Below are positions 1-64,000 of a stretch of DNA of 64,000 nucleotides, piece by piece. Origin of the DNA: Liolophura sinensis. Its lineage: Eukaryota > Mollusca > Polyplacophora > Chitonida > Chitonidae. The stretch spans positions 22,227,764 to 22,291,763 of the forward strand of contig NC_088306.1 in assembly GCF_032854445.1 (NCBI RefSeq), in the 5' to 3' direction. Made by a program: the position numbers and the translations under genes. The notes under the pieces were generated by a model that ran no database searches, was not told the origin of the DNA, and saw nothing but the letters and a program-made list of their open reading frames with translations. How positions within the stretch are numbered: position 1 is the stretch's first letter; the number at the start of each line of letters is the position of its first letter.

Positions 1-564
1 GCCGCTGAAGGCAAGTTTGGACACTACTTACTTAGGTATGTATATATGTATGTATTTCTTCAATTTTACTATTTCGTCCGTCAAGCAGATATATATATAT
101 ATATAATTTGACACCCGGTCACTTTCTGTTTTACTCGCGCAGACACGGCAGAGAAAGTATAAAACACACAAGTGTGCTTTATGGCGAGTATAGAACTACA
201 CTTTGTACGTATTCACATTTTACGTACCGGTATGCTGTGAAGAACTTTATGGTGTCAATAGTTATTTTCTCGTGTTCTATGTGACCTTAACTCGGACTCG
301 ACTCTATGTCGCCTTCGTGTTTCCCCGTATAAGGAGTTCCCTTGAACGGTTACGTTATGCTAACAAATTTCAAATTTGAATCGGACGATCCTGCATGTAG
401 TGATCACACCTTGGCGCAAGCACATTATGGAATGCAATCTCGTCATGCAGATTCTATCAGCCGGTTGACCGATCGGCCGTGTGGTCGTTAATTTATGTCG
501 TTCTGTAGAATGGTAAAACAAATTTCTCTTCATGAATTTGTTCGCTCTCAATCGGAGACATATC

Positions 565-765
565 TTACACGCGCTGTGAGTTCAAGTCCAGCTCATACTG
601 GCTTCCTCTGCGGTAAGTGGGAAGTCTTCCAGAAACCTGCGGATGGTCGTGGGTTTCCCCCCGGGCTCTGCCCGGTTTCCTCCCACCATAATGCTGGCCT
701 CCGTCGTATAAGTGAAATATTCTTGAGTACGGCGTAAAACACCAATCAAATAAATCAAATCCTAT
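565..765 (+). mobile_element. SINE, 5'-truncated
   Basis: Begins at box B (GAGTTCAAGTCC) and runs to the AATCAAATAAATC tail. Confidence 0.85.
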
Positions 766-1202
766 ATGGTTTTGTGAAGTTGAAAGTTCCTATCAACTAA
801 ATCCGGTGTAAAATGTCAAAAAGAAGCCTAGAACAAGATCCAATGATTCTAATTGTTATGCTAGCTGAAATATACTATGTGCATAGATGTACCTTGTTAT
901 AATGTATGTAACTGTTTATAAAGTGTAGCGTGCTTGTTGGAGTAAGCTGTCTAATGACTCCTGTTGCAGGTTCACAAGTTTTATATGTTAATGGAGTATT
1001 AAACATGTTTGTCTTTCGATCTCTAAGTTTATGAGGCCCTGATGACAATAACCAGTCCACAAAGCTACAGTGCGCAGTCTGCTTTGTGTTGAACTTAATT
1101 GTCTTTCAACAGTGTGGTATGGGATGTCTGTACGTCACACGTGGGAAAGTTGGTTAGCCACGTACCAAAAGTCGGTGGTTTAGATTGGATACTCCGGGTT
1201 CT

Positions 1203-1593
1203 ATCGGGTGGGCATCAAAAATGGGCCGTACTTTGATGATGCATTGCTCCATTATCCTTTGTTCAAACCCTTTCAAACTTTAGACGTTAAAATCGCATAA
1301 TTTTGTTAATATACTGACCAATTTTCAAGGTCATAGCTTGAGTAGTCTGTACAGGATTAAAATGAAAAGATAGCCTCAAAAACGCAGGTTCCAGTGACCC
1401 ACATGCTCGGAACATGTGTTTTTTACTCTATTTTGATTTTGGTCTCATGAACCGAAATCTTAAAGGATGAAATTTGGTCAGTATACTTAAGACATAATGG
1501 CTTTTGAGTGTGTAAATTTTAAGAAGCTGATGTAAGAGGGTTTCGGAGATATTCAGTGTCAAAGTGAGGTCCATTTTCTTATGCCCACCCGAT
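1203..1593. mobile_element. MITE with ~32-bp terminal inverted repeats
   Basis: The ends ATCGGGTGGGCATCAAAAAT and the inverse of ATTTTCTTATGCCCACCCGA pair over about 32 bp. The interior is non-coding. Confidence 0.75.
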
Positions 1594-1987
1594 GTAGGCA
1601 TATAAAACTAAGTTCAAAAAGGTAGGCCGTGAAACAACACTCAAATACGGATATAAATTAGGGGAATCTCACGTTCGAATCCTGCAGCGTCCAAAGCATA
1701 CATCGACTGCGGCTTCAAGTGAGAGAGTTTGTAAGGTTCCTGGTTCCTCCAGTGGTATCCCGCGGGATATCCCTAATTTTTCTTCCCATATATGAACCTG
1801 GTAGCCTAACGTAGATATTCTTGAATAAAACGTACAATACACAAAATACAAAGGAATATAAGTAAATTATCGGTATTTATAAGAGAGTGAAGTTAATTCA
1901 ACTCTCCAGGCCTAAATTCGCCAAAATATGGCTGAATACTGCTGACTTGGCGTTAAGCACTAAACAGCCATTGACTGCTGTTTTATG

Positions 1988-2155
1988 CCGCTCTCAAGAA
2001 TATACAAACTTATACAAACAGCGGCAAGCACTATGGTGGGGGAAATAAAAATGGACAGAGCGCGGGGAAAACCCATGACCACCTGCAGGCTGTTGGCAAT
2101 CTTTCTTACGTGCGGCCGGAGAGGAAGCCAGCATGAGCTGGACGATAAAAAGTGA
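1988..2155 (-). mobile_element. SINE, degraded
   Basis: Tail-to-body match (CTCAAGAATA..., AGGAAGCCAGCATGAGCTGG) with deletions. Confidence 0.75.
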
Positions 2156-3017
2156 TGCTCTAGGCCTACATACATGTACATACATGTATGGAAATTTATT
2201 CATTTGTGCATAATACTTTGAGAACCATGGATAAAACAACAGGCAGCTAACTATCCCAATAAAGAGCACACCATTGCACAAATGTTACATGGTTTACTTT
2301 CTGCTTGATAACTGCATTCAGAGTTCTAATTTTGCACCCCGAATATTGAAGTATGCAAAACACATCTTTCAAAACTTCTGCCAATACATAGATATTTCCA
2401 AATATTCTCAAAATTTCGTTTTTGAAAAGTTCGAATTCTAAATTGAATAAATTAATTTGGAATAACGTTCCAATATACAAATTGTACACCATAGTTAAAA
2501 TGATGGGATTTGAAAATTTGTCAAAGAAAATGAAAACTAAGCCACGATACCCCAGAGATACCAATGAACTCGATAAAGTACGTAATTTACGGATTTTTCT
2601 TATGGTGGGGGATCCTTCACATGTTAGGATGGCTGGCTTTATTTATTGAAACAGTGTTTCAAGGTCAGTTATAGGTGTTCCTTTATTCAGTTAGATGTCA
2701 GAGAAGTGTAGGAAGAAATAGGAACAATACGACGAATGAGCGGTCCAAAGCTGCGATGTAATGCGCATTTCAAAATGCAACACGTGATCAAGAAGAAAAT
2801 GTATGTACACCATCTCCAACAACAACAACCAAAAAGGAAAGAAAAGTCATCAACAACGCCATCCTCTCATACCGGGCTGTTCGTAGTAGCTAAAAAGTGT
2901 CAAGAAATGAAAAATAGCCAACGTGTTTTTTTTTTGTTTTTGAATACGTATTTGATGCCAGATGCATTCTAGTGTTTTTCTGTGCATTTGTATTGTTATA
3001 TTTAATCATGTATTTAT

Positions 3018-3255
3018 TCGATCGGTTTTTTACGCCGTATTCAAGAGTATTTAATTTATGCGGCGGCGACCAGCATTATGATGGGAGGAAGTCGGATAGA
3101 TCCTGAAGGGAACCCACGACAATCTGCTGTTTGTTGCAAGACCTTCCTACTTATGATTGGCGAGGAAGCCAGCATGAGCTGGACGTAAACTTACAGAGAC
3201 CGCATTGGTGACAAATTTCCGAGTTATTGCTCCGCGCTGGCATGCACGGAGGCCA
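3018..3255 (-). mobile_element. SINE, nearly full length
   Basis: From the TTTTTACGCCGTATTCAAGA tail to CGGAGGCC at the tRNA-like head. Confidence 0.85.
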
Positions 3256-4549
3256 CTGTATTACAAGGCTATGCGACAGAACTAGAGGGACAAAGGCCTA
3301 TTTATTTGGTCATGTGCGCCTTTTTATTGTCATGGGATAGTTAGTCTGGGGCTATATGTGAGTCATGAAAATTACGAACTTGACGATATGCAAACGAAAA
3401 CAAAGGGAGCACTGAAGTAATCGTTTGTGTAGACTATACATGTATAGAAACAGATTCATTATGAGTGATTTGTGAATGAATGTCCGACATTCACATACCG
3501 CTCGTAGCCCACGAATGGGCGTTCCAAGTGGTAAGTCCTTATGGTGGGAGGAAATCGGGCAGAGACCCTAGCCCCATATAATTAAATGCAATTAGCTACG
3601 ACTAGGATGAGGAAGTGTCAAGTTCCGTTTCTGAGAAATCAACAAGAACTAATGACGATAGAAACTGCTTGCTTAAGGGAGAGAGTCTTAAGTGATGCAT
3701 GGATGGACTAAGAATCAACAGGTTACATACAGAACTAAGTGAGGGACAGAGCTAAAGAGAGGTACAGAGAACTGCGTCTTCTTAACCTAGGCATAGTTTC
3801 TTCTCTGGGCACACGCCAATGTGGCGTATTTACATACCAGTATTTTTACAGGTTGTCTTGAACCACATACTATGAGGTAACTGTCTTCTGACCGAACAGT
3901 GATCTGCTGTTCCTGCATGTAGACGTCTATAGAGCAGCTCGATCAGGATAAGTTATTACGCTAGTGGACGAGAAGCTAAAGAAGGATCAGTTAGGTTCGC
4001 CCCCTCACATGACACGATCAGGCGCATATAGGAGAGGGGACTGGGGACAGTCGATGTCTGGTTCAACTGTAGATGTATGTACAGTGTGAATAACCCTTTT
4101 GCAAGAAAAAAACCCCACAAAATAATGGATCTGAAAGGAAGGTATTCGAGACCGGGCACTTCATTTGTACTGGGCAACGGCAAGCAGACGACGAGATGAA
4201 AAATAACATGGGGAGGCATAGAGGATTGAACAACACGGACAATATACATGGAAGTACGACTGGTAATATCCATAAATTATAGTATGAAAAACAACTGATC
4301 AATGTGCACAGCATATATAAATTGTGAACATGACCTGGTTTTGGACTTATGAAGACATGAGTTCTTTTGTTAACTGCCAGGTTATTTAGACTATGTTTTC
4401 AGAGCCTTGGCGCGAGCAAAACGGCAAATGCCCGGATGTCTGCGGCCTCGAATTTTTATACATACCTCGTGAAGCAGTGAAGCCTGAAAAGTTAAATAGC
4501 CCATTGACGAAATGCTCACACGAAACGGGTGTATATACTAAAGCATATT

Positions 4550-4692
4550 TCATTATGGAGGGAGGAAACCGAAGAGAGCACGGGGGAAGCTCACGACCAT
4601 TCGCAGGTTGCTGACAGACCATGAGCTGAACTCACAACGATAAGCGTTAATGAGAGTCTCCTGGGGCCGTGCCCCCGCGCTGGCACGCTTAT
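4550..4692 (-). mobile_element. SINE, partial
   Basis: Body and head part (CATTATGGAGGGAGGAAACC to GCGCTGGCACGC) with internal deletion. Confidence 0.7.
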
Positions 4693-5543
4693 CACGTCGT
4701 TTTCTGATTTGTATATACAGGCTATATGTCGGGGTAGAAGCTACCCTGAAGAGAAGAGCTGTGACCTACTCTAACCCTGTTCTCCTTGGCTGGGTTTGTA
4801 CACATGCCCATGCTTTGTAACTTGTTACTGGGACCTTCACATAATTTCACTCCCGTGTATGTGACGAATTTACATATCAATACTTCCACAGGATGTTCTG
4901 AACTTCATACAGGTAGACTTGTTCTCCCTGAATACGGCTTCTGTGTTCTGTCGAAAGCGTCTGTAGTCACTTTTTTTTGCAAATTGTCCGCAGCGTTAAC
5001 TTAGATGTCTATGTTCGTGTTCCAAGCTAAGGTATACCTGATATTCTTGAGGGACTACGTATCTCTGCCTAATTAAATAGATTAATCAAAGCTTTTTTTT
5101 TCTGTTGTAATAAAGCCACGTCAGGGAACCATCGACGTTGACTGATCATGGTGTTAGACTTTTAGGATGTACGACAGTGGTTAACTGGATACGTCATTTC
5201 TTCTTGGAGGCTTGTTAATGGACCTTTGTCATGAACCTACGTTAATACCGGTTAAATCTGATGTGCAGCGCTTGTTATGGACGTTTGTAACAAGAATATA
5301 CGCTCATGTGCAACGTTTATGATGGACGATTCATTCATGACCCTTGATAGCACAAATCATTGGTCATAATATTAACACCGACCAACTGACGCTGATATGC
5401 AACATTTATCCTAGATCTTTGTTAACACCCATTCATTCGGATGTGTAACGCTTGCCAACCTTTGACCTTTCGCGTCAGTATGTGACGTTTTAAGTGATAT
5501 TTGAACGCCTAACGCTAATCATAAAAAGCGAATCTGTGACACA

Positions 5544-6690
5544 ATGACAGAAAAAGGGAACGAAAGGACGCTAGAGTGGAGTAGTATGGATGATCCGTAC
5601 AGTATCCAGCGGATACAAGATGAGGTGGGCTTACCCATTCTGGTACATGTACTGGAAGGGATCTACAGCGTGACAGAGTCCGGTACTTTCTCCGGCGGGG
5701 ACTACCTCAAACTGCACGGATGCGAAACCTTGGAGAAAGTGGTCGCTTACCCGACCCAAGAGGAAAACGGGAAATTTACCAAGTATTACAGCAGGTGGAA
5801 CACCCCGCTTGAAATACCGTTGGATTATAGGGTGAAGGCGAGAGTGATTCCAAAGCACGGAGAAAATCGCGTGTACCCTGCTGTTGAGCTCCTTGTGGAA
5901 GACTTTCCAAGATACGTCCAGGTGGGCGTGACCATTGCGGGCAAAGAAAAGTCGGGAGCTAGTGTGCCCATTGTCTGTGGCTCTGTACTGGAGCTTTTGA
6001 AGACGACGGCCACTGGGAAACAACGAAGTCTCCTCTGTCTTCTCGACACTAAGGAAGTCTACCTCCCGATGGATTGCCTCGGCCGATTCACTATTGTGCC
6101 TGATTCAGAACTGTACACGATCCGTGAAATCGTCTCCCGATTCCCCCTGCCCCAGTTAATCGCACTAGATGATAACGGATCGGAAACGAAGAAATATCTC
6201 TCCGAGCAGGCGAACAAAGCGCTGTCCAACTTGGAGAACTTCAAAGGTACGTTCGTCTTGGACTCCACAGTCTCCGAACAGGTTGTTTACGGAACTCATC
6301 GGCTTGAGTTCCACCATATGAACGTTGCGCACCTCAATCTAAGCCTGCAGGCGATCGTTGTCATTCCTTTCGACTCTGAGGCAACATTCCAGATCGCGCT
6401 AAACAGAGAGTCGTCCATTTACACAACGGTGTTCGCGCAAAATTATATGAAGACGCTGAAGACAAAGTCTCTGGTACCAATGTGCATCGGCCAACAGGGA
6501 AGCAAAGAGCGAACCATCCAGCTCCCGGAAGGTTATGACGAGATAGTCACAGACAACAATCAGGGCACCATCGACCAGAGCCCCAGCGGTAGGGTCAAAT
6601 CCAAGGTTCCAGGACCCAAAACTCTGCCCAAGCCCGCCAAGCCAATCCCCGCAAAACGTAAAGTCCTTAAACCTCCTTGTGAGAAACTGG
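5544..6690 (+). CDS. GAREM: GAREM-like exon 1: CABIT domain
   Basis: This is the first coding exon, with 382 complete codons plus one base. The ATG has A at -3 and is preceded in frame by TGA 14 codons upstream. The CABIT domain (cysteine-containing, all-beta, first named in Themis) covers roughly residues 15-330, including the core Cys in the IVCGSVLELL stretch. The end is basic and Pro/Lys-rich (KTLPKPAKPIPAKRK). The open frame runs on to 6707, but a clean donor G|GTAAGT at 6690/6691 and the matching phase of the next exon place the true end at 6690. GC is higher than in the flanking AT-rich introns. Confidence 0.9.
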
Positions 6691-9600
6691 GTAAGTTGTC
6701 CAGTTGAAACTTTTCATCATATGATATTAAACGAAACGTAGCAATCAACCGATGATTGTAAATGTTTAAAAATATTTAAGCTTGAACTCCGGAAACTGAT
6801 CGAACATAGTTTTGTTTTCATTTTGTTAAAATGTGAATAATAACTGTATGCCTTGTTTAGCCTGTACCTAATTTATTTCAGCTATGGAGGATTGAACAAT
6901 GAAGCTTACATTTCAACAATCTTTGAAATTAATGACAACAATTTGTCTTATTTTCTTCGGAATTTAACGTCACGTTGAACATGACTGTGGCCAGTTGTCG
7001 GATTCTAATGATATGTCTGTCATGGTAATGGGTGAGAACATCCTCTTAGGAAGGGCGTAATAACGGAGGGAGATGTTAACGTTATACGCCGATCACACAG
7101 TCATGATGGGTGTACCATCTGTGTATGATGGGCGTAGAATCCCACCATTAATGTTAGCCGCCGTCATATAAGAGAAATATTATTGAGTACGACGTAAAAC
7201 ACCAATGAAATAAATAAATAAATAAATGAACTTTGAGTTTTACGATGTATACTAGCGTCGACGAATAAACTCGTCTAACTTAGTCTGGTTTGACATTTCC
7301 GTTGTTTGTACGATCAGAACAAAAAATATTTACAAGCGATAAGGTCTATTGCTTGATGTGTTTACCAAATCGCCTATAATATGAATAGCACGCTCTGACT
7401 TTTCCGCCATTTTGGCATGTTCCGTGAATGCGAAACCATAACCTACTTTATAGACGATTTCGGATCAAGGAAAAATTTTGTTAGGAAGTCAGTTTAAGTG
7501 TTAAATATATCGTTTACTTATAACAAAACAAATCTATGTTTACTCCAAGCAGTACGAAAGGCTATTTTATAATACTACATAATACAGAATTTTTGCAAGA
7601 ACTAATATCAACTCGGGTCGGTTACAGTTTTTACATTTCACCATGCAGCTTGGCAGGAGTAATATATGTCCAGACCTTGGTTAAGAGAAACACGTGTAAT
7701 GTTCCTAGTATTCAAACTAGGTAAGTGCTGAGTGAAACTTCCAGTCGCATTACTGACACTAATAAACTTTGTCGAGAAACGAGATACCTAAAATTATAGG
7801 AAGCCATGCAGTTTTTCACTGGCTTGAAATGACTTTATTCTTTTTGAAAATCTAAACTAATTTTGGACTGCTATCTTCTTCTATTTTTAAATATGTTTTT
7901 TGGTTAACATGTCAATAATGGTAAAACAGAACTGTGTCTTCTGACCTTCAGTGACCTCAGAACGATCTGAACCATACTACACTAAAAAAATTGTTGTGTT
8001 AATTTTAACAGAAATTCTGTTGTCTGAGTGATGCTAGAATGTATTCTGTTATTGAAGCAGATTGTTCTGCTAAACATAATACACATATTTTATTAATTCA
8101 ACAGATGTTAAAAATTTAAATATTCTATTGAACTAACAGGATATTATGATCAGTATGATAGAATATTATTTTGTAATAGCAGAATACATTCTACTGTCAC
8201 TCAGAAAACAAACTTTCTATTAAAATTAACAGATTAATTTTTTGAGTGTACATATTCAGGCCGATCAAGATCGACGTAAGATGCGATTAGGATGATGGCG
8301 ACATCTGCGTATGGGCCATCCATCATGGCTGTAGGATCCGCACCACATCTAATCAAGATGCGCGTGGGATGGGCGGGTGATATGCGTAGGAACTGTCATG
8401 AGGATTGGGCAGTACTGCACCACGATGGTTTTCCCTTTGCAAAAAGGCGTTCCCCCATGCCAACACTAACGGTGTTTAGAGCTAAACGTACTACCATCAT
8501 CGGATGGGAATGAGGAAGTTATCAAATAATAATTATTAAATTATCTAGTAATCTAATTCAACACGATGAATATACATTAGCCCCAGTTTGAGCGGAATTA
8601 GATACAATCATAAAGACATATTGCTGAGTATCGCCACCAACACCCTGCAGAATACAAATAACCGGAAAATTCACGAAAATGTAAAATCCTCAGAAAATGT
8701 GAAATTGTTGCCAGGATTTATAAAATCGCCTGAGTTTGTAAAAGAATTTTTTTCCTAAATTTCAAAATGTAGAACCATTATACCGGAATGTGTCATGCCA
8801 ACTATCTTACATTTGGTGGTGGTTTTAAAAATTTCCGTCTATCCAAACCTTATCAGACTGGACAATTTCCAAGGGAACTTCACTTCCAAGGGAACTTCAC
8901 TAGAGTACCTCCTTGTTGCAGGAGGGATTCCCACCGCTCCTTTATCTACTGAAGGCAAGTAAGCCGCTATTATACTGCACACCCACTTAAGCGAGAGGAC
9001 GCATAGCTAGGAAGTTACAACTATCACTTTAAAGGTCTTATGTGTGACCCTATCCAGGATTGATCCTGTATCTACTGCCTCCGAAGCGGACGCTCTACCA
9101 ACTGGGCCGATTTGTCCCTATAGGTATATATACACTATAGGTGTACAGATACGTGTGAAACCCCCAGGACATAAAAGCCCAATAGTATAAAAATCTCACA
9201 ATATAGTCTTTCCGTAAAAATTTCAATACTGGATACTATATCCGATATACTATATGCGGAGTGAAAACGGAAGTGGAAAGTGGGATTCTGTGATCTAGGC
9301 TGATTTAAAACTGTCGAGGGTTAAAGGGTTTTTGTTGGTTATTGTCTTTACAAAAATTTACGGTGAGGAAGTTTGAGGACAAACCCTGACGTTGAGAATA
9401 CAATGTATATGCTTGGAGTTTTACGCCGTAACAGTTTTTCGGGCATATGATTTATTTATTTATTTATTTGATTGATGTTTTACGCCGTACTCAAGAATAT
9501 TTCACTTATACGACGGCAACCAGCATTATGGTGGATGGAAACCGGGCACAGCCCGGGGGAAACCCACGACCATCCTCAGGCTGCTGGCAGACCTTCCCAC

Positions 9601-12600
9601 GTACGGCAGGAGAGGAAGTCAGCATGAGCTGAACTTGAACTCACAGCGACCGCATTGGTGAGAGACTCCTGAGTCATTACACTGCGCTAGCGCGCTAATC
9701 AACTGAGCCATCGGGCATATGACGACAAGGAGTCATTACGTGTGATTATATATACAGCGTCTTTGTTTCGGGGGTGCAAGTCCATGCGACATTGAGGTAT
9801 CATACCGAAGACACCAGACAAGACACCTCACCCTTTCTCATTATGCTGACACCAAGCCAACTGGTTATGTTTCCTTGCTGCTTCCTGTCAGTGCTGAGTG
9901 CTAAGCGAGGCAACAGCAAATGTCTTTGGTATGACCCGACCCGGGTTTGATCCCAGGCCTGCTGATTTCACCCCACTCTGAGCAACTATGATATATCGAC
10001 TGAACCCATGATAATGTTCAAGACTAAACGTTGGGAGTGTGGGGGGGGGGGGGGGGGGGCTGGTGTGTGTGGGGGGTGCATGAGGGAAGGGTATACCGGG
10101 TATTAAGGCCTTACTTCGCGAACTGTTTATGTCAGTGAATACAATTTTAACACGGAAGTAAAAAGGCGTTGCTCGCAAAGATCCTTTTGTAAGGAGCAAT
10201 TCTCCAAACCAGTTTTTGAATGGAACACAAAAACTTATGTATACAGATAGTTGAAAAAATAAATCCCCTGCGCGATGACAGGTCAGTAGGACTGAGGACA
10301 TGCATTCAGGCCTATGGCCTTCTTGTGTATCGTTTAACAAGGGACTGTCTAGGTTTTTCTGTATCGCACATATACGGTCTTCGCTGTCAAGCGACTTACT
10401 CTGGATTTATAAACTTGATTCATTCCAATTACATGCAGCCATGCAAGCATAAGGGCTTAGTGTACATTGCCTAGGGAAGGTAAGAAGATTTCTACTGTAT
10501 ATAGCAGTGTGAAGAACATCACACTTGTTGGGTGTAATCTTGTCACTGTTGAGTGAATGTGTCTGTCACGTGATATTAAACGTGTGCACGAGGAACGGTA
10601 TCTAGTCATCTTTGGAGCTTTACATGACGAAAGGTTGGGTTTCCCAATTCACGTAAACAACTCATTTCAAGGTACAATGTATTCTCTTTATTTTTGGTCC
10701 GCTGTACAACGATGTCTTTTGTTATAGCTGGTTTGTCAAGTACTTGAGGAAACAATGCTTTACTGGAGACACGTTGGTTTCCTCCAATCCTAAGCATCAC
10801 CGCCTTTATTTAAAGGAAACACTTGTTGCGAATGCCGTTAAAAACTTAAGTGAACGATATAAATAAATTCAAGGATTACCTCTTGTCGCCTCGCAGGTAC
10901 ATCCACCAAAATGTCTGATGACAGTGAAAGCGACACGGATTACGAGCCTGTCACACCCGAGAAAATTGCAGTGTTTGCTGCTCAAACCGAAACCACCAAG
11001 GATGATGATGATATCGTTACCACCAAAGGTAAGGGTGTTAAATGATATGGTTACACCTCCCCCCCCCGCCTTTGCAAAAACGTTAAATGATTTCTTAACC
11101 ACAAAAGGTAAAGTGCATCGAGTGATATCGTTACAACAAAGATAGGTGCATTAAATGATATCGGTAGCACCAAAGGTAGGTGCGTTAAATGATATCGGTA
11201 GCACCAAAGGTAGGTGCGTTAAATAATATCGATAGCACCAAAGGTAGGTGCGTTTAATGATATCGGCAGCACCAAAGATCGGTGCGTTAAATGATATCGG
11301 CAGCACCAAAGGTAGGTGCGTTAAATGGTATCGTTAACACCAAAGGTAGGTGCGTTAAATGGTAACGTTACCACCGAAAGTTAGCGCGCTAAAGCATATC
11401 GGTTTGGCCTACGCTATTTTGCCTGATAGTGGTTAACTCTCTGCTGCATTATATTTTTATTTTAAGACTTTATTTATTCCCAATGAAATATGTACTGGTC
11501 CCAATGGTTAAACAAAATGAGATTCGCAAGCTGTAAACAATACACTGGTGTTTGTGTGCAGGCAGTTGTGAAACAGACACAAAACGATCATTTACTCCAA
11601 CAATAATGTGTACTGAGCTATATCCAACTGCTGAATTCAACCAAGGGCAGAAGTTATAGAATACGTACAGAAAAAATCTTGAACTGAAAACTGACAGGCT
11701 ATATGACATCACTTAACGAAAATAATGTAAGGATTTGGGTGAAGTTTAGGTATAGTAATCTTAAGCTTTGCAGGGGGCCTCCGTGGCTCTGTAGGTTAGC
11801 GCGCTAGTGCAGCGTAATGACCCAGGAGTCTCTCACCAGTGCGGTGGCTGTGAGTTCAAATCCAGCTCATGCCGGCTTCGTCTCCGGGTGTAAGTGGGAA
11901 GGTCTGCCAGCAACCTGCGGATGGTCGTGGGTTTCCCCTGGGCTCTGCCCGGTTTCCTCCCACCATAATGCTGGCCGCCGTCGTATAAGTGAAATATTCT
12001 TGAGTACGGCGTAAAACACCAATCAAATAAATAAATAAATAACTTAAGCTTTGCATCAAGACTAAGATGAATATTAGTCAGGTACAACAAACAGCATACA
12101 TTCAAAGTACCAATCTGTTAAACTCACATAATATAATATTAATTCTTGGTGATGGTAGAATAGATTGCTAAAGGCTATTACCTTTGCATGAGACGTTTTG
12201 AAAACCTAGCATTCAGAAGCTGAGGAATCCCAGTTGCTCGTTCAGAAAGGTAGGTAATACATTTTTGTAATTATTCTGAAAAAGAGACTTTATCCCTTCT
12301 CAACTTTTGGAACACCTGGACAGCTTACGTTTCCGTATAAAATTCACCATGGAGCTAGAAAAAGATCAGCAAATCCATTTCCTCATCTCCCTACACAACA
12401 ATGAATTTCAAACTTTATGTTATCGAAAGCAAATCCACGGCGATCAGTGCATCCGCCACAACTTGATTTATCCAATTCAAGTTAAAACAGGAATCATTTC
12501 TGCCTTGACGAAAAGATCGGCCAAACATCCATCGACTCAGCAAGTCCTCAGCTCCTAAATCAAATACCTGAGCGAAGTATTCATCAACCAGAAAAACTAA

Positions 12601-15600
12601 CCTCTTGGAGGAACATTCCATCCGGCATTCCCCCAAAAGCAATCAGCAGGATGTTCCTAAAGCAGCCAAAACCCCGTCACATGTAATTATAGCCTTGCCA
12701 TTTGTTGGAAAGACAAGCTGGGTAATACAGCGATCATCTAAACAGAAAGCCAACATAGACCGGATATTTACTGTTGGGTTAACACTGCAGGTCATACTTA
12801 GAGCGTCACACAAAACGTCCTGCTGCCATCAAACAGCGATCTAAAAATTTTCAGGCTTAACTGCTCCTTTGCTGAACACTATGTCGATGAGACATGCCCA
12901 CCGCTAAACAAGCGGATTAAAGAGTACCAGGCTTCTTCTCAAACTAAAGGCATGCAATCAGCCATCTCAGAACATATACTAGCCAACCGCCATCACAAAA
13001 TTGACAGGAATAATATTAATCCCATGAAAACCGACACAGCAAATATCACAACAGGAAAACTAACGGAAACTCTTGTTATTCAACAGACCGAACCACAGAT
13101 CAACAGAGACCTAGGGTTTTTATTTTATCCCTAAAGCTTACGGTGACTTTATTCATGATGTAGCCCGCCACTCCATCAAATCTACCCTGTATGAACAATA
13201 TGCGTTCTTAATAGTTTGCAATCAGACAAAAGTTTGTTTGTCTGTTATCTTATTTAGTGCAGAAATATTCTTGAGTACGGCGTAAAGCACCATTCAGATA
13301 AAAAAATAAATAAATATTTAGTGCAGTTATCATAGCTTTTTACAATATGTGTTTAGTGCGGTTATCATAGCTTTTTTTACAATATGTGTTTAGGGCAGTT
13401 ATCATAGCTTTTATATAACATATGTATAGGGTAATTGTGCGGTTATCATAACCTTTTACAATATGTGTTTAGTGCAGTTATCATGACTTTTTGACAGTGT
13501 GTGTTTAGTGCAGTTGTCTTAGACTTTTACAGTACTTGTTTAGGACAGTTGTTTTAGTTTTTTACATGATGTGTTTAATGAAGATATCATAGCACCTCCC
13601 GCCAAAAGCCTATATCGTCTTTCACTCAGATACCTTGTATAACCTTTGTTGATAGATATATGGAATGTAAGAAATGTGGCCGATCTGCCCATGTCAAAGG
13701 TCAGAACTGACCGACTGACCAGTCAGCCAGACAGACAGACAGACTTACTGACTGACTGACTGACAGACAGACAACCAGCCAGGCACACGGACAATCAGAC
13801 AGGCAGACAACGGGTAAAACGACTGACTGGCTGACACAGACACCGGACAGACAGACGGACTGACAGACGGATAGACTGACAGAAAGACGGCCAGCCAGCC
13901 AGCCAGCCAACCAGACAGACAGAGAGACAGAAGGACAGGCGGGCGGACTATCTGCTTGTCGATGGCAAACAGTGATGAGAAATCCCTGTTTCTGAGTAAT
14001 TCAAGACCAGTAAAGTCTAATAAATGGCAAATAAAATCACTACATTTGTTTTTTACGCAGTTGTGCTTAAACCAGTGTGATAGGGGGCTGTATAAGGTGC
14101 TACTATTCAGTAAGAATAAAGACTTACATGAGGTAAATTGACAATAGTCCGTATTTCGCCGGTTAGGTTTGACCATTTGACAAATTTTCTTAGTTTTACT
14201 CTCTGTGCAATAGTCTTTTATGTTATATTACACAGGAGAAACGCTGGACAGACCCAGGCGACCAAGTCGCTACGAAGTTGTGGAGTTGCCCCCAACTTTA
14301 CCTGATCCAGGCAGACCCGAGCGACCGGAACGTCCTGATCGGGCAGGTCTGTCTCTTTGGTTGTCGCATGTGTTTGTTTCATAATTTGTTTATTTGCTGG
14401 TTTGCTTGTTTAGAGCTTAACTTAAACGTCACTTAATCACATTTTAAACTCATTTTCACGTGTTTTTTCAATAGCATTCCCCTTACCCACTGTCGATGTA
14501 TTAAAATGCTGCTTTACTTAAACACCATGTTAAGTTTAACAACCAATATAGATGTACAGAGACCAAAGGGAACAGCAACAGATTTAGTTCATATTTAATA
14601 TACCTGTTTGTACACAATTATCTTTTCGCTGTGTACAAAACCGAAGACTTCGCTTAAAAAGTAACATCTGGTATAATTAAGTCTTAAGGCATTTTTGACC
14701 AGCCAGGCCCTGGTCCGTCACATTATACTAACACCGTGCCGATCGGTACTGGATCTATTCCACTATTTAAACAGACAGATATGACACACTATACAATCAC
14801 AAATCAAAATAGAAAGTTTCCTAAGTTGTCATGCATGCTATAGTTTTTGAAAGTAAACTCTGAGAAAATCAGACGATATGTTTCAAAATGCTTTTTCCTT
14901 ATGTGTAAGGAATCTTGCACTCCCATGTAAGCTTACATTTTTATAACAGATTGTACTCCAACGTAAACCCATATTCTGATTATTTACAATAATTAATAAA
15001 TGATAAAGGAAACCAGTTTTTAAAAAGTTATAAGACATCTTGCATGGACCTATGCGTCGCAACAGACATGTAAAATGTACGTGTACTAACCCTTTGCATT
15101 GTTTCTATGTGGTTGTATGTTAAATGTGATGACAACACAGCATTTTTGTGTAATTGTAGACGTGTGACATCTAATAAGTTGCAACTAACGTCACTACAAT
15201 CTTTTTTTTTACCTAATTTTGCTTAAGCCATGGTGCTAGGCTGTGTTAAATTGCTACTATTTGTGCATTTACATAAACAGTTAGAATAAAACACCTAAGC
15301 GAGGTAAACTGACAAAAGGGCCGTATTTCACCGGTTACGCGTGGCCATTTGCCAACTATCACACTGTTGGGGCCGTATTTCACCAGTTACGCGTGGCCAT
15401 TTGCCAACTATCACACTGTTGGGGCCGTATTTCACCGGTTACGCGTGACCATTTGTCAACTATCACACTGTCGCTGCTGATGTGGTTTTACTGTTTATGT
15501 TGTACAGGCACGTCTTTAATTATGATAACCAACCCTCAACCAAGATGCACGTTTCAGGTCAATAATCGCAAGACTAACTCCCAAAACGACGTTGAAGGCA

Positions 15601-18600
15601 AACCTCCAAAGAACTAAGAAAATATATAAAGAACGAAATTAGGCCCCAATCATGAAAAGAGAAACCGTGAACAGTATTCAGTGATGATGAACAACGCAAG
15701 GTATTCCCCAGGCTAATAAGTGAAATCAGTATTCAAATTGTGTACCATGCTATTAATTAAGTTGTCGGTAATGAAATATGTGTCTCAGCTGCGCTTTGAT
15801 TGCAACTGTTCATATATCGAACGTGGCGATGTAATACAGCTATAAGGAAAGAGTGCCAGTTTATTCTGGACGCTCTGTTCGCATTTGCCCACAGGGGAAT
15901 TATACTCATGGTAAAACTTCAGAAACTTGAAGTGAAGGCGTATAGATATAGGTCAGCCAAAATGGTTGCCTAATTTGTGTCCATTGGGATTCTACCCATA
16001 CGCTGTTGATACTTGATTTCTTCGAATGAATTTCATCTAGATGTTATTAATGAGAAATTCATGTAACACGATGAACAACGAAACATCCCATGCATGGTAA
16101 CCCTTGTAGGTAGTAGAACTGAAGAAGGCTTGGTTTCCTTTGACGTCAGTGTAGTGGTGACCAGTTTTATTCAACGCCTGTACAATTTGTGATGATATTC
16201 TATCAATTAAATCTGTGAAGTAATAGTATGGAGAATGGAGAAATCCGAGGGAGATATATCCTTATCCGGTGAGTATATTTGAGCGTCTAATTCTTCATTG
16301 TGAACAAGTTTGGGCTTTTAAGGATCACATACAGTTGACGCCTGAATGTTTTACAATTGCACAACAGTTCCCTTCCACACTGACTATACTTCTTCTTGTG
16401 ACTTTGTTAAAAGATTAGATATAAGTTTGGTGGTACGGCTTTTTGACTCCACATTAAAGTGAGCTTTGTACGGGGATTTATACATTTTTGGAAGTCAGTA
16501 AATTTATGGTATATCAGTGTGACGGGAAGGCACGAATATACTCCTCTGAGAAATGACTGACTTAAAGTAGTTCATTCAGAGTATAGGCCGTTACAGAATA
16601 CTGATAATAATAATAATTCTTGCACGCAAAAATAATATTATTAGGAGTTTTGAAGGTCATTAAGTTTTTCTGAAGGTCACCAAGTAGCTTTCGCTGGGTA
16701 GGATCCATCAGCACTTGCACGGCTGTCCCAATAACATTAATGTTGATATGGTGGACTTCTGTACTAGCTCAGCCAAATATCAAGGACTGAAAGTTCTACC
16801 TTTTCCCCTTTTTATGCCATTTTGCAAACTGTTCAAACGTCCAAATGACCATTTTCATATTAGATCTCATATTTAGGTTTTTCGGCGTCTCTGTACTTGG
16901 GACACCTGGCAAGCAGACTTTGAAGACCATCAATATTTCAAGTTTCATCATCAAGTTTACCAGTTATGACACATTTACATGGATTGTAAGGAAAGTCCTA
17001 CGATTCAGCGTCACAGCTGTATCTATCTGAAGTATAATCAGATATCTCACAATCTTTAACTGCTTAACAGTATTACCGTTAATAGGGATTACACTTTCTG
17101 AATATGTGCTTTCGAGTAATCATGGAAGCGTTTGATTTGGTGTTTTGGTAGGAAGTTCATGAGGGCACTCGAACGTTGAAATTATTCAGAACAGCACTGA
17201 GATACTCTGGATCAATTAAAATTCGTGGTGTGTTGATTAAATCAATACCCCTATGAAGGTACTTAAAATTTAAGAACTGTCTACTTTCGGCAGTTTAAAC
17301 TCTTTTGATGTTATTCAGATTGTGAAATTTTATATCCAGATGCAATGTAAGACAGGTATATCGTAGAGATCGGGAAAAGCGAGGGGAAACACACGTTCAG
17401 AATAAATATTAGGCATTTATTTTTACGCCGATGTCGACTTATTTAATCAACAATGTATATATAAGATACAGTCGTGACACTACCATATAGATGTGTGCCT
17501 ATAGCAGATTACTGTGCCCATGATATAATATATCATATATTCAGGACTAGTGAGTTGGCACCGGGCCAGTGGATAACCAGTGTATGTTCTTGGGTTTATA
17601 CAAACTATATAGGCCATTAAACGCACGTAGACAGTGCATCTCTTCTCCTGGTTTTCATTCTGCATAGCACATATTTGTACAGGGTTACGCCTCAACGCAT
17701 GGGTATGTAGGTGTATGATTGAAAAGTATCTGGTTTGAAACCTGACAAAAGCTGCTCCTCTTACAAATTTCTTTAAACACTTGCATAATTCGGAACACGC
17801 ACTTGCTAACATGGCACTGGGGCAGTACTAGTTTTTAACTATGTTTTCAAGCTCGGTGAAATATTCTTATCAAAGAAACGAACTTTAAAAGAAAATGCCT
17901 TAAGAAAACTATGATAATAGCCAGTGAGACGATGTGAACAAGATCTGTGTGTTTGCTTTGTACGGATATACTTTCTGGTTTCCAGAAATTTCTATATAGT
18001 TTGTTTCTTTTAACTCGTCACCTATATCAAGCTCTCTGTACCTACAATCACGTATACTCGTAACCAAAACTGCTCTATAATATAATATTTATAAGATGAT
18101 CTTAACAAGGGAAATTCACCACACGACTGTATTGCTTCAGAGTTCGATGTTTGGAAATTCTTCTTGGGATTATGTGTAAAAAAAAGATGTGTATTCGCTT
18201 TGTGTAGTGTAAGTTTTGTTACTGAATGGAATGTTCGGGCTGCTGGGGTGCTGTTATAGTACAACGAATTAGTCTCCACATCTATTGTACAGCAATACCT
18301 TACTCTGAGGTTGGTTACCTGATCACATGGTCTGGACGACTGACATGTTTCGCTAGTGATTGGGAGCCTGGATCTGAAATTACTGGTTCGAAACCCCGGA
18401 GTGGCTCACTTCAGTTTTCAGAACTTGAATGTATAGGTTACAGTAATCAGATGTACCAATAGTTTAGTACATAAATAAAGCATGGGATAGCAAACTGTAC
18501 ATAACCTGCATCTCCTTTATCTAACTCCCTCCTCCACCACTCCCTAGATTTTGATCTCGATCCCCACACCCGGACCCGGAGACTTTGATCCCCACATACC

Positions 18601-21286
18601 ACAACCCATACGTTGACCCCCATACGTTGACCCTCATTCCTTGACCTCCAAAGCTTGACCCCTGACCGTTTAGATGATCCCCAGACCTTAATTCTCACAT
18701 TTTGACTCCAGATTATTTCCCCTGACACCCTGTTAGTTTTGTCTGACTTTGTGGACCAGTTATGTGATTTTATCTGGAATAAATACAGATATGTATTTTT
18801 GTTCTTTCAGGTGTTGTGCCGCTACCTTCACGGGCACCAAAACTCAACGTATGTTGTAATTGCTTTGTATTTAATTCGAAAAACATTGACATTTGTTATC
18901 ACTTGTTGTCCATTAATGTGACGTTATATATGACGTACTGTCAAACGTGTGGCGTACAGGATTGCACTGTGACGCAATATTGATGGGAAAGAAATGGTCT
19001 TCAACAAACGCTAGACAGCGGCGATGCTCCTTGAGCGTCCTCGATCACTTATTGTCACTAAATATAAGGGTCATGTCCGACATTCATATACCATTCGTAG
19101 TCCGTAAAGGGCGTTCCAAGTCGATAATCGCAAGATCCATTTCCAAAACAACGTTTAACACTAGCTCCCAAAGACAAAGTTATATAAGAAATTATACAAA
19201 TAGGAAATAAAGCCGGTAACACCAAGGAGAAGCGGTCACCAGTTTCAATGATGCCGGGCAGACAGTGGATATTCCAGCCATGAATTCCATATCAAAGTTC
19301 AAATTCGTAGTGCATGAATGAGTTCCAGGTCAAATAACAATTAAACCACTAAGAATAATAAGAACCATAAGGCCGGGGGAATCTACAGATTCTTCGCCCA
19401 AGGTTGAAATTGAAACCGCACCTTGTTTCTCAGCTGTTTGGAGTCGCGCCTGTTACCACCGCTCCCTATAAAAAAAAAACTACAGTGGGTTTTCACTGTC
19501 TCGAAAGCAGTAGTAGAAAGTCGTGGTAACTGGGACCAGGTGGACAAGTTAACAAACCACATTTTTAGTTTTTGTACCGTTTTAGGAAATTGAATTTAAA
19601 AAATGGATTATGAAGTTATGTGAATGGACAAAGTGCTCAGGTGTAACTCGTAATGTCTTTCCAGTCTGCTCCATCCATGTGAACCTGACCCCTGTCACAT
19701 GACCCAAGGACACAGGAGCCTCCCATCAATGCGGTCACTGTTAGTTCAAGTCCAGCTCATGCTGGCTTTCTCTCCCTACATGGAAATGTTTTGCACCAAC
19801 CTGCGGATGGTGGTGGGTTTCGCCCGGGTTCTGCCCGATTTGCTACCGCCATAATGCTGACCGCCGTTGTTAACGTGAAATTTTGTTCAGTACGGCGTAA
19901 AAAAGCAATCAAATAAATAAACAAAATAAATCAAAAACATCAACAAAATAATTAGTTTTATACCAGCTTTGTTTTTTTTTTCTTAGAAAGGGAAAATGAT
20001 CACCAAGACTTTGTCAAGAGCTAAGGATGTAATCAAAGATGTACCTGTTACTGTGAAAACTTTGGCAAAGAAGGGTACGTATATCCGGTTACAAGGGTTC
20101 ACTCTTCGCCCACTTCGTAAATATTTGTTTATTTACCAGTTCACCGCATAGGCAATTTTAATGTAGTAAAAAAATTAAACATCTAGCATAATTATTTTAC
20201 AATATATACATTAAACTGGCGGAAAGAAAACCCCAAAGGGCTTATTATATTCCAAAGAAAATAAATAAGATTGTATTTAGAGCACATTTTTCGAGTTATT
20301 GCCTAAATACAACTGGTTCTGTGTTCAAACCGTCACTTATTATTTCCACAGCATTTCCTGGAACCAAAAAATCGGCGACCTCCAGCTCAAACTCGCTTAC
20401 ATACGGCCCAAACGCGTCAACTTCAGTTCCAAACTCACCTGCTTCCGGCCCAAACTCACCTGTTTCTGGTCCAAACTCACCTACTGGCGGTCCAAACTCA
20501 CCTGCTTCAGGCTCAAATTCAAAGCTTTTGCCGGTCCTGCTAAAAGTCGTCAGTGAAGATGAGGAGAGTGAAGCTAGTGACAGCGACGACGTTTACGATT
20601 ACCCGGATCCTAATAAAGAGGACTTGCGCTTTCCTCCGCTAAAGGACGCTTTACCTTTCGATGACGCCGTGTCAGTGACAAAGAAGCAAGACGAAGAGCA
20701 AAGTTTTAATAATAAACCTCGACAACCCACATACAGAAATTTAACTGAGTACCCAATAAATCCAAGAAAGGGAAATTCGTTAGACAGGCGGAAACAGCCG
20801 GAGAATACCCAGGATGGTGTTTCTACAACCTGTACCTTACCATCACCATCGAAACCGATTCAGAGTGCCTCTAAAGTAGAGCATCAAGCTCTCAAGCCGG
20901 TCCAGTCAGTGAAGCCACAACCCAACACCTTGGCGACCGTGGTCAAGTCCGAGCCTACGACGGTGTCTAATACACCACCGTCCAAGAAACCAGTTGCCCC
21001 AGTGACGGCCCCCAAGCCTGTCAGACCTAATTTAAAAGCGATCGGTCCCAAGTTTTCCTATTCCCGAGAAGAAATAATGGAAATGAGCGTTATAGAAATC
21101 TTCGAAACGATGAAAAAAATTGGCCTGGGAGAAAAGGCCGATAAGTTTAAAGAGAATTGCGTCGACGGGTCATTCCTGGTTTTGGAGATGACGGACACGG
21201 CGTTGGCGGAATTCGACCTCACCGAAGTGGAATCCCTGCAGGTGAAAAGGTTCATGAAAGACGGAAAACTTCCTAAAATGAGCTGA
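5544..21286 (+). CDS. GAREM: GAREM-like adaptor (CABIT + proline-rich + SAM), six coding exons
   Basis: I assembled this gene from splice signals and reading phase. Exons are 5544-6690, 10897-11028, 14236-14346, 18811-18848, 19987-20074 and 20352-21286. All introns are GT-AG, the phases agree at every join, and the sum is 2451 bp (816 codons plus stop). The order CABIT domain, short linker exons, then C-terminal SAM domain is that of GAREM (Grb2-associated regulator of MAPK), which in vertebrates is about 875 residues. Family knowledge: GAREM is a cytoplasmic adaptor that is Tyr-phosphorylated after receptor stimulation and recruits GRB2/SHP2 to raise ERK signalling. Seen here: Tyr motifs DYEPV (exon 2), SRYEVVELPP (exon 3) and VYDYPDP (exon 6), and Pro/Arg-rich stretches that could serve SH2/SH3 binding. 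An in-frame TGA at 5502-5504 fixes the first ATG. The family call is strong; paralogue and exact function are inferred. Confidence 0.85.
7138..7232 (+). mobile_element. SINE tail fragment
   Basis: Starts in the CCCACCATTAATG body segment and ends in the AAATAAATAAAT tail. Confidence 0.75.
7980..8248. mobile_element. TA-flanked MITE (CACTMAAAAAATT family)
   Basis: 269 bp with ~75-bp imperfect inverted ends (CACTAAAAAAATT at left, the inverse of AATTTTTTGAGTG at right) and TA on each side, the Tc1/mariner-type target duplication. In GAREM intron 1. Confidence 0.85.
8990..9112 (-). mobile_element. tRNA-like SINE head
   Basis: On the - strand GGCCCAGTTGGTAGAGCG (box A) and GGATCAATCCTGG (box B) sit at tRNA spacing. 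It lacks a paired acceptor stem, so it is judged SINE-derived, not a functional tRNA. Confidence 0.55.
9451..9712 (-). mobile_element. Full-length SINE with target-site duplication
   Basis: Reverse copy flanked by GGGCATATGA at 9441-9450 and 9713-9722, inserted next to a second SINE family in GAREM intron 1. Confidence 0.88.
9730..9965 (-). mobile_element. Second SINE family, copy 2
   Basis: Same block order as 32930-33250, ending at GGGTTTGATCCCAGG (box B on the - strand). A shorter scrap of the family is at 23280-23390. Confidence 0.65.
10897..11028 (+). CDS. GAREM: GAREM-like exon 2: acidic linker with YEPV motif
   Basis: The exon is bounded by acceptor CTCGCAG at 10896 and donor AAAG|GTAAGG at 11029. 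It is 132 bp, enters and leaves in phase 1, and is open throughout. The peptide is acidic and Ser/Asp-rich, with a DYEPV tyrosine motif and a run of four Asp before DIVTTK. The last 20 bases plus the donor are repeated many times in the following intron (11009-11400). Confidence 0.8.
11009..11400 (+). repeat. 34-bp minisatellite spanning the exon 2 splice donor
   Basis: About ten head-to-tail units of 34 bp (core GATATCGGTAGCACCAAAGG then TAGGTGCGTTAAAT), with the best-conserved copies at 11150-11340. The first unit overlaps the 3' end of GAREM exon 2 and its donor. Units 2-3 and the last ones are degenerate. Most copies keep a donor-like CCAAAG|GTAGGT. Confidence 0.9.
11773..12042 (+). mobile_element. 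Full-length tRNA-derived SINE with target-site duplication
   Basis: Reference copy of the dominant SINE, 270 bp. It starts GGGGCCTCCGTGGCTCTGTA, with pol III box A (TGGCTCTGTAGG) and box B (GAGTTCAAATCC). The body contains GGTTTCCTCCCACCATAATG and the tail CTTGAGTACGGCGTAAAACA, then an ATAA repeat. Flanking copies of CTTAAGCTTTGCA (11760-11772 and 12043-12055) are the target duplication. It may belong to the Meta-domain type of SINEs, which I cannot confirm. Confidence 0.9.
12300..13140 (+). mobile_element. Penelope-like element remnant (RT end + GIY-YIG endonuclease)
   Basis: Three frame-broken segments in order resemble the C-terminal part of Penelope-like elements. The first (12340-12555, MELEKDQQIHFL...YRKQIHGDQ..HPIQVK) resembles the RT end. 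The second (12605-12844) contains IALPFVGKTSWVIQR. The third (about 12850-13130) contains DETCPPLNKRIKEYQ..SAISEHI..H and INRDLG, which matches a GIY-YIG tail. Frameshifts show it is dead. It lies in GAREM intron 2. Confidence 0.7.
13262..13314 (+). mobile_element. SINE tail fragment
   Basis: GAAATATTCTTGAGTACGGC plus A/T tail only. Confidence 0.65.
13310..13600. repeat. Degenerate tandem repeat (about 35-45 bp)
   Basis: Seven or so units around GTTTAGTGCAGTTATCATAG then CTTTTTACAATATGT. Confidence 0.8.
13710..13950. repeat. GACA/GACT/CCAG tetranucleotide microsatellite
   Basis: Mixed four-base repeats; the long open frames on the reverse strand are a by-product. Confidence 0.9.
14050..14235 (+). 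repeat. Interspersed repeat ending at the GAREM exon 3 acceptor
   Basis: Same family as 15200-15510, 28430-28520, 49055-49150 and 49790-49985 (motifs CTACTATT..., CCGTATTTC.CCGGTTA, CATTTG(C/A)CAA, TTTTACTCTCT). Its 3' end supplies the pyrimidine tract and AG of exon 3. Confidence 0.65.
14236..14346 (+). CDS. GAREM: GAREM-like exon 3: Tyr and Pro/Arg-rich linker
   Basis: The exon is bounded by acceptor ATTACACAG (ends 14235) and donor GCAG|GTCTGT at 14347. It is 111 bp, phase 1 in and out. The peptide carries SRYEVVELPP and then RPERPERPDRAG, a Pro/Arg pattern typical of SH3-ligand segments. The sequence just upstream, including the polypyrimidine tract and AG, belongs to an interspersed repeat found elsewhere in the window. 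Confidence 0.75.
14347..18810 (+). other. GAREM intron 3
   Basis: Mostly featureless AT-rich sequence apart from the 15200-15510 repeat and a CT-rich degenerate TTGACCCC repeat at 18500-18725. I see no coding exon. Confidence 0.6.
15200..15510 (+). repeat. Same repeat, with a 52-bp unit in three tandem copies
   Basis: GGGGCCGTATTTCACCGGTT... is repeated three times between 15318 and 15480 with near identity. Confidence 0.8.
18811..18848 (+). CDS. GAREM: GAREM-like exon 4 (micro-exon, 38 bp)
   Basis: This short exon lies between TTCTTTCAG (ends 18810) and donor AAC|GTATGT at 18849. It enters in phase 1, leaves in phase 0 and encodes about 13 residues (VVPLPSRAPKLN). Support comes from strong splice sites and from phase continuity with both neighbours; there is no domain evidence. 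The upstream 18500-18725 stretch is a CT-rich degenerate repeat. Confidence 0.65.
19700..19932 (+). mobile_element. SINE, nearly full length
   Basis: Head (GGACACAGGAGCCTCCCATC), box B, body and tail, ending just before GAREM exon 5. Confidence 0.85.
19987..20074 (+). CDS. GAREM: GAREM-like exon 5 (basic linker)
   Basis: The acceptor is a long T run ending CTTAG at 19986, and the donor is AAGG|GTACGT at 20075. The exon is 88 bp, entering in phase 0 and leaving in phase 1. The peptide is Lys/Thr/Val-rich (KGKMITKTLSRAKDV...), with no recognised motif. It joins in frame to exon 6. Confidence 0.65.
20352..21286 (+). CDS. GAREM: GAREM-like exon 6: heptad repeats, acidic linker, SAM domain
   Basis: The acceptor TTCCACAG ends at 20351; the frame is open to TGA at 21284-21286, giving the last ~311 residues. 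It starts with Ser/Asn/Pro repeats of seven residues (PNSPASG-like, four units, about 20430-20520). An acidic stretch with VYDYPDP follows, then a long disordered Pro/Lys/Ser region. The SAM domain occupies roughly residues 745-813 of the whole protein (YSREEIMEMS, IGLGEKADKFKEN, the DLTEVESLQVKRF helix). SAM at the C-terminus after CABIT is diagnostic for GAREM. In this family SAM is thought to mediate protein-protein contacts. Confidence 0.9.
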
Positions 21287-21742
21287 CTTTGATGTGTGGA
21301 CCCATCCCTTTGTCTTTGGGTTGCAGATAAAGAGCCAGTCAACGACATCAGAGGATGAGCTATAAATAGTCACTATCACTATCAATTATGTCAATGTTTA
21401 TTTCGGGTTTGTGGATATTCACGGTATGGAATGATCCCTTTAACATTTTATTATAAGACATCAAAGGCCACATTCTCAGATTATTCTTCATAGTGAGCAT
21501 AGCTCTGTGTATCTCAACAGCCTTGCGCTTGTGTATAGGAGCCGGATGCTGGCATCCGGTCATGTGACCAAGTAACTCCTTTATCCACGTAATAACCGTG
21601 TCCCTATTATTTGTTGAATTTGTTACATTGTAATTTCGTGATACATTAAATCTTTTACCACACCATGAATGAAGATTTGCGTAAAATATCATGCTGAATT
21701 AGTTTTCAAATTATAATCATTTTTTAAGCGTTTTGGTCAGTT

Positions 21743-21748
21743 AATAAA
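21743..21748 (+). terminator. Possible polyadenylation signal of the GAREM-like gene
   Basis: This is the first AATAAA seen after the stop codon, about 460 bp downstream in AT-rich sequence. It is positional evidence only. Confidence 0.3.
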
Positions 21749-22004
21749 TTAGCAAAGCAAGTACACAAATTAAGGCACTTTGATGAGCCCTATATTAAAC
21801 TTCATTTTGGTCATCATCTGGAGAAATCCCCACCTATTAGACAGCGCAGTTAGTGTTAATTCTTTCTACTTACAGTGTATGTGACATTCGTAAGTTTACC
21901 GTCCTAAAGCAAACATTTTCCTTACAAAGGTGTTTGATAATCCGCTGAAAGATTCCTCGTGTAAGTCCAGCACTAATTATGCTGGAAAACTGAATTAAAC
22001 GTCT

Positions 22005-22470
22005 GACCATTTACAAACAAACAGCCCACATAAAGCCATCAACCATTTACAAACAGCCCACACAAAGCCACCAACCATTTACAGACAAACAACCCACATA
22101 AAGCCTCTGACCATTTACAGACAAACAGCCCACATAAATCCACCGACCATTTACAGACAAATAACCCACACAAAGCCTCTGACCATTTACAGACATACAA
22201 CCCACACAGAACCTCTGACCATTTACAGACAAACAACCCACACAGAACCTCTGACCATTTACAGACAAATAACCCAAACAAAGCTTCTGACCATTTACAA
22301 ACAACCCACACAAAGCCACTGACCATTTACAGACAAACTACCCACACAAAGACACCGACCATATACAAACTACCCACACAGAGCCACCGATCATTTACAA
22401 ATAAACAGCCCACACAAAGACACCGATCATTTACAGACAAACTACACACGTGAAGCCACCAGCCATTTGC
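22005..22470. repeat. 36-bp minisatellite
   Basis: About a dozen units near CCATTTACAGACAAACAACCC plus ACACAAAGCCTCTGA; most are 36 bp, so two reverse frames stay open. Confidence 0.9.
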
Positions 22471-23175
22471 CAACAAGCTGGACCATTTGTCTCTTTTGTA
22501 GAAAAATTCACGAACCTATATACATAATCCAACAGTTGGATTCGAACTCGCGCCTTCAACTGACAAGGGCTAATAGACTTTTGAGTGAACTGAGTCAGCG
22601 AGGCCTCAGCCATCTTTTTCGGGATGTTTTCCATAGCCGCTGGGACATTCAAAGTTTGGTTGATTGTCGTTTTGCTGGCAGATTTAACATCAAATTCTGC
22701 ATTTGCCTCGAAAACATTTGCGCCTATCCAGTTGTGCACTCATGAAATGCGGTAATTAGACACCTGCGCATTCTTCCCAATCCTTATATACTGACACTGG
22801 GCCAACCAACCCGTTGCCCATGCAGTTGTGCACTCGCAGATTCAGCCGAATCCATGTATGCTGACAATGGGTAAACCAGGCCGCCGCCTTTCCAGTTGTA
22901 CACTAATGCAATGCGGTAGTTAGACACCCGCGGTTTCTTCCCAATCCTTGTATGCTGAGAATTGGCCAGCCAGCTCGTCGCCTATCCAGTTGTACACTCA
23001 TGCACTCACTGCATATAATGTATTAAAAAAACTGAAGCCATTGCACAACATATGCATTGAAGTGCGGGCAATGCTCCAATTTTCCAGGACGGTATGAAAG
23101 ACGTCTCCTTCTATAATCTATAAACTGACCTGACATATCGTGACCCAGACGGGTTCAGCAGTAAGCATGAGTGCG

Positions 23176-23177
23176 AC

Positions 23178-23268
<91 letters not shown>

Positions 23269-23277
23269 ATATATATA
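23176..23277. repeat. (AT)n microsatellite
   Basis: About 100 bp of alternating A/T. Confidence 0.95.
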
Positions 23278-23744
23278 TTGACACCGGGTCAAGCAGTCAT
23301 ATTTCCTCGCCAAGCAGCAGCAAGTACCATTTTTTTTCTCTTTGGTATGAACAGGCCCGCGTTTGATCTCAGATCTCACGAAAATTAACTATGGGCTACA
23401 TCCCCCGTGCAATGTTGAAGAAGATCCAAGCAGCACTATGACGACTAACTTCTTGGAGTACATCAGTAATATGTTACATCAGCTTGCCCATAATACGCCA
23501 CCCATATGAACATTAGACTACACACTGTAGTCTTGAATTACTTTATGCGGGAAAGGTTTCACATTTCCGAACAGCCCATACAGCTCACGAAAAAATTCGA
23601 ACATTTCATTGTATTCGATTCATTTTAAAAAAAAGCAAATAAGAATAAGTGCTTGGACAGATATTTATTTCAGATCTGCCTTAAACGATCATAAGACCAC
23701 TCTTTTACACAGTATTTACAGAACATTTCTCTGTCAGAGGCTAT

Positions 23745-25055
23745 ATACAGCCAGGCCTTATGTACAGATACAGAAATTTTTTATAATATATGCCAGCACG
23801 TTTCAGTTCACAGTCCCACTTTTGCTATGTATGATCCGTTCGGATACTCCAATCAGCGCTAGTGGTGTATATATACAGAAATATTTTCACAGTGTAAGCC
23901 AAGATGCTTCAGTTTACAGTCACAATGTCACTATGTATGATCCGTTCGGATACTCCAGTCAGCGCTAGTGGTGTATATATACAGAAATGTTTTTACAGTG
24001 TAGGCTAAGATGCTTCAGTTTACAGCCACAATGTCACTATGTATGATCCGTTCAGATACTCCAACCAGCGCTAGTGGTGTATATATACAGAAATGTTTTT
24101 ACAGTGTAGGCCAAGACGCTTCAGTTTACAGTCACAATGTCACTATGTATGATCCGTTCAGATACTCCAATCAGCGCTAGTGGTGTATATATACAGAAAT
24201 GTTTTTACAGTGTAGGCCAAGATGCTTCAGTTTACAGTCACAATGTCACTATGTATGATCCGTTCGGATACTCCAATCAGCGCTAGTGGTGTATATATAC
24301 AGAAATGTTTTTACAGTGTAGGCCAAGATGCTTCAGTTTACAGTCACAATGTTACTATGTATGATTCGTTCGGATACTCCAATCAGCGCTAGTGGTGTAT
24401 ATATACAGAAATGTTTTTACAGTGTAGGCCAAGACGCTTCAGTTTACAGTCACAATGTCACTATGTATGATCCGTTCAGATACTCCAATCAGCGCTAGTG
24501 GTGTATATATACAGAAATGTTTTTACAGTGTAGGCTAAGATGCTTCAGTTTACAGTCACAATGTCACTATGTATGATGCGTTCGGATACTCCAATCAGCG
24601 CTAGTGGTGTATATATACAGAAATGTTTTTACAGTGTAGGCCAAGATGCTTCAGTTTACAGTCACAATGTCACTATGTATGATCCGTTCGGATACTCCAA
24701 TCAGCGCTAGTGGTGTATATATACAGAAATGTTTTTACAATGTAGGCCAAGATGCTTCAGTTTACAGTCACAATGTCACTATGTATGATCCGTTCGGATA
24801 CTCCAATCAGCGCTAGTGGTGTATATATACAGAAATGTTTTTACAGTGTAGGCCAAGATGCTTCGGTTTACAGTCAACAATGTCACTATGTATGATCCGT
24901 TCGGATACTCCAATCAGCGCTAGTGGTGTATATATACAGAAATGTTTTTACAGTGTAGGCTAAGATGCTTCAGTTTACAGTCACAATGTCACTAGGTTTA
25001 ATCCGTTCGGATTCTTCGGTCATGTGTGTATATACAAATAATGTTTGTATATACA
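23745..25055. repeat. 106-bp tandem array 3' of PGRP
   Basis: About 12 head-to-tail units of 106 bp. Each contains CACTATGTATGATCCGTTCG, AGCGCTAGTGGTGTATATAT and a TTTTTACAGTGTAGG block. Middle units differ by only a few bases; the edge units are degenerate. The unit also carries a short hairpin (ATCCGTTCGGAT). The last recognisable unit merges with the PGRP stop-codon region. Confidence 0.9.
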
Positions 25056-25139
25056 GATATTTTATACTTGTGTCGGCTAATATGTTTCGTTTGACATTCC
25101 CAATGGTGGAATGTATATAATCCAGTTCGAATTCTCCGC

Positions 25140-25342
25140 TCAGCCGTAGTTTGGCCAACCCTGAATGACGGTATAGAGGTAGTTCCCTGGGCAGGACGTC
25201 TGGCCCAAATCTCGGTGACCCCGGATACGATAGTTGCTTGACAGTTTCCCAAGGCTAACGCCGCAGTTAATTAGGTTCAACGCGGCGGTCCTGGCAGCAA
25301 CGGTAGGAACGGCACTCGTGAAAGTTCCGATGAAGGCAAAAC
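25140..25342 (-). CDS. PGRP exon 4: amidase C-terminus
   Basis: Acceptor ATCTCCAG precedes 203 bp ending in TGA. It encodes FAFIGTF, a helix with Cys145, [12 protein letters not shown] with the last two zinc ligands, and the terminal W-P-N-Y-G. The 3' flank is a degenerate unit of the 106-bp array. Confidence 0.9.
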
Positions 25343-28300
25343 CTGGAGATGATAAAATGTGTTAATACCGATGATAAAGTGTACAAACACTAATGATTTG
25401 AGTGATTGATTGATATTATAGGTCGAGGAGTCTTACGACGTACTCAAGGATATTTCACTTATTCGACGGCTTTATAGTGTGTGTGTGGGGGGTGGGGGGG
25501 GGGGGGGGGAGGAATGGCCCAGGGGAAACCCATGACCACTCGCGTGCAAAAAATCTTATGTATGACCAGAGAGGAAGACAACTTGTTCAGGAGTTGAACT
25601 TCCAGCGATCGCACTGGTGAGATGCTCCCGAGTCCTTATGTTGCTCCAGCACGCTAACCGCGGTGGCCTCTACTGATGCTGAAATATGTAAACATATATG
25701 TCTGTGTATTATTGATGCTTCTGACGTTCGAAAGTTCCGATGAAACCAAACCCTGGTGATAATAATTTTGGAGACATATACCATCGTATTTATTGACGAG
25801 TTCTTTAATGAGTGCTAAGGGGGCGCGCCGTGCCGTGGCCGAGTAGTTAAACACTTGTCTTTCAGTTGCTAGGAAACACCAGATGCAAATTCAAACCAGC
25901 CCTCAGACGGGGAATACGTCGATTTCCCAGCTCTGACTGTTCATGGTGCCATCTTGCTGTGGTTATTTGTGCAATCTAACGTTTGTTGTAGACCACTCTT
26001 CAGTAACCTGTCAAAGGTCAGTGGTTTCCCTCCGCGTTTCTGGTTTCCTCACCCCCTCCCCCCCCCCCCCCCCCAAAAAAAAAAAAACTGCGAATGGTCG
26101 TGGATTTCCTCTGCTCGGTTTCCTCCCACCATAATGCTGGCCGCCATCGTATAAGTGAACTATTTTTGAGTACGGCGTAAAACACCAGTCAGTCAAATAA
26201 AAAAACAAATAAAAAAAAACTTCCATCATAGAAGTGAAAAAGTTTTTAGCATGAGCTAAACGACAATCAAATAAATGTAACTGACTAGTGCTTAATTTAG
26301 CATTGCAAAGGCATTTTCCCTTCCGTCGTCTTTCCCTTCAAAACTCGTTTTCAGACAAAGAAAACAAAGCTTAGGCACTGGTCGATTAAAAGAGTTTCCA
26401 AATCGAAAATCAATCAATACCCAATTAACCTGTGAGGAATTTTCATTAGCACGTACACAGTCTTTTTTCTCGTCACGCTCAACCAATGAATGAACAGGTT
26501 TTCCTTGATAGCACTCGTGGTTATCGGTAGTACCGGTACGTCAAGTTGATTTTGATACTTTGTTCCTCGAAAACGAGGGTATGTGCTAAATAGGTTAGCT
26601 TGTGATTGAATCGAGCATTGAGTCCCTGCTTAGTTTGAATGCAACGTTATGTAATCCTAGTCAATCATGGTGTAACCTATACTTGAACCCACGCTGACGA
26701 AGCAATTATATATAGGTTGTTGGAGAGTTTCATAACTTTCAGCTTATAATCATAGTCATCTATATGTATATAAAGTGATAGGCTACAATTGTACTAAACT
26801 GTAAAGGTGAATATGTACTGGTTAGCCCAAGACTGAGGGTGACTACACAACATTGCATCGAGGCAATGCAATGAATTTAGCGCATACCGTCATTTTCTAG
26901 CAACACGGTATCAAACTCAACTCACTTGTACTTACAGAAAATAGAACATTCATACACTATGGGTACTGAAAGGGAAATCCCGTAAACCGAGCGCTGCGAG
27001 AAAAACAAGACGGTATGTGCTAAATGTATATACATGTATCAAATTCTCAATCCTATACACCAAGACCACGTAGCATTGCAAGGGTTCTGACAAAAGCGTG
27101 GTAAATCACGTGAATAAATACCCATAAAGTCAGGGCTGAAAAAAAAAAAAAAAAAACCCCAAAAAAACCAAAAACAAAAAAAAGTCGAGTCGGAATTTCA
27201 GAAGTCCCACGAGTTCACGAAGATATGAACCAGGCTGGATGGGGGCTTTCGCAAACTAAAGTAGCTAAAAGGCGAGATTTTACGCTATTTGGTACACCGA
27301 AAATACATCTCGTATAGCCGGGTCTGTCGACCCAACCGTGCCGTTAGCAGTTACAGGAAAATCACGTCTTTTAGCTACGTTACTTAGCGAGAGTCTTCAC
27401 CCTGTACCGTCTATGTCTGCCTGAAATGGCGGAACTCCTGAAATGCCGATTCGGCTTCTTCTCGAGAGCTGTTTTGTGAACCTTACCCAGGTTCTTTACA
27501 TTATTTCCTCCTGTATGAGTCCCGACTTTACCCCAGCCCTGTCCTTCATACACGTAACCATCGTCACCAATAGCAAAGTTGTAACCGATATCATTCCAAC
27601 CTGAAAGAGAGAATTACACAAACAGTATCGCCTTCGTCATCTTATAATGTAGACGTCTCAAAGTTAAACTAAAATTAATACTGAATTAAATTAAAATGTT
27701 CATATGAGTCACTGTTAAAAAAATAGTTCCTTGTGGAGAAAACGTCTTTAGATGCATTATTTTGTGTGACTTACCATTGTCGTTCATATGCGTGTTTTGT
27801 ATGGCCCTCATCCAGTATTTGCAGTCGTTGGAATTATAGCACCTGGGGGTGACGGTGTGATGGATCACGACACCCGTGGGCGTGGACGCCATGTTTATGT
27901 GACTGGCACTCCGGGCTCCCCAGTCTCTACGGGGAACAATCACTGGACAAGCTGGGTGAAAAAAATGACCACAAAAAAAACCAGGTAAAAATATACATAA
28001 AAATGAATACGGGAATATGACGCAACATACACGTAAACTTTGAAAGACAACACATAGCATTATAGCTGCTACATACGCTTGTTTGACGCTAACTAGATCT
28101 GATGTATAAGATCAGCTTTCAGCTGTCCGTCCAATCAAACATGCTTCATTGTTTTGGGTAGTATAAAATCGAGTCTATTTGTGAATTGAAACAGCGACTC
28201 TGACTGGTAATATATAAGATAGGTCACTGACTCGGGCTGTACTCTGGTCTTTACTCCCTGAGCTGTAATGTGTTATATTTTATTCCTGTATGAAAAAAAG

Positions 28301-29290
28301 GATTCTGCTTGTGGACAAAACAATCTCGAGTTCTGGCCCCTTTTCACTGTTTCGATGTGAAGACAACACAGCACTTTGAGAAATTCTGGATCAGAATTCA
28401 AATGGATTCTAAATATCCTCACCGCATCGGTTTTGGTGTTTTACCAAATTCTGATTAGCCGTGGTGCTAAGGTGACCAGTTGCCAACTACCACACTGCCT
28501 ATGCTGCTTTTTTATATTTCTTCAAATTTAGTTAGAGACAATAAGGCAGAGCGGTTACCATGTCTTTACTGCACCAGATCAGTCGTTGCCAAGTCATCCT
28601 ATTAAAGGAGTCATGAGCCTGAGTTGTTTTTCATTCTTAATAATTAGGATGTGTTCTAATGGTACATAAAACACAAAAAATCTTCTTAACCTTCTTCTTG
28701 GGAGATAAAAATGGCTCGAAGCTTCGGTTTTTCTCAGGCCCTATAGTACTCTGTCCGAAAATGAAGTAGTCATTCATACCGTGACGGTAACGAGGGTGCA
28801 TGCAGCTGTCAAAACAACTCTTTGCGGGGAACTGAGGGAGGCCAAATGGGGACCACTAAACTGGCTCCGTGTTCCGAATAAGTTTACCGTTCACGTCGTG
28901 TATGAAAATTTCAGACCATTTACGGAAAATATGTGCATAAAACAGGAGGATAACATGAGTAAAGGATAGAAGGATAAGAGGTCATGTAAAATTTTCTCTT
29001 TATTTCTCAAATAACTGTAATCTTATTTTCAGATTTTGTGTTCATAAATCGCATAATTAGTTACTATCGCCTGAATTAATATACAAACATTGTGAACAGT
29101 GGAGGGTAAGCGTACTTTTAACAGATCGTCAGTGGCTTCATTTCCAATAGTTTTGGAACTATAATGGAGAATATGACGGTTAGTGGGTGAGTATTGAAAT
29201 CAGTAGTATAAGAAATGCGCTCCTACCAGAGACGGCATTTTTCACCTGACTGACAAAGATTGCCACCATGAGACAAAAAATCGCGCTCAT
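25140..29290 (-). CDS. Short secreted peptidoglycan recognition protein (PGRP), four coding exons
   Basis: The exons on the - strand are 29290-29227 (signal peptide), 27951-27775, 27600-27487 and 25342-25140. All introns are GT-AG and phase 1, giving 558 bp and 185 residues, the usual size of a short PGRP. Residues 1-21 form a hydrophobic signal sequence ([15 protein letters not shown]...). The PGRP/amidase-2 fold follows: [14 protein letters not shown], the C59/C65 disulfide pair, [27 protein letters not shown] and GHRDLG. Zinc ligands His52, His161 and Cys169 and catalytic Tyr87 are all present, so it should be an active N-acetylmuramoyl-L-alanine amidase rather than only a receptor (known from the family; activity inferred). 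A 5'UTR intron is likely because CTTTCAG sits 9 bases before the ATG. The role would be extracellular peptidoglycan cleavage in immunity or symbiont control. Confidence 0.9.
25427..25672 (-). mobile_element. SINE with poly-G insertion
   Basis: Reverse copy interrupted by a G-rich stretch near 25480-25515. It lies in PGRP intron 3, between exon 4 and its duplicated scrap. Confidence 0.75.
25723..25765 (-). pseudogene. Duplicated scrap of the PGRP exon 4 acceptor end
   Basis: About 40 bases match the 3' splice site and first codons of PGRP exon 4 (25319-25350), including the shared core AAAGTTCCGATGAA on the + strand. One base is lost, so the frame is broken. A SINE (25427-25672) lies between the copy and the real exon. 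Confidence 0.6.
25835..25990 (+). mobile_element. tRNA-like SINE, third type
   Basis: CCGTGGCCGAGTAGTTAA (box A) then GCAAATTCAAACCAG (box B). A similar head, GTGGCCGAGTGGTTATAAGA, is at 32253. Confidence 0.45.
26080..26217 (+). mobile_element. SINE, 3' half
   Basis: Follows a C run and A run; the body from GCGAATGGTCGTGG to the tail is intact. Confidence 0.8.
27487..27600 (-). CDS. PGRP exon 3: amidase core
   Basis: Acceptor CTTTCAG and donor CTGG|GTAAGG bound 114 bp. It encodes WNDIGYNF (catalytic Tyr), [20 protein letters not shown] and NNVKNLG, which aligns without a gap onto the FAFIGTF start of the last exon. Confidence 0.9.
27775..27951 (-). CDS. PGRP exon 2: amidase N-terminal half
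   Basis: Acceptor TTCACCCAG and donor AATG|GTAAGT bound 177 bp. It encodes [13 protein letters not shown], the VVIHHT zinc-ligand strand, the two disulfide cysteines, and the helix ending THMNDNG. Confidence 0.9.
29227..29290 (-). CDS. PGRP exon 1: signal peptide
   Basis: ATG at 29290, with acceptor CTTTCAG just upstream (exon edge 29299) and donor TCTG|GTAGGA after 29227. It encodes 21 residues with a hydrophobic core and a signal-peptidase-like end (NAVSA, with the A completed by the next exon). Its phase joins exactly to the exon at 27951. Confidence 0.8.
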
Positions 29291-29530
29291 TGTGAAAGCC
29301 TGAAAGAATAAAACAAAACAAAAACATTTTTCAAAATATGTGTTTGCATCATATATTCAGGACCATTTTAGCTATGCACCGTTTAAATGCGGCTTGTTAT
29401 ATAGACTTATCCTGTATCATTCCATCGCTACCTACCTTTTCAACGATTTATCTCACTTGACGACAGGGATCTGTGCTTTATTTCAGTATTAAAGCAAATG
29501 GTCTCTGGAAAATATTGCACTTCACTTTGT

Positions 29531-29802
29531 TTTATTTATTTTATTTATTTGATTGGTGTTTTACGCCGTACTCAAGAATATTTCACTTATACGACGGCGG
29601 CCAGCATTATGGTGGGTGGAAACCGGGCAGAGCCCGGGGGAAACCCACGACCATCCGCAGGTTGCTGGCAGACCTTCCCACGTACGGGAGGAGAGGAAGC
29701 CAGCATGAGCTGGACTTGAACTCACAGCGACCGCATTGGTGAGAGGTTCCTGGGTCATCACGCTGCGCTAGCGCGCTAACCAACCGAGCCACGGAGGCCC
29801 CA
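29531..29802 (-). mobile_element. Full-length SINE with target-site duplication
   Basis: 272 bp in reverse orientation, flanked by CACTTCACTTTGT at 29518-29530 and 29803-29815. Low divergence from the 11773 copy suggests a recent insertion, just upstream of PGRP. Confidence 0.9.
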
Positions 29803-30664
29803 CACTTCACTTTGTCAGTTTGCACAGAATGCAAAGAAACAAATTGCCATGATTCAAAAGCAGTTAATCTTATAAAACAAATTCCACGGATTAGTCACGG
29901 TTGGTCACTGTGGTTGCTTACATTCCATCGCACTGGTGCTTTCATATGCTAACAGCATAGGACAATTGCTCTGATACCGTCCATCAACGGAAATAATCTA
30001 TGCATAACGAAAGTACGGCATACGTGAAAGTGTAACTATAATTACGTGTGGAAGTTCAAATTTTTTCTCCACATTCACTTCTTACAACAAACAAAAGTAT
30101 ATTAAAGATGCTGAAATTTCCAAACTTTGGCTTACACTGATATTAAACAAAATATAGTTTGATTCCTTTAAACAAAGCGTAAAAACTCCTTCTGATCAGA
30201 CTTTGAACATTTCACTTAAGTCAAAATTTCAATCATTAAACTTGGTATTTCACTTTCCAATATTTTAGCTGAAATTTGATTTACAATAGCTTAGCCGTAA
30301 ATTACGTTGTCAAGAAGTATTTTGACATTGTTACATAAGAAGTAACACTTTTAAAGTGATTTGAAATTTTGATTTAAGTCTATTCTGTAATCACAGCGTG
30401 ATACATGATCCTGGTAAGATAATTTGTCCTTATTTAAGAAACATTTTTGCACATCTTTACGAAGTAGAGATTTATTCATTTTATTATTAAAACTGTGCTC
30501 AATTTTTTTTAGTTACACGACAACTGTCAGGTGTACGGGTTGAGGAAACCGGAGTACAAAGCATATGACTTAAAGCCAGAGCCGAGCCAGCCAGCTGTAG
30601 GCCCTGGATCGGAACAAGACACCACGCTTGTCCAGGGCCTGACAATCGCAGCGAGCATGCGCAT

Positions 30665-31148
30665 TGTCCCGTCCAGACTACCCAACATCACTGAAGTTTT
30701 GTTGACTCAGCAAGAGTTAACATGAAGTTGAGTCAATAAGTTGAGCCATGTTGAGTAGTCTGGACGGGTTCTTCAGCTCGGTTCAACATCACTCAACACC
30801 ATCCAACTTTTTGAATAGGAAATGTGCATGTGTATTTTTTGTCAACAAGTTGAGCGTCTTAAGGCACGTGACCTGGGCAAAATGGCGGCGCCAAAGGCGA
30901 AAGAGAGAAACTGGTCTCACAATGAGGCAGTTTCGTTGATACAGGAGTATGGCCATGGCAATAAGCGCTGCCGATACCCAAGACGCAGTTCGTCCGGCTG
31001 CTCGTCATTGTGCCTCATGCATTGGAGAGAAAGATGGAAATTTCCTTCCAATTTATCGAGAGTTTGGTAAAAAAACACAGCTGAACACCGTTCAACATAA
31101 CAATGTTGGACAATGATGACCTATCTGCTCTCTAATGTGGACGGGACA
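30665..31148. mobile_element. DNA transposon remnant with hairpin end and Myb-like scrap
   Basis: The ends are TGTCCCGTCCAGA at left and GTGGACGGGACA at right. The left end is itself a foldback (30668-30769). The interior (30881-30950) encodes KMAAPKAKERNWSHNEAVSL, a Myb/SANT-like start seen in PIF/Harbinger-type accessory proteins, then breaks down. Confidence 0.6.
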
Positions 31149-31799
31149 CACATATATATATATATATATATACATACCTTATCGTTGCTGATCACTGAAG
31201 ATGTACAAATTGGTCGAGCAGGTACACGCCAATTACACTGGAGAGACAGAACTTTTATACCTTACTGCAGGACATAAAAATACCAAAAAAAAAAACATCG
31301 GAGAAAAGTTTTATAAATTATTTTTTAGATACGGCAGATATCTTTACTTTAATACTTTAATTAAAGGGCTACTTTAATTAATAATATAGGTCAAAAGAAG
31401 TGATATAAATTTTTTTTTATTATTATCAGCCCTTTTTAAATATTTTTTAAACAGTTTAAATCATTCACTTTATTAAACCGCAAAAATTCAAATATATTTA
31501 AATACCTTAAATATATGTTACACAGCTGTTACAACCGAAACACAGGTAAATACCGGCCTACATGTAATGCAATGTGTAGCCTGTGTATGTTCTACTCTAA
31601 TTAACATTAGTTAATATATTGTCAGCGAAGAGCCGTATACGAGTAATTTTCGTCAGTTTGAGTCCCCTCCGTCGTCACAAGCTTGTCACTTACAAATCCA
31701 AGCCATCTTCTCTTTACATACACATATAGATAGATAATCTTAGATAAGCTGAGAGGGGGGGTGGGGGGGGGGGGGGGGGGAAATGGCTTTCACTAATAT

Positions 31800-31968
31800 C
31801 TAATGGGACAGAAACTGTGGAAAGCCCACGACCACCCGCAGGTTCCCACGTGCGGTCAGAGAGGAAGCCAGCAAGAACTGGACTTGAACTCACAGCGACC
31901 GCGTTGGTGAGAGGCTTCTGGGTCATTCCGCTGCACTAACGCGCTAACCACCTCGGCCACGGAGGCTT
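31800..31968 (-). mobile_element. SINE, head half
   Basis: From CCCACGACCACCCGCAGG to CGGCCACGGAGG; the tail side is replaced by a G-rich run (31745-31780). Confidence 0.8.
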
Positions 31969-32377
31969 CTCTTCCATCAATATCGTGCGCATATCTGTAC
32001 GTCACGTAGTGTATATAGGGGTAAGTTTATTTGTAATAAATATATAATACATACAGGGTCAAAAGACTTGCTACATTGTAAACAAAACGTGCATCTTTCT
32101 AATGGATGGCGGCTCTAGTGTAAGTGAAAAAATCTTCAGTCTGGTTTGGAACAACCATCAAATAAATAAACAAATAGATATATAATACATAGGGTCATTA
32201 GACGTACTACAATGTAAACGAAAGGCTGTGCACGTGCATGTTGTGAACGGGATGTGGCCGAGTGGTTATAAGAGGCTTACCTTTAAATCGCAATAGGTCA
32301 CTTCGGAGACAAGAGTTCAGTCATTTTCCCGGACACAGATTGTTTTGGTTTCTTAACGCTGTGATTATTTGTTCATA

Positions 32378-32610
32378 TATTCGATTGGTGTTTTACACCG
32401 TACTCAAGAACATTTCACTTATACCTCGGCGGCCAGCATTATGGGAGAGGAAATCAGACAGAACTGGGGAAACTCACAACCACCTGAAGACCTTCCCACG
32501 TACGGCCGGAGAGGAAGGTAGCATGATCCGGTCTTGAACTCACAGCGATCGTATTGGTGAGAGGCTCCTGGGTCATTGCGCCGCGCTGGCATGCTAACCA
32601 TTTCGGTCTT
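32378..32610 (-). mobile_element. SINE, nearly full length
   Basis: GATTGGTGTTTTACACCGTA to GCTAACCATTTCGG, with small internal deletions. Confidence 0.85.
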
Positions 32611-32624
32611 AACGTCATATAAAA

Positions 32625-32626
<2 letters not shown>

Positions 32627-32699
<73 letters not shown>
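32627..32699. repeat. (TA)n microsatellite
   Basis: About 73 bp of alternating T/A beside a SINE. Confidence 0.95.
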
Positions 32700-32701
<2 letters not shown>

Positions 32702-32929
32702 ACAGACAATGCTAAAGAGGGAAGCATTGAAAATACTTCATAAAGACAAATATCAATATCAAAATACTGTTCCAATACAAGCACCTGCTGTAGGTTTAGG
32801 TAATTGATTTAACGCCTATATGCGCACACTTATTTACATCATGTTGCTGTATATGAATATTTGACTAGGACTTTTGCTGCGGAAAAAAGCCTGTTTTGTG
32901 ATGTATGTATGTATACGTTGGGTTTTACT

Positions 32930-33250
32930 TCGTAATTAACCATCTCTTCAGGCATGTGGTGACAAGTCATTAGGTGTGTGCGCATATGCTGAGTCTTCCT
33001 GTAGCATGGTAAGTCCATGTCACAAAGCTGCTGCTGTCACTGAAGCATCCTGTCGAAGATACCAGACATGACACCTCACCGAGTCACATTACACTGACAC
33101 CTGGCCAGCCAGTCATGTTTCCCTGCTTTAATCTCTCAGTGCTGAGCTGAGCAGCAACAAGTACCATTTTTAAAGTCTTTGGTATGACCCGACCAGGGAT
33201 TGATCCTCGCTCTCCTGACTTCGAGGCGGACGATTAACCTTTAGGCCTGT
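32930..33250 (-). mobile_element. Second tRNA-derived SINE family, copy 1
   Basis: Shares with 9730-9965 the order ACACCTCACC, TGACACC(T/A)..GCCA, CAGTGCTGAG and TTGGTATGACCCGACC. On the - strand it begins with a tRNA-like head having box B GGATCAATCCC. Confidence 0.7.
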
Positions 33251-33984
33251 GGTACTTTCAAAAGTCTTTTACTACCCACGTAACTCTAAATTTGGTCTGA
33301 ATAGAGCTGTTTTTCTACAGGAAAATACACTGTGGCCCAAACTGCCAATAAATTTTACTATAAAGTACAAATTTGTTATTACAGTACAGCTTCTATTTCT
33401 TAACGGGACTTTGGTAACAAAAAAAACATAATCCTACACAAAAGAGTATTTTTCTTCAAGCGTCTTTTTTCCTCTCATTTATTCGGGAGTGGGCGAGGGG
33501 AGATGGGCAGAAAACACACGATTCGCTCTTAGAAATATTTAATTCTCCAAATAAGACATAAAACTTTTTTGAAAAATATAAAATTAAGTGGTTAATATTA
33601 TAGCTGTCGAGATATGTCCGTTTTTAAATACAAATGGGCAGTCCTGAAGCCATTACATTTAACCCATATTAAGTTAAAAAAAATACGGTTTAATTTATTT
33701 TAAAAACTCAAACACATTGTATTATGTACGGTGTAACTTTTTGAACTGCCCTAGGGTCACGCCCTGATAATCCCGTCATAGAAACTTCATCATGCGTATC
33801 TAATACTCAGACATGTAGAGGCTACTATATAATGATACACGGTGTATTTCTAAAGTTAAATTTTCCGGGCCTTGTGGGTAATACAATCAAAGTGCTACAA
33901 AAGTATATACAATCATCGGCTTATCTTTCCTTTCGTGGCCAATGTATTGTAAATGTACAAGTACTACTCAAATGTACACCAGCA

Positions 33985-34088
33985 GATATAGTTGTGGGTT
34001 TTCCCCAGACTCTACCGCCGTCGTATAGGTGAAATATTCTTGAGTACGGTGTAAAACACAAATCAAACAGATAAACAAATAAATTAAT
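33985..34088 (+). mobile_element. SINE, 3' part
   Basis: GTTGTGGGTTTTCCCC through the tail; the CTCCCACCATAATG block is deleted. Confidence 0.75.
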
Positions 34089-34525
34089 GTACACCAACAT
34101 TATGTGTACTTACTGTTAGAATGACTATATAATGGTATGTATTTCGATGGGAAGCATGTTGCAGTGATTTACTGTAATTCTTCTTTTCGTCTTTCCTAAG
34201 TTTTCGCCTGTACTTTTAGAGAGTAAATTACAGAAAAAAACATTGCATCTATGTACAGAAGTGTTATTGACCTGCTGTGCATACATACGTTTTGTGTATC
34301 CAAGACAGGCATGTACTGTCATCTACCAACCTGCTTATTATGTTAATATGTTTATGGGAAATTTCATTTAATACAAATGTATGACCAAAGCTATAATAAA
34401 GGTGGAGAAAACATAAACACATGAAGTTTAAATGTCAGAGTCCTAAAAGTTAGCTGTGAAAGTTGTCTTCAATATATTTTCGATTTTTCTTTAGAGAAAT
34501 AGTCACTTAAAAATAACTTGTGTAT

Positions 34526-34733
34526 GGTGGGTATTTTGGACCACCTCTTGGTATACATTGTGTTTGTATATAAAAATATTATAAATGAGGATGCAGTACA
34601 TGTTTAGTATATATATTTACAACAGGCTTTCTTTTTTCAGCTAACAAATATGTTCAACCTGGATTTTAATCATATTTATATTTTTAATATATTCATCAAT
34701 ATTACCTTTAAGAGGTGGTCCCAAATACCCACC
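34526..34733. mobile_element. MITE with GGTGGGTATTT inverted ends
   Basis: GGTGGGTATTTTGGACCACC at left pairs with GGTGGTCCCAAATACCCACC at right; AT-rich interior. Confidence 0.8.
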
Positions 34734-34952
34734 AAAAGGCTATACTTGCAAATAAGTTTTCAAGCTCTTTCATGTAAATTCTGGCGTCATGTTTATGAGA
34801 CAACACATAGTTTTCGGTAGGTTGTCAGATATAATCACTCCGCTTTGGTCAATGTAAGTAATATTGTTTAAATATCACTTCGCTTAAATGCCAGTAGTTT
34901 AAAACAATGCAATAAAAGCGAGCGTATAACTGACTTTAATTATACTTATAAT

Positions 34953-35085
34953 AGCTGAACCTGCGGATGGTCGTAGGTTTTCCCCCGGTTTTCTTCCTCC
35001 AGAATGCTGACCGCCGTCGTATAAGTGAAATATTCTTGAGTACGGCGTAAAGCACAAATCAGATCGATCGATAAATAAATATATT
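34953..35085 (+). mobile_element. SINE, 3' half
   Basis: AACCTGCGGATGGTCG to the GATAAATAAATA tail. Confidence 0.8.
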
Positions 35086-35249
35086 GACTGCTATTAAAAA
35101 GTTTGTCGGGTATCAGTTTGTAAGTGCGAAATATTTTTCAATATACGACGTAAAATGCATCAATTTATCATTCAATCTTTTTAGCATCACGGAAAAGTTT
35201 ATTCCAAATAATATGGTACACTCCTGTCTAATTGTAGTACTAATTTAGC

Positions 35250-35610
35250 AATGAAATAGGTCTTTGGGAATTTGACATTAAACGTTGTTCTTTCTCGCTG
35301 ACTTTCTAAAATGTTCTATCTCTTGGTTTATACACAGATATTTGCGAACCATGAACAAATAGTTCTTTGGGAACTTGACATTAAACGTTGTTCTCTCTGG
35401 TTGACTATCTAAAATGTTCTGTCTCTTGGTTATACACAGACATGTGTGAACCATTAATAGTTCTTTGAGAATTTGGCATTAAACGTTGTTCTTTCTCGCT
35501 GACTATCTAACATGTTCTATCTCTTGGTTTATACACAGACATGTGTAAACCATTAATAGTTCTTTGGGAACTTGACATTAGAAATTGCTCTTTCTTCTTG
35601 GCTGTTTTTG
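35250..35610. repeat. ~99-bp tandem repeat, 3.6 copies
   Basis: Units begin ATAGTTCTTTGGGAACTTGA and end GACATGTGTGAACCATTA. Confidence 0.85.
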
Positions 35611-35799
35611 TGAATACTATATTTAAATCTTTTTAATCGTGGGTAATAAAAGTTATTCCAACCTTTGTAATGGCATTAAAATTTCTTGTGACTTGAGAGC
35701 ACCCACAGCCGACCACCACTGAGTTTAAAGATCCGAAGTTAAACTCCGAATCTAAATGAAAGTATATTTTTTACCCATAGTTTTGATTTATTTTCGATT

Positions 35800-36010
35800 T
35801 CTGTTATACGTCGTACACAAGAATATTTTACTTATGCGACAAAAAAACTGGCAGAAACCCTATGAACATCCGCAGAATGGTGGAAGACCTTCCCACGTAG
35901 AGAGGCAGCCAACTTCAGATGGACTTGAACCAACAGCGACCGTATTGGTGAGAGGCTGGTGTGTCAATGTGCCGCGCTGGCACGCTAACCACCTCGGCCG
36001 CGGAGGCTCC
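35800..36010 (-). mobile_element. SINE, degraded but near full length
   Basis: TACGTCGTACACAAGAATAT to CCTCGGCCGCGGAGG, with several deletions. Confidence 0.75.
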
Positions 36011-36504
36011 CCCCTCATAGCGTTTTCCGTTTGAAGTAACTTGTTTCATATTTGAGCTTTTTAAATTTTATTTGAAGTTCACCTCATGAACTTTGAGGTC
36101 ATGTATACTCTAGGATGCATGAAATTCTTTGAGTCGTAATTTTCGTGCGGAAAAGTACAAAAGCTAGTTAAACTACATGTATATGTGTTGGCTATATGTA
36201 TACTTGAGTCGAATGTACATGGACAAGTATGTCGATTTGTTGGGACTATAAACGCTGGCGGGGAATGAACTTTAAACAGAGCGTAACGTATAGGCCCTCG
36301 AATTTTTTTTGTTCTACATACATTTTTCTGTTTTGTTTTTGTTCTTCTTTTATTTCTTTGTTTGTTTTTTTCTTATTTTTATAATTTTTTTTCAATATTT
36401 CATTTCACACAATGTAAAAGAAAATTCAGACATACTATAAACTTTAATGAAAATAATCAAGTGAACTGGACGCCATACGTTTTTTCCCCTAGGTTTTTCT
36501 TTTC

Positions 36505-36708
36505 CTTAACCGTCCAGTTCCAAGTCCAGCTCATGCTGGGTTCCTCTCCGGCCGCAAGTGGGACGGTCAGCAGCAGCCTGCGGATGGTCGTGGGTTTCCC
36601 CCGGGCTCTGCCCGTTTCCTCCAACCATAATGCTGGCCGCCGACGTATAAGTGAAATATTCTTGAGTACGGTGTAAAACACTAATCAAATAAATAAATAA
36701 ATAAATAC
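36505..36708 (+). mobile_element. SINE, 5'-truncated
   Basis: TCCAAGTCCAGCTCATGCTG through the AAATAAATAAATAAAT tail. Confidence 0.85.
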
Positions 36709-36840
36709 GTAACATATCGAAAGAACCGAGCGTCTGACGGCACACTTTTAACGCACATGCATGGAGAGAGGAGTTTAACCATTTTATTATTAACACTGTA
36801 ACTCCGATGTTTTAAACAACATTACAAGTACTAGGACAAT

Positions 36841-37095
36841 ACTCTAAAAAATTGCTAAATTTAGCAAAAAAGTCTGTTATTTGAGTGAGGCTAGAATGTG
36901 TTCAGTTATTACAACAGATTTTATTTCTGTTAAATATTGCATGCATGTTTCTTTTAATTCAACATAACGATTCTATTCGACAAACAGGATATTATGTCGA
37001 ACGCAATGTTGAATGTGTTATAATAACAGAATACATTCGCGGATCAATGAAAACAACAGACTTTCTGGTAAGTTTAGCATATTAATTTTTTGAGT
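36841..37095. mobile_element. MITE, same family as 7980-8248
   Basis: Inverted ends ACTCTAAAAAATT and AATTTTTTGAGT with shared inner motif GCTAGAATGT..TCAGTTATT. More diverged copy. Confidence 0.8.
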
Positions 37096-37532
37096 CTATC
37101 ACTCCATGTGACTCAACATTCTTGCAGAGGATCGTCCACGGGGCAGACAGCTAAACTTTCTAGGACACTTTATTTAAAATGTGGTTCATGTCATATTACT
37201 CGCAGAACATCAAGGTGCTGCGTATAAAACGACATGAAAATGTGTGGTATTTAACGACGTTTACTATATATTTCTGTATCAAACAAATGAGCCGTTGGGT
37301 GATGAACATATTCAGCTTACCAGCGCTATTCAAATATCGGACTTCACCTTTAGACTTGTGATGGTAAACAGACTTTTGAAATCGCTTCAGTGATGTAACC
37401 GTTGTATTTACAACCCAACAAAGGGAGATAACCTACTCAGCGGGGTTTAACACGTTTGACATCGCGTTTGCAGGATTCGAGAATGTAGCTGTACCTCACG
37501 TGACCGTTTGTTGTCCAATGAAAAGCGGAGTA

Positions 37533-37768
37533 TTTTGATTGATTTATTTATTTGATTGATATTTACGCCCGTACTCAAGAATATTTCACTTAATACGACG
37601 GCGGACAGCATTATGGTGGGAGGAAACCCACGACCATCCGCAGGTTGCTGCTGACCTTCCCACGTACGGTTGGAGAGGGAGCCAGCATGAGCGAGCGACC
37701 CCATTGGTGAGAGACTTCTGTGTCATGACGGTGCGCTAGTTCGCTAACCAACTGAGCCACGGAGGCTA
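37533..37768 (-). mobile_element. SINE, near full length
   Basis: TGATTTATTTATTTGATTGA to GAGCCACGGAGGC. Confidence 0.85.
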
Positions 37769-37959
37769 TTTGTCTGATGTGGGATAATAAAGGGAATCCC
37801 TGTGGTAGAATATATAAACATCTTTGTAAATATTCATTTTTGGCCAACATTTAGATATCAATGCATAGCTGTCAAAATATATATATATATATGTGTATAT
37901 TTTGCCAAGAAATATTCCTTGAAAATAACATGAAGTTTGAAACAGCAGTTAGAATATAA

Positions 37960-38065
37960 CAGTTCACTTATACGACAGTGGCCAGCTTTATGGTGAGATG
38001 AAATCGGGCAGCGCCCGGAAAAAACCCACCACCGTCGGCAGGTTGGTGGTAGACATTTCCACCAC
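37960..38065 (-). mobile_element. SINE fragment
   Basis: TTCACTTATACGACAGTGGC to the CAGGTTGGTGGTAGAC segment. Confidence 0.7.
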
Positions 38066-38559
38066 ATATAATTAGTCTGATAGCACAATAAGCTATCTTT
38101 TAAACAGAGCGTATTTCAACGATATCAGAGAGACATAGCATATTCCCGTTTACAACTGGGCAAATCTGTTTACAATGTACAGGGCATAGTTAATGTAAAT
38201 GTTGCAAGGCTCATATATATCAAATTCATAATTCTACTTCATAGAGCACTTGATTCTGTATTCTTAGTAAAAGCGTTAAACACCATCGGACTAAATAAAA
38301 TACAACTTTTGCATTCAAAATACCAGTCGCATTTTTATCGATCTTAGCACAAAATAATATTCCTTCTGTATTCATTTAAAATGTTAATGTGTAGTTCTTT
38401 TATACTTTCCTGTTCTGTTATTTCGCATTGTGTATACTCAATACACTAACTTACACATGCTTTGCAATGTATATACTCAGCTCTGCTTTAAGTAGTGTGG
38501 TATCTACCACTGTCGCACCATATATGTGCCTCAGCCTCGACTTGGTACAACTTAGGGTA

Positions 38560-38778
38560 CTACATTCCAAAAAACAGTTCCGCGGATGGCGACAAGATGC
38601 GCACGTGACTGGCGTGGTTTATTTGGAACCCAACCTGTCCATTCAGAAATATGTGAAGTACAGGAGCACGGATGCAGATGTAGTTACCCGGAACTGCATC
38701 ACTCCATTTAAAAAACGGAAACGGATTCATCCCAGGTATGTAAAAATAGACTACAAATGGTTCATCGTCTTCATCACT
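38560..38778 (-). CDS. MYND protein A terminal exon (219 bp)
   Basis: Acceptor TATTTTTCAG, then 72 codons and TAG. It encodes SDEDDEPFVVYFYIPGM, PFPFFKWSDAVPGNYICIR, then INHASHVRILS. The length is identical to, and the protein closely similar to, exons at 45399-45617 and 49301-49519. Conservation at protein level with exact exon length supports real coding. Confidence 0.8.
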   Translation of the reverse strand, partial: SDEDDEPFVVYFYIPGMNPFPFFKWSDAVPGNYICIRAPVLHIFLNGQVGFQINHASHVRILSPSAELFFGM

Positions 38779-41700
38779 CTGAAAAATACAGAAGACAAAA
38801 TAAATAGTTTCTTCAGGGGATAAACCGATTTCATTCTCAAAACTGTATACTGTTTGTTCACGTGATCGTAAACCACATATAGGTGATAGCATGTATAGGT
38901 TATATATTGGAAAACTGGTAGCCTGCTCTAGTCACACTGATATATCTTTTTTTCTTGGAATTAAACACATTAGAGTAGGGAAAATCACTGCATCACAAAT
39001 GTAACTTTCTGAAAAATTCTTGAGCACACAAGTATGCACAATCAATTAAATAAATATATAGCAAATGTAACTTGCATGCTTATACTTCCGCTACGCGTAG
39101 CATGTTAATGTTAATGAAAGACGACCACATGTGCTCTCAATCAGGATTCACATACCTCGCTATACATGTAATTGCCTTAAACCATACCTTAACAATTATC
39201 CCTTCTAATTCATGATAACACTTATTTAATGTAAGGCGGCCTAAATCGTTACTCACACAAAAGCATACTGCCAAAAAAAAAACCAAAACCAAAAAAAACA
39301 CCCCCCCCCCCAAAAAAAAAACCATAACAAAGAATCCAACACTTCCCTGAAGGAAGAAGGATGCCTGACATACAATGGAAGAAATACAGATTTTAAACTT
39401 GCTAAAATATGACAGAACTGATCGCAGTATAAAATTTACGTTTTGCATGTGAACATAAACGTTAAACAAAACGAAACTTTCTCAACATGTATAAATACGT
39501 AGCCTCCTCCCCGGCCGTATGTGGGAAGGTCTGTTAGGAACCTGCGGATGGTCGTGGGTTTCCCCCGGGCTCTGCCCGGTTTCCACCCACCATAATGCTG
39601 GCCGCCGTCGTATAATTGAAATATTCTTGTGTACGGCGTAAAACACCAATCAAATAAATAAATAAATAAATAAATAAATGTAAATACGTACATGAAGGTT
39701 TCAGTTAAAGTATTTTTCTGGTTAACGTTGATTTTCATACTATAAATCGTCTGAAGGAAAAATTAGCTTTTTTGGGTGCAGTTTTGGCGGGTTTCTATGG
39801 TCATTTAACTTCTATGGGTGCTTCGCCAAAGTTTTATACTTCTGATTTAGAAATTTAGAGGATTGTGCTGGGATTTTGAAATTTGTACCTTCTCATCGTA
39901 CCTCTGTGGGGCCGATTCTTCGCCTCACCGCACTTTACGGACGTTATCGAGGCATTTTGATGAAATTTTGTCCACTTACCAACTATCCATTCAATTTTTG
40001 ATGGTGACCTGGATCTGGATTCGGTAAATTTTTACGCGATTCATAAATATTCAGAGATTGACACAAATGCTTAGATCTTTGTCTGTAGTGGGAGAATTTG
40101 TAGCTGTAGTGGGAGCTTGTGCTCTCGGAACGTCTGCGAATGGTATTATACTTCTTATGGCACATGCCGTCGCTCTTTACCTCTCGCTCTACATCACTGC
40201 CACCAATAGCAAAATTTGCACAGGCATCATGAACAACCCCCAGGTCACTGGGACCACGTTGATGAGGCAGGAAATAATGTCAGAAAACAAAAAACAATTC
40301 GCCTCAACCTTCGTCTCTCATAATACTTTATGCACATGCATAAATTTTATCCAGAGAATGTGCAACATGATTTTAATCAACACATGAAAACAATTATTGA
40401 TGAATGCTAATTAAATAGTTCAGCGAGAGGACACAAGTGATGATGCAACAAGGGTACGTACTTCTCACAGACTCCATGCAAAGGTCAAGCTTGTCTATTG
40501 GTGGCAGTGATGTAAAGCGAAAGGTGGAGAGCGACGCATGTGCTTTAAGGAGCATGGAGTGGTGTACGATTGTCTGAATCCTCGTTCAGACTCTAGTCTA
40601 AATCTTTCACCGGAAGGTTTGTATCTCTGACGAGCTCAGATTAGATGTGGTGATCACATAGTTTCGAGAAGGGAAATAAAGCAGACAACAGTTTCTTGTG
40701 GTGCCTCAGTACGCATGTGCGTAATGCGTAACGTGTCATAGGCGGGATGAACAAAAGCGCATGATCATTTATGCCTATAGTACAGCATTACAGTTTTCGG
40801 TGACAGCCTAGAATTCAACCCCAATCCAATTTCCTAAAATGCATTTTTCTAAATTTTCGACATGAAACTGCGTAGAATAAAACACACGGATTTTGCTGAA
40901 CTGTGCGTATATATATACTTGAGTAAATGAATAATAAAAATGAATGAATACATTGTAACTAAAACTATAGCATCAACCATACCATAACAAGTAATCCATG
41001 ATGTATCCAGTCTGAGTTCATGGCTGTGATTTTTCCGATCAGGATTGTGTTTTTAGTTTGGAGCGGGGATCTAAGATTCCGATCTGACACAAGCTCCATA
41101 ATATCGTTGGTGAGGAAAAACCTTTCTCCAGGTGGAAGCTCGAAAAACCTACGGTGTGGGGGAAACCGCACTAGTCTCCTTATCAAGAAAGAAAGCTCTT
41201 CAGGGCTTGGGGGCGGGGCTGGTGGCAGAAAAATGTCCACCGTGGGATATCGATCCTTCACCATCATCGAGTCCGTCAGGAAGCTACTCACAACTCCAGA
41301 GCTGTGTGTAGGAGATGCAAGTCTTGTGCTATTGGTAGGATCAGCCTGTGGGTTATTCTTGGGGCCTTCGGGTTTCCACAAAAACACACAAGTCTTTATG
41401 TGTTCTGGCCAGTGGTCTTGTTTACATGAGTCTGAACAGTAGGCTGTGGTCCTGCAGTTGGGACACGGTTTTAGATCTTCATCATAGACTTTGCATTTTG
41501 CGCACTGCTGAACGTGATTAGAAGAATCACTGCTGGCATTCTGAGAAGACCATCTGCAGGTGACTTTGTGCTCGGGCCAGTGTGCTCGCTGACAGGATTT
41601 TGAACAGTAGGCCATGGCGCCGCATCGGGCACACTTTTTCAAATTCTTGTCGTAGTTCTTGCAGATTGCACACTTTTGAATTTCGCTGGAAGGGTTATTC

Positions 41701-42032
41701 TTGGTATCTTGGGAAGTCCATCTACAGTTGGCTTTGTGTTTGGACCAGTGTGCTTGCTGACATAACTTTGAACAGTAGGCTGTAGTTTTGCAACCAGTGC
41801 ACTTCTTCACTTCTCCACCAGTTTTGTTACAGTTTGCGCACTGTTGATCATGATTCAGACAATCCTTGCTGGTCTTAGACCCTTTACATTTGACTTTGTG
41901 TGTGGGCCAATGTTCTAGTTGACAAGATTTTGAGCAGTACGCCGTAATTTTGCAGCCAGTACATCTTTTGAAGACTCCAACATGGGTCTTGCAGTTGGAA
42001 CATGACTGTTTAACTTGTTTCGTGGATTCCAT
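38560..42032 (-). CDS. Multi-MYND-finger protein A (4 fingers), two exons
   Basis: Exon 1 is 42032-40983 and the terminal exon is 38778-38560. The join is phase 0 and gives 422 residues. Four MYND-type zinc fingers occupy about residues 9-215, each with C-x2-C...C-x2-C...YCS-x2-C...HW-x3-H-x3-C and about 56 residues apart. A linker follows, then a C-terminal domain starting at IFLPPAPPPSPEEL and ending across the splice in PFPFFKWSDAVPGNY and INHASHVRIL. Fingers of this class bind zinc and usually contact proline-rich partner peptides. No SET, ankyrin or other catalytic domain is present, so function is unknown. The unspliced frame would add only five residues (VWLML). Its donor ATG|GTATGG lies at the same place as in paralogue B, and the terminal exon continues the conserved domain. 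Confidence 0.8.
39500..39682 (+). mobile_element. SINE, 5'-truncated
   Basis: From CTCCTCCCCGGCCGTATGTG to a long ATAA tail; lies in the MYND protein A intron. Confidence 0.85.
40120..40600. repeat. Repeat with inverted arms, copy 1 (MYND A intron)
   Basis: TCTACATCACTGCCACCAAT near 40190 pairs with ATTGGTGGCAGTGATGTAAA near 40499; inner block GATGAGGCAGGAA is shared with 54900-55340. Confidence 0.65.
40983..42032 (-). CDS. MYND protein A exon 1: four MYND fingers
   Basis: The start MESTKQVKQ lies downstream of an acceptor-like T run plus TAG (about 42102), so a 5'UTR intron is plausible. The fingers begin SCSNC, QCANC, KCAIC and QCAKC; all eight zinc ligands are present in each. The region 41308-42883 is duplicated at 62601-64000. 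Confidence 0.9.
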
Positions 42033-42837
42033 GGATCTTAGATCTTGTGCAATTAACTTTGTGTCTAGTCCAGCGTTCGCGCTGACAGCCCCTCGGGCTA
42101 CAAAAAAAAAAGAAACACACCGGAACAGAAATATTCACAATACTGTGACACAATGTTACCACTACAATGGTCGAAGGCTTCAGTTGTGGAATATGAGTCT
42201 ACCCCGAATCCAAAATCAAACCCCTTCGGGTGCACACTGAGCTCCGAACTACTTTCAGCTCTCTACGTAATACCCCATGAGCTAGTACAGTGCACAGGTA
42301 CAAGGTGACGTGAGCTTATCGGAATAGAAAGCCCCGCCTATAAATTACGTGTAGAATGAGGTCATTTAATCTAATACCACAGGACATTTCTAAACCCTAG
42401 GATCACTTACAAGAAATAGAAAAGCAATTCTACATATCTGGGGTTGCTTTCATTTTCTGTTTCATATATAAGCGAGAATATAGGTAGGCCGGCTAAAACT
42501 AGTATTAAGCAGATTCTGGTACCCATTCGACTTCGTAACTGTTGTTCGTAGCGACGTAAACATACCAAGGTCAATGATTGCCTGTGCGCAGTAACACTTT
42601 CCAGAAATGGATATTGCTATGAGTTTGCACCAACATGCCGTTGTTGCTGTAGACCTGTAAAGCACTTGGTTTTCTTACTTACTAGTTAACGGTATGCTGT
42701 GGAATTTTTCACTATTAACAAGGTGACCGTCGACAGAAAGGTTTAGGCTCCTGTGGGTGGACAATCAGAAAAAAGGGGTGCAGTAAAACGCTTCAACGGG
42801 TGACAAATGTAACAATAAGCAATTGATCTTCGGTGAA

Positions 42838-42987
42838 CTATGAGAAGGTCTGCCAGCAACCTATTGATGGTCGTGGGTTTCCCCATGGCTCTGCGCGGTT
42901 TCCTCCCACTCATAATGCTGGTCGCCGTCGTATAAGTGGAATATCTTGAGTACGGCGTAAAACACCAATCAAATAAATAAATAAATC
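42838..42987 (+). mobile_element. SINE, 3' half, upstream of MYND A
   Basis: Shared with the duplicated block at 63955-64000, so the insertion predates that duplication. Confidence 0.85.
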
Positions 42988-43557
42988 TTCGGTGAGCTTT
43001 ATGCAAGACTACGCAGTACAGGACCAGAGATAATCGGCAACATCACAGTAACAACAAAAGCAGGTGAACAAACGTCTTTTTTTTTGTCTTGACAGAAAAT
43101 CAAGCACCATTAACAACCCCCTCCTGCAGGGGCCGTGCATTTACGTACGAAGGCTCAGTACCGTCTCAGCCCTGTACTAATTTGCTCGACCCCCCCCCCC
43201 CCCCCACCCCCGCCCTTCATTGTACAGTATGTGTACCGCCCAGACACACGAAAATGTATAAGATTACGACAATACACGAGTTCACGGTTTTTGCGTTTGG
43301 AACGAGAATAAAGCCACGTGATGCTACTTGAGTATTCAATAAGCGAGCTGTGGTTTGCCCGGGCAGTAGCTTAACATTCCAGATTTATCGGCATGCAGGG
43401 AATTTATTTACAAAGAGTGACACACATGGCCACATAATGCGACACTGTAGACTCCTATATAGGGCAATGCAGTGCACTGGATGATTCAGTATTTAAAACT
43501 GTGGCACATGCTCGATGGAACGGGTTTAAACCTGTAGTGTCAATATCCAAGTCAGGA

Positions 43558-43810
43558 ACCCCCACAGTGGTTAGCGTGCCAGCTCTATGACCCAGTAGCC
43601 TCTCTCCAATGCGGTCGCTGTAAGTTCAAATCCAACTCATGCTGGCTTCCTCTACATGGGAAGGTCTGATAGCAACCTAAGGATGGTCTTGGGTTTCCCT
43701 CAGGCTTTACCCGTTTTCCTCCCACCAAAATGTTGGCCGGCGTCGTATAAGTGAAATATACTTGGCTACGGCTTAAAACACCAACCAAATAATTAAAAAA
43801 ATAAATAAAT
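43558..43810 (+). mobile_element. SINE, near full length
   Basis: CCCCCACAGTGGTTAGCGTG head, box B (AAGTTCAAATCC) and tail. A second tail-only fragment follows at 43843-43890. Confidence 0.85.
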
Positions 43811-44308
43811 ATTCATGTCCACATCAAATGCGTCAAAATAAATGTTCTTGACTACAGTGTAAAACTTCAATCAAATAAATAAATCAAATACAATTAAATT
43901 ATTACATTGTGACGACTTCCCCAAACATGTTAACTCTTTTCTCACACATAACACATAAGTGATCATAAAATAGATTCCAGGTCATAGACAACTGAGCACC
44001 ACACTAAACAGTTACGGCCCGAATTACGTTACGTGACCGAGGTTCCCCATTTCAGAGCAGTACATAAAGCTAACAACCGAATTCTATCTTTTCAAAGTAT
44101 TTAATCCAATTACAAAAACAAACAAACAATAAAACGTATTTGAGATCTGGTCATATTTACTTCAGATTCCAGTGGATTTCCTTTATAAAATTATCAAAGT
44201 AATAAGAATATCGTACCATTCAACTATTTGCATTTTTTAGATCTCTCTTTAAGGAAATACAACCTCAAACTGTAAACCTTGTGTTCCTCTGATCAGTTTA
44301 AAGTAATA

Positions 44309-44524
44309 CACGAGTAATGTAACTCCAAAAACGAAAGACTCATTTTGACTCAATGTTTTGGCGCTTTATTTTCACATCATCAACTGATGATGGCGAAATA
44401 AAGTAAATCCGAAAAACGAAAAGACTCATTTTGACACATTTTCATCTAATGATGATGGCAAAATAAAATACCGAAATACTGATTCAAAATGAGTCTTTGG
44501 TTTTTCGGAGTTTTACTACTCGTG
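44309..44524. mobile_element. TA-flanked MITE with ~42-bp inverted ends
   Basis: CACGAGTAATGTAACTCC... pairs with ...GGAGTTTTACTACTCGTG, flanked by TA. Interrupts copy 1 of the local duplication and is absent from copy 2. Confidence 0.8.
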
Positions 44525-45398
44525 TACAACGGAACTGTGATGATGGCACGGGAGCATCGAGCTGTGGCAACTGGACCGTTACTGTCACCCATGGCAACAC
44601 AGCAAGCGGCCTCACAAATAACAAAGACTCTCTCTTTTTCATATGACAGAACTAGAAGTAATCATGGTAATGTCAAAATTTAAACACCATATCATATAAA
44701 ACACTATAACGAAATATATTCAGAAACCATGTGAACTTTGTTAAGCTTGATGTCACTCGACTAATGACAGGACTGATTTCACAGGTGTATATCTGTACAG
44801 AGGAATCTCAGCCAGGTTCAAAAGCAGGTCGACTTACTTATTACGGTAAGTCTTCTGCGTAGTTTCATTTCACGCACTGAAGCTTAATCTCGTCCATTCC
44901 TCGGACTGATTTCCGGTGAACAGGCCTGTATAACGAAGCTATGATCAGGTTCCGAATAAAACATCAACACAGTGTACACACACATATGGGGTAAGTGAAT
45001 TCTGATGGCCACTCAGTGTCATAATTTGTGCTCAAACGTTTCCCTGGCCCTGGTTTTATGAAAAGGGCGAAACGCACTTCCACGCTATATCATGAGTCAT
45101 GTTTGACGTAAGCCAAACCCCTTTGGAAAACGGGCTCCAGTTGTAAGCAAGCTTATTTCGGGAAACCGATCAACCGATCCAAATTCAACAAAAGTCCCTG
45201 CTTTGAAGAGCTGTCTGTCTGTAGTGTATCAGGCAGGTTGTAGCTTTGTTTCTGCTTCCATTTTGCCTGCTGAAGGTCAGGCAATGTCACACAGACGATG
45301 TCCTTCGAGATTAACGTCAGTTTGAATACAATTGTCCAATACAACAGTATCTTATCTCATCCGCACGGAACTGACACCAATTTTCGTTCGCGGCAGCT

Positions 45399-45617
45399 TC
45401 ATAATCCAAATCTCAGTTGCCCGGATGCAGACAAGATGCGCACGTGACTGGCGTGGTTTATTCGGAACCCGACCTGTCCATCCAGGAATGAGTGAAACGA
45501 AGGAGCGCGGATGCAGATGTAGTTACCTGGAACTGCATCACTCCATTTAAAAAATGGAAACGGAGTCATCCCAGGCATATAGAAATGGACTATCGTTGGT
45601 TTTTTGATTTTGTCTCC
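45399..45617 (-). pseudogene. Orphan MYND-family terminal exon
   Basis: A complete third copy of the 219-bp terminal exon, with acceptor TTATTTCCAG, an open frame and TGA. It is about 90 percent alike to the 49301 exon. No MYND finger exon lies upstream of it: the region beyond about 45860 is a MITE scrap and an unrelated CpG-rich block. It sits in a block (about 44010-45860) that duplicates 47800-49760. It is probably the stranded tail of a lost gene copy, unless it serves as an alternative last exon of protein B. Confidence 0.75.
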
Positions 45618-46479
45618 CTGGAAATAAGAAAAACAAAGAGGACAGTAATGTTAAAAAAAGTGAATGGAATAAATGTATTCCATAGAGGCAAACTATTGAG
45701 GGCCATGTTCACGTGACCGTATACGTCACACATGGATTACTTCATTTAGCACGCAGCCTTCCTAACAACCACATCCCTGGCTGAATCTCCAGCAAAATAG
45801 CTGAATCGGCATTTGCTAATGTTTATTAAATATAGTGATAGCATAGCCTTTTGAGTAATTCTAAATCAGTGCCTGCTAAGAAATTCATTGCTTCCGATAG
45901 CGATCACTGAGACTTTACCTAATACTGTTAAAAATAGGGGGTGGGTTGTCCGAGTGATGCTAGAATGTAAGAAGTGGTATTCCCCAAATGTCGCAATCGA
46001 TAACATCTGTGCCGTGGTTGACGTGGTACGACGTGTAAGTATATGACGTGAGAGATGGGTATTGAATGGCGCCGTGTTTGTTGGATCCATAGGATCGATA
46101 TAGACACGTGTATTCGTTGTAATGAAGAAAATAGACCGATAGAAAAGAATTGTGTACGAAAAAAAATTTTTCCGTTGGTCGCACTCGAAAACTGAAATTT
46201 TTTAATGAAGGGTTAAAATAAGAGTTAATAAAGGGATAACGTACCGAAAAAAGTTGTTTTAAGTTTACGCGTACAATACGATCGTTCCACCGCTAAAACG
46301 AACCGACAAACTAAATAAATTAGCTCGTACGGACGATGCACGATATAAAGGAGAAAAAAAAAATACCTGAACCACGCTGTCGAGTTGATTAAATATACCG
46401 ATAAGTTTTACATCGGGGAAAGGGCGGCCTTCTCGGATATTCCGCGTTCTCGTTCGGTGTTGTAGTTTTCGTCTTCCGT

Positions 46480-46850
46480 ATAATACGTTAAGGCTTTATT
46501 ATCATCAGCGGCATTCGTCGGGGATTGTCAGTACAGTAATGCAACCGGTCGTCGCTTGTAAAAGGTACATCCATCCACATAAAAGGGATGGATGGAGGGC
46601 TCAGTTTACTCCGGCGCGTAAACTGAGCGAAAACTCTAGGAGCGAAATATCGAATCGATAGCCCTACGTTTGGTCCCGCAGCTGTGACGAGTCCCCGCCC
46701 TCCGTCGTCCTGGTGTGCGAGGAGGAAGTCGTCTTTGGCCGGTAAACCGAGCCAATTGATAAGTCCATATGTCACGGGTCCGCTATTGTTACTCGAGGGT
46801 CGGCTTTCATGTCCCCCGACTCCGGTCCTCGCCGCATCCTAAAAGAAGAA
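46480..46850 (-). CDS. Unidentified exon-like ORF in CpG-rich block
   Basis: On the - strand an acceptor-like TTTCTTCTTTTAG is followed by an open frame of about 115 codons to a stop at 46488. It contains GPVTYGLINWLGLPAKDDF, TAAGPNVGLSIRYF and TDNPRRMPLMIIKP. Composition looks protein-like (W, G, P and D spaced, no low complexity), but I recognise no family. The first part of this frame, with its T-rich lead, is repeated in broken form near 46920-47005. It could be a terminal exon of an unknown gene or a piece of integrated foreign DNA. Confidence 0.35.
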
Positions 46851-47316
46851 AGGGGTTGAATTTCAAATGCGCCGTACGCTTTTTATTCGTTTAATAATGC
46901 CGTGAAAAGGAACATCGAATCGATAAGTACGTATTGTCACGGGTCCTCCGCTGTTACTCGGGTAGGCTTTCACGCCCCGATCTCGCTGCATCGTAAAAGA
47001 AGAAAGGGCTTAAGCTCAATTGACCCCCTACGGGAGTTTCGACGACCGGTTTAATACCCCGCTGGACTGTAACCACCCGTTACCTATAGCCCGAGCACGT
47101 CTTGAAACTCCCTCAAAACAAATCGATTCTGTTGAATAGGCGTTTTCCTTCGTCGGATGAAAACGCGGGGAGGTATTCTTTCGTGTTTTAATATTAACGA
47201 GTAACAACAAGCACAACAACTCGTATTTGTACTTTTTCAAATTATTCAAAAAATGTATTCAGAACGGTTGAAAAAACATCACCATCACCATAGAATTATA
47301 TTAAAAAAATAAACTG

Positions 47317-47553
47317 TTAATTTTGTCTTTCAGCGTTGCAATCTCCACAACACTGTCTGTCCATGCAAAACAAACACGGCGGTTCATCCTCACATGGACA
47401 CACAAAGTCTATATGTACGCCGTCTTCAGTTTCCAAATAATAATAATAATATTCTTCTTCTTCTTCTTCTTCTTCATAATTGTCACGACTATCATTAACT
47501 TCATCGCCAGCGTGTTGGTATTGGTCCGTATTATTCGGATTCTGTTGTACCAT
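47317..47553 (-). CDS. Hypothetical small acidic Cys-rich ORF
   Basis: 78 codons from an ATG. It has an N-terminal Asn/Gln/Asp-rich part, a run of eight Glu and five Tyr (from GAA/TAT repeats), then CPCEDEPPCLFCMDRQCCGDC with eight Cys. No family is recognised. The microsatellite-like Glu/Tyr run and short size leave doubt that it is translated. Confidence 0.3.
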   Translation of the reverse strand: MVQQNPNNTDQYQHAGDEVNDSRDNYEEEEEEEEYYYYYLETEDGVHIDFVCPCEDEPPCLFCMDRQCCGDCNAERQN

Positions 47554-47595
47554 CGTACGTTCAATTCACAATTTCCCAGGATCCTATCATTAATT

Positions 47596-47760
47596 TGATC
47601 GCTGTGAGTTCAAGTCCACATCAAGGGTCGTACGAGGGAAGGTGTGGCATCAATCTGCGGATGGTGGTGGTGGTTTTCTCAGCCCGGTTTCCTCAGACCT
47701 CAAAACAGTCATCGTATAAGTGCAATGTTCTTGAGTACGGTTTAAAACTGCAATCAAATA
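47596..47760 (+). mobile_element. SINE, degraded
   Basis: TCGCTGTGAGTTCAAGTCC to the GTTTAAAACTGCAATCAAAT tail. Confidence 0.75.
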
Positions 47761-48895
47761 ATCAGTCCTTAATTAGTTTCTAGTACAAGCTAGACAATTT
47801 GGGACCGTCTTGCGTTACGGGATTGTTTTTGGTCCCGCAACAACAAAATTCAAACATTTGAAAGCATTTAATTCAGTTTAATATAAAACAACAACAGCAG
47901 CAAAATGCACTTGAGGACTGGTGATATTTATTTCTGATTTCAGTGTTTTTTAAAAGAAAAAAGCATGTCAAAAGCACTTGTCAATATGCCAATCGTACAG
48001 TGCGATCCTGTGCTATCATTTTATTTTTTCATTTTAGATTTTTCATTAAGGAAACGAACATAACGCATTTCAACGCCTATTTTTGTATGATCATCTTTAA
48101 CTTTGATTATGGTGTGCGCCCGATCAGCTATGGCAACTGGACCGGCCAGTTCAGCTGCTGTCATCCATGGCAACGCAGAACGTCATATCAAGAATAACAC
48201 AGACCCTTTCTCTCTCTTTTTTTTATCGGAACTTTTAATTCTGGTGATGTTAACATTGTAACTCCCACTTAAAAAAAACATGTTATAAAAGACGATAACA
48301 AAAAAATATTCCGAAAATCTGTGAACTTCGTTAAGCTTCATGTCATTGGAGTAATGACAGGACTTGATTTCACTCAATTTTATCTTTACAGACGAATATC
48401 AGTCAGGCTCAAAAGCAGATTGATTTGCCTATTAAATCTTCGGCATACTGTCAGCTCACGTGCAGGAGCTTAATCTCGCATAAACCTCACACTCTCTCGC
48501 GTTAGCTGGGATCCAGTGGGCCGGTTGATCAGTTAAAAGGTTCCGAATGTGAAATCAACATAGTCTATAGGCATACATGGTGAATTCTGATTGCCACTCC
48601 GCGTCAAGTTTTATGCTCAAACGTTTCCCTGATACTGATTTTAAGAAAGGGCGTAACGCTATGTCAAACATGTTTGACGTAAGTTACACATTTTTGTAAA
48701 ACGGACTCCAGCTGTAAACAAGTTTATGCCGAGAAACCAGCCAACAAATCAAAATTCAAGAACCGTCAATGCTTTGACAACGTGCCTGTCGGAAGCCTGT
48801 ATGACACTTTGTAACTTTTTTTGTGATTCCATTTTTTCCGATGGAGATCAGGTAACGCCAGGTAGAGGGTGTTCTACCCTAACTGAAGTAAATTG

Positions 48896-49052
48896 AATTA
48901 TTTATTTTATTTGATTGGTGTTTTACGCCCTACTCAAGAATATTTCACTTATACGACGGCGGTCAGCATTATGGTGGGTGGAAACCGGGCACAGCCCGGG
49001 GGAAACCCACGACCATCCGCAGGTTGCTGCACACCTTCACACTTACGGCGAG
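48896..49052 (-). mobile_element. SINE, tail half
   Basis: ATTTATTTTATTTGATTGGT to GGTTGCTGCACACC; found only in copy 2 of the local duplication. Confidence 0.85.
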
Positions 49053-49054
49053 GT

Positions 49055-49150
49055 AAATTGAAAAGAGACCGTTTTTCACCGGTTACGTACAACCATCTGC
49101 CAACTATCTCACTGTCGTCGCTGCTCTGCTTTCTCTCTCTATGCTGTACG
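49055..49150 (+). repeat. Same interspersed repeat, partial
   Basis: TTTTTCACCGGTTACGTACA and CTCTCTATGCTGTACG; abuts the SINE at 48896-49052. Confidence 0.7.
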
Positions 49151-49300
49151 TCTTTTATGGTACTCTAGGAGATTAATATGAGTCTGGTTAGAGTTATACG
49201 GAAATGTTATTCGTGATTTGTTAGTTGGATTAGAAAACATAGCCTCTTATCCCTTTGACACAAACCTGCCGTCCAACACCAGTTTTCGTGTGGGGCTGCT

Positions 49301-49519
49301 TTATATTCCAAAGGTCAGTTGCCCGGATGCAGACAAGATGCGCACGTGACTGGCGTGGTTTATTCGGAACCCGACCTGTCCATCCAGGAATGAGTGAAAC
49401 GAAGGAGCGCGGATGCAGACGTAGTTACCTGGAACTGCATCACTCCATTTAAAAAAGGGAAACGGATTCATCCCTGGCATGTGGAAATGGACTATCCTTG
49501 ATATTTTGGATTTGTCTCC
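49301..49519 (-). CDS. MYND protein B terminal exon (219 bp)
   Basis: Acceptor TTCTTTCCAG, then an open frame GDKSKISRIVHFHMPGM, PFPFFKWSDAVPGNY, FLDGQVGFRINHASHVRIL and TAA at 49301. Same length and phase as the other two terminal exons. Confidence 0.75.
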   Translation of the reverse strand, partial: GDKSKISRIVHFHMPGMNPFPFFKWSDAVPGNYVCIRAPSFHSFLDGQVGFRINHASHVRILSASGQLTFGI

Positions 49520-51917
49520 CTGGAAAGAAGAAAAACAAAAGTAGTAATATTAAAAACAAAATAAAAGGAATAACTGCATTTCGTATGCGCAAAACTATTT
49601 AAAGACAGATGATCATGTGACTCCACGTCACAAATGGATTACGTCATTCAGCATGCATTTGCGTGCTCGAATCCCCTTGTCGATTCTCCATCCACTTAGC
49701 TGAATCGGCATATGTTAATGTTTATTAAATGTGGTAACAATTTGAGGAATTGAGGTCACGACATTGTTATCTAATACTTCCAGTGCTAGTGGGCGTGTAA
49801 GTTGCTACTATTTAAGCATTTGCATGAACAGTTAGAGTAAAGGCCTAAATGGGGTAATTTGGCAAGAGGCTGTATTTCTCTGGTTAAATGTAACCATTTG
49901 CCATCTATCACGCTGTCGTCGCTGCTCTGGTTTTACTCTCTATGCTGTACGTTTTTTATATTGTATTAGGTGAAAGATGCTTGGCCGGAACGTGCCTTAA
50001 AAGTCTCCTTCGTTAATAAAATCTGATCGATGTCGTCGAAGAGGAAGACAGCGACCAAGTAGATAAAGCATGATTATATATATGTAATTATTTGATTGGT
50101 GTTTTATGCCGTACTCATTAATACATCACTTATACAACGTTAGCCAGTATTATGGTGAAAGGAAAAAAAACGGCTATGAAAGACACTGTCTTGATGATAA
50201 ACACTGGTTGGGCTTTGTACATGAATGTTTGGTTAAAGGAAACCGTGTTACGGCTTTCTTTGTTTTCTCCGATCTTAGTTTTAATCAATATTAAAGATTA
50301 AACAGATGTAATTATTCGGGAAACTACATGAATGATGTGTAAAACCAACCGCACCATAATACGGATCCCGTTTCTTATCCAGCACACATCCATTTCGACG
50401 ATTTTTGCCACCAGGATCGTGTTAATGTTCTCGTACAGCACTGAGAAGTAGCTCTCCGGCATAACCCTGGTCATGTTCGTGATGAACGTAAACCGCTGGC
50501 CGTCAGCAAGATCGAAAAACGTTGGTTGGGGAAGTGACGTCATCAGGCTGTCCACCAGGCGGGATAACTCTGTTGGGCCTGGAGGTGGTGCTGGCGGGAG
50601 GAAAAACTCTGGTAACGGTTCCTGTTTATCCATCATAACCGAGCCAGACACAAGGTCCCGTACAATTCTAAACATGATATTGCCTTCAAATGTTGTCGCA
50701 TTGACAGGATCAGGTTCTGGACTATCATTCCTGCCGTCATCTTCACGCCGTTGACGAACTTTCTTGCCCTTTCCACGAACCCCACAATTAATTTCATGTT
50801 TTGGCCAGTGTGCTTGCTGACACGACTTGGAACAATAGGCTATGGCACTACAGCCTACACACTTTTTCAAATTTCCGACAGTTGTGTTACAGTTTTCACA
50901 CTTTTGAACTTGATTCGTGGAATCCTTGCTTGTATCAAGAGAAAACCATTTACAGCTACCTTTGTGTTTTGGCCAATGCTCTTTCTGGCATGATTTGGAA
51001 CAATAGGCTGCGGCACTGCAACCTGTACAACGTTTTACCTCTTCGACAACTGTGTTACAGTTTGTACAATAATGACGCTCGTTCTGAGAATTCTTTGCAG
51101 CATTTTCAGGAGATGGTTGACAGTTGGTTTTGTGCTTCGGCCAGTGCCCTAGCTGACATGATTTTGAACAGTAAGCCGTTGTTGTGCAACGAGTACAGCT
51201 TTTCAGCTGCCCGACATTTGTGTTACAGTATGCACAACGTCGACCTCCCTTCATGGAATCCTTGCTGGTATCTTGAGAAGACAATTTGCAGTTGGCTTTG
51301 TGCTTCGGCCAGTGCCCTAGCTGACATGATTTTGAACAGTAAGCCGTTGTTGTGCAACGAGTACAGCTTTTCAGCTGCCCGACATTTGTGTTACAGTATG
51401 CACAACATCGACCTCCCTTCATGGAATCCTTGCTGGTATCTTGAGAAGACAATTTGCAGTTGGCTTTGTGCTTCGGCCAGTGCCCTAGCTGACATGATTT
51501 TGAACAGTAAGCCGTTGTTGTGCAACGAGTACAGCTTTTCAGCTGCCCGACATTTGTGTTACAGTATGCACAACGTCGACCTCCGTTCATGGAATCCTTG
51601 CTGGTATCTTGAGAAGACAATTTGCAGTTGGCTTTGCGCTCGGGCCAGTGTTCCAACTGACAAGATTTCGAGCAGTACGCCGTATTTTTGCAGGCAGTGC
51701 ACCTTTTTAAAGTTCCAACGTAGGTCTTGCAGTTCGAACAGCACTGATCCAGGGATTGAATAGGGCCATCTGGTTGTTTGTATCTGCAATGAGCTTTATG
51801 CCTTGGCCAATGTTCACGTTGACAGTCTACCGAGCAATAGAACACAGTCTTACAGCCTGAACATTTCTTCAGATCTGTGCAGTATCTGTCACACTGGGAA
51901 CAATGCTGAACCATCAT
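49301..51917 (-). CDS. Multi-MYND-finger protein B (7 fingers), two exons
   Basis: Exon 1 is 51917-50355 (521 codons) and the terminal exon is 49519-49301 (72 codons plus stop), 593 residues in total. Seven MYND fingers lie about 56 residues apart over residues 6-380; fingers 3-5 are nearly identical. A basic/acidic linker (KKVRQRREDDGRND) and the same C-terminal domain as protein A follow (EFFLPPAPPPGPTEL, DLADGQRFTFITNM). The donor ATG|GTGCGG is weak. It is chosen because it matches the donor position of paralogue A and the terminal exon is in phase. If unspliced, the protein would end 18 residues later at 50298. An acceptor-like TTTTCCCAG ten bases before the first ATG suggests a 5'UTR intron. 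Confidence 0.75.
49790..49985 (+). repeat. Same interspersed repeat, longer copy
   Basis: Runs from the GTTGCTACTATTTAAGCATT block to TATATTGTATTAG; lies in the MYND protein B intron. Confidence 0.7.
50088..50165 (-). mobile_element. SINE tail fragment
   Basis: TATTTGATTGGTGTTTTATG to the CCAGTATTATGGTG body. Confidence 0.75.
50355..51917 (-). CDS. MYND protein B exon 1: seven MYND fingers
   Basis: An open frame with repeated YCSKSCQ..HWPKHK..C signatures. The zinc ligands are complete in each finger; in finger 2 the HWPERK variant replaces the second His of HWPxHK, so that finger may be weakened. A 168-bp DNA unit is repeated almost exactly at about 51155, 51323 and 51491. Confidence 0.9.
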
Positions 51918-52856
51918 AATACTGGGAAAACAACACTAAAGACCAAATACCAAAGAAGGTTTAACAGAATCGAAAGTCAGACTAATAGCAAGAAAATCTT
52001 CACGAAGAGCTCCAGGTTATGATCCGCATAATGCAGAGACAACAGCACCAAGGACTAAATACCAAGGAAGGTCATATCAGACTTGAAATGCAGCCTGTTA
52101 GCTCATACAGAAATCCAGGTTGTGATCGGCTCCAGGTCTGTAAACACACAGAATGAAGAGTGTGACTCATTTTATCTGACATAGTATACGTTATACATGG
52201 TCACATATAAATAGGTTTGAAAACAGGAACGACCGTGTGCTGGTATACACTATAAGGATGGAAGCAAACAGATCAATAAGGCATATATTTATAAAGCCTA
52301 TCTTAGACTTACAAGGAACGTTTCACTTTCAGTTTAGTTTACGCATGGATATAGACCTCCCCCAAGCGTTACATGAGCTCAGAAAGCTCTCAAGCGCTCT
52401 GCGGTGATGTAAATAGGTCGATAGACAACAAGGAGACAATAGGCTTCAATGGTTAAGTGCTCAGTCGGTTAAAACCCTATAATAGGAAAAACGCCAGTCA
52501 TTACCCTCTTCAGTGCTTCCAGACGTAACCGGGTTCTAATAATCCTTCTCTTATTATCTTATACCGGTTTTTAGGACGTTCTCTTGACAATAGTCCATCG
52601 TGTCCCACTGTGAGTATACAGGGCCTATGTTACACATATTGACATACAACAGATCTAGAAACGCTTATAACTGACAGGCTATACAGACACTGTGAAGTCT
52701 GTGCAATCAATGTAACATCAACTTTCTTTTTGTTGGCACACAGAACATACCTGTAGAGCACGTGTAACCACCGAAACAGACGTGCTACCTCTTTCTAGCA
52801 ACACGTAAAGATGTAACATCATGACATGTTGTCAGACGGCCCTACAATAAATAGAA

Positions 52857-53005
52857 ATCTGTCAATATTAACAGAAAGTCTGTTGTCCGAGTGATGCTAG
52901 AATGTATCATGTTATTATAACACAATATTGTGTCGTACTGAACATAATATGCTTTTAGCCTAATAGAATCGTTATTTAAATTAATAGAATATGTGTGTCA
53001 CATTC
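52857..53005. mobile_element. MITE fragment, same family
   Basis: Left-half match AACAGAAAGTCTGTTGTCCG then GAGTGATGCTAGAATGTAT. A smaller scrap lies at 45935-45975. Confidence 0.65.
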
Positions 53006-53370
53006 TTCAAGTGACATGGTCATCAACAATTTGGGTTTTTAAACAAACTCTAAGTGCGACGTCTTAGCGAAGTTTTAAAGTTCGTTCATAAACTAAATCA
53101 CTCACGTTGAAGTAAAGAATGTGCAAGTATGGAGCTTGTACGAGTCCATTATTCAAATTCAATACAAAGAGGGCAAGCCATTTTACCCCATTAATATTTA
53201 AACGGAAGGGCCCGGAGCATATGCGCAACGTTCGGAAAGTTCCCTATGATACCGACTTTCGATCAATCGACGAACTCGGATAATTTCGAATATTGATACA
53301 CATCGATACATACAGAGTACAACAGCTTAAACAGCATTGAGAAAAGGATACGAATAATCTTCTCATTAAA

Positions 53371-53703
53371 CTAAGAGCCAGAAACGTGTGTCTGTTCGAA
53401 ATTTAACACCCCCTGCCCACAACAACAATAACATTTGCACCACCTATCAAGCAGTAGTTTTGCGACATCTTCGTCCTTCGTGAGACATTTTTCTTTCTTC
53501 ATTGTACTCCACCGTTCAAACTGACCATCAATTACAACTCTACACTTGCTTGTCGGCCTGTCGAGCTCTTTTTTACGCCTCTTTTTGGCCGAACCTGTCA
53601 CGAGCGAGCCGTAGGTCCTTTTACGCGTGTAATCAGCTATGTTTGTTGAGCTTACCGAGCGCTGTGCGCATGATCCATTTCCACTGAACTGACAGCGCCT
53701 CAT
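53371..53703 (-). CDS. Hypothetical 110-residue ORF
   Basis: ATG to stop, basic nuclear-signal-like GSAKKRRKKELDR, then VVIDGQFERWSTMKKEKCLTKDEDVAKLLLDR, which resembles a short helical segment found N-terminal to zinc fingers in other invertebrate proteins. It ends in CKCYCCCG. No neighbouring exon was found, so it may be a first exon or a remnant. Confidence 0.35.
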   Translation of the reverse strand: MRRCQFSGNGSCAQRSVSSTNIADYTRKRTYGSLVTGSAKKRRKKELDRPTSKCRVVIDGQFERWSTMKKEKCLTKDEDVAKLLLDRWCKCYCCCGQGVLNFEQTHVSGS

Positions 53704-53999
53704 TTAATTATTCAAGCAGAATTTTCACGCCTCATGGCAGAATTTTCAGTTTTCATTTGTATATTTTTTTGGTTATTTTTAAACATTCACTTAACAATGC
53801 TGGGGGTGGGATGAACGAAAAGCTTGTGACTATCATTTCTTGAGAAAAATATCCGATACTCATGTCATTCAGAAATAACGCAAAAACCCCTAATATTTGG
53901 ACGACAATGTCACTTTAATATCACTCACATAACACACTTTCTGTTAAATTTAGATCAGTTTTTGACAGTATAGTAAAAGTGAAGTACTTCAGTTTGTTA

Positions 54000-54222
54000 G
54001 ACGCTGCCACGATCTGGCCATTGAATAATGCGGTGGCTCATTTACTGCTCAAATCCAGCTTTCACTGTTCCGGCTGCGCCTTTAAGTGACAAAGTTTGTC
54101 AGGTATCTGCCAAAAGTCAGCGGTTTACTACTGGTACCCTGTTCTTCTTCCACCTGACAGCATTAATATAAGTAAAAAATTCTTGAGAAAAAGCTTTAAA
54201 CCAAAATAAATAAATAAATTTG
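54000..54222 (+). mobile_element. SINE, old and divergent
   Basis: Box B-like GCTCAAATCCAGC and the AAAATTCTTGAG...AAATAAATAAAT tail remain recognisable. Confidence 0.55.
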
Positions 54223-54899
54223 TAAAGTCTGTCGTTAGCAATTTTGTTGTTCTTGAGTACCAAAACAGTGTGATAACTACAGTTTTCATGGTCACCTTGA
54301 AAATTGGTCTCCAATTTAGATTTTTAATTTACTAACGGCTCTTTGCGACAGGCTAATCCATGAAGAGTAACATATACTATCACATACGCGTGTGACAATT
54401 TAAGCACTTGTTCCATGATATGATCGATTCCTCTGAATATTAATTGCATTATAATCGCTCGTCTAACCCCTTTTTGTCATCTATAAACGTTTTGTTATAA
54501 CGTTACATGTATGTAAACACAGTCATGCATACAGACCCAGTGCGCATGTCTAGGGCTTCCTACCCCTAGTCTGCCTCATAACATCAGTTAGAATAGTTAA
54601 TCAACAATACATTGAATAAAGATCAAATGTAACAAATGGACGGCGCTAGTTTGATGCTTGCTGGTTTTACTATTAACCTAACCGAAGCTTGTCCGAAAAG
54701 TGGAGAGGCAACTAAACAACTAAAAACAGATCTATATAGAGCTGTGTTTATCAATTTAGCTGATTGGTGCTGAACATTGTCGTCAGGAAGTTTTAACTTG
54801 CATGACGGTCATGTATATGGGCGAAGGCAAGCGGAGTCACTGGAGTGAACTCGCTCCCTTCGTCAAGTAGGCTTATGTACATGTATCAGTACTGACAAA

Positions 54900-55340
54900 C
54901 TTCCTGTTTTAAAGCCGTCAATAATGATGTTGTCATTGTCAGCTGTGTACCATACTCCCTGCAGTACATGTGTCGCGCTCTACCTTTCGTTTTTCGCATC
55001 ACTGCCATCTCTAGTAAATTTTGTACAGATATCCTGAACAACGCCAGTGCCACAGGGGTCGGGGTGATGAGGCAGGAAGTGATACCAGAAAACACAAACA
55101 ATACGAATCAACCTATATCTCTAACAATATTTTCTACACATGTATTCTCTTCTAAAGTGCGCACATTAAATAGTTTCGCGGGGTGACACACGTGATGAGG
55201 CTAAGCCTAAACGAACATACGTGCGTCCCACAGGCTCCACAGATCAAGCTGGACTGGTGGTGGCAGTGATGTAAAGCGGAAGGTAGACAGCGATGCATGC
55301 GTTGTAAGGAGTACGGCTGTGTACGCTAACAGATCCATCA
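54900..55340. repeat. Repeat with inverted arms, copy 2
   Basis: Same layout as 40120-40600: ATCACTGCCATCTCTAGTAA near 54998, GTGATGAGGCAGGAAGTGAT near 55064, TGGTGGCAGTGATGTAAAGC near 55257. Confidence 0.65.
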
Positions 55341-55469
55341 CCACAGCCAACCTAGAGCAAGAAATACAATTTTATTGTAGGATTCAACGTTAAGATAATT
55401 TGATCTTGTGATCACTTCTGGCAGTATAGATAGGCGAATATCGGTAAATCTGACTGTAACCGTATTAAT

Positions 55470-55572
55470 GATTCCATAACCATGGTAACTGTTCCATAAC
55501 CATAGGAACGGTTATATAACCATAATAACGGCTCCATAACCATTGTAGCGGTTCCACAAACATGGTACGATT
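55470..55572. repeat. 20-bp minisatellite, about five copies
   Basis: Unit TTCCATAACCATGGTAACTG with substitutions. Confidence 0.8.
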
Positions 55573-56392
55573 AAAAATATACAGACTTACGCATACAAAC
55601 ACTTTCGCGAATTACTGAACGGAATGTAACGTTAGAGCGTTACCTGTATACAAACTTAGATTATCTTACATGTAACAACAACAACGACAACATCAAATCA
55701 AAAAGAATATAGCCTAAACATATACACATACATGTAGCTAGATACCTCATGATCCGCTGTTGTGATTCGATTTCGCTCAAGGCTTTCCCCTCTTTCAGCG
55801 AAATTTATGTAAGTATTAAGTAACGGAGCAGTAATGCTCTCTTCTTCCCGCTGTACGCAACCTGCATACAGGAAATGTAGAACAAGAACACCCAGCTGAA
55901 GTCACCGCCTAGTTACTCATTTATGGTTCCGTATTCTAAAATACATGAGGCTCCAGAGGATGCGCTCGCATGCCGTTCATTCGCTTATTTAACACTATAA
56001 GGCATTGGTGCGTTTCCACTTGATAGCCGTTTTTCGTGATGATCTATTCATAGAAGGGAAGTTAAATATACTTTATTGTTCACCAGTTACACCAGTCAAT
56101 TAGTTTCAGTAATGATTGCGCAATACATCCAAAAGTATAGGGTAATCAGGAGATTTAATATGCACAGCGCGAATAGTTCTGGTGACAAAATCAGAATTTC
56201 TGAAGCTTTCAAAAGACATTTTGCACTTGAGGCTTTCAACATGTCAGAGCTACCTTGGTCATCTTGTTCATATTGTTTCCCCCACTGTAATGCTGGTCAC
56301 CATCCTATGTGTCAAATATTCTTGAGTAAATCAATAAATCCTATCCAATCAGACTCAGACATGACGCTCATGTACAGAAAATGTCGGAAGTA

Positions 56393-57735
56393 ATTCCTTT
56401 TGTGCCACTCTAAATGGCTATTAAATCTGTTCAAGGGTCCTCTGTCGTCCACACCAGTCCAACTTAAGGTCAATAAAATGGGGCCTTCCTGACTATCTAG
56501 ACCCCAAAATGAAAAGTATGCGGTAAAACACGTCTAATATATATATTGGAAATTGCTCTTGTGACAACGCCTCCATTTGTGAAAGACATTGCGTACCAGA
56601 AGGATTCAATAATAAACGTTCCATGTAATTTTTATTGGTTAAATCTGGGATCTTCATGTTCTTTATGACCCGTAATTAGGGTCTCCCATCTTAATCGCAA
56701 ATTACATATCCATGAAGAAATGGCTATGGAATCACATTAGTTTCTTGTATGAAACTCTAAATGGCTATTAAATTAAAAGTAGAAGTCAATAAAATGGGGT
56801 CTTTCTATCTGTAAAGAACCAATAATTACCCAGATATACATCAAAAGAATGACGTCTAATACGTTCTGCTGACAAAACCGCCATTTGTGCCGATCTAGAC
56901 AGACATTGTGCTGTTAGAAAATTCAGTATATGAAAGTTTCATTCAATTTTCATTGGGTAAATATAGGGTTTTCATGTTTCCTATAACCCTTAATCAAGGC
57001 CACCCATCATGATCGCCCTATCCATGCCTGTGAAGAAATGGCCATTAGCTTTACATCAGTTTTTTGTGTCGCTGTGAATGGCATTATATCGGTTGAAAAG
57101 TCCTCTGTCGTGCACACGAATTCAGCGTAAGGTCAACAAAATTGTTTATTCCTGTCTGTATAGACCCCAAAATGACTGATCGCTAATACAAATCATTGAA
57201 CTCTAATGCGTACAATTTAAATGGTTTTGGTAACAAAACCGCCATTGATGCCGCTCTAGACAGACATTCCATAGCCATTTCGTCACAGGGGAAAGGGCGA
57301 TTAACATTAGGGGTGGCCCTAATGATGGGTCATACCGAATGTGGAGACCCCATATTTCCCTAATGAAAATTGGGCGGAACATTCATTGTTGAACTCTCCT
57401 GGTACACAGTGTCTTTCTAGGGCGGCACAAATGGCGGTTTTGTCACCAGAGTTATTTGATTTCCAGGCCTTCGTATTAGACGTTAACGTTTTGTTCTACA
57501 TCTGGATTATTTTAGAGTCTTTACAAACAGGAAGACCCCAGTTGCTTGACATGAACTTGGTCTTGTGTGCACGACAGAGGACCTTAGGGCATATTTTATA
57601 GCCATTTAGAGCGGCACAAAAGAAACTAATGTGACTCCATAGCTATTTCTTCACAGGCATGGACGATCTAGATAGGTGGCCTACTTAAACGTCACAGAGA
57701 ACATGACGACCCCATATTTACTCAGTAAAATTGGA
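56393..57735. repeat. ~330-bp unit array with direct and inverted copies
   Basis: Direct units start near 56393, 56741 and 57060 (CTAAATGGCTATTAAAT, TCCTCTGTCGT.CACAC, GGTCAATAAAATGGGG). The stretch 57240-57735 carries the same blocks reversed (CACGACAGAGGACCTTAGGG, TAGCCATTTAGAGCGGCACA). It abuts the left side of the retrotransposon. Confidence 0.75.
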
Positions 57736-57905
57736 CGCAATGTTCATACATTTAACCTCTAACAGATCTAACAGATTCAAAGGCAGATAAATGGATGGAC
57801 AAAGGTTGAACGTGGGGGGGGTGGGGGGTGGGGAGGGGGACAAGCTGAAAACATGAGAGAGAGAGGCAAGAGAAAGAGAGGGAACATGAGATAGAGTTAG
57901 AAAAG

Positions 57906-60900
57906 TTGAAACTGCAGAGAGAGAGAGAGGAAAGGGAGAGGGAAGTGCAGAGAGAGGAAAGGGAGAGGGAAGTGCAGAGAGAGAGAGAGGAGAGAGAAAT
58001 GCAAGAAAGAGAGAGGGAAAGGGAATTGGAGTTTCAAATGAAAAAGTTAGAGGTTGAGAGAGGTGAGAAACCGGGTCCTTCCGGTAGACAGGATTCAGGA
58101 TTTGATGTGACCAAATACATTCGGTTAGTTCCATCCTTTCAGGAAAAAGAGGTGGATAAGTATTTTCTGCATTTTGAGAAAATTGCAAATAGCTTGAAGT
58201 GGCCTAAAGAGTTCTGGACTATGTTATTACAGAGTGTGCTAATTGGAAAGGCCAGGGAAATTTATACTCAGTTAAGTGTAGAGAATGCTTCCAATTATGA
58301 CTATGTGAAAGAGGTAATTTTGAAGGGTTATGAATTGGTGCCTGAAGCTTACCGCCAGAAATTTCGTAACTGTGAAAAAGGTAGAGATCAGGCATACGTT
58401 GAGTTTGGTCGAGCTAAGGAGCAGTTGTTTGATCGCTGGTGTATAGCCAAGAAAATAGGCAAGGATTTTGAAAGTTTGCGTCAGCTTGTGCTGGTAGAAG
58501 AGTTCAAGCGTTGTATTCATAATGATGTAAAGGTGTTCGTTCATGTGCAGAAGGCGAGTACACTTGAAGAGGCAACCAGTTTAGCTGATGATTATTCCTT
58601 GACACATAAGGTTACATACACGGGTAAGCCATTTAATTCATTTACACGTAGAAATACCCAGTCACATGCAACAGGTAGAGGTAGCTCTACACAGAAGAGT
58701 TCTACACCAGGCTCCAATGGTTCTACAGCTCATGGTTCACGGAGCTCAGATTGGAATGGTAGTCCTCGAAATAGGGTTACTTGTAATTTTTGCAAGCGGG
58801 TAGGTCACGTGATGAGTGAATGTTACAAGTTGAAAAGGATACGGGAAGCTCAGAATGAGTCTAAGCCCACAGGTCTTTGTGTTACAATGCACAAAACATT
58901 GCCGGAGGTTACATCAGCAGTTAAAAGCAGATCTGAGTTAGCTGATATGGGATTGGATAAGATTCCCAAATGCTCTATGGATAGCTTCGCTCCGTTTATC
59001 AATTCTGGTTCAGTGTCGCTTAGAAGCGACATGTCTTGTGCTACCCCTATAAAGATATTAAGGGATACTGGGGCATCTCAGTCTCTGTTGTTGATGAATA
59101 CTCTGCCCTTTTCTGAAGAGTCATACTCTGGGGTTCGTGCCCTTATTAGAGGTGTAGAGTCTAGTGACTTTGTCAGTGTTCCCCTTCATGATATTTATTT
59201 GTCATCAGATTTGATATCTGGACCTGTCAGGGTAGGCATTAAGCCTTCATTACCTTTTGAGGGTATTCATTTGTTGTTGGGAAATGACTTAGCACATGAT
59301 AAGGTTACTGTTGATCCCTTAATGGTTGATAAGCCTTCTCTGAATTCAGTCACAGAGCCAGTTGAAAGCGAGATAGCGGGTTTATATCCTTCCTGTGTTG
59401 TTACAAGAGCTATGTCTAGAAAAGTCAGTACAGACCAGGGTAGTACTGTTGATTTGAGCGAGACTTTTCTCAACAACATGTTGGATGGAGATTCTTCCAA
59501 ATTAGACAGCCAGCAGGAAGTAGATACTAATTCTGTTAGTGGTGATCAGCCATTTTGTAGGACTGAGTTGATTGCTGAACAACACAGTGATCCAAGTATT
59601 TCTTGCTTGTTTAATGATGCAGCTAAAGATGGTGAATCTTTACCTGACCCATGCTACTACTATGTCAAGTCTGGCATATTGATGCGGCAGTGGAGGCCTC
59701 CCGATGTTTCTTTGGAGGATGAATGGGCAGTTAAGCATCAGGTAGTTGTGCCCAAGTCTTATCGTAAAGACATACTGACCATAGCGCATGAAACGCCGTT
59801 AGCAGGTCATTTAGGTGTTAATAAGACCTATCATAAGATTCTCAGTCATTTTTATTGGCCAGGAATAAGGAAAGATGTTACTGAATTTTGCAGGTCTTGT
59901 CATACATGTCAGTTAGTGGGGAAACCTAACCAGACAATCCCCAAGGCAGCCTTGAGGCCTATTCCTGCAATTGGTGAGCCATTCAGTAGAATCTTAATAG
60001 ATTGTGTTGGTCCGCTACCTAAGACAAAGTCTGGAAATCAGTATATGTTAACCATAATGTGTACTTCAACTCGTTTCCCTGAGGCAATTCCACTAAGGAA
60101 TATTACTGCCAAGACTGTAATTAAGGCTTTAGTTAAGTTCTTCACCATGTTTGGTCTGCCTAAGTCAGTACAGTCAGACCAGGGTTCAAATTTCATGTCT
60201 GGTGTGTTCCAACAAGTTATGCATGAGCTAGGTATTAGCCAGTATAAGTCCTCAGCTTATCACCCACAAAGTCAAGGAGCACTAGAGAGATTCCATCAGA
60301 CACTGAAAAGTATGATAAGAACTTACTGCTTTGAGACAGGGAAAGATTGGGACGAGGGTGTACCTTTGTTAATGTTTGCTGTAAGAGAGTCTGTACAAGA
60401 GTCACTTAGATTTAGTCCATTTGAGCTTGTGTTTGGCCATACTGTGCGTGGTCCACTACAGTTGTTCAAGGAAAAGTTTGTGTCTGGTGATAGTGACAAT
60501 GTTAACCTATTACAGTATGTGTCAAGTTTTCGTACTAAGCTCAACAGAGTATGTGAGTTAGCCAGAGAGAATCTTACAGCTTCTCAGAAGAGTATGAAAA
60601 CTAAGTATGACAAAGAGACAGTAAGACGCAGATTTGAAGTTGGTCAGAAGGTATTGGCCTTACTTCCAGTTAGTGGTAGGCCACTTGAAGCTCGTTATTT
60701 TGGACCTTATGTAGTAGACAAGAGGCTAAGTGATCTTAATTATATTATTTTCACTCCTGATCGGCGCAAATCTAGACAACTTTGTCACATTAACATGTTA
60801 AAGCCATATGTAGACAGAGATAGCACTGATCTCAATGTTGTACATCCTAGTGGAGTTGCTATCTCTTGTTTTCCAGTGCCAAGTTGTAAGAGAGAGTTAA

Positions 60901-60935
60901 AGCGTTTTTTTGGGCATGGCAGGTTATTATCGTAA
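57906..60935 (+). CDS. Retrotransposon gag-protease-integrase ORF
   Basis: A 1009-codon frame with no ATG at its 5' end, so it is probably truncated. Residues 1-55 are Arg/Glu repeats (coiled coil). The gag core follows, then a CCHC knuckle CNFCKRVGHVMSEC (residues 293-306). Protease DTGAS starts at residue 387. The integrase zinc domain has H628, H635 and C665/C668, and the catalytic triad is D699, D758, E794 with exact D-35-E spacing. The frame ends in a chromodomain-less integrase tail and then enters an RT-like ELKRF segment before TAA. The product would act in particle assembly, processing and integration. Confidence 0.9.
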   Translation: MKLQREREEREREVQREEREREVQREREEREMQERERERELEFQMKKLEVERGEKPGPSGRQDSGFDVTKYIRLVPSFQEKEVDKYFLHFEKIANSLKWPKEFWTMLLQSVLIGKAREIYTQLSVENASNYDYVKEVILKGYELVPEAYRQKFRNCEKGRDQAYVEFGRAKEQLFDRWCIAKKIGKDFESLRQLVLVEEFKRCIHNDVKVFVHVQKASTLEEATSLADDYSLTHKVTYTGKPFNSFTRRNTQSHATGRGSSTQKSSTPGSNGSTAHGSRSSDWNGSPRNRVTCNFCKRVGHVMSECYKLKRIREAQNESKPTGLCVTMHKTLPEVTSAVKSRSELADMGLDKIPKCSMDSFAPFINSGSVSLRSDMSCATPIKILRDTGASQSLLLMNTLPFSEESYSGVRALIRGVESSDFVSVPLHDIYLSSDLISGPVRVGIKPSLPFEGIHLLLGNDLAHDKVTVDPLMVDKPSLNSVTEPVESEIAGLYPSCVVTRAMSRKVSTDQGSTVDLSETFLNNMLDGDSSKLDSQQEVDTNSVSGDQPFCRTELIAEQHSDPSISCLFNDAAKDGESLPDPCYYYVKSGILMRQWRPPDVSLEDEWAVKHQVVVPKSYRKDILTIAHETPLAGHLGVNKTYHKILSHFYWPGIRKDVTEFCRSCHTCQLVGKPNQTIPKAALRPIPAIGEPFSRILIDCVGPLPKTKSGNQYMLTIMCTSTRFPEAIPLRNITAKTVIKALVKFFTMFGLPKSVQSDQGSNFMSGVFQQVMHELGISQYKSSAYHPQSQGALERFHQTLKSMIRTYCFETGKDWDEGVPLLMFAVRESVQESLRFSPFELVFGHTVRGPLQLFKEKFVSGDSDNVNLLQYVSSFRTKLNRVCELARENLTASQKSMKTKYDKETVRRRFEVGQKVLALLPVSGRPLEARYFGPYVVDKRLSDLNYIIFTPDRRKSRQLCHINMLKPYVDRDSTDLNVVHPSGVAISCFPVPSCKRELKRFFGHGRLLS

Positions 60936-61470
60936 GTTCTGTAGGAACTTTTCATTTGTTAGTGAGCCACTAACTCAGCTGTTAAAGAAAGGTGCTAAAT
61001 TCTTGTGGTCCATTGAGTGTCAGAGATCTTTTGATAGATTAAAGGCCATGCTAAGCAGCGGCCCCATACTTGTAGCACCTGATTTTAATTTACCATTTAA
61101 GCTAGCTGTTGATGCTAGTGATATATCTGCTGGGGCAGTTTTGTTACAAGAAAATGAAACAGATCACGTTGATCACCCTGTATGTTTTTTCTCTCGCAAA
61201 TTTGACAAGTGCCAGAGAAATTATTCAACAATAGAAAAGGAGTGTCTGTCCTTGATTCTAGCATTACAGCATTTTGAAGTATATGTGAATTCCTCAAGTT
61301 ACCCCATTGTTGTGTATACAGATCACAATCCCTTAACCTTCTTGCACAAACTAAAAGGTAAAAACCGAAGATTGTTACGGTGGAGTTTGCTTTTGCAAGA
61401 ATTTAATCTAGAGATTAGGCACATAAAAGGGAAAGATAATGTGATTGCTGATTGTTTGTCACGTGTCTAG
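60910..61470 (+). CDS. Retrotransposon RT-tail/RNase H ORF
   Basis: Overlaps the end of the upstream frame at a 7-T run (60905-60911). It starts inside the conserved GMAGYYRKF motif that lies C-terminal to the RT palm in gypsy elements. RNase H follows with acidic residues in AVDASDISAGA, IEKECLSLI, VVYTDHNP and KGKDNVIADCLSR. One extra T relative to the expected frame separates it from the upstream ORF. It ends about 115 bp before the LTR. Confidence 0.85.
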   Translation: MGMAGYYRKFCRNFSFVSEPLTQLLKKGAKFLWSIECQRSFDRLKAMLSSGPILVAPDFNLPFKLAVDASDISAGAVLLQENETDHVDHPVCFFSRKFDKCQRNYSTIEKECLSLILALQHFEVYVNSSSYPIVVYTDHNPLTFLHKLKGKNRRLLRWSLLLQEFNLEIRHIKGKDNVIADCLSRV

Positions 61471-61572
61471 TTGGTTTTCTGCAGCTTTGTTTTTATAGAC
61501 TGTGGTAAACGTTATTATTATTCGTGATTATGAATATGTTAAAGAAAGTTTTATGCAAAACTTTCTTTCCCT

Positions 61573-61584
61573 GAAGGGTGGGGG
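61573..61584 (+). promoter_or_regulatory. Polypurine tract of the LTR element
   Basis: GAAGGGTGGGGG immediately precedes the LTR start, the expected plus-strand primer position. Confidence 0.75.
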
Positions 61585-62600
61585 TGTTATGTATGACTAT
61601 TTAACGTCTTCATGTACTGTTAGTCTGCGGACCTTTGTGTTGTATGTTATAAGCATAACAGGCCCTGTTATATATGTACAGTGCGGACCTGGCCGAAAGC
61701 ACCGTGTTCAATGCTCTGTTTATTTAACTGGCTGTTCATTGGCTGTTAAACTCGGTGTTTAAAAATAGTTGAATCCACCTGGCACGTATATAAGCCGTGT
61801 TTTCTGTGCAGAGGGGAGGTATTTTTGCTGCATCCACTGGGAGCCAGGAGAGTGTGAGACGCTCTCGTATCGAGTCCATTATTTTGATATGAGCTGGTGA
61901 TGCCAGTTTCATTTGGGAGGACAGTTTTTTATGCCGGCACCGTTTGTGTACCACAGTAGTACTGATGTCTGATTTATGTGAATTTCTGCGGAAGTCACGT
62001 TTATTGGTGTTCGGATCTTTATTATGATTATACAGTGTGGACTGTGTAATTTGTTTAACACGCTGACCTCACCTGACCGACAAGGTCGTCAAGGACTCTA
62101 AACTGAAGTTTTCAGTTTTGCAAAGGACGTTCGTTCTGCCACAAGGTGACATTACTCTACGTCTCTGAACGGCTCGTTTGTGAGCTTCTGCGGGAGCTGT
62201 GACTGATCTGAAGTGGATTATACCTCCATGCCTGTATTTACCCTGTGTTGTGCTCTGCGGGTGTGACGTCATTCAAAGGCTTGACTGTTCCAGTTCTGTG
62301 TAACCTGTGTACTGTGTTCGTGTTCGCTAACCTGGCGAAGTACCTGTCTAGGACAATTTGTGACTTGTGTGAATTGTGTGTTTATCCCATGGTCTTTACG
62401 TTGGATTTCCTGGAATACATTCCTTGGGATGCAAAGGTGAACTGGAAACTTGTAAAGACCGGTAATACTGATGTGTATGTTGTTGTTGTTGTTGAACTGT
62501 CTGTAAAACTGTACGTCTCATTTTATATATAAAGCATTGTTTACATTGTAATATTGAGTCACTGAGTCTGTTTTCTGTTGCCGTTTTCAATACCGTAACA
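61585..62600 (+). repeat. 3' LTR (1016 bp, TGTTATG...CGTAACA)
   Basis: The termini are short inverted repeats of the TG..CA type and directly follow the polypurine tract. A TATATAA at 61787-61793 would be the U3 promoter; a TATAAAGC near 62528 is a possible poly(A) signal. The right border is base-exact because the MYND duplicate resumes at 62601. Confidence 0.85.
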
Positions 62601-63157
62601 GTAGGAGATGCAAGTCTTGTGCTATTGGTAGGATCAGCCTGTGGGTTATTCTTGGGGCCTTCGGGTTTCCACAAAAACACACAAGTCTTTATGTGTTCTG
62701 GCCAGTGGCCTTGTTTACATGAGTCTGAACAGTAGGCTGTGGTCCTGCAATTGGGACACGGTTTTAGATCTTCATCATAGACTTCGCAGTTTGCGCACTG
62801 CTGAACGCGATTGGAAGAATCACTGCTGGCATTCTGCGAAGACCATCTGCAGGTGACTTTGTGCTCGGGCCAGTGTGCTCGCTGACATAACTTTGAACAG
62901 TAGGCTGTAGTTTTGCAACCAGTGCACTTCTTCAATTCTCCACCAGTTTTGTTACAGTTTGCGCACTGTTGATCATGATTCAGACAATTCTTGCTGGTCT
63001 TAGACCCTTTACACTTGACTTTGTGTGTGGGCCAATGTTCTAGTTGACAAGATTTTGAGCAGTACGCCGTAGTTTTGCAGCCAGAACATCTTTTGAAGAC
63101 TCCAACATGGGTCTTGCAGTTGGAACATGACTGTTTAACTTGTTTCGTGGATTCCAT
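62601..63157 (-). pseudogene. Truncated MYND-finger paralogue (3 fingers), cut by LTR element
   Basis: A near-identical copy of protein A exon 1 from its MESTKQ start. It has one 56-residue finger unit fewer (the end of finger 2 is joined to the end of finger 3) and breaks after RLASPT at base 62601. Base 62600 is the last base of a retrotransposon LTR. The C-terminal domain and terminal exon are absent from the window. The frame reads on by chance into the antisense of the LTR. Confidence 0.85.
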
Positions 63158-63954
63158 GGATCTTAGATCTTGTGCAATTAACTTTGTGTCTAGTCCAGCG
63201 TTCGCGCTGACAGCCCCTCGGGCTACCACAAAAAAAAAGAACACACCGGAACACAAATATTCACAATACTGTGACACAATGTTACCACTACAATGGTCGA
63301 AGACTTCAGTTGTTGAATATGAGTCCACCCCGAATCCAAAATCAAACCCCTTCTGGGGCACACTGAGCTCCGAACTACTTTCAGCTCGTAATACCCCGTG
63401 AGCTAGTACAGTGCACAGGTACAAGGTGACGTGAGCTTATCGGAATAGAAAGCCCCGCCTATAAATTACGTGTAGAATGAGGTCATTTAATCTAATACCA
63501 CAGGACATTTCTAAACCCACGGATCACTTACAAGAAATAGAAAAGCAATTCGACATATCTGGGGTTGCTTTCATTTTCTGTTTCATATATAAGCGAGAAT
63601 ATAGGTAGGCCGGCTAAAACTAGTATTAAGCAGATTCTGGTACCCATTCGACTTCGTAACTGTTAGTCGTAGCGACGTAAACATACCAAGGTCAATGATT
63701 GCCTGTGCGCAGTAACACTTTCCAGAAATGGATATTGCTATGAGTTTGCACCAACATGCCGTTGTTGCTGTAGACCTGTAAAGTACTTGGCTTTCTTACT
63801 TACTAGTTAACGGTATGCTGTGGAATTTTTCACTATTAACAAGGTGACCGTCGACAGAAAGGTTTAGGCTCCTGTGGACAATCAGAAAAAAGGGGTGCAG
63901 TAAAACGCTTCAACGGGTGACAAATGTCACAATAAGCAATTGATCTTCGGTGAA

Positions 63955-64000
63955 CTATGAGAAGGTCTGCCAGCAACCTATTGATGGTCGTGGGTTTCCC
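63955..64000 (+). mobile_element. SINE start, cut by the window edge
   Basis: Same insertion as 42838-42987, carried in the duplication. Confidence 0.8.

Follow-up and report, generated by a model that had tools for sequence, protein, structure and literature searches.

Genes encoding tandem arrays of MYND fingers are clustered in the genome of Liolophura sinensis, and the explanation that we favor, with about an even chance of being right, is that of a locally expanded animal family whose 168-bp units are exchanged in register and whose products would be multivalent protein-protein scaffolds. The window, that is, the whole stretch of DNA analyzed, comprises 64,000 nt (GCF_032854445.1, NC_088306.1, 22,227,764-22,291,763, forward strand). 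The tandem MYND genes reported there in a preliminary description are confirmed, and the locus exceeds the window. A profile search across the 609-Mb genome listed at least 92 zf-MYND matches; at least 67 of these listed matches are packed into a single 75-kb stretch that starts inside the window, 23 lie outside the cluster, each more than 200 kb from the next, and two correspond to the relatives J and K. The 75-kb stretch contains nine array genes (A to I) with three to about 24 MYND fingers, in steps of whole 168-bp units, and the cluster runs beyond the right edge of the window. Outside the window, gene F has 12 fingers in an open frame; about 24 are found in one broken array gene of the 75-kb stretch. 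Past the array cluster, J and K each have a single finger and the same C-terminal domain as the array genes. The features of the window are as follows.

40983..42032, minus strand: gene A array exon (350 codons), with four MYND fingers, a linker and the first half of the C-terminal domain; predicted phase-0 donor ATG|GTATGG
42002-41886, 41840-41724, 41672-41556 and 41504-41388, minus strand: fingers of gene A
38560..38778, minus strand: gene A last exon (72 codons and the stop), second half of the C-terminal domain; predicted acceptor tttttcag
42040..42093, minus strand: frame-shifted relic, in gene A, of an ancestral first finger, with homology to B finger 1
50355..51917, minus strand: gene B array exon (521 codons), with seven MYND fingers, a linker and the first half of the C-terminal domain; predicted donor ATG|GTGCGG
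51121..51683, minus strand: 168-bp repeat tract around B fingers 3-5 (TRF, 3.4 copies, 96% matches)
51624..51740, minus strand: B finger 2, seventh zinc ligand changed from His to Arg
49301..49519, minus strand: gene B last exon, encoding the other half of the C-terminal domain
45399..45617, minus strand: orphan last exon O, C-terminal, with an open frame and an acceptor-like site
62601..63157, minus strand: gene C, truncated duplicate of A, with three MYND fingers, the second an A2/A3 fusion
63127-63011, 62965-62849 and 62797-62681: fingers of gene C
63165-63218: gene C copy of the frame-shifted finger-1 relic of A
61585..62600, plus strand: 3' LTR (TGTTA...TAACA) of a Ty3-type element that truncates gene C, its limits inferred from sequence
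57849..61470, plus strand: body of the Ty3-type element, with a SCAN/capsid-like gag, integrase and then RNase H

The finger counts given initially for A, B and C (4, 7 and 3) were borne out by Pfam zf-MYND matches at the claimed sites on the minus strand, with E-values of 2e-40, 9e-69 and 1e-29, respectively, which rule out chance. Every listed zf-MYND match exceeds the curated cut-off (PF01753), and these three genes also score above the threshold of a second model, MYND_ZMYND11_ZMYD8. Well-studied MYND proteins have one finger each, so tandem arrays are an unusual design, and the remark that seven tandem fingers are unusual proved too modest in view of the 12 of gene F. No paper on tandem MYND arrays appeared among the top-ranked literature matches, which does not prove their absence in print. 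No RNA families were found, and the Pfam matches in the two open frames of the Ty3-type element did not include a reverse transcriptase core.

Unequal exchange appears to have added and removed 168-bp units in register, as the preliminary description had proposed from fewer copies; the mechanism is well supported, because the two near-identical gene pairs A/C and B/G each show a one-unit difference and because one chimeric unit is joined in register. Gene C is a recent duplicate of A, the two differing by substitution at 12 of 557 aligned coding bases and at 18 of 841 upstream bases. The pair has four fingers versus three, C having lost exactly one unit, as claimed, through a single 168-base gap with respect to A; the proposed joining of finger 2 to finger 3 is visible in unit C2, which opens as A2 and closes as A3, the switch falling between bases 78 and 86 of the unit. 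Genes B and G have seven and six fingers and share 95-96% identity across some 10 kb. A third trace is the recent triplication of B fingers 3-5, near-identical 168-bp repeats as described, copies 1 and 2 differing at 2 of 168 bases and copies 2 and 3 at 1 of 168. The fourth is unit D18, which opens as a member of the class that multiplies and goes on with the linker of position 2.

Grouping of fingers by position, which the preliminary description had named, for distant species, as a sign against recent expansion, was analyzed here among paralogues, with a mixed outcome: fingers 1, 2, 4 and the last do group by position, whereas one class of 26 units multiplies within genes. The idea that each finger position of A and B goes back to the same position in a five-finger ancestor was only partly right; among the 24 pairings of A1-4 against B2, 3, 6 and 7, the positional one ranked 4th for DNA and 6th for protein, and the larger tree backs positions 1, 2 and 4. 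The relic directly upstream of A finger 1 aligns with B finger 1 with a local score of 22.0, the best of 500 block shuffles reaching 16.5. The origin of the array genes and their common C-terminal domain in one cluster is well supported, and the ancestor likely had one finger and the C-terminal domain, since the neighbors J and K still have this arrangement.

The fingers were collected with a pattern in which the seven Cys were obligatory and the Tyr and Trp positions had to be aromatic, so that full freedom to vary was left only at the positions of His and Gln; three damaged units fell outside the pattern. All zinc ligands are present in 64 of the 66 fingers so found, and the Tyr-Gln-Trp triad in 63, the Gln being absent from A4, C3 and H2. 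The triad is unchanged in all 26 fingers of the multiplying class. Its spacing (+0, +6, +10) equals that of Y540/Q546/W550 of BS69, which PMC4742278 gives as the peptide-binding positions of its MYND domain. For A versus B fingers compared by position, dN/dS was 0.17, with dS near saturation, and values of 0.25 (A-H), 0.40 (A-E), 0.47 (B-F) and 0.56 (B-G) were obtained for other pairs. A motif scan of protein A alone detected no PxLxP or PPPL motif.

Once spliced, the C-terminal domain would span about 160 residues; its exon has 11 genome matches, all inside 152 kb at this locus. That the C-terminal domain is shared, as first described, holds for A and B and fails for C, where homology to A stops at 62,600, the end of the LTR; a tblastn search found no third copy in the window of the part at which C departs from A. 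The claim that no catalytic domain is present agrees with Pfam, which names none in A, B or C or in any of seven C-terminal domain copies. Pfam likewise detected no SET domain in the array exons of A, B and C, the last exons and the seven domain copies, and no SAND, NHR, PHD, bromo or PWWP domain in A, B, C and the seven copies. No convincing relative of the C-terminal domain was found in Pfam or PDB: the sole PDB match of a seven-sequence profile, a glyoxalase-family chain (E 0.0089, positions 27-103 of 159), falls mostly on the half encoded by exon 1 and was treated as chance, as were the four matches of a three-sequence profile (best E 0.071). Matches of gpW (E 0.0048) and Glyco_hydro_25 (E 0.17) to protein B were under the Pfam cut-offs and also taken as chance. 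AlphaFold models of the array exons of B and A had a mean pLDDT of 29, too low for use. In animal-free collections, viral contigs gave no confirmed relative of the B fingers, and neither viral nor prokaryote contigs gave one of the C-terminal domain. The role of the C-terminal domain is thus a guess, and without a Pfam match it is a candidate new domain.

We infer that the products are most likely multivalent peptide-binding scaffolds, although the Gln missing from A4, C3 and H2 and the lack of a PxLxP or PPPL motif in protein A count against this reading. The zinc ligands and Tyr-Gln-Trp surface, kept in most fingers, would hold short proline-rich peptides as in other MYND domains, and with these kept, added fingers would raise avidity or the number of partners, finger number being a setting that could be tuned quickly. 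Near-identical repeated fingers would favor repetitive or oligomeric partners, and a shared output or localization would come from the C-terminal domain that the full-length genes have in common. Neutral churn of a coding minisatellite, in which one or two fingers work, repeat number has little effect and the in-exon 168-bp repeat expands and contracts freely, is less probable; it would account for repeated fingers that are near-identical and do not diversify at the triad, as well as for the several broken gene copies. The cores of the 14 repeated fingers of broken gene D, with a pN/pS of 0.98 (0.40-2.84; 1.36 with linkers), point the same way, but those of the seven repeated fingers of intact gene F gather synonymous and few amino-acid changes (pN/pS 0.19, codon bootstrap 0.05-0.42; 0.28 with linkers), and show purifying selection; the contrast between F and D is no more than suggestive, because the intervals overlap slightly. 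Moreover, frame is kept throughout the arrays of A, B, F, G and H, which also argues against free churn.

That the cluster is dying and largely unexpressed is improbable, even though C is cut at the LTR, D has an in-frame TAG after finger 13 and frame changes, E has damaged fingers and a last exon that was not found, O has no fingers (judged from its surroundings, it is what is left of a D/F-type gene that no longer has its array exon) and I has a frame change; these copies also fit relaxed constraint. The array exon is open in six genes (A, B, F, G, H and J), which have a phase-0 donor at a common position and, in five cases (all except H), a clear acceptor as well, and constraint is seen in the F fingers and in A-H. 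Binding of nucleic acids by an OB-like C-terminal domain, the finger array adding affinity as in poly-zinc-finger proteins, is doubtful. The order of likely strands in the domain, judged by eye, a weak S1/CSD-like Pfam match (E 0.08) in one of its seven copies and the net charge of the fingers in the window (0 to +6 in 13 of 14, -2 in one) would agree with it, but that E-value is within chance, the only PDB profile match is the glyoxalase-family chain, and the ligands of MYND domains in studied cases are peptides. An assembly artefact by collapse or inflation of repeats is very improbable: tandem repeats are a known source of error, but the paralogous blocks differ by about 2-7% across kilobases and are therefore not one allele placed twice, the triple repeat of B spans merely about 500 bp, and the exchange joints lie inside units with distinct sequence on each side.

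Well-studied MYND proteins carry one MYND per protein, and in the DEAF-1, ETO and ZMYND11 families a SAND, NHR, PHD, bromo or PWWP domain lies beside the finger, whereas in proteins A, B and C Pfam names no domain besides MYND. The array exon of B has SMYD2 as its best PDB match (E 1.2e-7), followed by ZMYND10 (1.8e-7) and SMYD3, but SMYD methyltransferases have a SET domain split by the MYND finger, and none was reported in A, B or C. The zinc-ligand order and Tyr-Gln-Trp positions are those of BS69 and other MYND domains. According to PMC4742278, BS69 gains affinity from two MYND domains acting together, a likeness to the arrays, and the affinity of a construct with paired MYND domains was 30-150 times higher for a ligand with two motifs than for either motif alone. 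BS69 pairs its MYND domains by dimerization and beside other named domains, whereas here 3-12 fingers (about 24 in the broken copy) lie in one chain. As in the coding minisatellites of PRDM9 and other poly-C2H2 proteins, covered by PMC3890296, finger number changes by whole units, here between paralogues; C2H2 fingers bind DNA, and those of PRDM9 diversify at their contact codons, whereas the putative contact triad is constant here in the multiplying class. It is a rather unlikely, speculative extension that the locus could be a single-locus, protein-binding counterpart of these systems, finger number, kept in flux by in-register recombination, acting as an evolvable dial of valency against repetitive, fast-changing partners (e.g., viral or microbial proline-rich proteins) on a shared, undescribed C-terminal effector.

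MYND fingers have been studied mostly singly, and the series that runs from 1 through 3, 4, 6, 7 and 12 to about 24 fingers, attached to related C-terminal domains, offers a natural test of valency in MYND binding. The gene pairs differing by one unit would make it possible to measure how fast, and by what mechanism, an animal gene gains and loses domains.

The window holds the three minus-strand arrays of MYND fingers announced in the preliminary description, recovered as Pfam zf-MYND stretches in genes A, B and C, and these belong to a wider cluster. In one assembly, analyzed from sequence alone and numbered in window coordinates to 64,000, continued into the flanking contig up to 204,000 (the window spans contig positions 22,227,764-22,291,763; contig position = coordinate + 22,227,763), a profile search gave at least 92 zf-MYND matches genome-wide; among those listed, 67 fall in a 75-kb stretch with nine array genes (A-I), 2 belong to the single-finger relatives J and K, and 23 lie elsewhere, no two within 200 kb. 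The predicted introns of A and B are both in phase 0, with donors ATG/GTATGG and ATG/GTGCGG, respectively.

Array genes of the cluster and their single-finger relatives
A, 42,032-40,983, minus strand: array exon, 4 fingers, 350 codons (Pfam zf-MYND and predicted splice site)
A, 38,778-38,560, minus strand: last exon (predicted)
B, 51,917-50,355, minus strand: array exon, 7 fingers, 521 codons (Pfam zf-MYND and predicted splice site)
B, 49,519-49,301, minus strand: last exon (predicted)
C: 3 fingers, cut
D: about 24 fingers, 23 found by pattern and one frame-shifted; in-frame TAG after finger 13, frame changes further on
E: 4 fingers, two damaged
F: 12 fingers in a single uninterrupted frame, 865 aa predicted
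G: 6 fingers
H: 4 fingers
I: 3 fingers, frame change before the C-terminal domain
J and K, 186.9 and 192.2 kb: single-finger genes with the same C-terminal domain

The last exon, which with the end of the array exon (exon-1 half) encodes the C-terminal domain, has 11 matches in the genome, all within 152 kb at this locus; a last exon of E was looked for and not found, and the domain recurs once more, in decayed form, at 176-179 kb. Because the single-finger J and K carry the C-terminal domain of the arrays, this form is suggested to be ancestral. Comparable genes, as yet without a name, may well occur in related species. Block duplication links A to both C and E, B to G (95-96% identity across about 10 kb), and D to F.

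A FastTree tree of the 66 pattern-found fingers (three damaged units excluded) grouped fingers across genes at position 1 (support 0.86, or 0.94 when J is left out), position 2 (0.91) and position 4 (0.997), as well as last fingers (F/D, 1.0; H/C/A, 0.87), with position 3 forming two separate clades (B-type genes, 0.93; A-type, 0.87). A multiplying class of 26 units (D05-18, D20-22, F05-11, G06 and B07) joined A03 with support of 0.97; in B and G it is position 3 that has multiplied. The nearest neighbor lay in the same class for 61 of 62 classed fingers (the exception being J), the classes having been drawn after the tree from the same data. The first part of unit D18 resembles the multiplying class; from about base 111-131 of the unit onward, its sequence is that of the linker following position 2, as in-register unequal exchange would give.

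Unit number differs by exactly one between A and C, and likewise between B and G. C is a duplicate of A and, as described earlier, lacks one unit, visible as a single 168-base gap amid 12/557 coding and 18/841 upstream differences, and the described fusion of fingers 2 and 3 was located to unit C2, where A2 sequence switches to A3 at unit bases 78-86, within the finger. Fingers 3-5 of B are indeed near-identical 168-bp repeats, the copies differing by 2 and 1 bases. Finger 2 of B has a zinc ligand replaced by Arg, its counterpart in G keeping His; A retains a frame-shifted relic of finger 1, a finger still present in H.

The C-terminal domain ascribed to all three genes is present in A and B, but C is cut at 62,600 and that part is gone; no third copy was found in the window. 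Identity between C and A ends where a 1-kb LTR (TGTTA...TAACA) ends, the only LTR found in the window for the adjoining element, whose gene order is reminiscent of Gmr1-type elements.

Element and last exons
57849-62600: Ty3-type element, SCAN-like capsid gag (E 4e-11), then integrase, then RNase H
38563-38778, 45402-45617, 49304-49519: last exons far more alike than the remaining gene parts
45402-45617 (45.4 kb): orphan last exon O, open frame and acceptor

The surroundings of O (42,517-45,946) share 96% identity with the sequence around the F last exon, so O appears to be a vestige of a D/F-type gene whose fingers have been lost. A and B diverged long ago as paralogues, with a dS of 1.3-1.5 across the fingers and the exon-1 half, yet dS in their last exons is 0.30 (12/47 synonymous changes versus 117/182; Fisher p 2e-6, rounded counts). 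A and B are identical at 132/150 positions in the last-exon core; beyond it, identity is mostly 25-50% per 30 columns. The simplest reading is gene conversion confined to the exon. Alternatively, the synonymous rate of the last exon may be inherently low, with which the lower dS in the last exon than in the exon-1 half of B-H (0.69 versus 1.52) and A-H (0.43 versus 1.00) agrees.

All zinc ligands are present in 64/66 fingers and Tyr-Gln-Trp in 63/66, the pattern used to find them having already required the Cys, and an aromatic residue wherever Tyr or Trp is expected. BS69 contacts a PxLxP peptide through Y540/Q546/W550, and the Tyr-Gln-Trp spacing here is the same; a construct with two paired MYND domains is described as binding a ligand with two motifs 30-150 times more tightly than single motifs (PMC4742278), and the equivalent Gln and Trp are reported as important in ETO and DEAF-1 (PMC3555993). 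The repeated fingers of F are, by their pN/pS of 0.19 (0.05-0.42), constrained; those of the broken D, at 0.98 (0.40-2.84, an interval touching that of F), appear indistinguishable from neutral. In PRDM9 the contact residues are described as diversifying (PMC3890296), whereas the triad is invariant across the 26-unit class, which thus shows no sign of such diversification. The products would act as multivalent peptide-binding scaffolds, their valency set by unit number and the C-terminal domain serving as common output. That domain had no convincing match in Pfam or among PDB sequences; its strand order, assessed by eye, offers a lead toward an OB-like barrel.

Elsewhere in the window, the CABIT and possible SAM exons may belong to one THEMIS/GAREM-like gene, and a SINE-like repeat is dispersed in many copies on both strands. 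Dispersed repeats in the window may resemble RUDI. RUDI has been named as a molluscan SINE (PMC6934838).

Other features of the window
5505-6707, plus strand: CABIT domain exon (Pfam, E 1e-19)
20192-21286, plus strand: possible SAM domain exon (Pfam, E 0.26, below cut-off)
23761-25012: minisatellite, 106-bp unit, 11.8 copies, 95% matches
27686-28111, minus strand: open frame similar to PDB entries for peptidoglycan recognition proteins (E 3e-8); Pfam reported nothing
572-760, 9448-9714, 11774-12042, 29531-29801, 36516-36706, 39502-39672, 48897-49053 and others, both strands: SINE-like repeat copies
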